The notes below the pieces were generated by a model. It made no database searches. It was not told where the DNA came from and saw only the letters and a list, made by a program, of their open reading frames with translations. From assembly GCF_015354405.1 (NCBI RefSeq), contig NZ_JADKYP010000004.1, forward strand, positions 186,001-250,000: DNA of 64,000 nt, given 5' to 3'. Every line of letters begins with the position of its first letter. Within the stretch, counting starts at the first letter, position 1. This DNA comes from Nocardia sp. BSTN01. GTDB taxonomy: Bacteria; Actinomycetota; Actinomycetes; Mycobacteriales; Mycobacteriaceae. Positions 1 through 64,000 of the stretch are shown here, piece after piece. A program made the position numbers and the translations under genes.

Positions 1-1
1 A

Positions 2-223
2 TCCTCGGCCTGTGAGGCGGAGCGCGCCGCCGATTATTTCGCCCGTCACCTGCTTGTGCCGGATCAGCTCCTGCGACAAGCCCTGCGGACCGGCCTCACC
101 GAAATCGGTGACTTGGCAAACCATTTCGCCGTTCCCGATGACGTCATACAGGAGCGCCTTCACGACGAGCGGGTCCTGACCGGATCCGCGCACCAGGGCA
201 GCCTTGTCAGGAGGGCAGCATGA
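2..223 (+). CDS. ImmA/IrrE-like metallopeptidase, C-terminal fragment
   Basis: Only the last 73 codons are in the window; the gene enters from the left edge in frame 2 and stops at 223. The visible part has the pattern E-A-E-R-A-A-D-Y-F-A-R-H-L-L-V-P followed by a helical stretch ending near Q-E-R-L, which resembles the end of the ImmA/IrrE peptidase domain (Glu after the HExxH helix, then an 'FA..LL.P' helix). Such proteases cleave phage- or ICE-type repressors in mobile elements. The HExxH motif itself is outside the window, so activity cannot be judged. The stop overlaps the next start as ATGA, suggesting translational coupling. Confidence 0.6.
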   Translation, partial: SSACEAERAADYFARHLLVPDQLLRQALRTGLTEIGDLANHFAVPDDVIQERLHDERVLTGSAHQGSLVRRAA

Positions 224-648
224 CTGCTCCGATTACCACCGCCAACGATGTTGCCTTCACCCCGGCTGCGTTGTTCTTGTCCGTGGCTGCCGTGACTGAA
301 GCAGAGGAGGCTGCTGGCGGTGAACCGATCCGCATTCAGCTGCAGCGTGAAGCAGGGTTCCGCACCGCGGCCCAACGCCAGCTCGGCATCGTGAAGGAAT
401 TCGTCGAGATCGGCACGCCCGCTATGAGTTTGCGGGGTCGACCCGTACTTCGACGATTGCTTGCCCACCTGGAACAGCACCCCGACATCCGCTACGTCAT
501 CTTCCCCTCAACTCGCCGGTTTGCGCTCACCAGCGCCCACGCGCAGCTGCTAGCCAAGCACTTCCGACGCCTCGACGTCCGGGTGCTTCTGCCGAACCAG
601 GATTCCCAGCATCCGGTCGCACAGTCGTTCACGGAGACATGGGCATGA
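220..648 (+). CDS. Resolvase-like protein lacking the catalytic serine
   Basis: A 142-residue protein. Residues about 50-135 resemble the middle of a serine-recombinase N-terminal domain: the 'GRPVLRRLLAHLE..PDIRYVIF' stretch matches the 'KRPVFRELLKYLA..PEVRYVIV' stretch of the large serine recombinase at 2511-4370, followed by a similar helix and a 'VRVL' strand. The N-terminus has no R-V-S motif and there is no DNA-binding or zinc domain, so it should not recombine DNA. It may be a regulatory or decoy partner in the excision module. It overlaps the ImmA-like gene by 4 nt (ATGA) and the next gene by 4 nt. Function is not known. Confidence 0.65.
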   Translation: MTAPITTANDVAFTPAALFLSVAAVTEAEEAAGGEPIRIQLQREAGFRTAAQRQLGIVKEFVEIGTPAMSLRGRPVLRRLLAHLEQHPDIRYVIFPSTRRFALTSAHAQLLAKHFRRLDVRVLLPNQDSQHPVAQSFTETWA

Positions 649-1013
649 CCCGTGCTATCGCAACCACGCCGCGTACGGAGCGCTCTGCCGTGTTGTCCGA
701 CGACACGCGCGCCCTGCTGCGCACCGTTGGGGCGGTGGCACTCAGATTGGCCGACAGCGGTATCGACGACCCTGCATGGTTGCGCGCCCAGATTGGCGGC
801 CTGCCAGACGGTCTGGCGACCGCGAGCGCACAGTCGACACTCCTGACGGTTCCAGAGGCCTGCGAGCGGCTGCGCCTGAGCCGGTGGAGCATCTACCAAC
901 TGATTCACCGGCGCGAGCTCGGCACAGTGAAGATCGGGCGGCGACGATTCGTGCCAGTCAGCGAAGTACAGCGATTGGTCAATGAGTTGACCGTCGTTGG
1001 AGGTCGGGCATGA
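645..1013 (+). CDS. Excisionase-type helix-turn-helix protein
   Basis: About 122 residues. The C-terminal half (from 'LLTVPEACERLRLSRWSIYQLI') is a MerR/Xis-type winged helix followed by a K-I-G-R-R-R-F-V-P wing, the standard layout of actinobacterial excisionases that bind the att arms and steer the integrase towards excision. The N-terminal 60 residues are unassigned. ATG 645 overlaps the preceding stop as ATGA; an alternative ATG lies at 639. The gene overlaps the integrase start by 4 nt (ATGA at 1010), so xis and int are translationally coupled. Confidence 0.75.
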   Translation: MTRAIATTPRTERSAVLSDDTRALLRTVGAVALRLADSGIDDPAWLRAQIGGLPDGLATASAQSTLLTVPEACERLRLSRWSIYQLIHRRELGTVKIGRRRFVPVSEVQRLVNELTVVGGRA

Positions 1014-2551
1014 CGGGGCGCAAGACCAACGGCGAGGGCAGCGTCTACAAGCGCAAGGACGGCCGTTGGGAAGGAGCTGTGTACCTCGGCACCGTAGGCG
1101 GCAAAGTGCGTCGCCAGCGCGTCTACGGCAAGACCCGCGCCGAAGCGCACACGAAACTGATGCGCGTCATTGAGGAAGCTCGGCGAGGCATCCTACCTCC
1201 CGACCACGTCTGGAAGGTGGGGGAATACCTGGACTTCTGGCTCGAACACGAAAAGCGCCGGGCACTTACACGCACCCGCCATGAAGGCGTCGTCCGCCTT
1301 CATATCAAGCCCTTTCTCGGCAACCACCGTCTCAACAGCATCACCGTCCGTACGGTGCAAGAATTCCTCGACAACCTTCGCGCCGATGGCCGGACCGTCG
1401 CCACGGTGCATCAGACTCGGAAAGTTCTCAGCGCCGCACTGACTTTCGCGATGCGCCAGGAAGTAATAGCCCGGAATCCGGCCCGTCTGGTCGAGCTGCC
1501 ACGCTACAAATCGAAAGAAGCGAAGCACTGGCAGCCCGATGAAACCATCGCGTTTCTCGACGCCGCCCGTGCCGACCCGATGTACCCAATTTTCGCGCTC
1601 CTCGCGCTCTACGGGCTACGCATCGGTGAAGCCCTCGGTATCCGCTGGTGCGACATAGATTTCGAACACAACGTCCTCCACATTCGTCAGCAAGTCCAGC
1701 GGATCAACGGCGAACTCCTACAAGTCGAACTCAAAACCGAATCCAGCGAGCGAGACGAACCGCTGCTGACCCGAGCACGGCAAGCGCTCCTTCAACAGCG
1801 CCGCCATCAGGAACATGCCCGAACCGCAGCAGGTGAGGACTGGCAGGGCACCGGTGACGACAACGAACTAGCCTTCACGACACGCACCGGCCGCCCCCTC
1901 GAAGCCCGCAATGTCGCACGGTCATTCACGCGGATCTGCGAGCAACACGACTTGCGCCCCATCACCCTCCACGGAATGCGGCACAGCAACGCCACCGCCC
2001 AAAAGATCCTCGACGTCCACCCACGCGATGTTCAAGCGATCCTCGGCCACGGCGACATCCGAACTACTGGCATCTACCAGCACGTCGACCTCACCAGCAA
2101 ACGGAGTGCGCTCGAAAAGCTCGAAGATCGTCTGTTTTTACCCCTGGGCGTGAGCGTGCGTAGCCGTCAAAACTACCGTCAAACCGCGGATTTCGCGACA
2201 TCGATCAGCGCCGAAAGTCAACAAAAGAAAACGCCCACCCCTGTCGGGGAAGGCGCTTTCTTTGGTAGCAGCGACTGGGATCGAACCAGTGACCTTAGGC
2301 TTATGAGAGCGATCGAGGCCCCCTTGCAGGAGCGCCTGACCTCTATTAACGACCTCCTCCGAACACGTGCGCGCACGTGGAAATTCGGCTGCGTTGCCGT
2401 CAAAACTGCCGTCAACGCGGCGAATGTCAACGAAGTCCCTGAAAATTTGACGCTATGGGACTGGATCCCGCCATCTGCCGACCTCACACCACCATCCAAG
2501 GAGGTATCCGATGACCCAACGAACTCAGCCGAGCAAGAGCCACACCAGTGA
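1010..2551 (+). CDS. Tyrosine recombinase (integrase), C-terminus reads through the attachment site
   Basis: Site-specific tyrosine integrase. An AP2-like arm-binding N-terminus (residues 5-60) is followed by a SAM-like core-binding domain (about 65-150) and the catalytic domain. The catalytic set is visible: R204 (YGLRIGEAL), H321 and R324 (HGMRH), H347 (LGHGD) and nucleophile Y356 (GIYQH). The recognisable protein ends near residue 385-400 (about position 2200). The last ~130 codons run through a terminator hairpin, a tRNA 3' fragment and 240 bp beyond, and are probably an accidental extension specific to this arrangement. It overlaps the excisionase by 4 nt and the start of the serine recombinase by about 40 nt. 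Confidence 0.88.
   Translation: MTGRKTNGEGSVYKRKDGRWEGAVYLGTVGGKVRRQRVYGKTRAEAHTKLMRVIEEARRGILPPDHVWKVGEYLDFWLEHEKRRALTRTRHEGVVRLHIKPFLGNHRLNSITVRTVQEFLDNLRADGRTVATVHQTRKVLSAALTFAMRQEVIARNPARLVELPRYKSKEAKHWQPDETIAFLDAARADPMYPIFALLALYGLRIGEALGIRWCDIDFEHNVLHIRQQVQRINGELLQVELKTESSERDEPLLTRARQALLQQRRHQEHARTAAGEDWQGTGDDNELAFTTRTGRPLEARNVARSFTRICEQHDLRPITLHGMRHSNATAQKILDVHPRDVQAILGHGDIRTTGIYQHVDLTSKRSALEKLEDRLFLPLGVSVRSRQNYRQTADFATSISAESQQKKTPTPVGEGAFFGSSDWDRTSDLRLMRAIEAPLQERLTSINDLLRTRARTWKFGCVAVKTAVNAANVNEVPENLTLWDWIPPSADLTPPSKEVSDDPTNSAEQEPHQ
2158..2182 (+). repeat. Integrase arm-type repeat, left of the tRNA core
   Basis: A 25-nt sequence with an internal 11-bp tandem periodicity around CCGTCAA. 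It matches 2391-2415 with two mismatches and in the same orientation, on the other side of the tRNA-derived core. Tandem sites of this kind next to an integrase gene are what arm-type integrase binding sites look like. Confidence 0.6.
2232..2263. terminator. Bidirectional Rho-independent terminator
   Basis: Stem CGCC..CCCC / GGGG..GGCG with a TGTC-type loop. It is preceded by an A-rich run and followed by CTTTCTTT, so it can work in both directions: after the integrase on the plus strand, or after the tRNA-like sequence on the minus strand. Confidence 0.65.
2263..2307 (-). other. 3' half of a CAU-anticodon tRNA: att core of the left integrase
   Basis: On the minus strand these 45 nt give the 3' side of a tRNA: CTCATAAGCC (anticodon loop with CAT), a variable loop, a T-arm whose loop is GTTCGATCC, and an acceptor strand ending CGCTGCTACCA. 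The 5' half is absent to the right, so this is not a working tRNA. It lies directly after the integrase catalytic domain and between two matching arm repeats, as expected for an attP core using a tRNA-Met or tRNA-Ile2 gene. Confidence 0.72.
2391..2415 (+). repeat. Integrase arm-type repeat, right of the tRNA core
   Basis: Partner of 2158-2182: 23 of 25 nt identical, same orientation, same 11-bp internal period. Its presence on the far side of the core means the core is flanked by arms on both sides, unlike a normal attL or attR. Confidence 0.6.
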
Positions 2552-4370
2552 GAAAGCGGTGCTCCTACTGCGGGTTTCGACCAAGAAGCAGCTCGATACT
2601 GCCATCGACATCGACCCCGACGGTCTGTCCATCTCTACCCAACGCGCCCAAGGACATGCCAAGGCCGACACGATGGGCGTGGACGTGGTCGAGGAATTCA
2701 TCGAGCCCGGCTACTCAGCCAAGACGATCGACAAGCGTCCCGTGTTCCGGGAGCTACTCAAGTACCTCGCAGACCACCCCGAAGTCCGGTACGTCATCGT
2801 CTACATGCGCTCGCGCGCCTTCCGCAACCGCTTCGACGCCGCCATCATCGAAACTCAGCTCAACAAGATGGGCGTGCGCATCGTCAGCGCCAAAGAGGAC
2901 TTCGGTGAAGGCCCTCACGCGGTGGCGATGGAGGGGATGCTCGACGTGATGAATCACCTGATGAACACGCTGCAGGGCTTGGACATTCAGGAGAAGATGC
3001 GCACCAAAGCTCGAAACGGCGGCACCCTCGGCTTCGCGAAAGTCGGCTACCTCAATGCTCGGGTCGAATACGAAGGCAAACAGATCAACACCATCGCCCT
3101 CGATCCAGGGCGGGCTCCCTTGGTACGCAAGGCGTTCGAGCTGTACGCGACCGGTGACTACGGACTTGAACGTCTCGAAGCTACCATGGCCGATCTCGGT
3201 CTGACCGCACGTGCACGCGGCACCATTCCGCAACGGCCTGTGTCGTTCAAGCTGTGGCACCGGATGCTGCAGGATCCCTACTACGCCGGCTGGGTTCAAG
3301 TGGAAGGCGAGCTTCGTCCCGGCCGACACGAGCCGATCGTCACCCAAGAACTATTCGACCGGGTGCAAGACGTCATGGACATGCGCAGTCGATTGGGACA
3401 GCGCGACCGCGTACTTCAGCACTACCTGAAGGGTGAGCTGTTCTGCGACCGGTGTCAGCGGCGCGGACGCAGCTCGCGGTTCATCTACACAGAAGCCCGC
3501 GGGCGAAACGGCCACCGGTATGGATACTTCCTATGTCGGGGCCGCCAAGACAGCCTCTGCGATATGCCCTACCTGCCCGCCGAACAAGTCGAACAAGCGG
3601 TCATCGACCACTACGCGAGCCTTCGGCTTCCGGCGGACTTTCACACCACCATCCATGAACTGCTGGACCAAGCCCTCGCCGACGAGCAATCCAGCGTCCG
3701 CACCATGCACATCAGCATGACTGCCCGGCTCAAGGAGCTCGACGCCAAGGAAGAACGACTACTCGACCTTGCCGCCGACGGGTCCCTGCCGCAGGCCAAG
3801 ATCAAAAGTCGGCTCCGCGCTATCGAGACTGACCGCGCCAAGATTCAGGCGAGCCTGGTGGCCACCGGGGCCGAACTCGCGGTCGGGGTTGACATCCTCA
3901 AACGTGGACTGGATCTACTCACTGATCCCGCCCAGCTGTACCGGACTCGCACAGACGCCGTTCGTCGCCACCTCAACCGAGCCTTTTTCGAGCGCTTGTA
4001 CCTCGATGTCGACGGCGTCACGGACGACCGCCTCAACCAGCCATTCGCCGACCTGCACGCAGCAGCTGGGATCCGGCCGGTCTGTGCCCACCCGAGCGCA
4101 CCATCCCGCGCCTCGACACGCCCGAATATAGAAAGCGGCCTTACCCTCCGCGACGTCCTTAAGGACCCCGGTTCGAGTAAGACCGCTGTGGTGGAGCTAA
4201 GGGGAATCGAACCCCTGACCTTCTCGGTGACGGCGGGATGGACTACTTCGGGCAACCGTGGACTGTCAAGTGTGCGCTGGAATATGGTCCTGAGCAGGGA
4301 AGATGTCAATTCTCGACAACGGAGGACGACTGGAGACTCTGGTCGATATCGCTCACGGCGAGTGAATTAG
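2511..4370 (+). CDS. Large serine recombinase
   Basis: A 619-codon frame. The N-terminal catalytic domain (about 14-150) has L-R-V-S-T-K-K-Q with the likely nucleophile S23. A recombinase domain follows (about 170-270, with the R-x-x-Y-x-G stretch 'DPYYAGWV'), then a zinc ribbon from about residue 309 (CDRC...C...C) and a coiled-coil-like region (about 385-430). A strong ribosome binding site (AAGGAGG) precedes ATG 2511. These enzymes integrate or excise elements without host factors. The last ~60 codons run across a displaced terminator and the tRNA-Ala-derived repeat at 4191-4226, so the original C-terminus was probably different. Confidence 0.88.
   Translation: MTQRTQPSKSHTSEKAVLLLRVSTKKQLDTAIDIDPDGLSISTQRAQGHAKADTMGVDVVEEFIEPGYSAKTIDKRPVFRELLKYLADHPEVRYVIVYMRSRAFRNRFDAAIIETQLNKMGVRIVSAKEDFGEGPHAVAMEGMLDVMNHLMNTLQGLDIQEKMRTKARNGGTLGFAKVGYLNARVEYEGKQINTIALDPGRAPLVRKAFELYATGDYGLERLEATMADLGLTARARGTIPQRPVSFKLWHRMLQDPYYAGWVQVEGELRPGRHEPIVTQELFDRVQDVMDMRSRLGQRDRVLQHYLKGELFCDRCQRRGRSSRFIYTEARGRNGHRYGYFLCRGRQDSLCDMPYLPAEQVEQAVIDHYASLRLPADFHTTIHELLDQALADEQSSVRTMHISMTARLKELDAKEERLLDLAADGSLPQAKIKSRLRAIETDRAKIQASLVATGAELAVGVDILKRGLDLLTDPAQLYRTRTDAVRRHLNRAFFERLYLDVDGVTDDRLNQPFADLHAAAGIRPVCAHPSAPSRASTRPNIESGLTLRDVLKDPGSSKTAVVELRGIEPLTFSVTAGWTTSGNRGLSSVRWNMVLSREDVNSRQRRTTGDSGRYRSRRVN
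4135..4186 (-). terminator. Displaced transcription terminator of tRNA-Ala
   Basis: An imperfect 52-bp inverted repeat centred on TTAA at 4160/4161. The outer arms are GCGGCCTTAC and GTAAGACCGC and the inner palindrome is GTCCTTAAGGAC. On the minus strand it is followed by TTTCTATATT, so it terminates leftward transcription. It sits 4 bp from the displaced tRNA-Ala 3' copy, exactly where the terminator of the original tRNA would be before the 21-kb element moved in. Confidence 0.55.
4191..4226 (-). repeat. Left attachment site: displaced 36-bp tRNA-Ala 3' end
   Basis: Identical over 36 nt and in the same orientation to 25551-25586 inside the intact tRNA-Ala gene. It covers the acceptor 3' strand, T-arm, variable loop and part of the anticodon stem, then diverges. 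It is the displaced copy created when the element used the tRNA 3' end as attB. Confidence 0.9.
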
Positions 4371-4389
4371 TTGGGACTTAGTTGGAAGA
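4364..4389 (+). repeat. Arm-type integrase site, left end of element
   Basis: 26 nt beginning GAATTAGTTGGGACTT, matching 25468-25493 with one mismatch in the same orientation. It contains two TTAGTTGG-like units 11 bp apart, the spacing of tandem integrase arm sites. It lies 138 bp inside the left attachment repeat. Confidence 0.68.
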
Positions 4390-4652
4390 GAGGAGGCTCG
4401 TCGCCACGGCGTGTCGTAGCGCCGACACGCGGTTGGTTTTCGGCATGAGCTAACTGTTGGCTGCCTGTAACTATCGGTCGACCTTCAACTCAGTTGGGGT
4501 CGCGCCGTCGAGGTGAATGCTGCGGTCGAGAGCTACGTTGTGCGGCATGCATGGACGTTCGGTCGCTCTCGCCGGTGTTGAGGTCCGGATCGAACTTGAT
4601 ACTTGAAAAGACCTGGTCTGTCGACAACTGGTAGCACTCGAACTGCTCGGCT
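4371..4652. other. Intergenic, no gene recognised
   Basis: About 280 bp between the end of the serine recombinase frame and the first minus-strand gene of the element. Apart from the arm site overlapping its left edge I see no supported coding frame, RNA or repeat. Confidence 0.5.
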
Positions 4653-4871
4653 CTACTTCCAACGCAGCCACTCGGGCAGGGGTTGATCGATTCGGACAGT
4701 CTGCGTCCGTTTCGGCATTTCCTCCGGCCCGGCGGTCAGGACCCTGCCGTCGGTCAAGCGGATCTCGAGATCGAAGTGCGACGCGGATGGGTAATGCTGG
4801 GTCCTGGATGGCTTCATCCCCGCAATTGTCGTAACCCGCACACCGAACGCGGATCGCGGTTTCTGGCCCAA
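4653..4871 (-). CDS. Small hypothetical protein
   Basis: Up to 72 residues, ending P-L-P-E-W-L-R-W-K. The C-terminal 45 residues have a regular strand-turn-strand look (FDLEIRLTDGRVLTAGP) typical of a compact beta domain, while the first 18 residues look unstructured. M19 (4817) may be the true start. It is co-directional with the next three leftward genes. No family recognised; it could also be a gene remnant. Confidence 0.4.
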   Translation of the reverse strand: MGQKPRSAFGVRVTTIAGMKPSRTQHYPSASHFDLEIRLTDGRVLTAGPEEMPKRTQTVRIDQPLPEWLRWK

Positions 4872-5062
4872 TCTCGCAGTTGGCTCTGCTGGGCGGCGGT
4901 CCGCACATGCTCCGGCCGGCTTCCCGTCTCCCCCGGGGGCATGCCCTTCTTAGCGCCCATGACGGTGGAGGCGCACGGGAACACGGTGGAGGCCGCCAGT
5001 CAGCAGGCCATGCGGCTGAAAGTCGAAGGTCGAAGGTCGCGGAATCTTCGGCTTCCTAACTG

Positions 5063-5329
5063 CTACCCCTCTGCCCCTCCGAGGAGATCGACGAAGAGCG
5101 GGCACTCTGCCGCGTGCCATTCCCTGACCAGGGGCCGGCCGTCTTCTAGGCCGAGCACCACCTCTGCCCGCCAAGGTAGGCAGTCGGGGCAAGCAGTGAT
5201 CTCATAGCAGTTGCCGGCGGAGTCGAAGGCTTCAAAGTCCATGGAGGCGATCGGCGCATCGTAGGTCACCTTTGGTCTGCGCTCGCGTGCTGAGTCACTA
5301 AGGTTTGTCATGACGACAGTCTTCATCAC
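5063..5329 (-). CDS. Hypothetical protein with a CPxC motif
   Basis: 88 residues, or 82 if the third methionine at 5311 is the start. A T-A-C-P-D-C-L-P motif in the middle and a further Cys in 'AAECPLF' could bind metal or form a disulfide. Composition and acidic/aromatic patterning look like a real protein. It lies 31 bp downstream of the AlbA_2-like gene in the same direction, so the two may be co-transcribed. No family recognised. Confidence 0.5.
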   Translation of the reverse strand: MMKTVVMTNLSDSARERRPKVTYDAPIASMDFEAFDSAGNCYEITACPDCLPWRAEVVLGLEDGRPLVREWHAAECPLFVDLLGGAEG

Positions 5330-5360
5330 CCATGGGCAAACGGAACCACGGCCGGTTGAA

Positions 5361-6410
5361 TCAATCGTCCCGATCCTCGGTGAGCATTTCCTCAGAGCTC
5401 CAAGAGGTTACCGGCTTCATCGATGGCGGGGCGGTTGGGGCAAGGTTTGTGCATCTCGTCAGGCGGAACCGAAGAACAGCTGCCTTGCGCGTCGAACTGA
5501 TTGGCAGGGTCAGTGCCACTTCGATCCAGGCAGCACCGTCGAGAGGTACCGCGCTGGGCATCATGATTCCCAGCTTTATCCGCCACGTCACGACGTCCGG
5601 GGCTAACACAACTAGTCCAGCTGGTTGCTCAGACGCTCCGTATGGGTTGATTGCTTTCGACGGTCGCCGCTCGGCGAAAATTGTTGAACCCGTTCGAGGT
5701 CGGACTTCAGCTGATGTGCTGAATTCGACGCCACCTGCACGGACCTCGAACCGTTCGCCCGTTGGCGCCACCACCGTTACGTTGTATCGGTGCTTCGGGA
5801 ACAGTACGTGTCGACCAGGCAAGGTGTCGATCAGGATCGCGCCGCCCAGCGATAGCACTCCGACCTCTGGGATCTTCGCTTCGGCTGGCCCAAAGAGCGT
5901 CGCGTCAGCGTGAATGAGATCGAGGTTCGGGACCGCAGCTGAGGGAGCGAGGATCGACAATAACTCGGCCCTGGTCGCTGAACGGAGGCCGGTGCCCTCA
6001 CGCCATGGCACTGCGGTTGTCGCCCAACCCGACCTCTGGATCTTCATCAGGTATGGCGCCTGGTCGGTCTCGAACTGAAGAGCGAAAACCGGGCCATGAT
6101 CAGTAGCGACTCGAAGAACGGTGAGAAGCGGGGCGACCTCGTGAGCGAATTCCGCGCGGATCTGCATCCACCAGGTGTTCGGGTCGACGTCCTCGTCCAG
6201 CTCGATGACCTTGTGGCGGTTCTCGCTCAAACCCACGATCCACAGAATTGGGTGACCCCCTGAGGCATTAGCCATTCCAGCTAGCTGGCCAGCATTCTTG
6301 GGTTCAGGCCACGCTCCCTTGGCCTCTGTCCAGTCATCCTCGACCTTCCCGCCGTTGACGACGTAGTCGACGATCTCGTTCACCCGGATCTCGAGCTGGA
6401 TCTTGTTCAC
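5361..6410 (-). CDS. AlbA_2 (Schlafen-type)-like domain protein
   Basis: About 349 residues from GTG 6408-6410. The N-terminal ~110 residues contain V-E-D-D-W-T-E-A-K-G-A-W-P, then 'AGQLAGMANASGGHPILWIVGL', the pattern of actinobacterial AlbA_2/Schlafen putative DNA- or RNA-binding domains (acidic start, conserved E-x-K, then N-A-x-G-G and a hydrophobic strand). The C-terminal ~200 residues are unassigned beta-rich sequence. The frame stays open upstream to 6908, but that part is Arg/Pro-rich and overlaps another gene antisense-style, so it is not coding. No good ribosome binding site decides the start. Relatives often act in stress or defence contexts; the role here is unknown. Confidence 0.6.
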   Translation of the reverse strand: MNKIQLEIRVNEIVDYVVNGGKVEDDWTEAKGAWPEPKNAGQLAGMANASGGHPILWIVGLSENRHKVIELDEDVDPNTWWMQIRAEFAHEVAPLLTVLRVATDHGPVFALQFETDQAPYLMKIQRSGWATTAVPWREGTGLRSATRAELLSILAPSAAVPNLDLIHADATLFGPAEAKIPEVGVLSLGGAILIDTLPGRHVLFPKHRYNVTVVAPTGERFEVRAGGVEFSTSAEVRPRTGSTIFAERRPSKAINPYGASEQPAGLVVLAPDVVTWRIKLGIMMPSAVPLDGAAWIEVALTLPISSTRKAAVLRFRLTRCTNLAPTAPPSMKPVTSWSSEEMLTEDRDD

Positions 6411-6586
6411 GGAAAGTGAAGGTACCCGGCATGAGTGGGTCCCAGTTCGACTCGCCGTAACAGCGGAATCGAGTGTGATATTGCGGCCGAATGGTTGTCG
6501 ACGTTGGAGGGCCGAAAACCGGTGAGGCAAGACAAGTCCGAGATCGGTCCCAAGGTATTTGATCTCGTCGCGAGTTGCCGGCGACG

Positions 6587-6946
6587 CTAGGTCTGTGCGT
6601 CGGCCGCCAACGGGTTCGTAGCTCCCTCGTCCGGGGCGTACCCGCCGGGTCGTTCGTGGGTCTGTCCGGTGGCGAGGTTGTGGATGTCTGTGAGTTCGGC
6701 GAGTTCGGGTGGTATTCGGCCGCGGAGGTGCCCGAGGTCGGGGACGATGAGTAGCTCGATCCGGTGGGTGGCGACGTGGTCGAGGAGTGCTTCGGGGACG
6801 ATGAGGCTGCTGCTTTTGGTGAGGCCGGCGTAGTCGTACCCCAGGCGGCGTGCGACGCGGCGGGCCTGTAGATCCAGATCGTGAATGGTGCGTACGAGGT
6901 CGACGCATACGTAACCCATTGCGCGCGAGGTGTTCTCATCGTCCAT
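6587..6946 (-). CDS. Resolvase-fold-like small protein without catalytic serine
   Basis: 119 residues. Residues 10-95 have the order of a serine-recombinase N-domain: a 'GYVCVDL' strand, a helix carrying 'LARRLGYDYAGL'-type sequence, then 'HRIELLIVPDLGHL', which corresponds to the 'VDAVIVWDLDRL' region. The R-V-S catalytic motif and DNA-binding part are missing. Similar small proteins are common in actinobacterial mobile elements. It is preceded by a GGAG ribosome binding site and overlaps the upstream membrane-protein gene by 11 nt. Confidence 0.6.
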   Translation of the reverse strand: MDDENTSRAMGYVCVDLVRTIHDLDLQARRVARRLGYDYAGLTKSSSLIVPEALLDHVATHRIELLIVPDLGHLRGRIPPELAELTDIHNLATGQTHERPGGYAPDEGATNPLAADAQT

Positions 6947-7250
6947 GTATGTCTCCGGGTGATCGGTGGTCGGGGTGGTTTTCGGCCTCGACGCGACTGC
7001 GTATCGCAGCGACGGTGCGCTGTCTCGGGATGCGTTGCGGCCAACAGACGATCACCGAGTAGATGACGATCGACAGGACCAGGCAACAGACGAAAAAGGT
7101 GATCACAGGCGGTGTCCCGCCGTGGGGTGCGGTTCGTTCGGTGCGCAGGTGCTCAAGGTCTGTCGCCTTCCGTAGTCGCGTCTCGGGAACAGCCCGGCGC
7201 CGGGGCTCACGCCACCCCCGGCCCGCCTCTGTGCCGTGGATGCGCCGCAT
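6936..7250 (-). CDS. Small single-pass membrane protein
   Basis: 104 residues from ATG 7250. A basic N-terminal half (Arg-rich, about 1-50) is followed by one clear transmembrane helix (PVITFFVCCLVLSIVIYSVIV, roughly residues 48-68) and a basic tail. Its stop overlaps the downstream resolvase-like gene by 11 nt, so the two are coupled. No family recognised. The upstream 165 bp are shared with a divergent gene at 7416 and should hold promoters for both. Confidence 0.5.
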   Translation of the reverse strand: MRRIHGTEAGRGWREPRRRAVPETRLRKATDLEHLRTERTAPHGGTPPVITFFVCCLVLSIVIYSVIVCWPQRIPRQRTVAAIRSRVEAENHPDHRSPGDIHGR

Positions 7251-7415
7251 GTTGTTGCGGCGACCACCCGGCGCCGGGCTGGCTAGAACGCTACGAATCG
7301 GCGTCGGCGGTGGGCTAGAAGATTGCAGATGATTGCGCGGCAATGTCGTGCAATCTCGGCGGTGGGGTCTGAGAATTGCTTTGCACGCAACTACCTTTGA
7401 GCAAAGGAAGCTCTC

Positions 7416-7715
7416 ATGACTGTATTGCGATTGCTCGGTTCGGGATCGAAAGATGGCGGATGCCCGGCGTTGTATGCCACCGATGGCGACACCTTGATCG
7501 TGCAGGGGCTTACTACTCGTGGCGGCAACGCGGTGCTGATCCCGCACTCGCAGTTGCTCGAGTGGGCCGAACCGGGTAGCACGATCACTATGGAAACCAC
7601 CGAGACTCCGGCGTTGGTGCTTGTGGCCGGTACCCCGGTGACCGATGAGGTTCGGGCGCGGTTGATCTTGGATTCGGATGAGACTGCGGTGGAGGTTCCG
7701 CGATGCGGGCGATAG
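7416..7715 (+). CDS. Small protein of a DUF6879/Scr1 regulator locus
   Basis: 99 residues. ATG 7416 has a good ribosome binding site (AAAGGAAG). The sequence 'CPALYATDGDTLIVQGL' is typical of the small acidic proteins encoded beside DUF6879 and Scr1-type HTH genes in actinobacteria; biochemical function is unknown. It overlaps the next gene by 13 nt, so the three rightward genes 7416-9105 form one translation-coupled operon. Confidence 0.65.
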   Translation: MTVLRLLGSGSKDGGCPALYATDGDTLIVQGLTTRGGNAVLIPHSQLLEWAEPGSTITMETTETPALVLVAGTPVTDEVRARLILDSDETAVEVPRCGR

Positions 7716-8248
7716 TCGGCGAACTCGCGGGTGAAGGTATTTACGCGAAGTTCTTCCGCAACGCTCAGCGCAGCGCCGTACATGTCGAGGTGCAAGACGT
7801 CTACGAGGTCCCCGACGAGTACGAACCGCTGGTGCGCTGGCGGGAGACCGGCGAAATCCTCGAAACGGATGGCGGCAGGCAATGGTGTGCCCTGGTCGCC
7901 GAGACCGTCGCCCGTGGCGTGAACGTCGCGCGGGTGCGGGTAGTTACGGTCCCTCACACGGAGTACACGAACTGGCTGCTCGATGCCTGCGCACCGAATA
8001 TCACTGCGGGGGAACAGATTCGGTATCTACCGCGCCACCTCGTCGACGACCTGCCAGCCGATGACTTCTGGCTGTTCGACGGTGAGACGGTCGCGTTCAA
8101 CACAGTGGACGACAACGATGCCAACCTCGGACTCGCTGTGACCACGGACCGGGCGATTGCCGGGGTGTGCGCTGATGCGTGGGCCCGTTTGTGGGCAGCA
8201 GGCATCGACCGCGACGACTACGTGCGTTCGGAGTTCGCTGCCCGGTGA
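7703..8248 (+). CDS. DUF6879 family protein
   Basis: 181 residues matching the DUF6879 pattern: an N-terminal E-x-Y-x-K-F-F-R motif, a central acidic block with 'VEVQDVYEVPDEYEPLVRW', a 'VARVRVVTVPHTEYTNWLL' strand-helix and a C-terminal 'FWLFDGETVAFNTVDDN' motif. Members are found next to Scr1/DUF5753 HTH regulators, where they are thought to act as paired effector or antitoxin-like partners. It is embedded between overlapping neighbours on both sides (13 nt and 4 nt). Confidence 0.75.
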   Translation: MRAIVGELAGEGIYAKFFRNAQRSAVHVEVQDVYEVPDEYEPLVRWRETGEILETDGGRQWCALVAETVARGVNVARVRVVTVPHTEYTNWLLDACAPNITAGEQIRYLPRHLVDDLPADDFWLFDGETVAFNTVDDNDANLGLAVTTDRAIAGVCADAWARLWAAGIDRDDYVRSEFAAR

Positions 8249-9105
8249 GTACGAGTGTCGGACAGGCGAGGGCGGCCCTGGGAGCGCGGCTGCGTGAACT
8301 TCGCAGGGACGCTCGCCTGTCCGGCAAGAGCATGGCCGAATCGTGTGGGTGGCATCCGTCGAAGGTGTCGCGCATCGAGCTGGGTCGCCAGCAGCCAAGT
8401 GAGGATGATCTTCTCCAGTGGTGCCGGACAACCGGGTCGATGATGGTCTACGACGATCTGGTGGCGACGCTACGCAACCTGCAATCGATGTATCTGGAGT
8501 GGCGCAGAGTTGTCGCGTCGGGACGCGCCCACCGGCAACGCCAGTCGCTGGAGATCGAGGGCCGCGCCGATCATCTGCGATGGTTCGAATCCTGGGTTGT
8601 GCCCGGTCTGTTGCAGACACCCGACTACGCGCGCGCCATCCTGATCGAGTGCCGCAAACTGGTTCCCGGCGGACGCGACGATATCGAGGAAGCCGTTGCG
8701 GTGCGCATGACGCGACAGCGGATATTGCGTTCGGGGGGAAGACGTTTCGCTTTCATCATCGGTGAGGCGGCACTGCATCAGGTCGTCGGTTCGGCGGCGA
8801 TCATGGCGGCTCAGCTCCAGGCGCTCATCGGCCACGCTGCGAACCCACGCGTCGATCTGTCGATCGTGCCGCTGGCTGCTGCGGCGCCGATCGGCTCGCA
8901 TGGTTTTGCGATGTTCGACCGAGACAGCGTGATGGTTGAGACGATCAGCGCGGAACTCACGGTAACCCGCCCCTCCGAAATCGCCGTCTACGACGACGCT
9001 TTCAGGGCGATGCACGAAATTGCCGAACACGGGTCGGCGGCGGTCGGCATCCTCGCTCGTATCGCAGACGAACACGAACGAAAGCACGGTGCGGCCGATT
9101 CATGA
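8245..9105 (+). CDS. XRE-family regulator with Scr1/DUF5753 domain
   Basis: 286 residues from GTG 8245, which overlaps the DUF6879 stop as GTGA. The N-terminal XRE helix-turn-helix (about 6-62: 'LGARLRELRRDARLSGKSMAESCGWHPSKVSRIELG') is followed by the Scr1-like DUF5753 domain (about 90-275), recognised by 'WFESWVVPGLLQTPDYARAIL' and 'FIIGEAALHQVVG'. These proteins are transcription regulators, often controlling their own operon together with DUF397/DUF6879 partners. It is convergent with the relaxase gene (10 bp apart). Confidence 0.85.
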   Translation: MSTSVGQARAALGARLRELRRDARLSGKSMAESCGWHPSKVSRIELGRQQPSEDDLLQWCRTTGSMMVYDDLVATLRNLQSMYLEWRRVVASGRAHRQRQSLEIEGRADHLRWFESWVVPGLLQTPDYARAILIECRKLVPGGRDDIEEAVAVRMTRQRILRSGGRRFAFIIGEAALHQVVGSAAIMAAQLQALIGHAANPRVDLSIVPLAAAAPIGSHGFAMFDRDSVMVETISAELTVTRPSEIAVYDDAFRAMHEIAEHGSAAVGILARIADEHERKHGAADS

Positions 9106-9114
9106 TGTCGATCT

Positions 9115-12100
9115 CTACAGATCGAGGTCATAGCCAGGCCGGGCGCCGATGTCAGGTTCCGCATGGTCGAGGAGGTCTGGCTCGAAACCATCGAATTCCA
9201 CTCCGCCTGGTTGGGCGATATCGATGGCATCTTGGATCGCTTGCGCGTGTGACGACGGCTCGGAAGTTGTTTCTGTGTCGGCTTCTCCGTTCGGCGCGGC
9301 GGGTGCATGGGTCAGGTCGAGCCGGTGCCAGAGGGCGGCTGCGGGCATGTCGTCGGGGAGTGGGCGTTGGTTGGCGGCGGTGGTGAGGAGGGCTTCGATG
9401 TCGTGGCCGGCGTCGGCGGCGGTGTCTAGATATTGGGCGAGTACCGGCCACCAGGGGTCGGTGGGGAGGCGCGTGTCGATGCGTTTCGCGAGTGGGGACC
9501 AGGTGTGGGTGGCGGTGTGCAGGTCGCCGAGGGTATCGACGACTTGGGTCTCGAGATGCTGTTGGTGGTGGCGTTCTGCTGCGGGGTAGCGGCGGGGCCC
9601 GGTGGGGCGGAGGTCGGTGTCGGGGACGTGGTGGGCAGCACGCCATACCGCGAGTTGCGCTGTGAGGTCGTGGTTTTCGAGTATCGGGTGCGCCCATTTG
9701 GGTGCCGACGAGGGGGTCCATGCCTGGGTATCGGCGTGAATCTGGTGGGTCAGTGTGGTGATGATGCGTGCCCGGGCGTGAAGCTGTTGGGTGGTCTCGT
9801 CGTCGGGGAGTTCGGCGGGGATTGCGCGGGTCCAGGGCAGCGGCCCGGCGCTGGTGGAGTGGGTGCCGGTGGTGTCGAGGCGCCAGTCGAGGACGGCGGC
9901 CGGGTCATGCGCGGTATCGAGTTCTCGTTCGCTGGCGGCCTGTTGGAGTGCGCGGACCGGGTTGTGTCCGGTGATGGCGAGGGTGGCGAGATGTTGGCGC
10001 AATACGGGGTAGGCGGGGGAGTCGGTGAGGCCGGGCAGCAGTTGCTCTGCGGCGTGATCGAGTCCGTCCATGACTTCTTCGCCGAGGATCTTTTCGACAG
10101 CCAGGCCGATGGCGTCGTGGTAGGTATCGACGGCGCGACCGAGTCGTCTGTGGGGATTGAGCGTGTCGCAGAGATCCGCGTGGGCGCTGGTGTGGGTGGC
10201 GTCGCGGGCGAGAATGCGTTGCAGGACTTCAGTGCTGGTGCGAGGAAGAACGGCGGGTTCGCTCCAGTGGGAGTGTTCGTCACCGTCGCTGGTGGTTGCG
10301 ATGTAGGCGTGGTTGGCGTGGATGCCGCGGGTCATGGCGACGTAGAGCTGGTTGCGGGATTCGCGGCCGGTGAGCGCGACGTGGCAGGTGTCGACAGTGA
10401 TGCCTTGGGCGGAGTCGATGGTCATCGCGTAGCCGAGGCGCACGTGTTCGGCGACATAATCGGCGGGCAATAGGGCCGTGGCGCCGGGTTGTCGGCCGGT
10501 GCGCAGGTGTGTGGCGGTGAGGCTGCCGTCGGGGTGGACGGCGGTGATCGTCCAGCGGTAACCGTTGCGGACCCAGTCGTTGTCGCCGAGACGGATGCGC
10601 GGGTTGTTGCGCCGGGTGCAGATGATGTCGCCGGCCGAGGCGGCCCGGCCGTCGGCGAGGACCACTTCCGGGCCGGGAGGTGTGGTGGCTCGGGTGAGGC
10701 GGTCGGTGCGGGCGCGGGTGTTGAGGTCGGCGACGAGGTCGTGGGTGGGGGCGAGCATGAGGGTGTCGCGTCCGGCGTGGTGGTCAGCGAACCATGCCAT
10801 GTAGGTCTTGTCCGCGATGGCGGCCGGGCTGCCGGAGTGGATGCGCTGGTGGTCGAGGTAGTAGCCCAGACCGGCCGGATCGCCCTCGCGGAGGGCGAGG
10901 CTGGCGGCGGCTTCGTGGGGGTCGGCGATGCGGACGACGTCGGTCATGGTGACCGAGTTGGTGAGGTCGGTGGCGGTGCCGCCGGGGTCGATGGAGGGCA
11001 GTTGTGCGGTGTCGCCGAGGCAGCGGATGGTGGCGTCGCGGTGGGTCAGGAACTCGAACAGGCGCAGTCGTTTGTCGTCGCCGAGTTTGACGTGCTCGTC
11101 GACGACGACAAGTGTGCGGGCGTCGATTTCCAGCAGCCATTCCGGCAACTGTGGCGGAGATGGAGAGTCGGTGATCGTGTGAGCGGTGGCTATGTGCTGG
11201 TCAAGGATGTGCAGTAGACGGTCGACGGTTTCGACTCGGATACCGGTGGTTTCGGCGAGGACCGCGGCTGCGGCGGCGGTGGGCGCGAGGCCGAGAACCG
11301 TGCCGCCGGAGGCGTGCCAGGCGTTGACGAGCACGCGCATCGCGGTGGTTTTCCCGGTGCCGGCGGGCGCATTCGCAACCGCGATCCGTAGCGGTGAGCA
11401 CGCAAATACGGTGACGACCGCGACTTGTCCGGGATTCACCGGCTTGCCGAGATTGGCGGGATCGGTGTTGTAGGAGTCGATCGCCGAGGCGACCACAGCG
11501 GCGGGAAGAGTGCGGGCGCCGGGTTGTACCGAGAGGTCGACGAGGCGTTGTTCGGTGCCGAGCCGACGCGCGGAAGTGTAGGTCTGACTGCCAGGAACGG
11601 TGTAGACGCTGGTCCCGTCGCGACGCTGAAAGCCCGTCGGTGGATGCTGGAGAACAGCTTCGGCGGTGACGTCCGGATCGCCACGCGCGAGGGACCTCGC
11701 GGGCGATAGCGCTTCGCGGACGACGGCTTCGACCACGCTCGGCCACTGGGTCGGATGGATGTGTCCGCGGGTTTGGCGTTCGGTTTCCGCGCGGATGTGG
11801 TGGTGCTGCCACACCGAGCGTTGCCCGGAAACGACGTCGACGACGTGGTCGGCGGTGCGGGAAATCCACGCCTCATCGATCGTCGGGCGAGAGTGGTCGG
11901 CGCGGTTGAGCGCCGAAGAGACGATCCCTTCGACCGCATTCGGTCCGCCGAGCAGTGTGGCTGCGTCGGTGTGCCAGTCGTGGCGTTGTTGGGCGTAGGA
12001 ACGTGAGAGGTGTTTGGCGGGGCGCGTTTCGAGAGTGGCGCGCTCAGCGAGAGCGAACAGTTCTTTCGGTGTCGGTTCCCGTCCGAGTTGCTGCTGGAAC

Positions 12101-13230
12101 GACACCGCGAGCGTGCCGAGTCTGTCGGTGATGGCGGTGTCACGACGCGACCAGTGGCGGATCAACTCGATTGGAATTCCTTTGATTTCGCGGATGGGTC
12201 GCTTGTTCGGGGTGGGCGCGGGCCGTTCGGTGAAGCTGATGCCGAGGCTGGTTTCGAGGTGGTGTTCGAGGCGGGTGTTGTAGATCTCGCTGACGACCAC
12301 GAGGTTGCGATAGAAGTGGGTCGCATCCAGCGTCCGCCATTTCCCGTCGAGGGTGCGTACCCGGTTGGCGATGAGCATGTGGGTGTGCAGATCGGGGTCG
12401 CCGGAGCGTGATTCGCGGTGGGTGAACCGTGCGGCGATGAGTCCTTCGACGTCGACTTGCCGCACGCCGCGGGTGCCGAGTCGGGTGTAGGTGGCGTTGT
12501 TTTCCAGCCAGGCGGTGGCGTCGTCGACGGCGGCATTGTGGGCGGCGTGGATGGCGTCGGCGATGGGTTTGGGGGCGATGGCCCACAGCGCGGAGACGCT
12601 TTTGACGGGTGAGAAGGTGATGTCGAACCCGGCGACCGCGGCCGATTGGGGGCGGGAGATGCGGGCGACGAATCCGGACAGTTCGCGATCGTCGAGCGGT
12701 GGGCGGTCGTAGTTTTCCACGAACATCGTTGTTGCGACCTCTGTCCGGATCCGGGCGCGGGTGTCTTTGTCGATGGCGGTGTTGGCGTCGAGCCCTCGGG
12801 AGAGGTTGTGTTCTCGGTATGCCTGGGCGCATTGGGTGCGGAAGGTGTTGTCGCCGTGGCGGACCGGGAAGGCTTTGCCGAGCTGGCTTGCCTTTTTGGC
12901 CGCGTAGACAGCGTCCTTGGGTTTGGCGCCCTTCGCGATCACTTCGGTGACGATCCGGTATTCGATGGCGGTGGCGTTGGGGTGCCGGCCCAGGCCGAAC
13001 AGGCACCGCATCTGGTCCTCGGTGACTTGGTCGCCGGCTGGGATGTCGAGGGCGGCAAGGCCGGTGCCGTGCCAGGTTCCGGGTGCTTCGCCGCGGGTGG
13101 AGTAGTACTCCGCCAGGCTCGAATTGCCCAGGTCGGTGGCGTCGGCGGCGGCTACCTGGCGCTGGTAGTACAGGTAGCTGGTGCCGGCGAGAATCTTGTG
13201 CAGCGTCGCTGTCACGTATTCATCAGACAC
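9115..13230 (-). CDS. MobF-family conjugative relaxase-helicase (TrwC/TraI-like)
   Basis: 1371 residues. The N-terminal relaxase domain (to about 370) has a tyrosine cluster near residue 20 (YLYYQRQ), presumably including the nicking tyrosine, and the metal-binding pattern 'DPDLHTHMLIANR' near residues 280-285. A helicase domain follows with Walker A 'NAPAGTGKTT' near residue 620 and Walker B-like 'LVVVDEH'. The C-terminal third is Ala/His/Thr-rich and variable. It would nick oriT and unwind the transferred strand. GTG 13230 opens the frame; GTG 13215 (V-T-A-T-L-H-K) fits the family N-terminus better. No coupling-protein gene lies nearby. Confidence 0.92.
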   Translation of the reverse strand: MSDEYVTATLHKILAGTSYLYYQRQVAAADATDLGNSSLAEYYSTRGEAPGTWHGTGLAALDIPAGDQVTEDQMRCLFGLGRHPNATAIEYRIVTEVIAKGAKPKDAVYAAKKASQLGKAFPVRHGDNTFRTQCAQAYREHNLSRGLDANTAIDKDTRARIRTEVATTMFVENYDRPPLDDRELSGFVARISRPQSAAVAGFDITFSPVKSVSALWAIAPKPIADAIHAAHNAAVDDATAWLENNATYTRLGTRGVRQVDVEGLIAARFTHRESRSGDPDLHTHMLIANRVRTLDGKWRTLDATHFYRNLVVVSEIYNTRLEHHLETSLGISFTERPAPTPNKRPIREIKGIPIELIRHWSRRDTAITDRLGTLAVSFQQQLGREPTPKELFALAERATLETRPAKHLSRSYAQQRHDWHTDAATLLGGPNAVEGIVSSALNRADHSRPTIDEAWISRTADHVVDVVSGQRSVWQHHHIRAETERQTRGHIHPTQWPSVVEAVVREALSPARSLARGDPDVTAEAVLQHPPTGFQRRDGTSVYTVPGSQTYTSARRLGTEQRLVDLSVQPGARTLPAAVVASAIDSYNTDPANLGKPVNPGQVAVVTVFACSPLRIAVANAPAGTGKTTAMRVLVNAWHASGGTVLGLAPTAAAAAVLAETTGIRVETVDRLLHILDQHIATAHTITDSPSPPQLPEWLLEIDARTLVVVDEHVKLGDDKRLRLFEFLTHRDATIRCLGDTAQLPSIDPGGTATDLTNSVTMTDVVRIADPHEAAASLALREGDPAGLGYYLDHQRIHSGSPAAIADKTYMAWFADHHAGRDTLMLAPTHDLVADLNTRARTDRLTRATTPPGPEVVLADGRAASAGDIICTRRNNPRIRLGDNDWVRNGYRWTITAVHPDGSLTATHLRTGRQPGATALLPADYVAEHVRLGYAMTIDSAQGITVDTCHVALTGRESRNQLYVAMTRGIHANHAYIATTSDGDEHSHWSEPAVLPRTSTEVLQRILARDATHTSAHADLCDTLNPHRRLGRAVDTYHDAIGLAVEKILGEEVMDGLDHAAEQLLPGLTDSPAYPVLRQHLATLAITGHNPVRALQQAASERELDTAHDPAAVLDWRLDTTGTHSTSAGPLPWTRAIPAELPDDETTQQLHARARIITTLTHQIHADTQAWTPSSAPKWAHPILENHDLTAQLAVWRAAHHVPDTDLRPTGPRRYPAAERHHQQHLETQVVDTLGDLHTATHTWSPLAKRIDTRLPTDPWWPVLAQYLDTAADAGHDIEALLTTAANQRPLPDDMPAAALWHRLDLTHAPAAPNGEADTETTSEPSSHAQAIQDAIDIAQPGGVEFDGFEPDLLDHAEPDIGARPGYDLDL

Positions 13231-13319
13231 CCAACGACATTCGGATCGCGAGGGCTGGAAGGGAGGTAGTTTGTATCAATTCTCGCCGTTTCGCCAGGTC
13301 GTAAGGAAATTCTCAGCCG

Positions 13320-13490
13320 GAGTGCAGGAGGTCTGCATGTGGTGAGTGGCTTATGGGGGTGTAGTGGGTGTGCATGTGTGATGTGAGGGGAGAGATGTGT
13401 TGGTGAGGATATGGGGCGGTAGGGGAAAGGTTGTGTGGAGGGTGTTGTGTGAGTAGCTGGTTGGTGCTTGATGGTTGGGGCTGCTGCAGA
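13320..13490. other. Strand-asymmetric G/T-rich tract upstream of the relaxase: oriT candidate
   Basis: About 170 bp almost devoid of C on the plus strand (runs such as GGGGGTGTAGTGGGTGTG), so C/A-rich and presumably unstructured on the other. The whole gap 13231-13581 has no supported gene. The position next to the relaxase start is where MobF elements usually keep oriT, but I do not recognise a nic motif. Confidence 0.35.
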
Positions 13491-13581
13491 GACGGGTGAC
13501 AACTATGACGCGATCGTGCCCACCTCTTTGCAGGCACGAGGAAATGGCTGTCCCGCAACCTATCGCTAGGCAAATGTCGCG

Positions 13582-14358
13582 CTACCGTCCGCGTGGGCGG
13601 GTGAGCATCGACATGATCTGATCGGTGCTGACTGTAGTGCGCTGCTGTGGGTTGTCGATCATGAATCGGATCGTGGCCAGTAGCGCATTGGTCTCGACCG
13701 TCCACCCGGCGGGACGAGGCCACTGATCACCAGCCGGCCGAACCTCGTTCGACAACAGCCGCGCGCTGGAACGCTCGACCACGACTGTCGCCGGGCAGGT
13801 CACACTGACGACCGGAATCGCTGCGCGACCTGGGCCGGCGCCGAGCGCCGCACCGGTGACCTCGCACCACGCGAACTCACGGTCATATCCCTGTACCGGA
13901 CACACCACACGCAGAGTGTCGGGACCGAAGGTCATCCGGTTCAAGCACAGCGAAAGGCACAGCCCCACAACGGTGATGCCGAAACACAGGGCCACCAGGC
14001 CGAGACCGAGAAACCCCGCAGGAACCAGCCCTGCAATCGCCCCGCCGGCCAGCACCGCTCCGTACAGCGACACAACAAGAAACAGCAGAGTCGGCGCATG
14101 GGAGTAAGGGCGCCAGCCGAGCACCGCGACACCGTCGACGATCCTCACCGCCGGTCTTCTCGGTGTTCTGCTGCACGCCAGAAACATCAGGCCATTGATC
14201 CCCACGGCGACGTGTAGGAAGAGTGGCGGTCCGGGAACTGCGGCCAGAGCAAGTACGCACGTCCCGAGCAACACATACCCACCCCCGCTCGAGCGGGGCC
14301 AGTGTTCGACCCAGCGGTATTCCGCCGGTCTGCCGTCGGTCTGCGTCACGACAGCCAT
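13582..14358 (-). CDS. Membrane protein of unknown function
   Basis: 258 residues from ATG 14358 (M-A-V-V-T-Q-T-D-G-R). About four hydrophobic helices lie between residues 30 and 135, followed by a soluble C-terminal domain of about 120 residues. The frame is open upstream to 14487, but that part coincides with a gene remnant in another frame, so 14358 is preferred. The first 20 nt of the gene recur as a broken copy near 21356. No family recognised. Confidence 0.6.
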   Translation of the reverse strand: MAVVTQTDGRPAEYRWVEHWPRSSGGGYVLLGTCVLALAAVPGPPLFLHVAVGINGLMFLACSRTPRRPAVRIVDGVAVLGWRPYSHAPTLLFLVVSLYGAVLAGGAIAGLVPAGFLGLGLVALCFGITVVGLCLSLCLNRMTFGPDTLRVVCPVQGYDREFAWCEVTGAALGAGPGRAAIPVVSVTCPATVVVERSSARLLSNEVRPAGDQWPRPAGWTVETNALLATIRFMIDNPQQRTTVSTDQIMSMLTRPRGR

Positions 14359-14920
14359 TATCACCGGCTGGTGCGACTTGTCTGCTTCTCTGCGTGTGTG
14401 GCTCGGGGTTATGGGCGATTGCCGGACTGATTCTGGTGATAATCCGTTGCGGTGCACTGCTTTCTGCAACGCATACGAGCATTTCATGGACGGCGAGTAG
14501 GCCGATGCCGCGGTAGACCCGCTCGCAAGAATCTACTTCGCTGTGGCGGACGACGCGGACGGCATCCGCGCCGAGACGGGTGTGCCTTGTCGGCGGTCCG
14601 TACTTCCCTGAGCAAGTCGGTGACCAGGCTCAGGCCGAGTTCGCGTGCCTCGCCGGTCGTCCAGCCAGTTCGCGCACACAACCTTTCCAGGTCTGCCAGG
14701 TTCCATGTTCACTCAAAACACGCTGCGATCCGGAGCAGTCCGGGCGGCGTCATCGTAGTCGACACGCACGAGGGGGAGTACCTCCTTTGCGGAACCGGCC
14801 TGCGCGAACGTATTCCCGCCGAGAGATGTTCGAGGAACGTACGTTATCGATCCACGGCCGGGTGCCAGGAGGGACCTTCCTCTGCGATCTTTGCAGGGGC
14901 CCGATACTACGGTTGCCTCC
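14359..14920. other. Gene-remnant region between divergent genes
   Basis: About 560 bp with no intact gene. It contains the paralogue remnant listed separately (about 14410-14600). A short leftward stretch at about 14600-14680 (TGEARELGLSLVTDLL) looks protein-like but has no start or clear partner. Confidence 0.4.
14410..14600 (-). pseudogene. Remnant of a paralogue of the gene at 18216-18638
   Basis: Translated leftward, this stretch gives V-D-S-C-E-R-V-Y-R-G-I-G-L-L-A-V-H-E-M then P-Q-R-I-I-T-R-I-S. The intact protein at 18216-18638 has VDSCAPVYRGLGVLAVREM and PQPIITRIS at its C-terminus. The upstream part does not stay in frame and there is no start, so this is a decayed copy of the 3' end of that gene. 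Confidence 0.55.
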
Positions 14921-15691
14921 GTGAGGGTTGATGAAGACTTCCCCGAGGAGCGGGGCCGGACTCTCGTCGGTGAGGTCGAAAGAGACAGCGATGGCGAGTG
15001 GTTTTTCTCGGATTGGTATGCGGTGGTGTTCCCGGGAGAGACGGTGGTGTACCCGGGCGAGACCTGGGGCGGCGTTGGGCGCCACCACAGGCAGGGATCG
15101 ATTGCTCCGGACACCGTGGTGATTGCCTTCGGTGGGACGGTGGTGGCGCTTGCCGATACCGGCCACCTCCACCTTCTCAACCTCTATGTTCACGACACCG
15201 AGTACTACCAGTTCCTGCGGTTGCGGCAAGTACTCGATCCACGGCGGTGGGACGACATACCGTGGGCGCCGTTGCGGCCGGGGCAGTTACTTCACGCGTG
15301 GGACAAGTTCCACGGCCTCGACTACTTTCGTCTGCCGGGACGGCCGCCGGTCGCCTACGGATACGCCGATCCCAGTCTGCCGGGGCTACCGGCCGCGATG
15401 AGCTACGGCGGGGACTGGTACGACCTGACCGCACAAGCTGGCCTGGAGTACCCGACAGGTCTGCCGGCGGAGCCGGTCCAGGCATCCACGGCCAGGCTGT
15501 TGCGCGCGATTCACGAGAACGATCTCGCCGCTGTCGTCGAACAACTCGATGCCGGTGCCGATCCCAATGCTGGTGAGGCCCCTGGTGGTGTCCACCTCAG
15601 CTTCTGCGAACCTCGTGCACCGACAGCTGTGGGAAACGCGTACTCACCCGAGATCGCCACCGCGCTGCGGAACGCAGGCGCCGTAGGTTGA
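14921..15691 (+). CDS. Hypothetical protein with C-terminal ankyrin-type repeat
   Basis: 256 residues from GTG 14921. Residues about 1-180 form an unassigned, Tyr/Trp/Asp-rich globular region. The C-terminus (about 190-250) contains 'LLRAIHENDLAAVVEQLDAGADPNA' and 'PEIATALRNAGA', the helix-loop pattern of one or two ankyrin repeats, here apparently shortened. Ankyrin proteins of this size are common among immunity or interaction partners in polymorphic toxin loci; that role here is inference. No obvious ribosome binding site fixes the start. Confidence 0.6.
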   Translation: MRVDEDFPEERGRTLVGEVERDSDGEWFFSDWYAVVFPGETVVYPGETWGGVGRHHRQGSIAPDTVVIAFGGTVVALADTGHLHLLNLYVHDTEYYQFLRLRQVLDPRRWDDIPWAPLRPGQLLHAWDKFHGLDYFRLPGRPPVAYGYADPSLPGLPAAMSYGGDWYDLTAQAGLEYPTGLPAEPVQASTARLLRAIHENDLAAVVEQLDAGADPNAGEAPGGVHLSFCEPRAPTAVGNAYSPEIATALRNAGAVG

Positions 15692-15981
15692 ACACCCGGG
15701 CTCCGATCAGCACGCCAACCTCGGACGGCGGTGTCGTTTCGTCCGGTCGGTGCGCCGGCGGCAGATACAGGACGTTCGCCGGACCGGTTCGGCCTGTCGT
15801 ATCGAGCGGTGTGAGGGATCGGACGCGGCTGTCCGTGGCCAGGTCGTAGCCGGGACGTCGGATAGGTACGCGGCTGGATAGGGGCCGCCGCTGTGGCATT
15901 CGATGTGCGCGGTAGGCGCCTATCGTGAGTGGGTCACCGTCCTGGACTGGATCGGTGTGTGAAGGGTGAGCGGGGTAGCTG
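15692..15981. other. Intergenic with a possible decayed frame
   Basis: 290 bp. A leftward frame over about 15700-15860 has GC-rich third positions and protein-like sequence (DLATDSRVRSLTPLD, then PSEVGVLIGARVF) but no convincing start or family, so it may be a remnant. Confidence 0.25.
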
Positions 15982-16428
15982 GTGGTGCTGGCGAAGTGTC
16001 TTCCATGGCGGCATGGCGCGGGGCGGGTGATCAAGCGGTCGTTGATCTATTCGGCGGCCGATCCTGGGCTGCTGGCGCAGGATCGGGCGACGATCGTGGT
16101 GCACCGCACGCGGGGTGGGTGGCAGATGCGGTACCACGCCTTCGGCGTTGTGGTGGACGGCCACGAGGTGGCGAAGCTGCGCAGAGGCGGGACCGTCGAG
16201 GTGTCGGTGCTTCCGGGGACGCACCGGGTCGAGTTGACAGTCAACTGGTCAGTGGCCAGTCCCAGCCGCCGGGTGACGGTGTCGGCGGGCCAGCGCAGCT
16301 ACCTGGTGAACACCGCGAAACCCTATCTGCAGGCGCTGGCTGCCGTTCACAGTCGCGAGTTCCTCACCCTGGACCTTGCATCCGAACCACCGTCAACTGC
16401 CGAACGCATGCCGCGCGAGGGCATTTGA
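15982..16428 (+). CDS. Hypothetical beta-rich protein
   Basis: Up to 148 residues from GTG 15982; GTG 16027 (V-I-K-R-S-L-I-Y) is an alternative start. The central region (V-L-P-G-T-H-R-V-E-L-T-V then 'PSRRVTVSAGQRSYL') has the strand pattern of PEGA- or DUF2846-like beta domains. No signal peptide or membrane helix is evident. Function is not recognised. It is convergent with the next gene, 163 bp away. Confidence 0.5.
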   Translation: MVLAKCLPWRHGAGRVIKRSLIYSAADPGLLAQDRATIVVHRTRGGWQMRYHAFGVVVDGHEVAKLRRGGTVEVSVLPGTHRVELTVNWSVASPSRRVTVSAGQRSYLVNTAKPYLQALAAVHSREFLTLDLASEPPSTAERMPREGI

Positions 16429-16591
16429 CCAACAACCACCCGAGCGCGATCACTCTCCCAACCATCTGGCAACGAGGGACGCGCGCCCGCCGGGTGGGGC
16501 AGCGGTCTGGTTGAGTCTGCGGCTTCGCACAACCAAGGATGTGGAGCCTCCTCGAGCCGCGCTCCCGGCCGCACCAGGGCGCCAGACGGGG

Positions 16592-17299
16592 TCAATCGGT
16601 CGCGCGCGCGGCCGCGTATTCGGGGAAGCGCTCCCGCAGTGCGGTATCGAACGCGGTGGCATCGGCCAGAGAATCTCTTTTGTGGAATTGCTCACGATGC
16701 AGGTACCAATCCATCAACGCCGCCGCATCCGATACGCGGTCGTCGAGAATGCACAACAACAGAGTGCCACGCAGCAACGTCGGGTCCGGATTGGTCTCCC
16801 ACGGAGCGATAGTGGGCTCGCGCGCCGTTTGCAGCAGGGCGGGAAAGGTAGATCGTTTGTCGAACCACGTACGTACCGGGCCGCGAACACACGCCATGAA
16901 ATCAGCGACCGCGTCATCAACAACATCGGCGTAAATCATGATCGGAAACGTCTCCGTATCATCGAGTAGCTCAAAGAGTCCACGATTGATGTCACCGCGA
17001 CTGAGGCCTTCGCCAGGTAACTCTTCCATGAGCTTGTCGACAGCCGGTGACCCGATCCTCGCGGTACCCGACAGGCTCAGACCACCGTCATGTTGCCGCT
17101 CGATATAGGCGTCGAGTACTTGAGTCATGCCGGGGATCGGAGCCTGGGCAGGGTGAAACGAGAGTTTCGTCCACAGGACTTTCTTGGCGCTGGGTCCCGC
17201 CTGGGGTGGTGCGGCGAGGGTGTAGCCTTCGGCCTGCATGACCTTGGGGAGGCGGGTGATGATCTGCTTGGTCCACGCGATCTGGAAACGTGCACCCAC
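16592..17299 (-). CDS. Hypothetical cytosolic protein
   Basis: 235 residues from GTG 17299, which follows a GGGA-type ribosome binding site. Mixed alpha/beta composition, no membrane segments. Distinctive stretches are 'WTKQIITRLPKVMQAEGY' at the N-terminus and 'GLFELLDDTETFPIMIYADVVDDAVADFM' in the middle. The first 41 codons of the longer open frame to 17422 are Arg/Thr-rich and unlike a real N-terminus. No family recognised. Confidence 0.55.
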   Translation of the reverse strand: MGARFQIAWTKQIITRLPKVMQAEGYTLAAPPQAGPSAKKVLWTKLSFHPAQAPIPGMTQVLDAYIERQHDGGLSLSGTARIGSPAVDKLMEELPGEGLSRGDINRGLFELLDDTETFPIMIYADVVDDAVADFMACVRGPVRTWFDKRSTFPALLQTAREPTIAPWETNPDPTLLRGTLLLCILDDRVSDAAALMDWYLHREQFHKRDSLADATAFDTALRERFPEYAAARATD

Positions 17300-17647
17300 G
17301 CCTAAATCCCTTCTCGGACAGCAATTTCGTGTTTGCCCGCCAGTGCGTCTGCGAGCGTGAGCGGTGGCCAGGGTCGCGGGCCCGTTCGGACACTCGGCCG
17401 TGCTCGAATTCGGCGATAGCACCCAGGGATCTGGAAGAACGTGCGCCTGATCGCGGTGGCGGTGTCGCTGCCCTGATCAAGCACCACCATCGACGCCGCG
17501 CGGTCCTGCAGTGTCTTCGATTAGCGGGGCGAGTCTCGCGTCGACGTGGTGCAGCGTCTCGAGCCGAAGGTGGCCGCTCGGTGCCGCTGCGGCCCGCTCA
17601 CCCATTCCATGCAAATCAGCACACTGCAGAACCCGCGGATGCACTTG
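17300..17647. other. Intergenic, no gene supported
   Basis: About 350 bp between two leftward genes. Short open frames in both directions have no convincing start or protein-like composition. No RNA or repeat seen. Confidence 0.4.
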
Positions 17648-18010
17648 TCACCAGCGCCATTGGAGGTGGCCATCGCCGAGGAATTCGAGCGAGTACGCCT
17701 GGTGGTCCAATCCGTCCTGGGTCTTGATTGTCCATGTGCCGTACTCGCACCAATCAACATCAGCCTGTGTCACGTCGTGGCGAGCCAACTCCTGTATGCA
17801 GAGTCGGTCGTATGAGTCGTCGTCCTCGGGCAGGTCCTCCGTCTCGTTCAGCCACTGCAGGTAGCTGGCAGCTCGGTCCGAGCGTGCTCCCCGTGCAGGG
17901 TCGGAATCTTGCAAAGTACCGTTAGCCCAGGGGGTTTCATAGGAGTATGCGGTGATCAAGCCGACGGGCTCCTGATTGCGGAACAGCTGCATCGGCGTTC
18001 GTAAATCCAT
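17648..18010 (-). CDS. Small acidic hypothetical protein
   Basis: 120 residues. Starts M-D-L-R-T-P-M-Q-L-F; M7 may be the true start. A beta-rich N-terminus with 'GLITAYSYETPWANGTL', an acidic linker with 'EDLPEDDDSYDRLC', and a C-terminus ending W-R-W after 'AYSLEFLGDGHLQ'. The size, acidity and C-terminal beta strands resemble orphan immunity-type proteins of actinobacteria, but I cannot place it in a named family. Confidence 0.6.
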   Translation of the reverse strand: MDLRTPMQLFRNQEPVGLITAYSYETPWANGTLQDSDPARGARSDRAASYLQWLNETEDLPEDDDSYDRLCIQELARHDVTQADVDWCEYGTWTIKTQDGLDHQAYSLEFLGDGHLQWRW

Positions 18011-18215
18011 AGGGTCAGGCTAGAGGAGCCACTCCGGGGCGCATCGTGCTGTGAATCCGGCAACGCAGGCGTGCTCGTAGATACATGAGCTGACGTAGGG
18101 GGGAAGTAGTCGCCGAGTTCGATCCACAGCGGGCCGGCTGGGCTCGTCGAGCACGCCCCCGTCGGCGAGGAGCGGCCCTGGTAGCCATCACGCGGTGACT
18201 GCCGCGGCCGTGGGG

Positions 18216-18638
18216 TCATGGCCGGAATCCGATGCTGATTCGGGTGATGATCGGTTGCGGTGCGCGGTCCTGGTAGAGGCAGCTCAGCATCTCACGCACG
18301 GCCAAGACGCCCAGTCCGCGATAGACCGGCGCGCAGGAATCGACCAAGGATTGTTCGATGGCGCGGACCACCACTCGCGCCGAGACCGACTCGCCGCGGC
18401 GGCGGTCCGGGTCGTGGGTGCCCGTGCCCGCCAACTCGATCAAGGCCCCCTCGGCGAGAGCGTCGTTGAGTTCGGTGTAAGGGCATGGTGCGCAGGCGAA
18501 TTCGACCGATGATGGTTCGCCGTCGGGGATAGGCTCGAAATCCACTACGGCGTAGCCCCAGTCGGGCGCACAATTGCCCGGCGATTTCTTCGAGCGCACC
18601 GAGACTCCGCGCACCGGCCGGGCCAGCAGGATCGTCAT
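18216..18638 (-). CDS. Hypothetical protein with a decayed paralogue in the same element
   Basis: 140 residues, ATG 18638. It has a central 'ACAPCPYTELNDALAEGALIEL' region and a C-terminal 'VYRGLGVLAVREM...IITRIS' block. That C-terminal block recurs as a pseudogene at about 14410-14600, showing local duplication. No transmembrane segment. The family is not recognised. Confidence 0.55.
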   Translation of the reverse strand: MTILLARPVRGVSVRSKKSPGNCAPDWGYAVVDFEPIPDGEPSSVEFACAPCPYTELNDALAEGALIELAGTGTHDPDRRRGESVSARVVVRAIEQSLVDSCAPVYRGLGVLAVREMLSCLYQDRAPQPIITRISIGFRP

Positions 18639-18859
18639 GTCGCGATGATACGAGGCTGCGAACGGTCGAGCACCGATCTCGACTGCGACCCTGCGGTCGA
18701 TCCGAGGAAGTCAGTAGCCGGCGTCGTCCGGACCAGCAAGCGCCGCTTCTCGGGAAACGCCCGGGCCGCAGAGGATCCGCCACCATCAGACGGGGTCAGC
18801 ATGTCGTTGGGTTGCTGTAGCTTTCGGGCAGTGATCGCGGATCGGCGCGGTCCGCGTGG

Positions 18860-19498
18860 GTGGAAGGCGCGACAGCGTTGAGTGAAGAACAGGTCCCTGG
18901 CACCGCTGGTGCGCCGGTCGGTGGAGGCAAGCGGCGAGGTTGGGTGCGGTGGGCGCGGTTCGCGGGGCCGTTGGTCGGGGCCGTGATCGGGGTGACGGCA
19001 GCCAACTGGGGACAGCTGTGGCACTCCGGTCACGCTGATGCCGATGCCCATGCGGTGGTGGTGTTGCCCGCGGCGGTCGAAGGGTATGCGCAGCAGACCG
19101 ATGCCGACGCCGCGGCGCTGGTTCAGCAGATTCTCGCCCAGGGCCAAGGCAAGAAGGGGATCGGTACGCACGTGGCCGGTGTGTACGGGCCGGATGGATC
19201 CAGTGATGTGGTGGTTGTGGAGGCGTTGACCGGGCATGCGGGGCACCCGGATCAAGACATCGCCGACGATATCGACAAGCAGCGGGCCGCGACCGGGGTG
19301 ACGATGAGTCCGGTGGATGCCGGCCCGCTGGGCGGAAAAGCGGTGTGTGGCACGGGAACCAGTCAAGGCGCGGCGGCGGCGATCTGCGAGTGGATCGACG
19401 CCGACACCTTCGGGCGCCTGGTCTGGAGTGGCGCGCTCGCAGCGGACGGTCCGAGCCATCTGCAGGAGATCCGCGCCCAGATCGAGCACACGTACTAA
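18860..19498 (+). CDS. Single-pass membrane or exported protein
   Basis: 212 residues from GTG 18860; TTG 18878 is an alternative. A basic segment 'GGGKRRGWVRWARF' precedes one hydrophobic helix (about residues 34-50), after which about 160 residues lie outside the membrane, with two Cys (V-C-G-T-G and A-I-C-E-W) that could form a disulfide. It is followed 17 bp later by the DUF6301-like gene, so the two are probably co-transcribed. Function unknown. Confidence 0.55.
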   Translation: MEGATALSEEQVPGTAGAPVGGGKRRGWVRWARFAGPLVGAVIGVTAANWGQLWHSGHADADAHAVVVLPAAVEGYAQQTDADAAALVQQILAQGQGKKGIGTHVAGVYGPDGSSDVVVVEALTGHAGHPDQDIADDIDKQRAATGVTMSPVDAGPLGGKAVCGTGTSQGAAAAICEWIDADTFGRLVWSGALAADGPSHLQEIRAQIEHTY

Positions 19499-19515
19499 AG
19501 GGAACGACCAGCATC

Positions 19516-20031
19516 ATGCGGATAGACCTCGACCGTGCCCTCGCCGTCGTCCAGGCCGCGATAGCGTTCGACTGGACCTGGACCACCGACGACCTGCCCG
19601 GCTTCGCTCACCGTGTGGGTTGGCAGGTCGAGGGTCTCGACCCACCGACGATCACCACCAACTTCGATGTCAACCGCACCGACGCGGTGGCCTACCTCGA
19701 CCACAGGCCTCGGCCCGTCGGCGCCCGGTCGGTCCACCGCATCTGCTACTACTACACCGACGTCGTGCTCGACGACCCGAGCGTCAAACCGCAGCTGGAC
19801 AACGCGTTCAACACAATCGCCCCCCGGATACACGAACTCGCGGGCGAGATCCTGACCGAAACCTGGTCGCGCAACGACACCCGGATGTTGCGCTGGGATC
19901 TTCCGAACCTGGTCGTGAAACTCTGGGTCAACGACGGTGCCGGGGATATCGATCTGGTCAATCCAGCGCGGCAAGCGCGTGACGACGAGTTCGACCGAAT
20001 GCTCGAGTCGTCGGAAGAAGACACCGGCTGA
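19516..20031 (+). CDS. DUF6301-like protein
   Basis: 171 residues from ATG 19516, preceded by AAAGGGA. The N-terminus (a V-V-Q-A-A-I-A-F-D-W-T-W-T-T-D-D-L-P-G-F stretch) and the later 'RDL-x-N-L-V-V-K-L-W-V'-like strand resemble the DUF6301 family found repeatedly in Nocardia genomes, often near secreted-protein loci. The family has no known activity. It pairs with the upstream exported protein. Confidence 0.6.
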   Translation: MRIDLDRALAVVQAAIAFDWTWTTDDLPGFAHRVGWQVEGLDPPTITTNFDVNRTDAVAYLDHRPRPVGARSVHRICYYYTDVVLDDPSVKPQLDNAFNTIAPRIHELAGEILTETWSRNDTRMLRWDLPNLVVKLWVNDGAGDIDLVNPARQARDDEFDRMLESSEEDTG

Positions 20032-20152
20032 AGCACCTTCCAAGTACTGGGCCCGAGCTCGTACTGAGCTGGAAATGAACTACCGCGCGGACCGGGTGCT
20101 CGATTTCGACGCCTCGGTCAGATCTGGATAGCTTCGGGTGGTCGGCGGGCGA

Positions 20153-21235
20153 TCATGAATCGGTGCGGGAGATGCCCAACTCGGCCTCGAGATAGGACAT
20201 TGCGACGTGGCCCCAGGAGGAGAACGTGACTTCGTTTGGACCGTTGACGCCGAGGACATCGCGGAACGTGGCAGCCGTCCGCTGTGCCACATCACCGAAT
20301 GCCACATTCCTCCAGTGGCGTCCACGCGGTGCTAGCCACCCTGGGTGTTCAAAGCCGTAGGCCTGCTGGGGCGCCCATGTCCACCCCAACCGCGTCATCC
20401 GCTGATGAAACTCGTCTCGACTGAGCCCGGCCGACTCCCACATGACCGACTCATTGGCGATGGCGAAGTTGTCATTCACGAACTGGACGAAACACTTGTC
20501 CCGATCAACTCCCGGCGCCGACAACGTCAGCATCGCACCTTTCGGTAGCGTGGTGAGGACCCATTCGAGTCGCTCAACGAAATCTGCCCAGTCGCAACAT
20601 TTTTCGTCAGTGCCGCGTTCACTCGGACGATCCGGGGCGATCGAGGTCAGCTTGCGTGTGATCCCGTGGAGAGCGTCGACGGGCCCGTTGTCGTCGAACG
20701 TGCTGTAGCGCAACCGCTCCGGCGTCGCCTCCAGCCCGTCACGGAGAACCTCGATTACTGCGGCAGCGATCTTGGAGCGCGCGACCGGGTCATTTGGCCA
20801 GTAGGTGCGCCATTGCAGCGCGGTTTCCGGGCGCCGGGCGACTCTGGCTCGTGCTCGACTATGGGCAGGCCGTGCCAACTCCTCGGGTGTCCATTCTTCG
20901 GCGGCTTCTTCGGCGGGGGTGACCCATCGCGGATCGGGCATCCACACCGCGAGCTCGGAGACGACCCGCGTGCTCGAGTCTGCCCCGACAATCGTGCTGA
21001 TAGATGTTCTTCGGTGCGATCGAAGCACCGACAACAAACGGTCACGGACTTGGTGATCGGCCGGAACGGGAACCTTGATCAGTACCTCGTCGCCCCAGAC
21101 GTAGAACATCACTTCGTGTCCGGACGCGTTGTCGCGCAGCCGGATACCGTTCCCGGAGCGCGGTTGGTCCTCGCCGAAGTCGAACAGATACTCCGGCATG
21201 TCCTCGAGGATCCGCGCCCAGCCGTTTTCAGTCAT
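20153..21235 (-). CDS. TY-Chap domain protein (YbjN/type III chaperone-like)
   Basis: 360 residues. An N-terminal region (1-120) carries 'IRLRDNASGHEVMFYVWGDEVLIKV'. A TY-Chap-like domain from about residue 213 is recognised by 'DWADFVERLEWVLTTLP', then a 'CFVQFV' strand, then 'RLGWTWAP'. TY-Chap domains are related to YbjN and type III secretion chaperones and are predicted to bind peptides or toxin domains. A paralogue with the same domain order lies at 21899-22861 on the other strand. Confidence 0.68.
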   Translation of the reverse strand: MTENGWARILEDMPEYLFDFGEDQPRSGNGIRLRDNASGHEVMFYVWGDEVLIKVPVPADHQVRDRLLSVLRSHRRTSISTIVGADSSTRVVSELAVWMPDPRWVTPAEEAAEEWTPEELARPAHSRARARVARRPETALQWRTYWPNDPVARSKIAAAVIEVLRDGLEATPERLRYSTFDDNGPVDALHGITRKLTSIAPDRPSERGTDEKCCDWADFVERLEWVLTTLPKGAMLTLSAPGVDRDKCFVQFVNDNFAIANESVMWESAGLSRDEFHQRMTRLGWTWAPQQAYGFEHPGWLAPRGRHWRNVAFGDVAQRTAATFRDVLGVNGPNEVTFSSWGHVAMSYLEAELGISRTDS

Positions 21236-21240
21236 CTTTG

Positions 21241-21898
21241 TCTCCCCGATCCTGTTGTCGGCGTGACCATACGTGCCGGTACCGACAACGAAACGATCAC
21301 CACCGAGCAGAGTCTGCCGCGGCGGTCTACCCGCCCGTCTGCGTCACGACAGCCATCGCCGGCCGATCCTTCTTGTCTGCAACTCTGACATCTGCCGGGA
21401 AGACCTACTACTGAAAGGCGTGGGAAACCCCCAGATCACCTGCGAGTCCGCACGAAAATGTCAGCGTCTCGGCCGCTTCGAAATGTCAGTGCACACGCTA
21501 CTGGCGAACTCGAGGACATTCAGGCCGGCTGCCGCGCCTGCCGGGGCGGTCGGGCTTTCTCAGCGTGGCATCGGATTCCGGTCCCCGGAGAAGGCCTGGC
21601 CGCGCGCGGACAGCGCCTCGGCTGGCCAACGGCCACGCGAGTGTGTTTCCAACCACGGACCGTTTAGCAATCCGCGTACACGGTACGTGCTACTGCCCAT
21701 GTCTGCGAGACATGTTCCCCCGGAATACATCTCGTGAACGACCGTATCCGGGCGCTGCTGACCAACGACAGCCCTACACACTCCGGGGGTTTCTGGCGTT
21801 CGGTCAGCGCAGCATGCGGCATGCGCGGGCGCTGGGAGTCGATGTTGTCGTTGGGGTCGGATACGTTTCTCGCGACAGAGTGACACGGGAGGACGATC
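21241..21898. other. Long intergenic region between divergent TY-Chap genes
   Basis: About 660 bp. No supported gene. It contains a broken copy of the start of the 13582-14358 gene (about 21330-21400). It should hold promoters for both TY-Chap genes; a GGAGG ribosome binding site precedes ATG 21899. Confidence 0.4.
21330..21400 (-). pseudogene. Remnant of the 5' end of the 13582-14358 gene
   Basis: Leftward, ATGGCTGTCGTGACGCAGAC is identical to the first 20 nt of the gene starting at 14358, then the copy stops early (M-A-V-V-T-Q-T-G-G-stop). The upstream GCAGACAAG and GCCGG segments also match. It is a decayed duplicate of that gene's start region. Confidence 0.5.
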
Positions 21899-22861
21899 AT
21901 GACGGCCAAGGGCTTGGAGAAGCTGCAGGCTGCGATCCCTGAGCTGGTGTTCATCGAGTTCGACGATGATGCCGAACCGATCCAGAAATGGAAGTTCGTC
22001 AGGTTGCGCGACCGCGGTTCCGGTAACGAGGTCGTGGTCTACGAGAACGGGAAGTCGGTCGAGATCACGATCGCCGGCCCGGTGGATCCGGATGCTCCGC
22101 CCCAGGCGCGCACGGTGTTGCAGAACGGGGCGATTTGGCCGCGCGGGTCCGCTGACGGCGAACGCTTTGTTATCGGCTGGAACCCTATGCGCGCCGAAGA
22201 CAGTTACATCCAACAGGTGTCGGCTTCGGTCATCGAGATCATGCGCGACGGGCTGGGAATGGACCTCGAGCGCGTTCGCTACACCGCGGGCGACGAAACC
22301 GGATACCAGCCCGGGCCGTGGGCACTGCGTGACCTGTTGACCGCCGAGCAACCCACCGAGCGCGGCGCGCCCGATCGGTGCACCGACTGGACGGATTTCG
22401 CCGAGCGATTGGAATGGGTATTGAGCACTATGCCCGGCTACGACATCGTGACCGTCGATGCCCCGGCAGTGGTTGATCTCGGTTCGATCCAATTCCAGCA
22501 GGACGATGGGAGATTGGAGGCGACCATGATCACATCGGACACCGTCGCTGGGTTCGGTGACCAGGACCTTCGGCTGCGGGCACTGGGCTGGCGAGCGACA
22601 GAGGGACCGGGAGACCCCTATGTGGAATGGCTGTATGGCCCGTTCTGTTCGTCCGCCGGTTTCATCGACCGTCGCCTTGACCGAATTCCGCACCTCGCGG
22701 TCGACACTTTCCGCACGGTGCACGGCGTCAACAGCCCACAAGACCTCGCTATCCGCGGCGATGAGCAGACCGTTGTCAACGGCCCCCAGGCTTATATCAG
22801 CAGAGAACTCGGCATCCCCTGTCTTCCCTGGGAAAGTCCCGCGACAGCCGCGACGGCGTAG
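21899..22861 (+). CDS. TY-Chap domain protein, paralogue
   Basis: 320 residues. Same order as the protein at 20153-21235: an N-terminal 'VRLRDRGSGNEVVVYENGKSVEI' segment, a middle helix 'ASVIEIMRDGLGM', then from residue 161 'CTDWTDFAERLEWVLSTMP', a 'IQFQ' strand, 'LRALGW', and a C-terminal 'YISRELGI' helix matching 'YLEAELGI' in the other copy. It is followed 3 bp later by a lipoprotein gene, so a chaperone-client or chaperone-surface-protein pair is possible. Peptide binding is inferred from the domain only. Confidence 0.68.
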   Translation: MTAKGLEKLQAAIPELVFIEFDDDAEPIQKWKFVRLRDRGSGNEVVVYENGKSVEITIAGPVDPDAPPQARTVLQNGAIWPRGSADGERFVIGWNPMRAEDSYIQQVSASVIEIMRDGLGMDLERVRYTAGDETGYQPGPWALRDLLTAEQPTERGAPDRCTDWTDFAERLEWVLSTMPGYDIVTVDAPAVVDLGSIQFQQDDGRLEATMITSDTVAGFGDQDLRLRALGWRATEGPGDPYVEWLYGPFCSSAGFIDRRLDRIPHLAVDTFRTVHGVNSPQDLAIRGDEQTVVNGPQAYISRELGIPCLPWESPATAATA

Positions 22862-22864
22862 GCG

Positions 22865-23515
22865 GTGTATCGCGACCGCCACCCACACCGCGAAGCCGGG
22901 ATCCGATGGCGGGCAGTGGCCGTGTTCGTGCTCGCGACCGTTCTTGCGCCCGCGCTGGTTTCGTGCGCGCAATCGCATCGCGGCGGAACCGAATCAGCAA
23001 GCGGCTCAGGGTGGACGAAGATGCCTGAGCTCACCTATCTCAACGATTTCCCGGTCGAGCCACAGATGACGGAGCAGATCGCTCAGGCGAAGACCGTCGA
23101 GCACTTATCGGAGACGATTCGAGGGCTTCCCGCGGAGTGGACTCTGACCATCGGTGATCACTGGCAGGGCGAGCCATCGAACCACGCGCGAATGCTGGAC
23201 AAGTGCACCTTCGAAAAGGAGGTGCCACATGCGCCGTACGGACTTTGGATCGACTATCACTTGGACGGCAGCAATGATCCGCTGGCCGAGTATCTACCGG
23301 CTCTACGTTCGATCTGGAAGTCCTTGGGATGGACTCTGACGGAGAACGTGGCAAATCCCCGAGTCCTCAAAGCGACCACGCCTGACCATTTCGCCCTGAC
23401 AGCCGCCCAAACCCCTGGCACCGGTGAAACGATGATCACGACGACGTCGCCGTGTTTTCCGGAGACGAATCGCGGTGGCGCCGGCCCGTTGCCGGGTTCC
23501 ATCCCTCGCTCGTGA
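22865..23515 (+). CDS. Lipoprotein of unknown function
   Basis: 216 residues from GTG 22865. The signal peptide has a basic start, a hydrophobic core 'AVFVLATVLAPA' and the lipobox L-V-S-C with C34 as the lipidated residue. The mature part is about 180 residues with 'IGDHWQGEPSNHARMLDKC' and a second Cys near the C-terminus. It is expected at the outer face of the membrane. It lies 3 bp after the TY-Chap gene, so it is co-transcribed. Confidence 0.7.
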   Translation: MYRDRHPHREAGIRWRAVAVFVLATVLAPALVSCAQSHRGGTESASGSGWTKMPELTYLNDFPVEPQMTEQIAQAKTVEHLSETIRGLPAEWTLTIGDHWQGEPSNHARMLDKCTFEKEVPHAPYGLWIDYHLDGSNDPLAEYLPALRSIWKSLGWTLTENVANPRVLKATTPDHFALTAAQTPGTGETMITTTSPCFPETNRGGAGPLPGSIPRS

Positions 23516-23885
23516 TCATGTGTAGTCGGGGGTTCAGTGGGTCCAGGTTTGGGTAGCGTACGACCGATGGTGCTGGTGGCGCCCGGCATAAGTAGCTGAG
23601 CCGCGGCGGTTGTCCGGTTGGCGTGACGGTCGGTGCGAAGCTAGCCCGCCTGCCGGTATCGTGGCGTATGCGAGGAGCTGACTGGTCTCGGGTAATAGAC
23701 CCGTCAGGAGTATGTCGTGGCAAAGGAACGCCCGTCCTCATTCCGCCCGCATCTGTCTGCCGTTTGTGCGAGGCGCCCTCATCAAAGTGATCGGAGCCTG
23801 GTCCCGGTTTCCGAATTCGGCGGACCACCCGCCATCGTAGCTAACTCTCAGCGAACATATCTCGCTTGATCTTGGCCGCAATCCG
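23516..23885. other. Intergenic, upstream of the excisionase
   Basis: 370 bp with no supported gene. It is presumably the control region of the xis-int pair; no operator or promoter is clear enough to call. Confidence 0.4.
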
Positions 23886-24104
23886 ATGTCTTCTGATGCG
23901 GAGTATCCGGCCAGGCCGATCCGGCGATGGGTGACCACCAGCGCAGCCGCTGCGCATATTCATGTGCATCCGGAAGTCCTTCGGCGCTGGAACCGGCAAC
24001 GAGACAGGTATCCGTGGCTGCCCAAGCCCAAGCGTGTGGGGAAGGACTTTCGTTGGGATCTCGATGCTTTGGATGCGGCGCTGGATGCGCTCGACGAGGA
24101 GTGA
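23886..24104 (+). CDS. Excisionase-like small HTH protein
   Basis: 72 residues: 'VTTSAAAAHIHVHPEVLRRWNRQ' forms a helix-turn-helix, followed by 'LPKPKRVGKDFRWDLDALDAALDAL', the wing and final helix of MerR/Xis-type excisionases. It lies 22 bp upstream of the integrase. It would bend DNA at the arm sites and favour excision of the 21-kb element. Confidence 0.75.
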   Translation: MSSDAEYPARPIRRWVTTSAAAAHIHVHPEVLRRWNRQRDRYPWLPKPKRVGKDFRWDLDALDAALDALDEE

Positions 24105-24126
24105 GATCGGCTGATCGGTTTCGGCG

Positions 24127-25452
24127 GTGACGCGAGGGAGGCCGGCGCGGGCGATCGGGGTTCCTGGTTCGCCGATGCTGACGGAGTTGTCGCCGGGGCA
24201 TTGGTGTGCTCGGCTTCTGGTGCGCGATGCGTCCGGGAGGCGGCGTGACCTCAAGCGGGTGTCGCCGGTGCGGCTCGATGCGCGTGGCCGGAAGATCCCG
24301 GACCGCAACGGCTCTCGGGCGCTGGATGAGGTTTTGGCCGCGGCCGCCATGATCCGGGTCGACCTCGGTGGGGAGCTGTCGGAGTCTACGACGGTTCGCA
24401 AGCTGTGGCTGCTGTATCGCGCGTATCTGGAGGAGCAGGGGCGTGCGCCGGGGACGCTCGAGCGGTACGACGTGGTGGCGGAGTTGTTCAACACCGCGTT
24501 CGGTGAGCGACGGCTGCTCGAGGTCACGACGTCGTCGGTCGAGGCGTTCCTGAAAAGCCTTGGCGCGGCCAAAGGGCCTTCATCGATGCGGACCGGACGC
24601 AACGTGTTGTCGGGGATGTTCCGCTACGCCGTCCGCAAGGACGCGCTCAGCGTCAATCCTGTCCGAGAGTCGCAGTTGACCAAGAACATCGAAGCCAAAG
24701 GCCGCACCGGCGGCGCTCGCGACATCACTATCGAGGAGCTGCGGTTCATGCTCGCGGCGGTGCGGACCTCGCGGCTGCCGTGCCCGCGCAAGCTGTCTCG
24801 CGCGGAACGCAATCGCGGGACGCCGGTGAAGTCCTATACCGCGCCGACGGTCGCGGACTACTGCGAGAGCACCGACCTGGCCGATTGGGTGACCCTGCTC
24901 GCGGCTACCGGCCTGCGCCGCAGCCAGACGCTGGGTCTGCTGTGGTCGGACATCGACCTCGACGACTGCACGCTGCGCGTGAGCGGCAAGGTTGTCCGCG
25001 TGAAGGGCCAAGGCCTGGTGCGGGTGGAGAAGGACGACGATCCGAAGAACCGTCGCGGAGTGATTGCGCTGCCCGAGTTCGCGGTGGAGATGTTGCGCCG
25101 CCGCAAGGTCGCGCTGGCCGCCCGCAGGCTCGCGTCACCGCCGGATCCGAACGCGACGGTCTTGGATCTGGTCTTCCCGTCCACGGTGTGGACGCTGCGC
25201 GATCCGCAGAATGTCGGCCACGAGTGGCAGCGAGTCCGCGACGCCCTGGGCATCCCGGACGACGTCACCGCCCACAGTTTCCGCGGCGCGGTCGCCACGA
25301 TTCTCGACGACGCCGGCCTGTCTGCCCGAGTCACTGCCGACGTCCTCATGCACGTCGATCCAGCCATGACCCAACGCCACTACATGGCCCGAGGCCGCGC
25401 CCACAGAGCAGCTGCCGATGCGCTGGACAGAGCCGTCAGCGGACAGTTCTGA
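24127..25452 (+). CDS. Tyrosine recombinase (integrase) of the tRNA-Ala element
   Basis: 441 residues from GTG 24127. N-terminal arm-binding region (20-75), core-binding domain (about 85-180), catalytic domain (about 200-435). Catalytic residues: R264 (ATGLRRSQ), H383 and R386 (HSFRG), H409 (LMHVD) and nucleophile Y419 (QRHYM). The 'LRRSQTLG' box is a variant of the usual 'LRRGEALG'. It sits 16 bp from its arm site and 99 bp from the attachment repeat at the right end of the element. Confidence 0.92.
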   Translation: MTRGRPARAIGVPGSPMLTELSPGHWCARLLVRDASGRRRDLKRVSPVRLDARGRKIPDRNGSRALDEVLAAAAMIRVDLGGELSESTTVRKLWLLYRAYLEEQGRAPGTLERYDVVAELFNTAFGERRLLEVTTSSVEAFLKSLGAAKGPSSMRTGRNVLSGMFRYAVRKDALSVNPVRESQLTKNIEAKGRTGGARDITIEELRFMLAAVRTSRLPCPRKLSRAERNRGTPVKSYTAPTVADYCESTDLADWVTLLAATGLRRSQTLGLLWSDIDLDDCTLRVSGKVVRVKGQGLVRVEKDDDPKNRRGVIALPEFAVEMLRRRKVALAARRLASPPDPNATVLDLVFPSTVWTLRDPQNVGHEWQRVRDALGIPDDVTAHSFRGAVATILDDAGLSARVTADVLMHVDPAMTQRHYMARGRAHRAAADALDRAVSGQF

Positions 25453-25467
25453 AGAACCACGCTCAGC

Positions 25468-25493
25468 GAATTAGTTGGGACTTTGTTGGAAGA
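25468..25493 (+). repeat. Arm-type integrase site, right end of element
   Basis: 26 nt matching 4364-4389 with one mismatch, with the same internal 11-bp period, between the integrase stop and the attachment repeat. Confidence 0.68.
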
Positions 25494-25550
25494 TCCGACC
25501 AACGAGGTAGGTCTTCGGGCGGAAGAAACCCGCCCTGACCTGCAAGCTGA

Positions 25551-25586
25551 GTGGAGCTAAGGGGAATCGAACCCCTGACCTTCTCG
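25551..25586 (-). repeat. Right attachment site within tRNA-Ala
   Basis: 36-nt direct repeat identical to 4191-4226; here it forms the working 3' end of the tRNA gene, so integration preserved tRNA function. Confidence 0.9.
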
Positions 25587-25624
25587 ATGCGAACGAGACG
25601 CGCTACCAACTGCGCTATAGCCCC
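25552..25624 (-). tRNA. tRNA-Ala(CGC)
   Basis: Minus-strand 73-nt cloverleaf: acceptor GGGGCTA pairing with TAGCTCC (one G-U), D-arm GCGC/GCGC, anticodon stem TCTCG/CGAGA with loop TTCGCAT (anticodon CGC), and a T-arm with loop TTCGAAT. CCA is not encoded. The 3' 35 nt belong to the element's att repeat. Confidence 0.95.
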
Positions 25625-25713
25625 GTGGCTCGTTTCCGTGCCAACGGAGGAGAACTTTAGCAGGTGGGGGCGGGAGATTCCGAATCGGCTGGTCGAGGTG
25701 GGGAAATGCGGGG

Positions 25714-26502
25714 TCAGGTGGGTTCGGGGGTGGGTGGGGTGAGGTGGAGGCCGGTGGCGGCGTCGGCGAGGACTGTGTCGAGCATGGCGGGGGTGAGGCG
25801 GCCGGTGAAGGTGTTCTGCTGGCTGACGTGGTAGCTGCCGAACAGTTCGAGGCGGTGGCGGCCGGGGCGGGCGGGTTCGATCGAGTAGCGCACGCCGTGG
25901 CCGAATTTGGGTCGGGGGCGAGGGACCTGCCAGCCGGCCGCGGTGAGGGCGGGCATGAGGGCCTGCCAGCCCGAGGAGCCCAGGACGACGACGGAACGGA
26001 CTGTGGGGGAGAGCAATTCGAGTTCGTTGATCAGCCAGTGCCGGCAGCGGTCGCGTTCGTCGATGGTGGGTTTGTTGTCGGGGGGCGCGCAGTGCACGGG
26101 GGAGGTGACGCGGGTGCCGATCAGCCGGAGCCCGTCGTCGCGGCGAATGGCGGTGGGCTGGGTGGCGGCGCCGATGGTGTAGAGGGAGGCGAAGAGTACG
26201 TCGCCGCTGCGGTCGCCGGTGAACATCCGGCCGGTGCGGTTTCCGCCGTGGGCGGCGGGGGCGAGGCCGACCAACAGCATGGCGGCGTCGGCGGGGCCGA
26301 AACCGGTGACCGGGCGGCCCCAGTAGGTTTCGTCGCGGAATGCTGCGCGCTTCTCGCGGGCGACCTGTTCGCGCCAGGCGACCAGTCGCGGGCAGGCGCG
26401 GCAGTCGGTGAGCGCGGTGTCCATGGCGTCGAGGTCGGGATAGTCGGCCGACGCTGTCGCGGCGGTGTTCGGTGTTTCGCTGTGGACGGTGCGACGCACC
26501 AT
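25714..26502 (-). CDS. udgB: Uracil-DNA glycosylase, family 5
   Basis: 262 residues. An iron-sulfur family 5 UDG that removes uracil and related deaminated bases from DNA. C34 and C37 (CRACP) and two further Cys (PVHC; DRCRHW) supply the cluster. The active-site loop is 'VGLAPAAHGGNRTGRMFTGD' and the C-terminal loop 'GSYHVSQQNTFTGRLT' is family-typical. This is the first chromosomal gene after tRNA-Ala, convergent with the element and 90 bp from the tRNA. Confidence 0.9.
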   Translation of the reverse strand: MVRRTVHSETPNTAATASADYPDLDAMDTALTDCRACPRLVAWREQVAREKRAAFRDETYWGRPVTGFGPADAAMLLVGLAPAAHGGNRTGRMFTGDRSGDVLFASLYTIGAATQPTAIRRDDGLRLIGTRVTSPVHCAPPDNKPTIDERDRCRHWLINELELLSPTVRSVVVLGSSGWQALMPALTAAGWQVPRPRPKFGHGVRYSIEPARPGRHRLELFGSYHVSQQNTFTGRLTPAMLDTVLADAATGLHLTPPTPEPT

Positions 26503-26885
26503 CGGTCCTCCGTTCGGTCGGTGCCCCTGCGAGTCTGCCCGTTCCGCGGTGATCGTGTCACACCTATCGCCGTCGGTAGCTGTCTGTTTGCGAGACCCGG
26601 CTCGCCGTCCGATGCATGCCGATTCGTGGCTTGTGGGCGATTCGTTCGATCCGGCGCGAGGTGTTCGCGGCGGCGACGAGAGCCGCCGATTTTCGGGATG
26701 GGGGCGGCTGTCGGTCGAAAAGCCGACAGGTCGCTGGGAATCGGACCGGTCGGATGATCAGCTGTCCCGGCAGCAGACGCGCAGGTCCGTAGCTTTCGAT
26801 GTTGATAGCATGGCGTTTCCAGCCGGACGGTCCGCCGCAGCACCGGTTGCGCGGCCCAACGCGATCACATCGAGAGAGTTCTTGC
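26503..26885. other. Divergent intergenic region
   Basis: About 380 bp between udgB and the GyrI-like pair. A short hairpin CTGTCGG/CCGACAG lies at 26708-26729. No gene supported; it should contain promoters for both directions. Confidence 0.4.
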
Positions 26886-27329
26886 ATGCAGTTCGAAATC
26901 GTCGAGCGGGACGAGACGTGGGTCGCCGGGCTACCGGTGCGCAGTCCGAAACGTGCGCTCGGAGAACTGCGCGACCGTGATCTCGAGGCGGCCTGGGCCG
27001 CGGTGCTGCATCAGGAATTGGGCGGCCCGTTGGCCTCCTCGTACACCGATTACGCATCCGATCTGGGCACGTTCAACACCCAGATCGTCGGCTACGAATG
27101 CACCTCGTTCGACCGGGTGACCCGCGGGCATATCGTGTCCCGGCTGCCCGCCGGCGCCTATGCGCGTTTCTCCGCGGTCGGCAATTTTCCGCAGATCATG
27201 ACCGACCTGTGGACCCAGATCGCCTACGCCGAGGAACACAACCAGATCAAACGCACTTTTACCGGGGATTTCGAGTGCTATCCGCACGCGTACAAGATCG
27301 ATCTGTACCTGGCGGTAGATCCCCGATGA
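26886..27329 (+). CDS. GyrI-like effector-binding domain protein (copy 1)
   Basis: 147 residues from ATG 26886. A single AraC-effector-binding/GyrI-like domain: an N-terminal 'MQFEIVERDETWVAGLPVRSP' strand, a central 'VGYECTSFD', and a C-terminal 'FECYPHAYKIDLYLAV' strand. Such stand-alone domains bind small hydrophobic molecules or hydrolyse them. It overlaps the next gene by 4 nt (ATGA); the two are tandem paralogues and probably co-translated. Confidence 0.75.
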   Translation: MQFEIVERDETWVAGLPVRSPKRALGELRDRDLEAAWAAVLHQELGGPLASSYTDYASDLGTFNTQIVGYECTSFDRVTRGHIVSRLPAGAYARFSAVGNFPQIMTDLWTQIAYAEEHNQIKRTFTGDFECYPHAYKIDLYLAVDPR

Positions 27330-27757
27330 CGTATTCGATCGTGGTCCGCGACGCGGCCATCTACGGCGGCCTGGTGGTGCCGCGGGTCCGGCCGAGTTTC
27401 AAGGTCAGCAACAGTGAGCTGATCGAATTCCTGCGTGACCGGCTGCGTGATCGCGAGATCGGCGGTCCCCTCTACACCGTGTACGTGCCCGATCCGGCCG
27501 GAAATTACAACGTGCTGGTCAGCTACGAATATCACGCGCCCAAAGAGGTGCCGGTCGGCGATGTGATGATTTGCGTCCCGAAGGGCGTATATGCCCGATT
27601 CGAACCCAACGGTGATTATCACGATCCGGTCGAGGACGTCTGGGCTCAGGTCGACGACGCCACCGCGTCGGCCGAGATCACCCGCGCGTATCGCGAGGAG
27701 ATCGAGGTGTGGCGTGGTCCCGACCGGCTGGAGTTGTTCATCTCGATTCTGGTGTGA
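27326..27757 (+). CDS. GyrI-like effector-binding domain protein (copy 2)
   Basis: 143 residues. The same fold as its neighbour: 'YSIVVRDAAIYGGLVVPRV' at the start, 'LVSYEYHAPKEVPVGDVMICVPKGVYARFEPNGDYHDPV' in the middle (matching 'GHIVSRLPAGAYARFSAVGNF' of copy 1), and 'EVWRGPDRLELFISILV' at the end. The overlap and similarity suggest a tandem duplication with possible heterodimer formation (inference). Confidence 0.75.
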   Translation: MTYSIVVRDAAIYGGLVVPRVRPSFKVSNSELIEFLRDRLRDREIGGPLYTVYVPDPAGNYNVLVSYEYHAPKEVPVGDVMICVPKGVYARFEPNGDYHDPVEDVWAQVDDATASAEITRAYREEIEVWRGPDRLELFISILV

Positions 27758-28236
27758 AATTAGATTGCCATCAGGTAACCAATTGGGAACCGGGCGGTCT
27801 TTTTGTTCTGTGTCGTGCATGACACCGACTGGATGACCTCGATCGATACCGCGCGCCACGCTCGGGTTTCGGAAGATTTGCCGGACGTCTGGTCAATTTC
27901 GGAGGGATGACGGATACTTCCCTAGGTGGCCATACCCGACACCGGCGGTACCGCATGCCGAGCGGAGGTGGCCGAACGATCGCGCCGCGCCGCGCAGCAA
28001 CAGAGTAGGAACCGTATGACTGGGCTGGATGTCGCACCGGAGGCGCTGCGACGATATGGCTGCTGACCACCCTGTGCGACCCCGCCGTACGGCCCTCGTG
28101 CCGGCCCTCGGCGAATTCTCCGCCGCACCTCTCCGCGAACTCGCCGCGATTTCATCGCAATACGTCGATACACTAGCGTCGGTTCAGGGCGGATTCATCG
28201 ACGCTCGGGGCGTGGACGTCCTTCCCTTGACATGCC
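27758..28236. other. Intergenic, no gene supported
   Basis: 480 bp upstream of the c-di-GMP gene. Short frames have no convincing start or composition. No RNA or repeat recognised. Confidence 0.4.
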
Positions 28237-30126
28237 GTGGATAGCGCGATCGGAGACAAGGTGCCTCGGCGAACGCTCGACTCGTTGGTGACCCAGGTCG
28301 CCGCGGAGTTGATGGGTGTCGACGCCACGACGATGGTGGCGGCGACCGAACGAGTGCTGGCCAAACTGGTCGACTACTTCGACGTCGATTTCAGTTTCGT
28401 CCGCCATACCGACCGGGAACGGCGGGCGACGGTGCTGGTCGCCGAATGGCCGCCGCGTCAAGGGGTGCCCGACCCCGACCCGCTGCGTGTGGTGTATTTC
28501 GAACAGGCCGATTCGGTGTTCCGCGCCGTCGAACACGCCACCGAACCGATGATCGCCCGCCCGACCCCGGAATTCTCCGACTATCAGGAGACGATTCGCC
28601 GTTCCGGACTGACCGACGTGACGACCGCGACCGTTCCGCTGATGTCGCGCGGTGAGCCGACCGGGCTGCTCGGATTCATGAAACAGGGCGACCGGCAGTG
28701 GAGCACCCGGGAGATCAACGTCCTGAAGGCGATCGCGGCGTTGCTGGCGCAATTGCAGGCCCGGGTGGTGGCCGAGGAACGGCTGCGCTACATCGCCCTG
28801 CACGACGACCTCACCGGATTGGCCAACCGTCGCGCCCTGCTCGAACATATGGAGGAGCGGCTGCGTCCGGGCAGTTCGGGGCCCGTCGCCGCCTTCTTCC
28901 TCGACCTCGACCGGCTCAAGGCGCTCAACGATTTCCTGGGGCATACCGCCGGTGACAATTTCATCCGCACCCTGTCGTCGCGGCTGAAGGAACATCTCGA
29001 TCCGAACGACATGATCGCGCGGCTGGGTGGCGACGAATTCGTCATCGTTCCGGCCAAACCGGTCGATCCGGTCGCGGCGGAACTCGAGGCCACCCGGATT
29101 CAGCAGTTGATCACCCGCCGGGTGTCGGTGGGCGGGGAAACGGTGAGCCGCGGCGCGAGTGTCGGTGTGGCGCTGGGTATGCCGGGAGAGACCACGGTCG
29201 CCGATCTGCTGCGCCGGGCCGACCACGCGCTGTTGTCGGCGAAATCGGGTGGCGGCAACGGCGTCGCGGTGTTCACCGATGCCATGCGCGCGCAGTTCGA
29301 ACTGCAGGACGACGTCGAGTTGAATCTGCGCGGCGCGGTCTCCGACGGTTCACTGCTGCTGCACTATCAGCCCGAGGTGGATCTGCGGACCGGGCGCATC
29401 GTGGCCCTGGAGGCGCTGGTGCGCTGGCAGCATCCCACCCGCGGACTGCTGCCGCCGGGCGCCTTCGTGGGGGTGGCCGAGGCGACGAATCTGGCCGGCG
29501 AACTCGGTCGCTGGGTATTGCGCACGGCCCTGGCGCAATTCGCGAAATGGCGGCGCGCCGGGCTGGCCTCGAACGTGGTGATCCGGATCAACGTCTCGCC
29601 GGTGCAGTTGGTGAGCCTGGACTTCGTGGAATGTGTCGAGGATGTGCTGCGCCGGCACGGAATCGACGGTAGTTCGGTGTGTCTGGAGATCACCGAACAC
29701 GTCGTGGTCTCGGATCTGACCCGCACACAGGTGACCTTGCGCGGACTCAAGCGCATGGGCGTGCAGATCGCGATCGACGATTTCGGCACCGGCTACAGTT
29801 CGCTCTCGCATCTCAAGGCCCTGCCGGTGGACGCGGTGAAGATCGACCGTGGTTTCGTGCAACGGCTCGGCGCCAGCACCGACGATCTGGCGATCGTGAA
29901 ATCCATTGTGGGACTTGCCGGTTCGTTTGGCCTCGGCGTGGTCGGCGAAGGGGTGGAGACGGCGGTGGCCGCGCGCACCCTGGTCGGGCTGGGCTGCTAC
30001 CGGGCGCAGGGCTTCCTCATCGCGCGTCCGATGCCCGCCGACGAGGCCGAACCGCATCTGGCGGAGGGGCGGATCCCGCTCGACCTGGAACTCCCGCGGG
30101 TTTCCCGTGGGGCTCATCGGATCTGA
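28237..30126 (+). CDS. GAF-GGDEF-EAL c-di-GMP turnover protein
   Basis: 629 residues from GTG 28237. A GAF-like sensor (about 30-170) is followed by a GGDEF domain (about 185-345) with an intact GGDEF motif near residues 263-267, and an EAL domain (about 365-615) with E-A-L near residue 390 and 'IDDFGTGYSS'. Both active sites look complete, so it could both make and degrade cyclic di-GMP, with one activity dominating under control of the GAF domain. The next gene, 9 bp on, is a second sensor-type protein. Confidence 0.92.
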   Translation: MDSAIGDKVPRRTLDSLVTQVAAELMGVDATTMVAATERVLAKLVDYFDVDFSFVRHTDRERRATVLVAEWPPRQGVPDPDPLRVVYFEQADSVFRAVEHATEPMIARPTPEFSDYQETIRRSGLTDVTTATVPLMSRGEPTGLLGFMKQGDRQWSTREINVLKAIAALLAQLQARVVAEERLRYIALHDDLTGLANRRALLEHMEERLRPGSSGPVAAFFLDLDRLKALNDFLGHTAGDNFIRTLSSRLKEHLDPNDMIARLGGDEFVIVPAKPVDPVAAELEATRIQQLITRRVSVGGETVSRGASVGVALGMPGETTVADLLRRADHALLSAKSGGGNGVAVFTDAMRAQFELQDDVELNLRGAVSDGSLLLHYQPEVDLRTGRIVALEALVRWQHPTRGLLPPGAFVGVAEATNLAGELGRWVLRTALAQFAKWRRAGLASNVVIRINVSPVQLVSLDFVECVEDVLRRHGIDGSSVCLEITEHVVVSDLTRTQVTLRGLKRMGVQIAIDDFGTGYSSLSHLKALPVDAVKIDRGFVQRLGASTDDLAIVKSIVGLAGSFGLGVVGEGVETAVAARTLVGLGCYRAQGFLIARPMPADEAEPHLAEGRIPLDLELPRVSRGAHRI

Positions 30127-30135
30127 TTCTCGGGT

Positions 30136-31188
30136 ATGGCCGCCGCCGAATCCGTGGGTTCGCCATGGCTCCTGGTGGAAACGCTCGCGCCCGGGAGTGG
30201 GCCGACCATCGTCGCCGACGGGCCTCGCGTCCGGGAATGGACGAGTCTTTCGCGCGCCGGACGCTCGCTCGGAGCGGTTGCCTCCGCCTTGGCGACCGCC
30301 GCCGTCGAGCTAGCGGCAGCGGCCGTTCCGTCCGGCTCGGTCGCCGAGTCGGCCGATAACAGGATCGTCGTGTCCGAGGGCGGCTGGACCGCGATCGCGG
30401 TGCCGGTCTTCTGCTCGTTCGGGGCAGTGCACGGGGTGCAGTTGTGGGTCGGTGCCGCGGGACAGCAGCCGCCGCCCCGCCGTGCGGTCGCGGCATGGGA
30501 CTGGGATTCCGATACCGAACTCGCCCACCACGGCCCCGGCCTGGAGGAACTGGCCTTCGCCCGCGCCCGCGAACACGTGCGGGTGGTGCGCACGCCGCCG
30601 GAGGTGTTCGGGCGGATGGTGCGCTTCGACGAGCGGATGGGCTACACCGCGGTGGTGGCGGGCACCGATCCGGCCGGGCGCTGGCAGGGGGAACTGGCGA
30701 TTCGCGGTGACGACGAGATCGTGCGGAACTTCCAGCTGGTCATCCGGGTGCATCGCGAGGATCCGCATCTGGCCGTCTCGACCCGGACCGCGCATGTCAC
30801 CCGTGCGCTGTTGCACGAGATCACCGACGTCAGACCGCCGCGCCCGGATACCGATCTGGCGATCACCCGGGCGGTGTCGCGGTCGCCCGATGCCGGTGTG
30901 GGATTCGTCGAGTTGGCGATGGGGCTGGTATACGAGTGGGCCAGTCCGCCGCCACCGCCGCTGGAACGCTGGAGCACCGAACGGCCGATCGTGCATCCCG
31001 ATGATCAGCGGGATTACCGGGCGGCGTTCGCGGCCGTCTTCGCCGATGAGACCGGCGCGCCGGCAAGGGAACTCGTGTTTCGTCTCCGATTCGAGGACAC
31101 CGAATGGATCCCGGTGCGCGCCGAGCTGTCGCGCCTGGGTTCCGAGCGCGCCCACGGCATGATCCGGGTCCGGCCTGCCGCACGCTGA
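30136..31188 (+). CDS. GAF/PAS-type sensory protein (DUF5593-like)
   Basis: 350 residues. N-terminal GAF-like region (to about 120), a linker, then a PAS-like domain (about 135-270) and a C-terminal domain with a Pro-rich linker and 'IVHPDDQRDYRAAFAAVF', the pattern of a PAS fold. No output domain is visible. Similar proteins (DUF5593) accompany GGDEF-EAL proteins in mycolic-acid bacteria. It lies 9 bp after the c-di-GMP gene, so it may tune that enzyme. Confidence 0.6.
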   Translation: MAAAESVGSPWLLVETLAPGSGPTIVADGPRVREWTSLSRAGRSLGAVASALATAAVELAAAAVPSGSVAESADNRIVVSEGGWTAIAVPVFCSFGAVHGVQLWVGAAGQQPPPRRAVAAWDWDSDTELAHHGPGLEELAFARAREHVRVVRTPPEVFGRMVRFDERMGYTAVVAGTDPAGRWQGELAIRGDDEIVRNFQLVIRVHREDPHLAVSTRTAHVTRALLHEITDVRPPRPDTDLAITRAVSRSPDAGVGFVELAMGLVYEWASPPPPPLERWSTERPIVHPDDQRDYRAAFAAVFADETGAPARELVFRLRFEDTEWIPVRAELSRLGSERAHGMIRVRPAAR

Positions 31189-31298
31189 CGCGAGTGTCGC
31201 CGTCGAGAGGTGAGGCGGTGCGCGCGGTTGGTGCAGCCTTCGGCGAGCATTCATCCCGTGTTCGTCCCGCCGGTTCGCGGGACGGGGACGATCGGCGC

Positions 31299-32426
31299 GT
31301 GCGCATCGCTCAGCTGGCGAACTTCTACGGGCCGCGTTCGGGCGGACTTCGCACCGCACTGCATCACCTCGGCGCCGGTTATGTGGCGGACGGGCACGAG
31401 GTGGTGCTGATCGTGCCGGGCGCGCGCCGGGGCGAGGAAATCCTGCCCAACGGTGTGGTGCGGATGACCGTGCCGGCAGTGGGGATTCCGTGGACGGGCG
31501 GGTATCGCGCGGCCGATCCGCGCCGAGTCGCCGATCTGCTGGCGGGGCTGGCGCCGGATGCGCTCGAGGTGTCGGACCGGCTGACTCTGCGCGGTTTCGG
31601 ACGGTGGGCCCGCCGCCGTGACATCGCGTCGGTGATGATCTCGCACGAGCGTCTCGATCGATTGCTCGGCCAGGTGCTGCCCACCTCGGTCGCGCGGCGA
31701 GCCGCCGATGTGGCCAACCGTCGCACCGCCGCCGATTACGACATGGTCGTCTGCACGACCGCGTTCGCCCGCGCGGAATTCGACCGGATCGATGCCCCGA
31801 ATGTGGCGCTCGTCCCGTTGGGGGTGGATCTGGAGCTGTTCACGCCGCATCGTCACGATCGGGCCCTGCGGGCGCGCCTCGGTGGTTCGCATCTGGTGGT
31901 GCACTGCGGGCGGTTGTCGGTGGAGAAGCGGGTCGATCGCAGTATCGAGGCGGTGGATCACCTGCGCCGGGGCGGGGTGAACGTGCGCCTGGTGGTCGCG
32001 GGGGACGGGCCGCGCCGCGATGCGCTGGTCCGGCAGGCGCGCGGCGTGGCGGCATTGCCCGACGGGCGTCCCGGCGTCCATTTCGCCGGATTCATCGACG
32101 ACCGAACACATTTGGCGACCCTGCTGGCCAGCGCCGACATCTCCCTCGCGCCCGGTCCGCACGAAACCTTCGGCCTGGCGGCGCTCGAGGCGCTGGCCGC
32201 CGGCACTCCGGTGGTGGCGAGTCGTTCCTCGGCGCTGGCCGACATCGTGACCGCCGAATGCGGCGCCGTGGCCGCCGATCACCCGTCCGCCTTCGCCGAG
32301 GCCGTCACCGATGTGCTGGCCCGCCCGGCTGCACAGCGACGGCGTGCGGCGCGATCGCGAGCCGAACAATTCCCGTGGCCGGTCGCGGTCGCCGGGATGC
32401 TGTCGGTATTGCGCGGGTTGTCCTAG
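31299..32426 (+). CDS. Glycosyltransferase family 4
   Basis: 375 residues from GTG 31299, which has a GGGGA ribosome binding site; longer in-frame starts upstream run through Arg-rich sequence. GT-B fold: N-terminal 'RIAQLANFYGPRSGGLRTALHHL', linker 'PLGVDLELF', then 'HCGRLSVEKRVDRSI', 'VVAGDGPRRD' and the E-x7-E region 'PHETFGLAALEALAAG'. It transfers a sugar, probably mannose by similarity to PimB/MgtA-type enzymes, from a nucleotide or polyprenyl donor. The exact substrate is not visible. Confidence 0.85.
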   Translation: MRIAQLANFYGPRSGGLRTALHHLGAGYVADGHEVVLIVPGARRGEEILPNGVVRMTVPAVGIPWTGGYRAADPRRVADLLAGLAPDALEVSDRLTLRGFGRWARRRDIASVMISHERLDRLLGQVLPTSVARRAADVANRRTAADYDMVVCTTAFARAEFDRIDAPNVALVPLGVDLELFTPHRHDRALRARLGGSHLVVHCGRLSVEKRVDRSIEAVDHLRRGGVNVRLVVAGDGPRRDALVRQARGVAALPDGRPGVHFAGFIDDRTHLATLLASADISLAPGPHETFGLAALEALAAGTPVVASRSSALADIVTAECGAVAADHPSAFAEAVTDVLARPAAQRRRAARSRAEQFPWPVAVAGMLSVLRGLS

Positions 32427-32558
32427 CCGCGACGTGCCCGTGCGGCCCGGTACGGATGCGGTGTGTCGGGGAACACGTATGCTCCAGGGCGACGGAGATA
32501 GTCAGTCCGGATGCCGGCCCAGCACCGACATCACACCGCAGAGCATTCGAGGAACGGC

Positions 32559-33407
32559 GTGCGTGATCGCTTGAAGTCCGTGAGCGGCAAGAAGACTCTG
32601 GTCACCGGCGCGGCCAGCGGAATCGGTCGGGCGACCGCGATCGCCGCCGCCGCGCAGGGGGCCGAACTCGTCCTGACCGATATCGATGCCGCCGGGCTCG
32701 CGGACACCGTCGAGGAGATCGGGCGCACCGGCGGCAAGGTGCTGGAATCGCGGGCTCTCGACATCAGCGATTACGAGGCGGTCGCCGCCTTCGCCCGGGA
32801 CGTGCACGATCGGCACGGCAGCCTGGACGTGGTGATGAACGTGGCCGGCATCTCGGCGTGGGGCACCGTCGAGAATCTCGAGCACCGGCACTGGCGCTCG
32901 ATGGTCGACGTGAATCTGATGGGCCCGATCCATGTCATCGAGAGCTTCGTACCGGAGATGGTGCGGGCCGGGCGCGGCGGCGCGCTGGTCAACGTGTCCT
33001 CGGCGGCGGGGCTGCTGGCCTTTCCCTGGCATGCGGCCTACAGCGCGAGCAAATACGGGCTGCGCGGCGTATCGGAGGTGCTGCGCTTCGACCTGGCCCG
33101 GCACGGGATCACCGTACATCTGGTGGTGCCGGGCGCGGTGAACACCCATCTGGTGCAAACCGTCGAGATCGCCGCTGTGGACCGCGACGATCCGCGAATT
33201 CAACGGTATGTGAAGCGTTTCCAGTCGCACGCCGCCTCACCCGACCAGGCCGCGCAAGCCATCTTCCGCGGTATCGAGAAGAATCGCTTTCTCGTCTACA
33301 CCTCGTTCGACGTGCGGTTCGGGTATTGGTGGGCGCGAAAGTTCGCCTGGCCCTACGAGTTCACGATGCGCCGCGCCAACGACCAGTTCAACCGCTTCCT
33401 GCGCTGA
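32559..33407 (+). CDS. Short-chain dehydrogenase/reductase
   Basis: 282 residues from GTG 32559, with AGGAA 6 nt upstream. NAD(P)-binding 'TGAASGIGRA', 'NVAGIS', catalytic S in 'NVSSAAG', Y-x-x-x-K as 'YSASKYG'. The C-terminal tail with 'RFGYWWARKFAWPYEFTMRRANDQF' is an extension seen in membrane-associated or lipid-acting SDRs. Substrate unknown. Convergent with soxR, 13 bp apart. Confidence 0.88.
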   Translation: MRDRLKSVSGKKTLVTGAASGIGRATAIAAAAQGAELVLTDIDAAGLADTVEEIGRTGGKVLESRALDISDYEAVAAFARDVHDRHGSLDVVMNVAGISAWGTVENLEHRHWRSMVDVNLMGPIHVIESFVPEMVRAGRGGALVNVSSAAGLLAFPWHAAYSASKYGLRGVSEVLRFDLARHGITVHLVVPGAVNTHLVQTVEIAAVDRDDPRIQRYVKRFQSHAASPDQAAQAIFRGIEKNRFLVYTSFDVRFGYWWARKFAWPYEFTMRRANDQFNRFLR

Positions 33408-33420
33408 GCTCGGCGAGAAG

Positions 33421-33978
33421 TCACCCGCACATCTTCTCGGCGCACGCCGCCACATCGGAATCCGTGACATCTTCTCGGCCCGCCGCGGTCGGTTCCTCGC
33501 ATCCCTCGCCCCGCGTGCACTCGATGCTCACATCCAGCGTGCGCGCGCCGGGGCCCTCGTCGCCGAGTCGGTCGTGATAGTTGACGATCCGGCAGCTGCC
33601 CAGTGACAGGCAGCCACAGCCGATGCAGTCGGTGAGGCTGTTGCGCAGCCGGGTGAGTTGTTCGATCCGCTGATCGAGATCGGTGCGCCACGTTACCGAC
33701 AATCGTTCCCAATCCTTCCGATTGGGCGTACGCCCCTCCGGTAGGGTGTCGAGAGCCTTGCGAATTTCGCTGAGCGGAATTCCGACGCGCTGCGAGATCC
33801 GGATGAATGCCACCCGGCGCAGCGTTTCCCGGGAGTATCGGCGCTGGTTTCCGCTGGTGCGGCGGCTGGCGATCAGGCCCTCGCGTTCGTAGAAATGCAG
33901 TGCCGACACCGCGACGCCGCTGCGTTCCGACAGTTGGCCGGGGGTGAGCTCCTTGGCTTGCCACGTCGTATGCTGCAT
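33421..33978 (-). CDS. soxR: SoxR redox-sensing transcription regulator with Cys-rich tail
   Basis: 185 residues. MerR-type HTH (10-75), dimer helix, and the [2Fe-2S] motif C118-x2-C121-x-C123-x5-C129 that defines SoxR. It senses redox-cycling compounds and oxidative stress. Beyond the usual end there is a 30-40-residue acidic tail with four more Cys (C154, C160, C179, C184), unusual for the family. It is divergent from arcA with 147 bp between them, where its operator would lie. Confidence 0.92.
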
Positions 33979-34125
33979 ACCTCAACGATACTTCAGGTTT
34001 TTGGCGGCCGGGTGAGAACCGGGAACTTCGCCGCCGAGCGGAGGGTGATAGCGTCCGGCGCCGGATCCGGCGTGGTCGGCGAACAATTTCGTGCCAACCC
34101 GGCGACGGCCCATTACGGTCGGGAT

Positions 34126-35352
34126 ATGGGACCAGAGGCTGTGCCCCCGGCGCGACCGTTTTCCGTGACGACCGAGGTCGGGACGCTGCGCGCGGTACTG
34201 CTGCATCGCCCGGGCGATGAGCTGCGCCGACTCACGCCGCGCAACAACGATCAACTGTTGTTCGACGCCATCCCCTGGGTCGAGCGGGCTCAGCAGGAGC
34301 ACGAGACCTTCGCCGATGTGCTGCGCGGCCGGGGCGTCGAGGTGCTGTTGCTCGCCGATCTGCTGACCGAGACGCTCGCGGTCAGCGGCGCCGGACGCAG
34401 TATGGGCATCACCGCGGCCGTCGACGCCCGCCGCATCGGCTACGCCCTGGCCGAGGAACTGAAGACCTATCTGCGCGCGGTGCCCGCGCCGGATCTGGCG
34501 CGAATCCTCATGGCCGGCATGACCTTCGACGAATTGCCGTTCGAACCGGATGCCGCCTCCCTGGTGCGGCGCATGCACCACGGCACCGATTTCGTCATCG
34601 AGCCGCTGCCGAATCTGCTGTTCACCCGCGATTCCTCGTTCTGGGTGGGCCCCAAGGTGGCCATCACCTCCCTCGCGCTGCCGGCCCGCGCGCGTGAAAC
34701 CTCGCTCACCGACCTGGTATACGCGTTCCATCCGCGGTTCCTCGGCGTGCGCCGGGCCTACGAATCGCACACCGCGCCGATGGAAGGTGGTGACGTGCTG
34801 CTGCTTTCGCCCGGTGTGGTCGCGATCGGGGTGGGTGAGCGCACGTCGCCGGCGGGTGCGGAAGCGTTGGCGCGCAGTCTCTTCGACGATGCGCTGGCCC
34901 ACACGGTGCTGGTGGTGCCGATCGCGCAGAACCGGGCCACCATGCATCTGGACACCGTGTGCACCATGGTCGACCGCGATGCGGTGGTGATGTACCCGGG
35001 TGTGCAGAATTCGTTGCGCGCGTTCACCATTCGGGCCGACGGCGATGCGGTGCGGATGAGCGGTCCGGATCCGTTCCTGCCCGCCGCGGCCGAGGCGATG
35101 GGTATCGGCAAACTCCGGGTCATCGACACCGGGCTGGACGGGGTGACCGCCGAACGGGAACAGTGGGACGACGGCAACAACACCCTCGCACTGGCGCCCG
35201 GGGTCGTGGTGGCCTATGAACGCAACGAGAATACGAATACACGGCTGGCCGATGCGGGTATCGAGGTGCTGACCATTCCGGGATCCGAACTGGGTTCCGG
35301 GCGTGGCGGGCCCCGCTGCCTGTCCTGCCCGCTGTCGCGTGACGAGGTGTGA
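34126..35352 (+). CDS. arcA: Arginine deiminase
   Basis: 408 residues from ATG 34126. It hydrolyses L-arginine to L-citrulline and ammonia. Motifs: '[11 protein letters not shown]', 'MEGGDVLLL', 'HLDTV' (catalytic His) and the catalytic Cys in '[10 protein letters not shown]' (C398). No ornithine carbamoyltransferase, carbamate kinase or antiporter follows, so it is not part of a full ADI operon here. A small GntR-type regulator starts 6 bp downstream. Confidence 0.95.
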
Positions 35353-35358
35353 AAGCCG

Positions 35359-35724
35359 ATGCTGGATATCCCGGTCGACCATCAATCGACGGTCCCGCCG
35401 TACGAACAACTGCGGCTGGGCATCGTCGCCCGGGTGCAATCCGGCGAACTCACCGCCGGAACCAAGATTCCGACGGTGCGCGCGCTGGCCGTTCAACTCG
35501 GCTTGGCGCCGAACACCGTCGCGCGCGCCTACCGCGAACTCGAACAGGACGGTGTGCTCGAGACCCGGGGGCGGCTCGGATCGTTCATCGCCTCCTCCGG
35601 TGATCCGACTCGCGACGCGGCCGGGCGCGCGGCCACGGAATACGTTGCGGCGGTACGCCGATTGGGGCTCGACGACGAGGCGGCGCTGCGGTACGTGCGG
35701 GCCGCGCTGGGCGAGACCCCCTAG
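35359..35724 (+). CDS. Small GntR-family regulator (YtrA type)
   Basis: 121 residues. N-terminal winged helix (about 12-75: 'YEQLRLGIVARVQSGELTAGTKIPTVRALAVQLGLAPNTVARAYRELEQDG') with only a short C-terminal helix pair, the YtrA subfamily layout. It lies 6 bp after arcA, so it is co-transcribed and may regulate that operon. Convergent with pmt. Confidence 0.85.
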   Translation: MLDIPVDHQSTVPPYEQLRLGIVARVQSGELTAGTKIPTVRALAVQLGLAPNTVARAYRELEQDGVLETRGRLGSFIASSGDPTRDAAGRAATEYVAAVRRLGLDDEAALRYVRAALGETP

Positions 35725-35736
35725 CCGCGTCGAACC

Positions 35737-37323
35737 TCAGCGCCAGCTGGGTAGCCAGAGGTGGTCGTGCCAGTTGGACGGCGTGATCGGCAGGGCGGTG
35801 AGAATGGGCCACAGCCAGATGAAGTTGGCGATCACCAGACCCAGGTACAGGCACACCAGAAGTAGTCCGAGACTTCGGCGTTCGCCGGCCAGCGCGAACC
35901 ACCGTCCCGACCGGGCCCGCACGAGGGGCGCGGGGCCGAGGATATCGCCGAGCGTCAGGGCCAGGCCCATCGCGAGGAACGGCGCCATCGGGACCGCGTA
36001 GAAGTAGTACATCTGCCGGTCCAGATCCGCGAACCACGGCAGCAGCCCGGCGCCGTAGCCGACCAGCATCGCCGCATATCGCCAGTCGCTGCGGGTGGCG
36101 GTGCGCCACAGCGCCCAGGCGAGCATCGGCAGCGACAACCACCACATCGCCGGCGTACCGATCAGCATCACGGCCTTCACACAGACCGCCTGCCCGCATC
36201 CGGTGACACCGTTGTCGGCGTAGTAGTACAGCATCGGACGCAGGCCCATCGGCCACGACCACGGCTTGGATTCCCAGGGGTGATGGTTACCGGCCGAATT
36301 GGTCAGGCTCTGATGGAATTTCAGCGATTCGGCCTGGTTGTGCCACAGCGAACGCAACGCATCCGGAACCCATGACCAGGTGCCGCCGGTGCCCACGGCA
36401 TTGCCCACCGAATAGCGGTCGTAACCGTCCTCGCTGGCGAACCAGCCCCAATAGGTGGCCAGATACACCAGCAGCGGAATCGCCACCAGCGCATACAGAG
36501 CCGGTCCGATATCGCGGACCGCCGTGCCGGCCCAGGGGCGCGGCACCCCGTATGCCTTGCGCGCGGCCACATCGAAACACACCGTCATGAGCCCGAAGAA
36601 CAGGATGAAATACAGGCCCGACCATTTCGTCCCGCACGACAACCCCAGCAACAGACCGGCCCCGAACCGCCACCACCGCACACCCATTCGCGGGCCGAAC
36701 ACGCTCGCCGCTATCCGGCCTTCGGCGTCGGCCCGGGCGAGGCGGGCCCGCATCTCGTCGCGATCGACGATCAGGCAGCCGAAGGCGCCGACGACGAAGA
36801 CCGCCTGGAAGATGTCGAGCATGCCGATCCGCGAGGACACGAAGGTCACGCCGTCGGCGATCAACAGCACACCGGCGATCGCGCCGATCAGCGTGGATCG
36901 GGTCATCCGGCGGGTGATGCGGATGACCAGCAGGACCAGCAACGATCCGAAAATCGCCGCGGTGAATCGCCAGCCCCAGCTGGTGTAGCCGAACAGCGCC
37001 TCACCCAGCGCGATCATCTGCTTACCGACCGGCGGATGCACCACCAGCCCGTAGGCCGGATTGTCCTCGACGCCGCCGCCGGTGAGCATCTGCCAGGCCT
37101 GCGGTGCGTAGTGCTTCTCGTCGAAGACCGGGGTGCCGGCGTCGGTCGGGTAGTTCAACATGGTGAACCGGGTGACCGCGGCGACCACCGTCAGGAATAG
37201 CGTGACCAGCCAGCCCCGGGCCCGGTCGGTCGGTCCGAAATCGGGTGCGGGGCGCAGCGGCGCCGGACTGGACAAGGCCGGGCCCGCGCCGATCGCCGGT
37301 CGCGTATCGGTCAGCTGGGTCAC
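35737..37323 (-). CDS. pmt: Polyprenol-phosphate-mannose protein O-mannosyltransferase
   Basis: 528 residues from GTG 37323; the frame continues upstream but into Arg/Gly-rich non-coding sequence. A PMT-family membrane enzyme that mannosylates secreted proteins using polyprenol-phosphate-mannose. Many transmembrane helices; the first extracellular loop has the acidic motif 'VFDEKHY' after 'MLNYPTDAGTP', and 'HPPVGK' follows. It corresponds to Rv1002c by family and by its neighbours arcA and rsmI. Confidence 0.93.
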   Translation of the reverse strand: MTQLTDTRPAIGAGPALSSPAPLRPAPDFGPTDRARGWLVTLFLTVVAAVTRFTMLNYPTDAGTPVFDEKHYAPQAWQMLTGGGVEDNPAYGLVVHPPVGKQMIALGEALFGYTSWGWRFTAAIFGSLLVLLVIRITRRMTRSTLIGAIAGVLLIADGVTFVSSRIGMLDIFQAVFVVGAFGCLIVDRDEMRARLARADAEGRIAASVFGPRMGVRWWRFGAGLLLGLSCGTKWSGLYFILFFGLMTVCFDVAARKAYGVPRPWAGTAVRDIGPALYALVAIPLLVYLATYWGWFASEDGYDRYSVGNAVGTGGTWSWVPDALRSLWHNQAESLKFHQSLTNSAGNHHPWESKPWSWPMGLRPMLYYYADNGVTGCGQAVCVKAVMLIGTPAMWWLSLPMLAWALWRTATRSDWRYAAMLVGYGAGLLPWFADLDRQMYYFYAVPMAPFLAMGLALTLGDILGPAPLVRARSGRWFALAGERRSLGLLLVCLYLGLVIANFIWLWPILTALPITPSNWHDHLWLPSWR

Positions 37324-37482
37324 GCTCCGATCGTATGCGGTCGGCGGCGGCGGGCCGCGCGGCGGTGAGCCGACCTGCGGACTCGGGCGTGGTCCGCCCC
37401 AGGGGTAGCGTTTGCCCGGACCGGGCGCGGGTGCGCGGTGGCGGCCGGTCGGATGGGTCGGCCGGTGGTGGAAAGGACGGCG

Positions 37483-38328
37483 ATGGGCGAGCACGGCGGG
37501 CGGTTGGTGCTGGCGGCGACGCCGATGGGCGATATCGGTGATGCGTCGCAGCGGTTGCGCGACGCCCTCGCGAGCGCGGACGTCGTGGCCGCCGAGGACA
37601 CGCGCCGGACCCGGGCGCTGGCCAAGGCGCTCGAGGTCGAGATCACCGGGCGGGTGGTGAGTTTCTACGATCACGTGGAGGCCGCGCGAATTCCGTTGCT
37701 ACTGGACGAGATCGAATCCGGGAGGACCGTCCTGCTGGTGACCGATGCGGGGATGCCCTCGGTCAGCGACCCCGGTTATCGCATGGTCGCGGCATGTATC
37801 GAGCGGGACCTGCCGGTGACCTGTCTGCCCGGGCCCTCGGCCGTCACCACCGCCCTGGCCCTGTCCGGTCTGCCCATGGAACGGTTCTGCTTCGACGGCT
37901 TCGCCCCGCGCAAGTCCGGGCAGCGCAAGCAGTGGCTGGCGACGCTGGTCACCGAGCCGCGTGCGGTGGTGTTCTTCGAGGCCCCGCACCGGCTCGCCGG
38001 CTGCCTGGCCGATGCCGCCGAGGTGCTGGGCCCCGGACGCCGGGCCGCGGTGTGCCGGGAGCTGACCAAGACCTACGAGGAGGTCGTGCGCGGCGGACTC
38101 GGCGAGCTGGCGGAATGGGCCGTCGAGGGCGCGCGCGGAGAGATCACGGTGGTGGTCGAAGGGGCACAACCGGTTTCGGCCGACCCGGTCGATCTGGTGG
38201 ACGAGGTGGAGGAACTGGTCGCCGACGGCACCCGCCTCAAGGACGCGTGCGCGCAGGTCGCCGCGCGTGCGGGCGGAGTGTCGAGGCGTGAACTCTACGA
38301 TGCGGTCCTGGCCGCGCGCGCGGAGTAG
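37483..38328 (+). CDS. rsmI: 16S rRNA (cytidine1402-2'-O)-methyltransferase
   Basis: 281 residues from ATG 37483, preceded by AAAGGA. A SAM-dependent tetrapyrrole-methylase-fold enzyme that 2'-O-methylates C1402 in the decoding centre. Motifs: 'LVLAATPMGDIGD', 'VAAEDTRRT', 'LVTDAGMPSVSDPGY', 'PGPSAVTTALALSGL', 'FFEAPHRL'. It is divergent from pmt (160 bp). Confidence 0.95.
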   Translation: MGEHGGRLVLAATPMGDIGDASQRLRDALASADVVAAEDTRRTRALAKALEVEITGRVVSFYDHVEAARIPLLLDEIESGRTVLLVTDAGMPSVSDPGYRMVAACIERDLPVTCLPGPSAVTTALALSGLPMERFCFDGFAPRKSGQRKQWLATLVTEPRAVVFFEAPHRLAGCLADAAEVLGPGRRAAVCRELTKTYEEVVRGGLGELAEWAVEGARGEITVVVEGAQPVSADPVDLVDEVEELVADGTRLKDACAQVAARAGGVSRRELYDAVLAARAE

Positions 38329-38387
38329 CGCGGATAGGCTCGACCGGATTCGGGGTGAGGGAAATGCGAGCCGGGTACACGGCTCGA

Positions 38388-39035
38388 TCACACGCGCGCG
38401 ACGACCGGCGCGAGCCCCAGCACGGTATTCGCGAATTCGATGAAGGTGGGCGCCATGGCGGGAACTCGATGCGCGCCCTCGTGAACCAGCACCCGCCGCG
38501 TACGTTCGCCGATGGCATCGGGGATCAGGGCGATCACCTCGTCCGGTAGTTCCGGGATCGCGGGATCGGCGGTGCGCGCCTGATCGTGGAAATTGCGATA
38601 GAGGGTGGCGAAGCGGTCCACCGCCAGATCGCGGAACTCCGCGGTCGCGTCGCCGACCAGCAGCGATTCCACCAGAATGAGCCGCGCGAAATTCGGTTCG
38701 GCCGCCACCACCGAACAGAACGTGCTGATCATGGTGGCGATGCGCTGGCGCGGATCGGCCTCCTCGGGCAGGTGCGCCAGCTCCTCCGCGATCCGGGTGC
38801 GGATGATCTCGACACCGGTGTGCACCGCCTCGATGAAGCAGTGTTCCTTGTTGCCGAAGTGTTCGTAGAAGGTACTGCGTGAGACGTGGGCGCGGCCGAC
38901 GATATCGGTCAGCGTGACCGTGGAAAAGCCGCGGGCGCCGACACATTCGACCATCGCGCCGATGAGTCGGCCCCGGGGGGTGCCGAGCGCCTGTGCGCGA
39001 ACGCTGCGGTGGCGCTCGGCGAAATCCGCATCCAT
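38388..39035 (-). CDS. TetR-family transcription regulator
   Basis: 215 residues. HTH at about 38-65 ('TVTLTDIVGRAHVSRSTFYEHFGNKEHCF'), followed by an all-helical ligand domain. It lies 23 bp downstream of metG in the same direction, though metG is unlikely to be its target. The ligand is unknown. Confidence 0.85.
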   Translation of the reverse strand: MDADFAERHRSVRAQALGTPRGRLIGAMVECVGARGFSTVTLTDIVGRAHVSRSTFYEHFGNKEHCFIEAVHTGVEIIRTRIAEELAHLPEEADPRQRIATMISTFCSVVAAEPNFARLILVESLLVGDATAEFRDLAVDRFATLYRNFHDQARTADPAIPELPDEVIALIPDAIGERTRRVLVHEGAHRVPAMAPTFIEFANTVLGLAPVVARV

Positions 39036-39057
39036 AACCGGCTCCGGTCGCCTGCTT

Positions 39058-40620
39058 CTACTTCGGTTCGATGTACTTCGGGAACACCGGTTCCGGCGCG
39101 GGCAGGGCCAGTCCGGCCTCGATCGGCGTCGCGAGATCGGCGAAGGTGCGCGCCGTCTGACCGAGCTGATCGAGAATCCGCCCCGCCGAACCCGGAATCA
39201 CCGGCTGCACCAGGATCGACACGATCCGCAGCACCTCGAGGGTCACGTACAGCACGGTCGCCTCGCGGGCCACATCCTCGGGCGTGCCCGACTTGGCCAG
39301 CGCCCACGGCTGCTGTGCGGAGAAGTACTTGTTCGTCTCGCCGAGAGTCAGCCAGATCGCCTCGAGCGCCAGATGCAGCTGCTGGCCGTCGAATTCGGTG
39401 CGGCAGCGCTCCAGCAGGCCGTTCGCGCGATCGAGCAGTTCCCGGTCGGCCTCGGTGAATTCGCCGGGAGTCGGGACGGTGGAATCGAAATCGCGCGCCA
39501 CCATCTTCAGGCTGCGCTGCACCAGATTGCCGTATTCATTGGCCAGATCGGTGTTGATCCGCCCGACGATGGCGTCGTGGCTGTAGGAACCGTCCTGGCC
39601 GTAGGAGATCTCACGCAGCAGGAAGAACCGCACCGCGTCGAGACCGTACTGGTCGACCAGTGCCAGCGGATCCACCACATTGCCGACGGACTTCGACATC
39701 TTCTCGCCCTTGTTGAACAAGAACCCGTGCACGAAAACGCGTTTCGGCAATTCGATACCCGCCGACATCAGAAATGCCGGCCAGTAGACGGTGTGGAAGC
39801 GGGTGATGTCCTTGCCGATGATGTGCACATTCGCCGGCCAGAACCGCTGGAAGGCGGCCGAATCGGTATTCGGGAATCCGACACCGGTCAGATAGTTGGT
39901 GAGCGCGTCCACCCAGACGTACATCACATGCGCCGGATCACCGGGCACCGGCACACCCCAGTCGAAGGTGGTGCGCGAAATCGACAGATCCTTCAGGCCG
40001 GCCTTCACATAGCTGACGATTTCGTTGCGCCGGGTCGCGGGCAGGATGAAATCCGGTGTGGTCTCGTACAGTTCGAGCAGCCGGTCCTGATATTTCGACA
40101 ACCGGAAGAAGTAGTTCGACTCCTCGGTCCATTCCACCGGGGTCCGGGTTTCGGTCGCCAGGCGCGTTCCGTCCTCGCTGACGGTGGTCTCCTCCTCGGT
40201 GTAGAAGGCCTCGTCGCGCACCGAGTACCAGCCCGAATAGGTGTCGAGGTAGATATCGCCGCTGGCCTGCATGCGCTCCCAGATCGCGATGCTGGCGGCG
40301 AGGTGATCCTCGTCGGTGGTGCGGATGAACCGGTCGTAGGAAATGTCGAGCGCCTTGTCCATGCGTTCGAACACATCCGAATTGCGCGCGGCGTATTCCT
40401 CCACGGAGACGCCGGCGGCGCGCGCGGCCTGCTGCACCTTCTGGCCGTGCTCGTCGGTGCCGGTCATGAAGAACACGTCGTAGCCGTCGAGGCGCTTGAA
40501 CCGGGCCAGCGTATCGGTGGAGATGTACTCGTAGGCATGGCCGATATGCGGCGCGCCGTTGGGATAGGCGATCGCCGTGGTGATGTAGAAGGCCGGTGAT
40601 GTGCGTTCGGGTGCGCTCAT
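39058..40620 (-). CDS. metG: Methionyl-tRNA synthetase
   Basis: 520 residues, class I. HIGH motif as 'GAPHIGHAY' and KMSKS as 'KMSKS' with the catalytic core between. The connective-peptide region has '[15 protein letters not shown]' without the zinc cysteines of the E. coli type, matching the zinc-less MetRS of mycobacteria. The anticodon-binding helical domain occupies about 360-500; there is no C-terminal tRNA-binding extension. It is the Rv1007c counterpart, divergent from tatD. Confidence 0.96.
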
Positions 40621-40733
40621 GGTGTGTCCACTCTAATCCGCCGCCGATAATCCCTCGCGTCGATATCCCGTCGTCCACTCGGCGCTCCCGCCGGGTTCAC
40701 CTGCCGTCGGCGCGGTGTGTCTAATCTGGTCCG

Positions 40734-41570
40734 ATGCCCGGTAAACGACCCGCACCCGAGCCGCCCGAACCGCTGTCGCCGTTGATCGACGCGCACACCC
40801 ACCTCGATGCCTGCGGCGCCGAGGACGCGGAATCGGTTGCCGCCATGGTGGATCGGGCCGCCGCCGCGGGTGTCGGCCGGGTGGTGACCATCGCCGACGA
40901 CCTCGATGCCGCCCGCTTCGCCGTCGACGCCGCGCACTGGGATCCGCGCGTGTACGCGGCGGTCGCCCTCCATCCGACCCGCGCGAACGCCCTGGACGAT
41001 GCCGCCCGCGCGGAGTTGGAGAAGCTGGCCGCCGACCCCCGGGTGGTCGCCGTCGGCGAGACCGGGCTCGACTACTACTGGCCCGGCAAACTCGACGGTT
41101 GCGCCGATATCGAGGATCAGGTCGAGGGCTTCCGCTGGCATATCGACCTCGCGAAACGACTCGGTAAGCCGTTGATGATCCACAACCGCGAGGCCGATCA
41201 CGACGTGCTGGCGGTCCTGCTCGACGAGGGCGCACCGGAGTCGGTGATCTTCCACTGCTTCTCCTCCGACGCCAATATGGCGCTGGCCTGCGTGGCCGAG
41301 GGGTATCTGCTCAGCTTCTCCGGGACGGTGAGTTTCCGGAACGCGCACGAACTGCGCGAGGCCGCGAAGCTGGTGCCGGACGAGCTGATCCTGGTGGAGA
41401 CCGATGCGCCGTTTTTGACCCCGCACCCGTTCCGGGGCGCGCCGAACGAGCCGTACTGCCTGCCCTACACCGTGCGGGCCCTGGCCGAGCTGCGCGAACA
41501 GGATCCGGCGGCGCTGGCCGAGATCACGACCGCCAATGCGGAGCGGGTCTACCGGTTGCCGAGGCGCTGA
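40734..41570 (+). CDS. tatD: TatD-family metal-dependent DNase
   Basis: 278 residues. TIM-barrel hydrolase with the first metal pair 'DAHTHLD', the central 'GETGLDYYW' glutamate, 'HNREA' and 'HCFS' histidines and the late 'ETDAPFLTPHPFRG'. It has 3'-5' exonuclease or endonuclease activity in DNA repair or turnover. It stands between metG and rpfB as in mycobacteria. Confidence 0.94.
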   Translation: MPGKRPAPEPPEPLSPLIDAHTHLDACGAEDAESVAAMVDRAAAAGVGRVVTIADDLDAARFAVDAAHWDPRVYAAVALHPTRANALDDAARAELEKLAADPRVVAVGETGLDYYWPGKLDGCADIEDQVEGFRWHIDLAKRLGKPLMIHNREADHDVLAVLLDEGAPESVIFHCFSSDANMALACVAEGYLLSFSGTVSFRNAHELREAAKLVPDELILVETDAPFLTPHPFRGAPNEPYCLPYTVRALAELREQDPAALAEITTANAERVYRLPRR

Positions 41571-41727
41571 GCCTCCGCGCGTGCGGTGTGTCACATAAAG
41601 CGCGACCGGAATGCGAGGTGTGCTCCAGTTCACTTACGATTGCGCAGTCGTGATATTTCCGGATCGTCGATATCGAATCGTGATGTGGAAATCCCCTGTT
41701 CCACGGCATGTAGTTGCCAGGGACTGA

Positions 41728-42894
<1,167 letters not shown>

Positions 42895-43659
42895 TCACAT
42901 GAGCGCCCCACCGTCCACGCGGATCTCCGAGCCGGTGATGTAGCGGCCGTCCTCGGAGGCGACCATGGCGACCACACCCGCGACGTCGGCAGGCTCGCCC
43001 AGGGCGCCGCCGTTGAGCCAGCCGGTCAGCCGGGAGAAGAGGTTCCAGTCGGCGTCCTCGGGGGTTTGCAGGTTGTTGGTGATACCGCTGGTGATGCCAC
43101 CCGGGACGATGTTCACCGCGCGCAGGCCCTTCTGCGAATACTCCAACGCCACCGCATGGGTCATCGCGTTCACGCCGCCCTTGGATGCGGCGTAGGCCGC
43201 CATGTACGGGTTCGCGCCGAGGGCGGCGGTGGAGGAGAAGTTCACGATCACCGGATGCTCGGACCGCAGCAGCGTCGGGATGGCCGCCTGCATCATCAGG
43301 AAGGTGCCGGTGAGATTGATGCCGATCACCTGATTCCAGCTCTCGAACGCCATCTCGTGGGTATGCGCGGTGCGCATGATCCCGGCCGCGTTGACCAGCA
43401 CGTCCAGCCCGCCGAGATGGTCGACGGCCGCGGCGACGGCGGGGCGCACCGATTCCGGATCGGCCACGTCGACGGTGACGGTATGCAGTCGATCGCGGTC
43501 CGAACCCACCTCTGCCACCGTCTCTTTCAGCCCGGGCTCGGAGATGTCGGCGCCGACCACGTGCGCTCCCTCGGCGAGCATGCGCACCACGATGCCCCGC
43601 CCGATGCCCGAGCCCGCCCCGGTCACCACCACCCGTCGTCCCTCGTGCCTGCGCATCAT
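42895..43659 (-). CDS. Short-chain dehydrogenase/reductase
   Basis: 254 residues. ATG 43659 (a Met-Met start) lies after a GGAGAGG ribosome binding site. NAD(P) motif 'TGAGSGIGRG', 'NAAGIM', active site S in 'NFSSTAA' and 'YAASKGG'. A C-terminal 'GSEIRVDGGALM' is typical of FabG-like SDRs. Substrate unknown. Its stop touches the rpfB stop (convergent, no gap), and it is absent from this place in the mycobacterial order. Confidence 0.9.
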   Translation of the reverse strand: MMRRHEGRRVVVTGAGSGIGRGIVVRMLAEGAHVVGADISEPGLKETVAEVGSDRDRLHTVTVDVADPESVRPAVAAAVDHLGGLDVLVNAAGIMRTAHTHEMAFESWNQVIGINLTGTFLMMQAAIPTLLRSEHPVIVNFSSTAALGANPYMAAYAASKGGVNAMTHAVALEYSQKGLRAVNIVPGGITSGITNNLQTPEDADWNLFSRLTGWLNGGALGEPADVAGVVAMVASEDGRYITGSEIRVDGGALM

Positions 43660-43849
43660 TGCGGCCGTCCTCTCCTGCTGCGTCGCGCGGTGGGACCGGA
43701 TGTGCCACCGCCTGTTCCGCGAGTACACCGAAACTAGAACGTGTATCAATTGACGTCAACGCTCCACGACGCCCCGGCCTGGGGATTTCCGGACCGTGCG
43801 GTGTGTGCACCGTAAAATCGGCAGACCCCCGACGATGTGAGGTGGCCCC

Positions 43850-45034
43850 ATGCGGTTGTCGAAATGTTCGGCTCGGATCCGGCGGTCGCTCACGGCCGCG
43901 GCCCTGTTCACCGCACTGGCGGCCGCCTCGGTCGTCGCGGTGCCGGAAGTGGCGGCCGAGCCGGCCGGAACGACGATGTCGGTCACCGCGCAGCCGGACG
44001 GCTGGCACGGTATGACCGGAGGGGCGCTGCTCGACTATCGGACGACGACCTCGCAGGGAGCGCCCGTTCCGGCCGGCGGTGCGGTGTTCCTTCCGCCGGG
44101 TGAACCGCCGGCGGGTGGCTGGCCGGTGGTCGCCTACGACCACGGGACGAGCGGACTCGGCATGGGCTGCAGCGGCATCTCGAATCCGGGCACCGCGCCC
44201 TACCCGTCCGGTCGCGCCAAGGAAGACCGCATCCTGCAGTACTTCCAGTCCAAGGGATTCGCGGTGGTCGCACCCGACTATCTCGGGCTGGGCCCGTTCG
44301 ACACCGGGCCGCATCCGTATCTGGAGCGGCAGTCCGAGGCGACCGCCACCATCGACCTGCTGCGTGCGGCGCGGGCGACCTATCCGCAGTTGTCACGTAC
44401 CTGGATCGCCGTCGGCGCGTCGCAGGGTGGTCAGGCCGCGCTGGGCACGGGCCATCTCCAGCAGAGCTATGCGCCCGAGCTGGACTTCCGCGGGACGATC
44501 GCGGTCGACCCGGAATCGGATCTGGAACATGTGCTGCCCATCGCCGGGCCGTGGGTACCGAATATCCCGCAGCTCGGCGACGGCAGCACCGCCTTCATCG
44601 CGGGGGTGCTCGTCGGGATGCGGGAGACCCGGCCGGACGTCGACGTCGACAGCTATCTGAGCCCGCGGGGGCGCGAACTGCTCGACAGCATCGGCACCCT
44701 GTGCCTGGACGGGATGGTCGAGCAGGTCAACGGCGCCTCCCTCGGCGATCTGCTGTCGCGACCCCTGGGCGATCCGCGGTTCACGGCCGCGCTGACCGAC
44801 TATCTGGCGGTGCCCACGAGCGGCTACGACGCGCCGATTCTGTTGCTGCTCAACGCCACCGACCGCACCGTGCCGTCGCCGCTGCACGCCGCGCTGGCCG
44901 CCCAACTGGCCGCGAACGGCGTGGATGCGCGGTCGGTGGTCGGCACCGGACAGCATTGCGACCTGAATCCGCAGATGTGGGCGGCGATGGACGCGTTTGT
45001 CGCGCGGGTGCAGTCCACACCGTACGTGCCCTGA
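43850..45034 (+). CDS. Secreted lipase (LIP family alpha/beta hydrolase)
   Basis: 394 residues. The signal peptide (about 1-37) ends after '[11 protein letters not shown]'. The alpha/beta hydrolase triad is likely S191 in 'GASQGG', D in '[10 protein letters not shown]' and H in '[10 protein letters not shown]'. The family (PF03583) hydrolyses triacylglycerols or lipid esters outside the cell. It lies 22 bp upstream of ksgA but is not expected to be functionally linked to it. Confidence 0.88.
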
Positions 45035-45056
45035 CCGCACTGATACCTTGTCGGGC

Positions 45057-45938
45057 GTGTCCGAACCTGTGAGCGAAGCCCGTGGCCTGGCCGAACTGCT
45101 CGGCCCCGCCGAAGTGCGGGTGCTGGCGGAGCGGTTCGGCGTGCGCCCGACCAAGCAGCTCGGACAGAACTTCGTGCACGACGCGAACACCGTGCGGCGC
45201 ATCGTCGCGACCGCCGGCGTCGGACGCGACGACGTGGTGCTCGAGGTCGGCCCCGGGCTCGGTTCGCTGACGCTGGCGCTGCTCGACGTCGTGGATCGCG
45301 TGGTCGCGGTGGAGCTGGATCCGGTTCTCGCGCAGCATCTTCCGGAAACCGTGTCCGATCGCGCCCCCGAGCTCGCCGACCGGCTGACCGTCGTCCCCGG
45401 CGATGCGCTGCGCGTGTCGGCCACCGATATTCCGGGCGAGCCGACGGCACTGGTGGCGAACCTGCCCTACAACGTGGCGGTACCCGTGCTGCTGCACCTG
45501 CTCGCCGAATTGCCCAGCATCCGAACCGCTTTGGTGATGGTGCAGGCCGAGGTGGCCGACCGCCTCTCCGCCGAACCCGGCTCCCGCATCTACGGTGTCC
45601 CCAGCGTGAAGGCCGGCTTCTTCGGCACCGTCCGCCGCGCGGGAGCCGTCGGCCGCCAGGTCTTCTGGCCGGTCCCCCAGGTGGAGTCCGGACTGGTCCG
45701 CATCGAACGATTCACCGAACCGCCCTGGTCGCTGGACACCGCCCACCGTGAGCGCGTCTTCGCCGTGGTAGACGCCGCGTTCGCGCAGCGCCGCAAGACC
45801 TTACGTGCCGCACTCGCGGGCTGGGCCGGATCCCCCGCCGAGGCGGAACGCCGTTTGGTCGCCGCGGGAATCGCCCCCACGGCCCGCGGCGAAACACTCG
45901 ACACCGCGGCATTCGTGCGCCTCGCCGAGCAGGGGTGA
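45057..45938 (+). CDS. ksgA: 16S rRNA dimethyladenosine transferase
   Basis: 293 residues from GTG 45057. Dimethylates A1518 and A1519 of 16S rRNA. SAM motif '[11 protein letters not shown]', motif II acidic 'VAVELD', and motif IV 'NLPYN'. Upstream N-terminus '[10 protein letters not shown]' is family-typical. In mycobacteria ispE follows directly; here 5.9 kb of ESX-like and copper genes intervene. Confidence 0.95.
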
Positions 45939-46039
45939 CCAGCTCACAGCGGACTGCGAGGTAGGCCCGGCGCACAACATCTCGCCACCCTTCGACGGTG
46001 CTAGATTCAGCCGTTCGATACCTACGAAGGGGGCGGGTC

Positions 46040-46360
46040 ATGGATGTCGACCCGGAAAGCTTGCGTCAAGCCGCAGGCAAGATCAACAAGGTCGCTGACG
46101 ACGTCGACAACTGGTGTCGTTTGGGCGGCAATGCAGCGGCGGCTCACCTGACAGGTCTCACCGCTGCGTCCCTGCTCGACTCGGCAGACAATGCCAGCCG
46201 TCAGGCGAAGGCTGTCCTGCAGGCTCGGATGCGGGAAATCTCTCTGGTGCTGAGCATTTCGGCAACCGAATACAGTGATACCGACACCGATATCGCCGCG
46301 CGTCTGAGTCAGCTCGGCGATCTCAATTCCGGAGATCCACACGCCGGGGCCCAGCGATGA
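46040..46360 (+). CDS. ESX/EspC-like type VII secretion-associated protein
   Basis: 106 residues from ATG 46040, with GAAGGGGG upstream. An all-helical N-terminus 'MDVDPESLRQAAGKINKVADDVDNW' and a long second helix match the helical-hairpin layout of EspC/DUF2580-type proteins secreted with WXG100 partners. It overlaps the next, frameshifted WXG-like gene by 4 nt (ATGA), the usual arrangement of such pairs. Confidence 0.7.
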   Translation: MDVDPESLRQAAGKINKVADDVDNWCRLGGNAAAAHLTGLTAASLLDSADNASRQAKAVLQARMREISLVLSISATEYSDTDTDIAARLSQLGDLNSGDPHAGAQR

Positions 46361-46630
46361 GCCAGCCGACCGAGCCGACGCTTCCCCACGCGGGATCAGG
46401 TCACAACCTGGGATATCGAAGGCCTCCAGACCGTCGCGGCCAACGCCGCCGCTATCGCCGATTCGATCAAGACGGCATCGGACACCGTCCACACCACGAT
46501 CCATGATGATCTGCACTGGTCGGGCGGCGCCAAGAACGCCGCCGATGATCGGGCAGATCGCGAACAGCGCGAAATGCGTGCGGTGGCTACCGCGTACTAC
46601 GACCTGGAAGATGTGTACAAGAAGGTCTAA
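46357..46630 (+). pseudogene. WXG100-like gene with a frameshift near its start
   Basis: ATG 46357 overlaps the preceding stop and opens 'MSQPTEPTLPHAG', but that frame ends early. Shifting by one base at about 46390-46405 gives 'TWDIEGLQTVAANAAAIADSIK', a W-S-G motif (the W-x-G turn) in 'LHWSGGAKNAADD', and an end at 46630. The second frame has no start codon of its own before the WSG. So either one base is missing or extra (mutation or sequencing error), or a programmed shift is used. The intact product would be an about 90-residue WXG100-type secreted protein. Confidence 0.65.
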
Positions 46631-46635
46631 TCGGT

Positions 46636-46986
46636 ATGCGTCGGAAATTGATGTTTGCTGTCTGCGTGGCCGCCGCCGTCGTCGTCCTCGGTGCGGTGGA
46701 CTTCTATTACTCCACGGTCCGGTACGACGCGTGGACGTGGATGTTCACGCCTCCGCCTCGTATCGACGGCACCGACTACGGTCGCGTCGCCGCGCCGGCC
46801 GACAGCGCCGAGCTCGACAAACTGCAGAACAGGTACGGAAAGCCCCACGACAGCGGTCGCCGGTGGCCGCTTCCGTTCCGGATCGAGGAATCATCGCGGC
46901 ATTGTGATTCCCAACCATGGGTGTTGTACGTCCATGGATTCGACGGCAAGGTCTATCCGTACGTACTGAATTCGGGGTGCGTCTGA
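46636..46986 (+). CDS. Small exported or membrane-anchored protein
   Basis: 116 residues, ATG 46636, 5 bp after the WXG-like frame. An N-terminal hydrophobic helix (about 6-22) is followed by a basic/aromatic extracellular part with two Cys ('RHCDSQPW' and the penultimate residue) that may form a disulfide. It may be the effector- or partner-position gene of the ESX-like cluster. No family recognised. Confidence 0.6.
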   Translation: MRRKLMFAVCVAAAVVVLGAVDFYYSTVRYDAWTWMFTPPPRIDGTDYGRVAAPADSAELDKLQNRYGKPHDSGRRWPLPFRIEESSRHCDSQPWVLYVHGFDGKVYPYVLNSGCV

Positions 46987-47146
46987 GCGCATTGAACGAC
47001 GGCTTCGTCTGTCAGGGGCAGCTTTCCGCTGTGGGTCGCGGATTCGATGCGTGGTCGTCTCGGCGCAGCGGCCCGCGATTCATAGCGGCGCATCGCAGTG
47101 TGCGCGGCTGCTCACATCTGTTGTAACCGTCGGAAAGGCGGATGTC

Positions 47147-47566
47147 ATGGCCGGTCGTCATCGCGCGGTGAGTAAGCGCAGCACATTCCTCCGCGGACTT
47201 CCGGTTGCCGTAGCGCTTCCCGCGGCGGTGATCCTGGGCGAGGCGGGGACCGCGTCCGCGACGGCTCCGGCTGTCGCCGAGCCCGCAGCGGTGGCGGCGG
47301 CTCCCATCGCGAGTCCGCTCGAGAACGCCACCTACATCGGTGCGACCGCGGGGCAGGTGGTAGGCGGTCTGACCGGCGCTGTTCTCGGCGGTACCGCCGG
47401 CGCCGCGCTCGCGAGTCCTACGGTTGTGGGCGCCCCGGTGGGAGCCGTCGCGGGTGGTGTCGTCGGCGCGGTCGCGGGGACTTTCGCCGGGTACTACGCC
47501 GGGGTCGCGGTGGGAACCGTTGTGGCGGAACAGGCGCCGCAGATCGTTCCGAACATTCTGCCCTGA
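47147..47566 (+). CDS. Secreted Gly/Ala-rich protein with glycine-zipper segment
   Basis: 139 residues from ATG 47147, with a GGAAAGG ribosome binding site. A signal peptide ends near 'AGTASA'. The mature protein is dominated by G-x3-G repeats ('GQVVGGLTGAVLGGTAGAAL' and 'GAVAGGVVGAVAGTFAGYYAG'), the pattern of glycine-zipper membrane-inserting or oligomerising segments. Function unknown; it could interact with or insert into the cell envelope. Confidence 0.65.
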   Translation: MAGRHRAVSKRSTFLRGLPVAVALPAAVILGEAGTASATAPAVAEPAAVAAAPIASPLENATYIGATAGQVVGGLTGAVLGGTAGAALASPTVVGAPVGAVAGGVVGAVAGTFAGYYAGVAVGTVVAEQAPQIVPNILP

Positions 47567-47665
47567 TCCGGAACCCGGTCACGAGCTACCGGATCGCGCC
47601 ACTCCGTGCACGCATAGGGCCATGTGGTGAGCGCATCCCACTCCGCCGACGCGAGACGGCGCAGG

Positions 47666-48067
47666 TCACATGCGGCTTGGATCGTGAGGACGGGAGTCCG
47701 CTGCCGGCACGCGGGTCTGCGTGTCCTGTGACCGGGGTTGCGGCGCATCGGTGGGATGGTCGCTCGGCGGGGTGAACGGGATCGGCAGGGGAATCGGGGG
47801 AGTGGCGGGGCGGTGGCGCATGATCACCACGGAGTAGGCGCACAGGGTCGCCATCACGACGAATCCGCCGCTGACCAGGATGTTCTTATCCGTCGAATTG
47901 CCGCTGACGAACGGCGTGCCGATGGCGAGGAGGAGCGATCCCACGGCGCACATTCCCAGGCTCGCTCGGAAAGCCTGCTGTCTGAGGTCGTCGAGGGCGC
48001 GAGCGAGAAACATCGCGGCGATGCTGACGAACCAGATCACCAAACCGACCCCGAACAGGATGCTCAT
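47666..48067 (-). CDS. Small membrane protein, three helices
   Basis: 133 residues from ATG 48067. Three hydrophobic helices (about 3-22, 35-53 and 65-85) and a Pro/Thr-rich hydrophilic tail of about 45 residues. The longer upstream frame is Arg/Pro-rich and unlikely to be coding. No family recognised. Confidence 0.55.
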   Translation of the reverse strand: MSILFGVGLVIWFVSIAAMFLARALDDLRQQAFRASLGMCAVGSLLLAIGTPFVSGNSTDKNILVSGGFVVMATLCAYSVVIMRHRPATPPIPLPIPFTPPSDHPTDAPQPRSQDTQTRVPAADSRPHDPSRM

Positions 48068-48167
48068 GTGGTCCCTGCCTTGTCCTCGTGCGCGGCGTCG
48101 GGTATTCGGTCGACGCGGCGGCGCATTCATCTCTTCGGACGGAAAGTATGGCGGACCGGCGCGGGAA

Positions 48168-48205
48168 CGCCGAATGTCCCGTCCGATCGGACGGGACATT
48201 CGGCG
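48168..48205 (-). terminator. Perfect 38-bp palindrome after copA
   Basis: An uninterrupted inverted repeat of 19 bp per arm, centre at 48186/48187, starting CGCCGAATGTCCCGTCC. It lies 7 bp after the copA stop with no T-run, like the I-shaped terminators of actinobacteria. Protein binding to the palindrome is an alternative. Confidence 0.6.
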
Positions 48206-48212
48206 GATTCGT

Positions 48213-50446
<2,234 letters not shown>

Positions 50447-50450
<4 letters not shown>

Positions 50451-51331
50451 TGGTGACCTCCTCCGTGCTGTCCGTTGTCGTGCTCGTTGTCGTGTTGCCC
50501 GCTCTGCTGCCCGGCTACCGCCTCGGCGGTGAATTCCGCCGTGTGCACCGCGCCGCCGTGGGCGAAGTCCAGGTAGAGCCGGAAGGCGCCGGTGCTGGGC
50601 GCTTGGGCGTGGAAGGCGACCCGCGGCCCGGCGGGAGTCGAGCCGACCTCTCCTTCGGGATGAACATGAAGGTAGGACAGATCGTTCCCGCGCAGTGCGA
50701 CCAGATGCCCGTAGGCACCCAGATAGGGTTGCAGATCGGTGACCGGCCGTCCGTCGCGGGTGACGGTGAATCCCACCTCACCGCCGCCGGTCGACAGATC
50801 GCCGTCCATATGGACCTGGTAGCCGTCGACGGTGGTGGTGGTGCGAGCCGCGGGCGGCAGCGGTCGATTTGGGGTCGCGCCGGCCACGGTGACCGTGCGG
50901 CTGAGCACCAGTTCATCCGTCGCGGTGGCGGGCCGGGAATCGGCGAAGATGCGGTAGGTGCCCGGCTGGGCCCACTGCCAATCGATCGACCAGGTGCCGG
51001 TGTCGTCGCGGACCGGGTGCACGTGCCGGTATTCGGTGGCATCGGAGCGAACCGCGATGAGATGCAGGTCCCGCTCGTGCAGATCGGTGTATCGGGTGAC
51101 CGGTGCGCCGTCGGGGCCGGTGATCCGGAATCGGAGGGTGCCGGGGGTTCGAGGTTCGGTGGGTGCGGCCACCTCGGACAGGGTGTAACCGTCCTGAGTG
51201 GCCTGCAGTCCGGTGCCGTGCCCGGGGGCCGGCTCGGCCGGATCGCCCACCAGGGCGCCGATGCCGAGCGCGGCCCCGAACAACACGACCAGTCCGCCGC
51301 CGAATGCCGCGAACTTCAGTCTGTCGTTCAT
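50447..51331 (-). CDS. Membrane-anchored, His-rich metal-handling protein
   Basis: 294 residues. An N-terminal membrane anchor (about 8-30) and a long extracytoplasmic beta-rich part, repeated in two halves ('[27 protein letters not shown]' and '[23 protein letters not shown]') whose H-V-H-P loops could bind metal. It ends in a His/Gly/Asn tail ([16 protein letters not shown]). Its place between CopZ and CopA suggests periplasm-side copper capture or hand-off. Confidence 0.75.
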
Positions 51332-51538
51332 TCAGCTCGCCACCTGATATCCCGCCTCGTCGACGGCGGCGACGACCTCGGCGTCCGTCAGCGGTGCGGC
51401 GGATTCGACCTGGACACGGCCGGAGGCGAGGTCTACGTCGACACTGGTGACACCGTCGATCTTGCCGATCTCCTTCTGCACCGACGCCACGCAGTGGCCG
51501 CAGGTCATCCCGGTGACGGTGTAGGTGCTGGTAGCCAT
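51332..51538 (-). CDS. copZ: Copper chaperone (CopZ-like HMA domain)
   Basis: 68 residues, a single heavy-metal-associated domain: beta-alpha-beta-beta-alpha-beta with 'GMTCGHC' as the Cu(I)-binding CxxC. It would deliver copper to the ATPase two genes downstream. First gene of the operon, directly adjacent to the next start, with the likely CsoR operator about 57 bp upstream. Confidence 0.9.
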   Translation of the reverse strand: MATSTYTVTGMTCGHCVASVQKEIGKIDGVTSVDVDLASGRVQVESAAPLTDAEVVAAVDEAGYQVAS

Positions 51539-51594
51539 GATCGCTTCCTTCGCTCGCTCTTATACGGTGCGGGGGTATCCCGACACCTCTGAAC

Positions 51595-51611
51595 ATACCC
51601 CCCACGGGTAC
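51595..51611. promoter_or_regulatory. CsoR-like copper operator
   Basis: ATACCCCCCACGGGTAC, a near-palindrome of TACCC/GGGTA with a G/C-rich centre, the pattern of CsoR sites that are released by Cu(I). It lies upstream of the copper chaperone start. A second partial GGGGGTATCCC element is at about 51571-51581. No csoR gene is visible in this window. The rest of 51612-51821 holds no gene. Confidence 0.6.
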
Positions 51612-51821
51612 CTGACGCAAGGGTGAGGGCGAGGAATTTCGGCCGCGGTGATGCGCATCTCCGCCGAAACCGGTCTGCCCTGGTAGCAGGCCTGTCACCG
51701 GCCCGTGGCCCGAAGTCGCCGGACCGCGGCAGCCGCCCGGCACCGGCGAGTCCCCAGTAGCGGGAGCCCCGCGTCGCGCGGCAAACCGACCGTTTGCCGC
51801 GCGGACGGATAACCTAGCCCC

Positions 51822-52748
51822 GTGCTGTCTGTAGTACCCAGTTCCGTGGTTGTGCGCGCCCCCTCCAAGGTGAACCTTCATCTAGGGGTCGATGACCTGC
51901 GTAGCGACGGATACCACGAACTGACCACGGTCTTCCAGGCACTGTCGCTCGCCGACGACGTGCGGATCGCCCCGGCCGGATCGCTGGCCGTGAGCGTGCA
52001 CGGGGAGGGCGCCGCGCAGGTGCCGACCGATCGCACGAACCTGGTGTGGCAGGCGGCGGTCCGGCTCGGACATCTGGCCGGCCGGGCTCCGCTGGTGGAG
52101 ATCGAGATCGAGAAGGGTATTCCGGTGGCCGGGGGGATGGCCGGCGGCAGCGCGGATGCCGCCGCGACGCTGGTCGGACTCAACGAGTTGTGGAGTCTGG
52201 AGATGTCGCGCGACGAATTGGCCGATGTCGCGGCCGAACTCGGCAGCGATGTGCCCTTCGCCCTGCACGGTGGCACCGCACTGGGCCGCGGCCGTGGCGA
52301 GAAACTGCTTCCGGTGTTGTCGCGCAACACCTTTCACTGGGTGCTGGCGCTGGCGAAGGAGGGGTTGTCGACGCCGAAGGTTTTCGGCGAACTGGACCGG
52401 CTGCGCGAGAACGGCCAACCGCCGCGTCTCGGCGATCCGCAGGAACTGTTGCAAGCCTTGGCCTCCGGGGACGCCACCCAGCTAGCACCCTTGCTCGGCA
52501 ACGACCTGCAGGCTGCCGCCTTGTCGCTGAATCCGGCCCTGCGCCGCACCCTGCGGGCCGGCGTCGAGGCGGGCGCCCTCGCCGGAATCGTCTCCGGGTC
52601 GGGGCCCACCTGCGCCTTCCTGTGCGCCGGCGAAGCCGATGCGGTGGCGGTATCGGCCGAACTCTCCGGCGCGGGCGTGTGCCGCAGCGTCCGCACCGCG
52701 ACCGGGCCGGTGCCCGGTGCACGCGTGCTGGCCGACGGGCGTCACTGA
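51822..52748 (+). CDS. ispE: 4-diphosphocytidyl-2-C-methyl-D-erythritol kinase
   Basis: 308 residues from GTG 51822. A GHMP kinase of the MEP isoprenoid pathway. The ATP-binding motif is '[17 protein letters not shown]', the N-terminal motif '[11 protein letters not shown]', and the C-terminal GHMP motif '[10 protein letters not shown]'. It is the Rv1011 counterpart and normally follows ksgA. Confidence 0.95.
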
Positions 52749-52761
52749 CCCGACGTGACGA

Positions 52762-52799
52762 GCCGGCGCCGATCGGCTCGAGGGCGGGTCGGCGCCGGC
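52762..52799. terminator. Convergent terminator between ispE and the LLM gene
   Basis: Stem GCCGGCGCCGA / TCGGCGCCGGC, 11 bp, with a 16-nt loop, in the 71-bp gap between the two converging genes. No T-run, as is common in actinobacteria. Confidence 0.6.
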
Positions 52800-52819
52800 C
52801 GATAGCTACATGCGACCGT

Positions 52820-53764
52820 TCAGCCGACAGCGTCGGCGAGGCGGTCGACCTGTTCCGGGTCTCGCCCGTAGCAGTAGAAGATCACTTCGTCGGCGCCGAG
52901 GTCGGCGAATTGCTTTGTGACCGTGCGGATCTGGTCCGGCGTGGTGAGCATGCCCTCGACCATGTTCACGCCGTAGTCGCTGAAGGCGTAGTACGCCGAC
53001 ATGGCGGCGCGGGCGTCGTCGATGACGTGTTGCGGACCCAGGGCCACGTTGACCTGCGCGACGATGCGCGGTGAACCCGCGCGATCGTAGTCGCGCCAGA
53101 ACCGTCGCACGGTGTCGAACAGGCCCGGCGCCCACGACGGTGCGGCGGCGGCGAGGAATCCGCCGCCCCAGCGTGCGACGCGTTCCAGGGCGGCGGGCTG
53201 GAATCCGCCGAACAGCAGTTCCGGACCACCTGGGGTCTGCGGCTGCGGGCCGATCGCGCCGCAGCTCTCGCTGTAGGGTTCACCGGACCAGAGCCTGCGC
53301 ATCGTCGCGACCTGCTCGTCCAATCGCTTTCCGCGCGTGCGCAATTCGGTACCGGACGCTTCATGGTCGTCGGCACGGCCGCCCACACCGAGCCCCAGCG
53401 TGAACCGGCCGCCCGAAAGCCGGTCGAGGGTGGCGACCTGTTTCGCGAGCAACGCGGTCTCCCGCAGTGGTGCGAGGAGCACTTCGGTCTGCAATCGGAT
53501 CCGCTGCGTCGCACCGGCCAGATGCGCAAGTGTCACAAGGGGTTCCGGATTGTCGTAGACCAGTCGGTCGAGTAGTCCGAGGGTGGAGAACGGGCCCGAT
53601 TCGGCCCGCTCGGCCCAGGCGACGAGTGACTGGGGATCGGCGATCGGCAACCCGATGCCGACCTTCACGCCGTGGGCTGTGCGCAGTGCTTCCGGCTGCC
53701 CGGAACTGGCGCCTGCACGGTCGCCGGACGACGAAGTGCCAATGGCAGATGACGAGTCGGTCAT
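52820..53764 (-). CDS. LLM-class flavin/F420-dependent oxidoreductase
   Basis: 314 residues. Luciferase-like TIM barrel: 'GIGLPIADPQSLVAWAERAE', 'RIRLQTEVLLAPLRETALLAKQVATLDRLSGGRFTLGLGVG', and 'PELLFGGFQPAALERVARW'. Such proteins use FMNH2 or F420; which cofactor cannot be told here. The first 30 residues (Ser/Gly-rich) may be a non-conserved extension, with a later start possible. It is followed on its upstream side by 700 bp without genes. Confidence 0.85.
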   Translation of the reverse strand: MTDSSSAIGTSSSGDRAGASSGQPEALRTAHGVKVGIGLPIADPQSLVAWAERAESGPFSTLGLLDRLVYDNPEPLVTLAHLAGATQRIRLQTEVLLAPLRETALLAKQVATLDRLSGGRFTLGLGVGGRADDHEASGTELRTRGKRLDEQVATMRRLWSGEPYSESCGAIGPQPQTPGGPELLFGGFQPAALERVARWGGGFLAAAAPSWAPGLFDTVRRFWRDYDRAGSPRIVAQVNVALGPQHVIDDARAAMSAYYAFSDYGVNMVEGMLTTPDQIRTVTKQFADLGADEVIFYCYGRDPEQVDRLADAVG

Positions 53765-54463
53765 GAGAATCCTCCGAATGTGGGGTCGACAAATCAGCGC
53801 CGCCCACTCCGCGCCTCATGAGGCGGGGCTCCCGCACTACGGCAATACTTCTGGAGAGCCCATTTGGATTGCCCGCAGAGTACCTATGCCTCAACCTTTT
53901 TCGCAACCGCGATCCGTGTGGGCCGCACGGTACCGCTGCGGTTCGGCCCGCCGCAGAGGAGGAAACGGCCCACTGGGGCATTACGGTGAGCGCGGAGCCG
54001 GGAACTGCGTGCATGTGTGGCCGCGCCGCCATCCGCATGGGTAGCCCCGAGGCCGGCATACGGGTGCGACTCGCAGGTCGGCCGGCGTGTGTGGCCGCGC
54101 CGCCGTCCGCGTGCGTGGCCTCGACGCCGGCATATGCGTGCGGCTGGGGGCCGGTCTGCGTGTGACTCCGAGATCGGCGTGCTGGTGTAGCCGGAGGCCG
54201 GCCTGTGCGTGCGGTCCCGCGAGATCCATGGAACGCACCACCGGTGGTCGCCGTCAGGGCTGGTGTGATCCGGGAGAGGCGGGCTCGCGCCCGGCTCACC
54301 CGCGCCGGAAGTGCGCACCCTCGTGCCGTAATCTTCACGGGTGAAGCCGACGGGCGTGGTCCCGCCGCTGCGCAAGCGCAGCCGGCGCGCGCGACGCGGC
54401 CGGACCTGCGCCGAGCTCGTGGCACACCCGTAGGCCCCGCCGTACTCGGAGAGGACTGACCCC
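53765..54463. other. 700-bp gene-free region with tandem repeats
   Basis: Between the divergent LLM and ABC-F genes. The middle (54016-54230) is made of about 74-bp imperfect GC-rich repeats. I see no convincing coding frame; the open frames here are Ala/Pro/Arg-rich shadows. Confidence 0.55.
54016..54230. repeat. Imperfect 74-bp tandem repeats
   Basis: Two copies beginning TGTGGCCGCGCCGCC at 54016 and 54090, about 75 per cent similar by eye over 74 bp, then a degenerate third copy (from about 54164) retaining GCCGG and GTGCGG segments. No even spacer-repeat structure, so it is not CRISPR. Confidence 0.6.
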
Positions 54464-56257
<1,794 letters not shown>

Positions 56258-56279
56258 ACGCAGGTTTCGGGGCCGGCTC

Positions 56280-57221
56280 TCAGAGGGCGTGGCCCAGGGG
56301 CGGCACCGGCAGGCACGCACAGGTGAAGTCTGCGCCGAACGAGGTGAGCGCGATGCTGCGGTAGGCGACCTTGGTGCCGAATCCGCGCTTGAGCAACCGC
56401 CGCACCTCCGGCTGCGATTCCAGCAGCTGATAGCGGACCGGATTGTCCAGCTGATCGCCGTCGGCGGTGATGAGTCCGAGGCGGCGCAGATTCGTCAGGT
56501 AGGTGATCGCGCGGTCGGCGAAGCGCAACGCCGCGGTCTCGCCGATCAGCGACATGCCGACCTCGATGCGCTGGGTGCCCGAACTCAGCGGCCGCCCGGT
56601 GCGGATGTCGAGCGCCGGCTGCGGCCCGTCGAGGTAGAGGAAGCGCAGGATCCGGGCCTCGTCGGGAGCCAGTTCGGCGAGAATGCGCGCGAAGGCCGGA
56701 TGATCGCCGTCCTCGCAGTGCACATCGGCCGAGCGGCGCAGCAGTTCGGCGCCGCGATCGCGCAGGCTCGGCGCCGTCGGGGCGGGGGCGCCGCCGGAGG
56801 TGGCATCGATGCCGAGTGCGCGCCGCACCGAGTCGCGAACCTGCTCACCGGCCTCGGAGAGCACATGTCGCGGCGGCTGCCCGGACATACTGCCGCGCAC
56901 CACGGTGGCCGTCACACCGACCGCGGTGCCCAGGCTCCAGGCCGCGGCCTCGGTGACGGCGGACAGCGCCACCCGCACCACACCGGTCGTGGTGCGCACG
57001 GGACCGGCCCAGCCCGGGCGGGCATCCTCGGGCAGCATCAATTCGGCCGACCGGCGTGCGACGAGGTCGGTGGAGCGGGCGTCCGGTTCCGGGAAGACCG
57101 TCTCGATCTCGGTCGTACCGGTGCCGGCCGCCGCGTCGCCGGACTCGGCGACCACCTCGGCGTATTCGATCGAAAACTCGGCGCCGTCACCGTTTTCCGG
57201 TGCGGATCCGCTCACAGCCAT
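56280..57221 (-). CDS. Abi-alpha (DUF4393)-like protein A
   Basis: 313 residues from ATG 57221. The C-terminal half carries the DUF4393 pattern 'AELAPDEARILRFLYLDGPQPALDIRTG' and 'YLTNLRRLGLI'. A paralogue with the same blocks lies at 59026-59898. The family name comes from phage abortive-infection genes, but few members are tested. The N-terminal 60 residues are acidic and disordered; a hydrophobic segment occurs near 100-125. It overlaps the DUF445 gene by 10 nt, so the two are translationally coupled. Confidence 0.75.
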   Translation of the reverse strand: MAVSGSAPENGDGAEFSIEYAEVVAESGDAAAGTGTTEIETVFPEPDARSTDLVARRSAELMLPEDARPGWAGPVRTTTGVVRVALSAVTEAAAWSLGTAVGVTATVVRGSMSGQPPRHVLSEAGEQVRDSVRRALGIDATSGGAPAPTAPSLRDRGAELLRRSADVHCEDGDHPAFARILAELAPDEARILRFLYLDGPQPALDIRTGRPLSSGTQRIEVGMSLIGETAALRFADRAITYLTNLRRLGLITADGDQLDNPVRYQLLESQPEVRRLLKRGFGTKVAYRSIALTSFGADFTCACLPVPPLGHAL

Positions 57222-58534
57222 ACGTTCGCTACTTCCGTTCCGAAGATCAGAAGATGAGCGTAACCGGCGATGAGCCCCAGCACACCGCCATGGACGAACA
57301 AAAGCCACTCGTCCTGTTTGATCGCCGCGCGCAACATGTCGACGAAGTCCGGCGGCTTCAGCGCCGCCATCTGCGTGGCGATGTACCGGCTGACCTGCCG
57401 GCTCTGCTGGGCGTTGAACCCGGGATCGGCGAAGGCGGCCGGCGCCAGCGATTTGGCCTCGTCGGTGAAGCGGGTCTGCAGGGTCGCGTAGTCCCGGCTG
57501 CCGATCATGAACTTCAGCGCCCCGCGCATCGGCCCGAGCGCGCGGTCGGTGGCCGGGCGCAGGGTGTCCTCGAGGACCTGCATGGTGCGGTCCGAGCGCG
57601 GCCCGTTCAGCAGTTCGTCACCGACATTGGCGATCGTGATGATCTGGGTGGCCACCAATTCGGCGTAGCCCTCCGTGATTTCGGGTTGCCGCTTGATCAG
57701 CAAACCCTGCCGCCACGGGCACCACCACTTCGGATAGGCGGGCTCGAAGATCATATTGAGCCCGATCCAGTTGACCACCCAGCCGATGATCACACCGCCG
57801 ACCGGCAGCACCACCAGCGGCGACCAATGCGTCAGATGCAGCACCGCGACGAGCACCAGACCCATCGGTGCGCCGAAATAGAAGCCGAAGTTCTGCATGA
57901 ACCGCAACTCCTTGGCGCCCAGCACCTGAAAAACGGTGTTGAGCAACTGCGGGCGCGATTGGAAATACCGGATCACCATCTGTTTGACATCGAGCAGTTG
58001 TTCGATGTTGGACCCGAGTTCGTCGGTCAGTTCCTTGAGGATCTCCGGGAGTTGTTCCCGGACCCGCTCGTGCACCAACTCCCGGACCTGTGCGGGCAAG
58101 TTGTACCAGAGCTGCGGATGTTCGCGGCGGGCAATCTCCTCCACGATGTCGCGGATCTGCGACTGCGCCATATCGGTCAGATGCGCGGCCAGTTCATCGG
58201 GCTCGAGTTCGCGATAGAAGTCGGCGACGCTACCGAGTTTCGAGAGCCCTTTGTCGACCGCGATCGAGGCCATCTTGTCCGCGCGCGAGGGCACGATTCC
58301 CTGCCAGCCCATGCGCCCGTCGTACTGCAGCAACGGCAGCACCTGAATGCGCTTGGGAAGATAGGGGAACAACCATTTCAGACCCGGTACCCGAAACCCG
58401 TGAAAGCGTAGCGGCTTGAACAGCATCAGGATGCCGGTCCAGTTGGTGATATAGCCGATGACACCCGTGAAGAGGGGGATCGTGATCAGTTCCAGCAAAA
58501 TCGTCGGGTGAAAACCCAGCAAACTATCCAGCAC
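57212..58534 (-). CDS. DUF445-family membrane protein
   Basis: 440 residues. N-terminal hydrophobic hairpin ('LLELITIPLFTGVIGYITNWTGILMLFKPLRF'), a long central helical region (about 85-190), a second hydrophobic pair (about 215-260, 'VVLPVGGVIIGWVVNWIGLNMIFEP') and a C-terminal helix. The duplicated 'GYITNW..MLFKP' and 'GWVVNW..MIFEP' motif is the hallmark of DUF445. Function unknown. Coupled to the Abi-alpha gene through a 10-nt overlap. Confidence 0.88.
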   Translation of the reverse strand: MLDSLLGFHPTILLELITIPLFTGVIGYITNWTGILMLFKPLRFHGFRVPGLKWLFPYLPKRIQVLPLLQYDGRMGWQGIVPSRADKMASIAVDKGLSKLGSVADFYRELEPDELAAHLTDMAQSQIRDIVEEIARREHPQLWYNLPAQVRELVHERVREQLPEILKELTDELGSNIEQLLDVKQMVIRYFQSRPQLLNTVFQVLGAKELRFMQNFGFYFGAPMGLVLVAVLHLTHWSPLVVLPVGGVIIGWVVNWIGLNMIFEPAYPKWWCPWRQGLLIKRQPEITEGYAELVATQIITIANVGDELLNGPRSDRTMQVLEDTLRPATDRALGPMRGALKFMIGSRDYATLQTRFTDEAKSLAPAAFADPGFNAQQSRQVSRYIATQMAALKPPDFVDMLRAAIKQDEWLLFVHGGVLGLIAGYAHLLIFGTEVANVWL

Positions 58535-59025
58535 GACACCCTCCTGCCGACCCCTTACCGGTGACCGCCGTCACACCGGCACTACAACGTACCCCGTCGG
58601 CCAGGCGAACCTTACTGCGAATTCCGGAAACGGGTCCAATTGCGACCGGAGCGACGCGGCCGGAGGCGGCAGCGAGCGTAACCACGGAGGCCGCCGCGGA
58701 GGTCGCCATGCAATTCCGCGACTGGAGCGACGCGGCCGGAGGCGGCAGCCTGCGTAACCACGGAGGCCGCCGCGGAAGTCGCGATCCAATTCGGGTTGGA
58801 AAGCTGGTACGCGGTAGCGTATGGCCGAGACTTCGATCACATCGCGTGATCGGAATGTCGCACCGGACAGTGGCAGCCGCAAGAATGACCGGAACCACAT
58901 TCATGCCGCTATCGCTGGGGTGTCGGCGCTCATGGCCGAGAGCCGCTGAACATGGCCGGTGGCCTTCGGGGTGCGGTAAGAATATGTGAGCGGACTCGTT
59001 CACCTGGCGATATTCGGAGAATGAC
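58535..59025. other. 490-bp intergenic region with tandem repeats
   Basis: Divergent gap between the DUF445 gene and the second Abi-alpha gene. Two 76-bp repeats occupy 58648-58799. The start of the rightward gene has a GGAG ribosome binding site. Confidence 0.55.
58648..58799. repeat. Two tandem 76-bp GC-rich repeats
   Basis: Units start GGAGCGACGCGGCCGGAGGC at 58648 and 58724 and are almost identical over the first ~60 bp. Each contains palindromic GGAGGC / GCCGCC segments. A related segment in the opposite orientation occurs at about 60604-60632, so this is a dispersed repeat family. Confidence 0.7.
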
Positions 59026-59898
59026 GTGACAGACGACAGGACCGGACAGGATGTGGTCCGACCCGGTTCCCGCGCTGTGGAACGCAGCTCGGACGTGGAG
59101 AAGCGGCAGATCAGCAACGAAGCCCGCATGATCCGCGGCGTCTTCCGGGCAGCCGGCCTGGCTGCCGGGACCGCGGTCCGCGGCGGCCAGTGGGCCGTCG
59201 GCACCGGCCTCGAGGTCACCAAGCAGATCGCCCAGGCCGCGCTCGACGGCGAATCCTCCACCGACATCGCCGAACGCACCGGAGCCGCACTGCAGTCCGT
59301 CGCCCGCAGCGTCCTCGGCGTCACCGAGGGATCGGTGCGCGAGATCGTCAGCTACGTCCCCACCAACGGCCAGGCGCAGGGGCCGTCGGCCGGCGGGCTG
59401 GTCCGCTCGTCGACCCTGGTCGATCTGCGCCGCCGCGGCGACAATCTGCTCGCGCGCTCGGCCGACGTGTACTTCACCGAGGAAGTGCATCCGGCCTACG
59501 ACCGCATCCTCGATCAGCTGTCCTCGGACGAGGCGCGGATTCTGCGGTTCATGGCCATCAACGGGCCGCAGCCCTCGGTCGACGTGCGCACCAACCGGCC
59601 GCTGGGGATCGGTTCCGAGCTGGTCGCCGGAGATCTGACCTCGGTCCCGGAGCAGGCCGGCGTGCGGTATCCGGATCGGTCGCGGCTGTATTTGATCAAT
59701 CTGAACCGGCTCGGTCTGCTGACCACCTCCGACGATCCCGTGGTGCTGAGCCGTTATATGGTGCTCGAGGTGCAGCCGATCGTCGAATCGGCGCTCAAGC
59801 AGGCTGGCCGGGTGCCCAAGATCGTGCGAAAGAGCTTGCGCCTCACCGAATTCGGCGAGGACTTCTGTAAGACCTGCTTCACCATCAACGGGTCCTGA
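59026..59898 (+). CDS. Abi-alpha (DUF4393)-like protein B
   Basis: 290 residues from GTG 59026, with GGAG upstream. The C-terminal half matches protein A: 'DQLSSDEARILRFMAINGPQPSVDVRTNRPLG', 'LYLINLNRLGLL' and 'LRLTEFGEDFCKTCF' (A has 'IALTSFGADFTCAC'). The N-terminal part has an amphipathic Gly/Ala-rich stretch. Divergent from the A/DUF445 operon across the tandem repeats; the shared region and common family suggest one functional cluster. Confidence 0.75.
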   Translation: MTDDRTGQDVVRPGSRAVERSSDVEKRQISNEARMIRGVFRAAGLAAGTAVRGGQWAVGTGLEVTKQIAQAALDGESSTDIAERTGAALQSVARSVLGVTEGSVREIVSYVPTNGQAQGPSAGGLVRSSTLVDLRRRGDNLLARSADVYFTEEVHPAYDRILDQLSSDEARILRFMAINGPQPSVDVRTNRPLGIGSELVAGDLTSVPEQAGVRYPDRSRLYLINLNRLGLLTTSDDPVVLSRYMVLEVQPIVESALKQAGRVPKIVRKSLRLTEFGEDFCKTCFTINGS

Positions 59899-59987
59899 CC
59901 TGCGACTGCCGGTCAACGGTGTGTAGCGATCCGATACCTATTTTCCGATCTGCGCAGATTCGCCGGATCCGGTGGGATTGTTGAGGT

Positions 59988-60548
59988 ATGGATTCCGATG
60001 CCGTCTCCGCGATCAGCCGGCTGAAGTTCCGGTACCTGAGAGCGCTCGACACCAAATCGTGGGAAGACTTCGCCGACACGATGATCCCGGAGGCGACGGC
60101 GACCTACAGCGAGTACCTGCAGTTCGAATCGCGTGATGCGTTCCTGGCGTTCATGCGCAACACCCTCGGGCCCCACGTCATCACCGAACATCGGTGCGAC
60201 CACCCCGAGATCGATATCGACGGCGACGCGGCGACCGGCACCTGGTATCTGGCCGACACCGTACTCATCCCCGGTCACAACATGCTGCTGCGCGGGGCGG
60301 CGTTCTACAACGACCGGTACGTGCGCTGCGACGACGGCCATTGGCGCATCGCCCACACCGGGTACGAGCGGACCTATGAGGTGGTGCTGTCGCTCTCGGA
60401 TCTGCCGAGTCTGCGTCTGACCGCCAGCCGGTGGGGCGTGATCACCGGTGAGTCGGGTTCGGTGCCCGATATCCCGGCCGTGGTGTCGAATATCGAGGAC
60501 ACGCCGGGCGGGCCGGTCGAGGAAGAACCGGACGAGGCGATCGGGTAA
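59988..60548 (+). CDS. SnoaL/NTF2-like protein
   Basis: 186 residues. N-terminal ~130 residues form a SnoaL_4-type fold: 'AISRLKFRYLRALDTKSWEDFADTM', 'TEHRCDHPEIDIDGDAATGTWYLAD', 'DGHWRIAHTGYERTY'. Members are often lyases, isomerases or hydroxylases of small molecules. The last ~50 residues are an acidic unassigned tail. Confidence 0.85.
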   Translation: MDSDAVSAISRLKFRYLRALDTKSWEDFADTMIPEATATYSEYLQFESRDAFLAFMRNTLGPHVITEHRCDHPEIDIDGDAATGTWYLADTVLIPGHNMLLRGAAFYNDRYVRCDDGHWRIAHTGYERTYEVVLSLSDLPSLRLTASRWGVITGESGSVPDIPAVVSNIEDTPGGPVEEEPDEAIG

Positions 60549-60648
60549 TCGCCTCCGGTCGACCCGTCAGTCGGTGTCGATCGGCGGACTGCCGGGTCGC
60601 CCTCCGTGGTGACGCTCCGCTGCCGCCTCCGGTCGACCCGTCAGTCCG
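60549..60648. repeat. Repeat-rich junction between the SnoaL-like gene and prfC
   Basis: A 22-bp block CGCCTCCGGTCGACCCGTCAGTC-like occurs at about 60550-60572 and 60627-60648; the second copy includes the prfC stop. Between them lies a segment (CCGTGGTGACGCTCCGCTGC) that is the reverse complement of the core of the 58648 repeats, with small differences. A duplication or repeat insertion shaped this convergent junction. Confidence 0.55.
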
Positions 60649-62260
60649 CGGTCGCGACGAGCGGTTCCAGCGTGAGTTCCGGCTTTTCCTTCTCGATGTA
60701 CTGCAGCCGCCACTTGTCGCTGAACAGGGCCAGGATGACGCCGTCGCTGCGGGTGAAGACCTCGACCCCGCGCTGCCGGTCCAGCTCCGGCGACGAGGCG
60801 GCGTCGGTACGCCGGGCCAGCTGATAGGGCAGGAAATCCAGCTGCGTTTCGACGTTGAATTCGGCCTGCATCCGGGCGGTGACCACCTCGAACTGCATCG
60901 GGCCGACCGCCGCCAAGACAGGGGAGGCGTCGCCGCGCAGGTCGTTGCGCAGCACCTGCACCACGCCCTCGGAGTCGAGTTGATCGATGGCCTTGCGGAA
61001 CTGCTTGTACTTGCCCGCGCTGCGAGCGCGCAAGGTGGCGAAATGTTCCGGCGCGAAGGACGGAATCGGCGGGAACTCCACCTTCTTGTCCACGAACAGC
61101 GTGTGCCCGGGGGCGAGGGCGGTCGCGTTGACCAGACCCACCACATCGCCCGGATAGGCGGTGTCGACGGTGGCGCGCTCGCGGCCGAAGACGGTGAGCG
61201 CGTATTTGGTCGCGAACGGGCGTCCGGTCTGAGCGTGCGTGACGACCATGCCCCGCTCGAATTCCCCGGAGACGATGCGCATGAACGCCAGCCGGTCGCG
61301 ATGCGCGGCGTCCATACCCGCCTGCACCTTGAATACGACCGCGCTGAACGGGTCGGCCGGTTCCCGCGGGGAGCCGTCGACGTCGGCGCGGGAGCCGGGC
61401 GGCGGGGCCAGCGCCACCAGCGTGTCGAGCAGTTGCCGCACGCCGAAGTTCAGCATCGCCGAGGCGTAGATGACCGGCGAGGTCTGGCCGGCGAGGAACA
61501 GTTCCTGATCGTGATCCTGGCCGGTGGCCGAGAGCAGTTCGCTCTCCTCGGCCGCGGTCTCCCACGGTTCGCCTTCGCGGGCGGCGGCCTGGTCGGGCGA
61601 GTACGACTCTTCCGGCGCGATGGTCGCGCCGCCCGCGGTCCGGGTGAAATGGATGTATTCGGTGGCGGCGCCCTCGGGTCCGCGGCGCAGCAGCCCACGG
61701 AAATCGCCCGCGATGCCGACCGGCAGGAACAGCGGCGTGGGGGTCAGGCCGATCCGCTCGCTGATCTCGTCGAGCAGTTCCAGCGGCGCCCGTCCGGGAC
61801 GGTCCCACTTGTTGATCACGGTGATCACCGGGATGCCGCGGTGGCGGCACACCTGGAACAGTTTGAGCGTCTGTGGCTCCAGGCCCTTGGCGGCGTCGAT
61901 GAGCATGACGGCGGCGTCGACGGCCGTCAGTACCCGGTAGGTGTCCTCGGAGAAATCGGAGTGACCGGGCGTGTCGACCAGATTGATCACGCACTCGCCG
62001 TATTCGAACTGCAGCGCCGTCGAGCTGACGGAAATACCGCGCGCCTTCTCCATTTCCATCCAGTCGGAAACGGTGGATTTCCGGCCGGATTTCCCGTGAA
62101 TGGCGCCGGCCTCGGAAATCATCTTCGCGTGCAGGGCCAAGGCCTCGGTCAGCGTCGACTTACCCGCGTCCGGATGCGAGATCACCGCGAAGGTGCGCCG
62201 CCGTTCCGCCTCCTGCGCCACCCGCCCGGATGTGGTCGTGCTGGCTGAGGGGGAATTCAC
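60641..62260 (-). CDS. prfC: Peptide chain release factor 3
   Basis: 539 residues from GTG 62260, with AGAGGAG upstream. A translational GTPase that recycles RF1/RF2 from the ribosome. G1 'SHPDAGKST', G3 'DTPGHSDF', G4 'NKWD', followed by domains II and III ending 'EKPELTLEPLVATAD'. The in-frame codons before 62260 do not look native. Confidence 0.94.
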   Translation of the reverse strand: MNSPSASTTTSGRVAQEAERRRTFAVISHPDAGKSTLTEALALHAKMISEAGAIHGKSGRKSTVSDWMEMEKARGISVSSTALQFEYGECVINLVDTPGHSDFSEDTYRVLTAVDAAVMLIDAAKGLEPQTLKLFQVCRHRGIPVITVINKWDRPGRAPLELLDEISERIGLTPTPLFLPVGIAGDFRGLLRRGPEGAATEYIHFTRTAGGATIAPEESYSPDQAAAREGEPWETAAEESELLSATGQDHDQELFLAGQTSPVIYASAMLNFGVRQLLDTLVALAPPPGSRADVDGSPREPADPFSAVVFKVQAGMDAAHRDRLAFMRIVSGEFERGMVVTHAQTGRPFATKYALTVFGRERATVDTAYPGDVVGLVNATALAPGHTLFVDKKVEFPPIPSFAPEHFATLRARSAGKYKQFRKAIDQLDSEGVVQVLRNDLRGDASPVLAAVGPMQFEVVTARMQAEFNVETQLDFLPYQLARRTDAASSPELDRQRGVEVFTRSDGVILALFSDKWRLQYIEKEKPELTLEPLVATAD

Positions 62261-62393
62261 CGATCGGCTCCTCTTCGCGGGACAGGGCAAAGCATCAGAA
62301 TACGTGAGTGAGGCGCTTCGGCTCGCACCGGGGACAGCGGCGGTCCAGGGAAACTGCCGGTCAGGGCGGGTGCGCGGACCGCGGGGGCCTCGG

Positions 62394-62948
62394 TCAATCG
62401 GACAGGTGCCGGGCGACCGTGCGCAGGACGAGCCGGTCCAGGTCGATACCCGGCGCGATCAGTTCCACGCTCCGGTTCGCCACGAGGGTGGCGATGCCGT
62501 GCAGATTCGTCCACAGTCCGAAGGCGCGTTCTTCCGCGCGGTCGCGCACACAGCTCGCGACCAGATCCGCCCACCCCTGGTAGATCGGAATCGTCTTGCG
62601 GCGCAGATTCTCTCCCGAGCCTTGCAGCAGATCGTGGCGGAACATGAGGGTGAACATCTCGGGCCGCCGTGCCGCGAAGTCGATGTATTCACCCGCCATC
62701 CGGTCGATCCGCACCCGCGGGATCTCGCTCTCGTGTGCCGCGAAACGCCCACTCAGATCAGCGAACCCGTGCACCGCGACCGCGGCCAGCAGCGCGTTGT
62801 GGGTCGGGAAGTACCGCCGCGGCGCCCCATGCGACACCCCGGCCTCCCGTGCGATGGCCCGCAGACCGAGCTGTGCGGCACCGACCTCCTCCAGCAATCC
62901 CACACCCGCACTCACCAGCCGTTCCCGCACCGGTTCGTCGACACCCAT
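62394..62948 (-). CDS. TetR-family regulator
   Basis: 184 residues from ATG 62948; ATG 62957 is close by. HTH at about 24-52 ('LGLRAIAREAGVSHGAPRRYFPTHNALL'), then a helical ligand domain of the TetR_C WHG type ('FGLWTNLHGIATL'). The longer frame to 63128 runs through the twin operator at 63121-63161 and is probably not coding. It is likely to repress the divergent plsC-like gene and itself. Confidence 0.85.
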   Translation of the reverse strand: MGVDEPVRERLVSAGVGLLEEVGAAQLGLRAIAREAGVSHGAPRRYFPTHNALLAAVAVHGFADLSGRFAAHESEIPRVRIDRMAGEYIDFAARRPEMFTLMFRHDLLQGSGENLRRKTIPIYQGWADLVASCVRDRAEERAFGLWTNLHGIATLVANRSVELIAPGIDLDRLVLRTVARHLSD

Positions 62949-63120
62949 GCCGCACATTGTCGCGTGCGGGTTCCGCGTCCGTTCGGCAGCGGTGCCGGTC
63001 GCAGGCGATTCGGCATTCACCGACAGGTGCCGTGGGTCCGGTGGCGGGTCCACCGCACGACACCGTTCACCGGAGATCGCCTCCGCCGGCAAAAAGTGTG
63101 ACGAGCAGCAAGGTGACCGC

Positions 63121-63161
63121 GTAGACATTGTCTACTAGAATGACTGATAGACAGTGTCTAC
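63121..63161. promoter_or_regulatory. Twin palindromic operator upstream of the acyltransferase
   Basis: GTAGACATTGTCTAC at 63121-63135 and ATAGACAGTGTCTAC at 63147-63161, two 15-bp palindromes sharing TAGACAnTGTCTA, 26 bp centre to centre. They sit just before the plsC-like gene and upstream of the divergent TetR gene, so they are the probable binding site of that regulator. Confidence 0.75.
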
Positions 63162-63182
63162 GAGCGACCGTGGAGGGCGTGT

Positions 63183-63845
63183 ATGTGGTATCGGCTTTTG
63201 AAGTTCGTCCTGATCGGACCGCTCCTGCGGATCCTCGGGCGGCCGAAAGTCGAAGGGCTGCATCATGTTCCGAAGGACGGCCCGGTGATCATCGCGGCGA
63301 ATCATCTGGCCGCGATCGACTCCCTCTATCTGGCGCTCGTGCTGCCGAGGCGGATCACCTTTCTCGCCAAGAGTCAGTATTTCGATGAATCGGGGTGGCG
63401 CGGGCGCGTCAATCGCTGGGTGATGACGGCGACCGGACAGGTGCGCGTCGATCGCTCCGGTGGTTCCGCCTCGGCGGATGCGCTCGCCGCGGCGGTCGGG
63501 ATTCTGGAGTCGGGCGGGGTGTGGGGCATTCACCCGGAAGGGACTCGCTCACCGGACGGCCGGGTCTATCGCGGTCGCACCGGAGTGATCCGGGTGGCGA
63601 TGCAGACCGGCGCGCCGGTCGTGCCGGTGGCGCTCAGCGGCACCGACCGGGTGAACCGGCGTGGGCGGCGGCTGCTGCGTTTCGGCAAGGTTCGAATCGT
63701 GTTCGGTGCGCCTCGCACCTTCCTGCCGGTCGATCGGGCCGCGGTCCGCACTGCGACCGACGACCTCATGGTGGAGTTGGCGATGCGTTCGGGTCGCCGC
63801 TATGTGGATTGCTACGCGGCGCACTTCCGCGCCGAATCCGCCTGA
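63183..63845 (+). CDS. PlsC-like 1-acylglycerol-3-phosphate acyltransferase
   Basis: 220 residues from ATG 63183. Acyltransferase motif I N-H-x4-D as 'NHLAAID' (40-46) and motif III 'EGTRS' are present, with a hydrophobic N-terminus for membrane association. It would acylate lysophosphatidate or a related lipid acceptor. It starts 22 bp after the twin TetR operator, so lipid-responsive control is likely. Confidence 0.9.
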   Translation: MWYRLLKFVLIGPLLRILGRPKVEGLHHVPKDGPVIIAANHLAAIDSLYLALVLPRRITFLAKSQYFDESGWRGRVNRWVMTATGQVRVDRSGGSASADALAAAVGILESGGVWGIHPEGTRSPDGRVYRGRTGVIRVAMQTGAPVVPVALSGTDRVNRRGRRLLRFGKVRIVFGAPRTFLPVDRAAVRTATDDLMVELAMRSGRRYVDCYAAHFRAESA

Positions 63846-64000
63846 ACCGGCCCGGGGCCGAGCCTGCGGGAGTTTGCCGTCCGGCGTGCATTACCGCATC
63901 GGGGTGCGGCGCGAAAGCGTTTTCCGCTACATGCTATTGTTCTCAGGTTGTCTCGGCGAGGGTGTCGCACCCAGTGCACACCGTGATCGACGCGGCTCGG
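63846..64000. other. Right-edge sequence, no gene recognised
   Basis: 155 bp after plsC up to the window end. No frame with a convincing start; it may hold the promoter of a following gene outside the window. Confidence 0.4.

What the first reader, a model, noticed from the sequence alone, without database searches (positions are those of the whole stretch)
4191..25586. Fully delimited 21.4-kb integrative element in tRNA-Ala(CGC)
Seen directly: a 36-bp exact direct repeat of the tRNA-Ala 3' end at 4191-4226 and 25551-25586; 26-bp arm-type sites (one mismatch) just inside both ends at 4364-4389 and 25468-25493; an xis-int pair against the right end; and a displaced tRNA terminator just outside the left end. 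Together these define both boundaries and the integrase that made them.
Basis: partly seen in the sequence, partly recalled or inferred. Interest (0 to 1): 0.7.

Follow-up and report, generated by a model that had tools for sequence, protein, structure and literature searches.

The report
Stacked islands with self-splitting serine integrase
The 21-kb mobile element is real and ordinary, but it landed on the edge of a second mobile element whose integrase gene appears to contain its own insertion site, so that inserting into the chromosome cuts the tail off that gene, something a review describes only in archaea.

Summary
A 21.4-kb element (A) lies between exact 36-bp copies of the tRNA-Ala(CGC) 3' end, with paired arm sites, an Xis-like ORF, a tyrosine integrase and a MobF relaxase. 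A relative (G134) carries the same family at the same tRNA; its left flank directly follows an uninterrupted tRNA-Ala in three other species. A is best read as an integrative mobilizable element.

One interpretation fails: the 4135-4186 hairpin is not the native tRNA terminator. It is the right end of a second, about 51-kb element (B, contig C141:139064-190198), with the large serine recombinase at 2511-4370. In relatives this end also sits at tmRNA. Order: old A-type relic, B, present A, tRNA.

B is the surprise. B-type serine integrase genes run, without a stop, into antisense tRNA/tmRNA (25 of 25 readable loci, of 30). The missing C-terminal tail starts at the crossover core, in frame, at the far end of the element (12 pairs on the expected side, 1 on the wrong side, 0 opposite strand). 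Natural unsplit genes exist. So attP most likely lies inside the integrase gene and integration splits it, as in archaeal SSV-type integrases. What this does to activity is inferred.

The parts
4191..25586 (.). Element A, integrative (probably mobilizable) element; 21,360 bp from repeat to repeat
   Evidence: Exact 36-bp repeats; same-family element and empty site in relatives
25551..25624 (-). tRNA-Ala(CGC), the target; 3' end restored by A
   Evidence: ARAGORN
4191..4226 (.). attL of A; also the tRNA side of B's right junction
25551..25586 (.). attR of A, inside the tRNA gene
4364..4389 (.). Left arm-type site
25468..25493 (.). Right arm-type site
23886..24104 (+). Xis-like ORF, 72 aa
   Evidence: PHROG excisionase E 1.1e-5; no Pfam hit
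24127..25452 (+). Tyrosine integrase of A (start could be 24268)
   Evidence: 15 of 25 related loci have a convergent tRNA-Ala or tRNA-Thr 86-138 nt after it
9115..13230 (-). MobF (TrwC-type) relaxase with helicase domain, 1371 aa
   Evidence: 87% identical in G134
7703..8248 (+). DUF6879 protein
8245..9105 (+). HTH-DUF5753 regulator
13582..23515 (.). Cargo region of A, mostly unidentified; DUF6301 (19345-20031 +) and two TY-Chap3 proteins (20153-21235 -, 21899-22861 +)
   Evidence: no long match to the G134 element here
1..4198 (.). Right end of element B (serine integrase element, contig C141:139064-190198; the rest lies left of the window)
2511..4370 (+). Large serine integrase of B, integrated form: own codons up to the core at 4191 (aa 560), then tRNA antisense and A's left end
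   Evidence: Resolvase, Recombinase and zinc-ribbon domains
4135..4186 (-). Hairpin with B's attP half-site (TTCGAGTA), at the 3' end of the serine integrase gene; not the native tRNA terminator
1010..2551 (+). Tyrosine integrase gene directly upstream of the serine integrase
   Evidence: related gene upstream in 7 of 29 other serine loci
645..1013 (+). Excisionase-like HTH_17 protein (ORF may start at 639)
220..648 (+). Resolvase N-terminal domain protein, 142 aa

Best explanation
Two unrelated integration systems have used the same tRNA-Ala(CGC) 3' end and are stacked. Element A is an integrative, probably mobilizable element: its tyrosine integrase recombines a 36-bp tRNA-identical attP with the tRNA and restores the tRNA; the MobF relaxase would let a conjugative system in the cell carry the excised circle. 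A landed on the right junction of an older element B (about 51 kb) that a large serine integrase had put into the same tRNA end; B had displaced a still older A-type element, now a decayed integrase. In B-type elements attP lies inside the serine integrase gene. The circle carries one uninterrupted gene whose last 100-150 codons encode a helix-turn-helix tail. Recombination with a tRNA or tmRNA 3' end leaves the recognised integrase domains at one end, followed by antisense tRNA codons, and the tail at the other end. Shown from sequence: boundaries, stacking, the two halves at the two ends, conserved phase, purifying selection on the tail, natural unsplit copies. Inferred: that the circle expresses the tailed protein, and that losing the tail changes activity, most simply as a built-in switch after integration.
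For: A. Stacking: B's left end joins an A-type right end and a decayed A-type integrase at C141:138324-139071. Target range of the serine family: 26 of 30 loci have a tRNA or tmRNA in the fetched stretch, 4 tmRNA, 8 Ala, 9 Val, 4 Pro, 1 Met. Phase: 25 of 25 loci with a recognised half-site (of 30) cross the core without a stop in one phase. Tail: reading frame open from the core at B's left end in the phase of the integrase gene; homologs in 32 of 151 genus genomes; local alignments start at residue 1, the core, in 21 of 30 loci. Geometry: 12 pairs expected side, 1 wrong side, 0 opposite strand. dN/dS about 0.1-0.4 in 10 pairs. Empty site for the tmRNA element of G134. Natural unsplit 749-aa ORF in G120; with it as query 20 of 36 listed matches stop at residues 601-609, around the core at 604.
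Against: No circle or excision was observed. G034 has a tail on the wrong side of a serine integrase on the same contig. Several pairs rest on partial matches (tails of G026 and G045, integrases of G086 and G129). Unsplit genes lie in chromosomal contigs (G120, G135 with one TGA) and may be junctions of tandem elements; no plasmid, phage or viral contig holding the tail was found. The integrated form keeps all recognised integrase domains, so the split need not inactivate it. In the G134 empty-site comparison the spacing beyond the hairpin differs by about 100-420 nt. No oriT or mobilization was tested for A.
Confidence: 0.8

Rival explanations
1. One reading: one tRNA-Ala island, with the native tRNA terminator displaced to 4135-4186.
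For: The hairpin is stable and would have followed the tRNA before A inserted.
Against: Close relatives have other hairpins after tRNA-Ala. The hairpin overlaps the end of the serine integrase gene, and its counterparts sit before tmRNA in other genomes. B's other end is found 51 kb to the left.
Confidence: 0.04
2. The tail is a separate small gene next to attP, not part of the integrase; the shared frame and open reading are by-products of attP sequence conservation.
For: The tail ORF could start at the GTG of the core; its first codons overlap the conserved att DNA. No protein evidence exists.
Against: Serine genes have no stop before the core in 25 of 25 readable loci; natural genes contain both parts in one ORF; the tail is under purifying selection also beyond its first 20 codons; in the integrated state a terminator-like hairpin, seen by eye, not a ribosome-binding region, precedes the GTG.
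Confidence: 0.13
3. Element A is the remnant of a larger conjugative element or prophage rather than a mobilizable element.
For: Many cargo ORFs are unidentified; the G134 relative is larger, about 34.6 kb.
Against: Among 20 ORFs of A scanned with Pfam none is a secretion ATPase, coupling protein, translocase or replication protein; among 9 proteins of A scanned against PHROGs only integrase and Xis match.
Confidence: 0.12

Closest known systems
SSV-type ('suicidal') archaeal integrases (SSV1, pTN3, pT26-2); PMC8371274, passages seen
   Same: attP inside the integrase gene; the gene is split on integration, typically at a tRNA
   Different: Those are archaeal tyrosine recombinases whose catalytic part is separated from the N-terminal part. 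Here it is a bacterial serine integrase that keeps its recognised catalytic domains and loses only a C-terminal tail
Serine integrases of actinobacterial AICEs in tRNA-Leu and of phage phiRSM in tRNA-Ser; PMC3218068 and PMC4471427, passages seen
   Same: Serine recombinase using a tRNA gene, called rare
   Different: phiRSM has a small resolvase-like recombinase and its attP lies between two genes; no splitting is described in the passages seen
Integration-dependent immunity of mycobacterial phages; PMC8092301, passages seen
   Same: Integration changes the C-terminus of a phage-encoded protein at the att site
   Different: There the gene is the repressor, not the integrase, and most systems described use tyrosine integrases
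IMEs and tandem accretion of IMEs, ICEs and AICEs; PMC5357655 and PMC3218068, passages seen
   Same: Element A matches the plan: integrase and relaxase, no mating apparatus found; stacking at one site
   Different: Here the stacked neighbour uses a serine integrase

Membership tests
Integrative mobilizable element (A) | Own site-specific integrase and matching attL/attR | tested here: met
Integrative mobilizable element (A) | Relaxase | tested here: met
   MobF relaxase
Integrative mobilizable element (A) | No mating-pair apparatus of its own | tested here: inconclusive
   None among 20 ORFs scanned with Pfam, but most cargo ORFs match nothing
Integrative mobilizable element (A) | oriT and transfer by a helper | not tested
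   No oriT search; transfer needs an experiment
AICE (A) | FtsK/SpoIIIE-type translocase and replication initiator | tested here: not met
   None among 20 ORFs scanned with Pfam
Large serine integrases (B) | Resolvase, Recombinase and zinc-ribbon domains | tested here: met
   PHROG integrase
Large serine integrases (B) | Short core with inverted half-sites at attP | tested here: met
   TTCGAGTA at one end and TACTCGAA at the other, by sequence only
SSV-type integrases (B) | attP inside the integrase gene, split on integration | tested here: met
   from sequence, not observed as a reaction
SSV-type integrases (B) | Tyrosine recombinase of archaea | tested here: not met
Works like one, is not a member

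The most novel reading that the evidence does not exclude
A bacterial serine integrase whose direction is set by DNA topology: the circle encodes a tailed enzyme that integrates, and integration removes the tail, giving an enzyme that cannot re-integrate or that favours excision, so that no separate directionality factor is needed. The adjoining tyrosine integrase, which carries a tRNA-like stretch inside its own gene with conserved coding beyond it in several relatives, may be a second self-splitting integrase in the same module.
Probability: 0.3. Interest if true: 0.87.

Novelty: new variant of a known kind. Interest (0 to 1): 0.72.

Why it matters
[quoted passage not shown] A serine family that does this in Nocardia, with tail homologs in 18 of 85 genera sampled from the order, would be an independent invention. 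Serine integrases are widely used genome tools, and one with attP in its own reading frame offers a natural, testable directionality switch. It also accounts for serine recombinase ORFs that end in antisense tRNA, and gives a rule for finding both ends of serine-integrase islands, which have no long flanking repeats.

Tried and rejected
A CtaG-like gene (named by eye) left of the decayed integrase was tested as a chromosomal anchor: 17 of 17 genomes match, but only G035 (96%) and G079 (78%) strongly, and not beside tRNA-Ala. Core synteny instead resumes at C141:108489. The native terminator was sought in our contig: a fuzzy search timed out; BLAST with the 77-nt terminator listed no match in the contig. 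The 2.1-kb segment after tRNA-Ala in G035 was tested as a possible serine element; its ORF looks like a GGDEF-EAL protein (by eye). Tail homologs in phages, plasmids and viral contigs: none. PADLOC on 10 ORFs of A: none. PDB fold search with the tail model (mean pLDDT 70.5): best E 0.3, not significant. The tRNA-like stretch of the tyrosine integrase was searched in 150 genomes: 9 matched at E<=0.001, namely the window itself, the G117 ortholog (95%), four at 77-79% and three of 21-22 nt, so its target is unknown. A half-site regular expression found nothing (the tail-side half-sites in that call are valid). My first Xis query used a wrong frame and was replaced. Nine literature searches listed no self-splitting serine integrase that I recognised; I looked at passages of eight papers, none read whole, and the library lacks most subscription journals.

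Full report
1. Observation. The 36-bp repeat, the 26-bp arm sites, the integrase and an Xis-like ORF are present. ARAGORN finds one tRNA in the window, tRNA-Ala(CGC) at 25551-25624. The repeat is not dispersed in the host genome. The window is contig C141:186001-250000 of a 7.79-Mb assembly. The genus is Nocardia: contigs of G134, G118, G034 and G129 match named Nocardia records in length; this is an inference from those numbers.

2. Boundaries of element A. A search with the tRNA and its upstream side matched in 149 of 149 genus genomes. For 13 relatives' loci (L018-L030), 9 lose identity at window 25548-25551 and 4 (L022, L023, L025, L027) continue into an A-type right end. G134 carries an A-type element: left end at L060:5101, where homology starts at window base 4190 (94% over 294 nt), right end at its tRNA-Ala (L061:19658), about 34.6 kb apart. 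Its left flank directly follows an uninterrupted tRNA-Ala in G035 (96% over 2085 nt), G102 (95% over 2188 nt) and G079 (two pieces). Our element and G134's share at length the left end, the relaxase region (8632-13385, 88%) and the xis-int end (23625-25887, 94%); only one other short match (6605-6934, 71%, other strand) was listed. So there is a backbone with exchangeable cargo. Of 25 loci of related integrases (the window's own included), 15 have a convergent tRNA-Ala (10) or tRNA-Thr (5) 86-138 nt after the gene and 10 have no tRNA within 400 nt.

3. What A is. The 1371-aa protein is a MobF relaxase-helicase. No secretion ATPase, coupling protein, translocase or replication protein was seen among the 20 ORFs of A scanned with Pfam. 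A is most likely an integrative mobilizable element with largely unidentified cargo.

4. What lies left of A. The ORF 2511-4370 is a large serine recombinase that runs through A's attL; the 4135-4186 hairpin overlaps its 3' end. Close relatives have other hairpins after tRNA-Ala. Of 151 genus genomes 39 match this recombinase at E<=1e-60. Of the 30 loci fetched, ARAGORN finds a tRNA or tmRNA in 26: tmRNA 4, Ala 8, Val 9, Pro 4, Met 1; the 4 without one include the window's own, where A has separated the gene from its tRNA. Next to tmRNA in G134, G118, G117 and G144 the gene ends with the same kind of half-site before the core. The hairpin end therefore belongs to the serine element.

5. Left end of B. 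BLAST of A's right end against the contig found a decayed A-type integrase at C141:138324-139020 and a further 51-nt piece of an A-type right end (139021-139071) that keeps only 8 nt of the tRNA end, GTGGAGCT. From that core L009:13064-13399 is open in the phase of the serine integrase gene and encodes 111 aa with an HTH_58 match (E 2.6e-5). TACTCGAA beside this core mirrors TTCGAGTA at the other end. B is therefore about C141:139064-190198. Of 18 ORFs of B scanned with Pfam, hits include a type I restriction system, GmrSD, ArdA, MT-A70, a Replic_Relax protein and a transposase; no drug-resistance family was among them. The implied order is old A-type element, then B, then the present A.

6. 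The self-splitting integrase. (a) In 25 loci, of 30, the half-site was recognised; in all 25 the serine gene has no stop before the core and crosses it in one phase, whatever the RNA target. (b) Tail homologs occur in 32 of 151 genus genomes. In 21 of 30 loci the local alignment starts at residue 1, the core; 7 start later and 2 were not found at that cut-off. Across 11 aligned loci GTGGA and TACTCGAA are invariant. (c) On one contig and within 150 kb, tails lie upstream on the same strand in 12 cases (11 contigs; G118 counted twice), downstream in 1 (G034), opposite strand in 0, out of 52 integrase and 43 tail matches listed. The other matches have no partner in range; tails in G026 and G045 and integrases in G086 and G129 are partial matches. 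(d) For the tmRNA element of G134, BLAST shows the uninterrupted tmRNA-hairpin junction in six genomes (G000, G037, G035, G002, G102, G078), with about 1 kb of flank shared in five; the distance between flank and hairpin differs by about 100-420 nt. G079 is uninterrupted too but gave no BLAST match. (e) dN/dS of the tail is about 0.1-0.4 in 10 pairs, also without its first 20 codons. (f) G120 has a natural 749-aa ORF with both parts. With it as query, of 36 listed matches 20 stop at residues 601-609 (core 604), 4 span the core (G120 twice, G135 with one TGA, G025), 3 are tail only and 9 end elsewhere. With a profile of the tail, 39 of 397 genomes of the order match, in 18 of 85 genera. The fold model of the tail has three helices in its second half; the fold search was not significant.

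7. How it most likely works. Shown from sequence: geometry, phase, selection, natural joined forms. Inferred: the circle makes the tailed integrase; crossover within GTGGA at a tRNA or tmRNA 3' end separates the tail; the integrated gene borrows codons and a stop from the antisense of the RNA gene. The part that stays together holds all domains recognised by Pfam (residues 17-368; core after residue 560), so it may remain active; the tail may set direction, affinity or stability. In this strain A has changed the borrowed end again (stop at 4370, inside A). B's junction still keeps 36 bp of tRNA, so B might still excise (inference).

8. What is known. A is ordinary. Serine integration into tRNA genes is known but called rare, with a Mycobacterium group in tRNA-Leu and phiRSM1 as examples (PMC3218068, passages). 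phiRSM1 has attP between two genes (PMC4471427, passages). [quoted passage not shown] Nine searches of the open library listed no self-splitting serine integrase that I recognised; subscription journals are mostly not covered.

Noticed in passing
window 1010-2551, tRNA-like stretch near 2265-2315: The tyrosine integrase upstream of the serine integrase contains, inside its own gene, a stretch that reads by eye as an antisense tRNA 3' half, with more coding beyond it. A related gene lies upstream in 7 of 29 other serine loci, and in 6 of 8 of these genes, ours included, a comparable peptide is seen by eye. No close host tRNA match was found. Possibly a second gene-internal attP.
   Followed up: partly
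L009:12324-13071 (C141:138324-139071): Decayed A-type integrase, about 96% identical in its two pieces but lacking residues 1-109 and 271-366, left over from an earlier A-type element.
   Followed up: partly
C141:108489-211551: Core synteny with G078, G002 and G035 resumes at 108489, so the whole accessory region at this tRNA is about 103 kb; the 108-138 kb part was not examined.
   Followed up: no
G000:C45:15180-15452 and G000:C152:170884-171153: Two more tail homologs in the host genome (E 2.9e-10), hinting at further elements of the serine type.
   Followed up: no
L173 and L174 (G120:C16): Two integrase-plus-tail junctions about 72 kb apart in one chromosome, one with the complete unsplit gene; perhaps a tandem array.
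   Followed up: partly
L183 (G034:C87:138790): A tail on the wrong side of a serine integrase on the same contig, the one exception to the geometry.
   Followed up: no
L070:2157-2308, L071:5736-5888, L073:6898-7045: A-type right-end relics followed by the start of an unrelated reading frame instead of a tRNA.
   Followed up: no
tRNA-Ala 3' end, L018-L030 and L033: Different hairpins follow the same tRNA-Ala in different relatives: a hotspot where inserts seem to bring their own terminator.
   Followed up: partly
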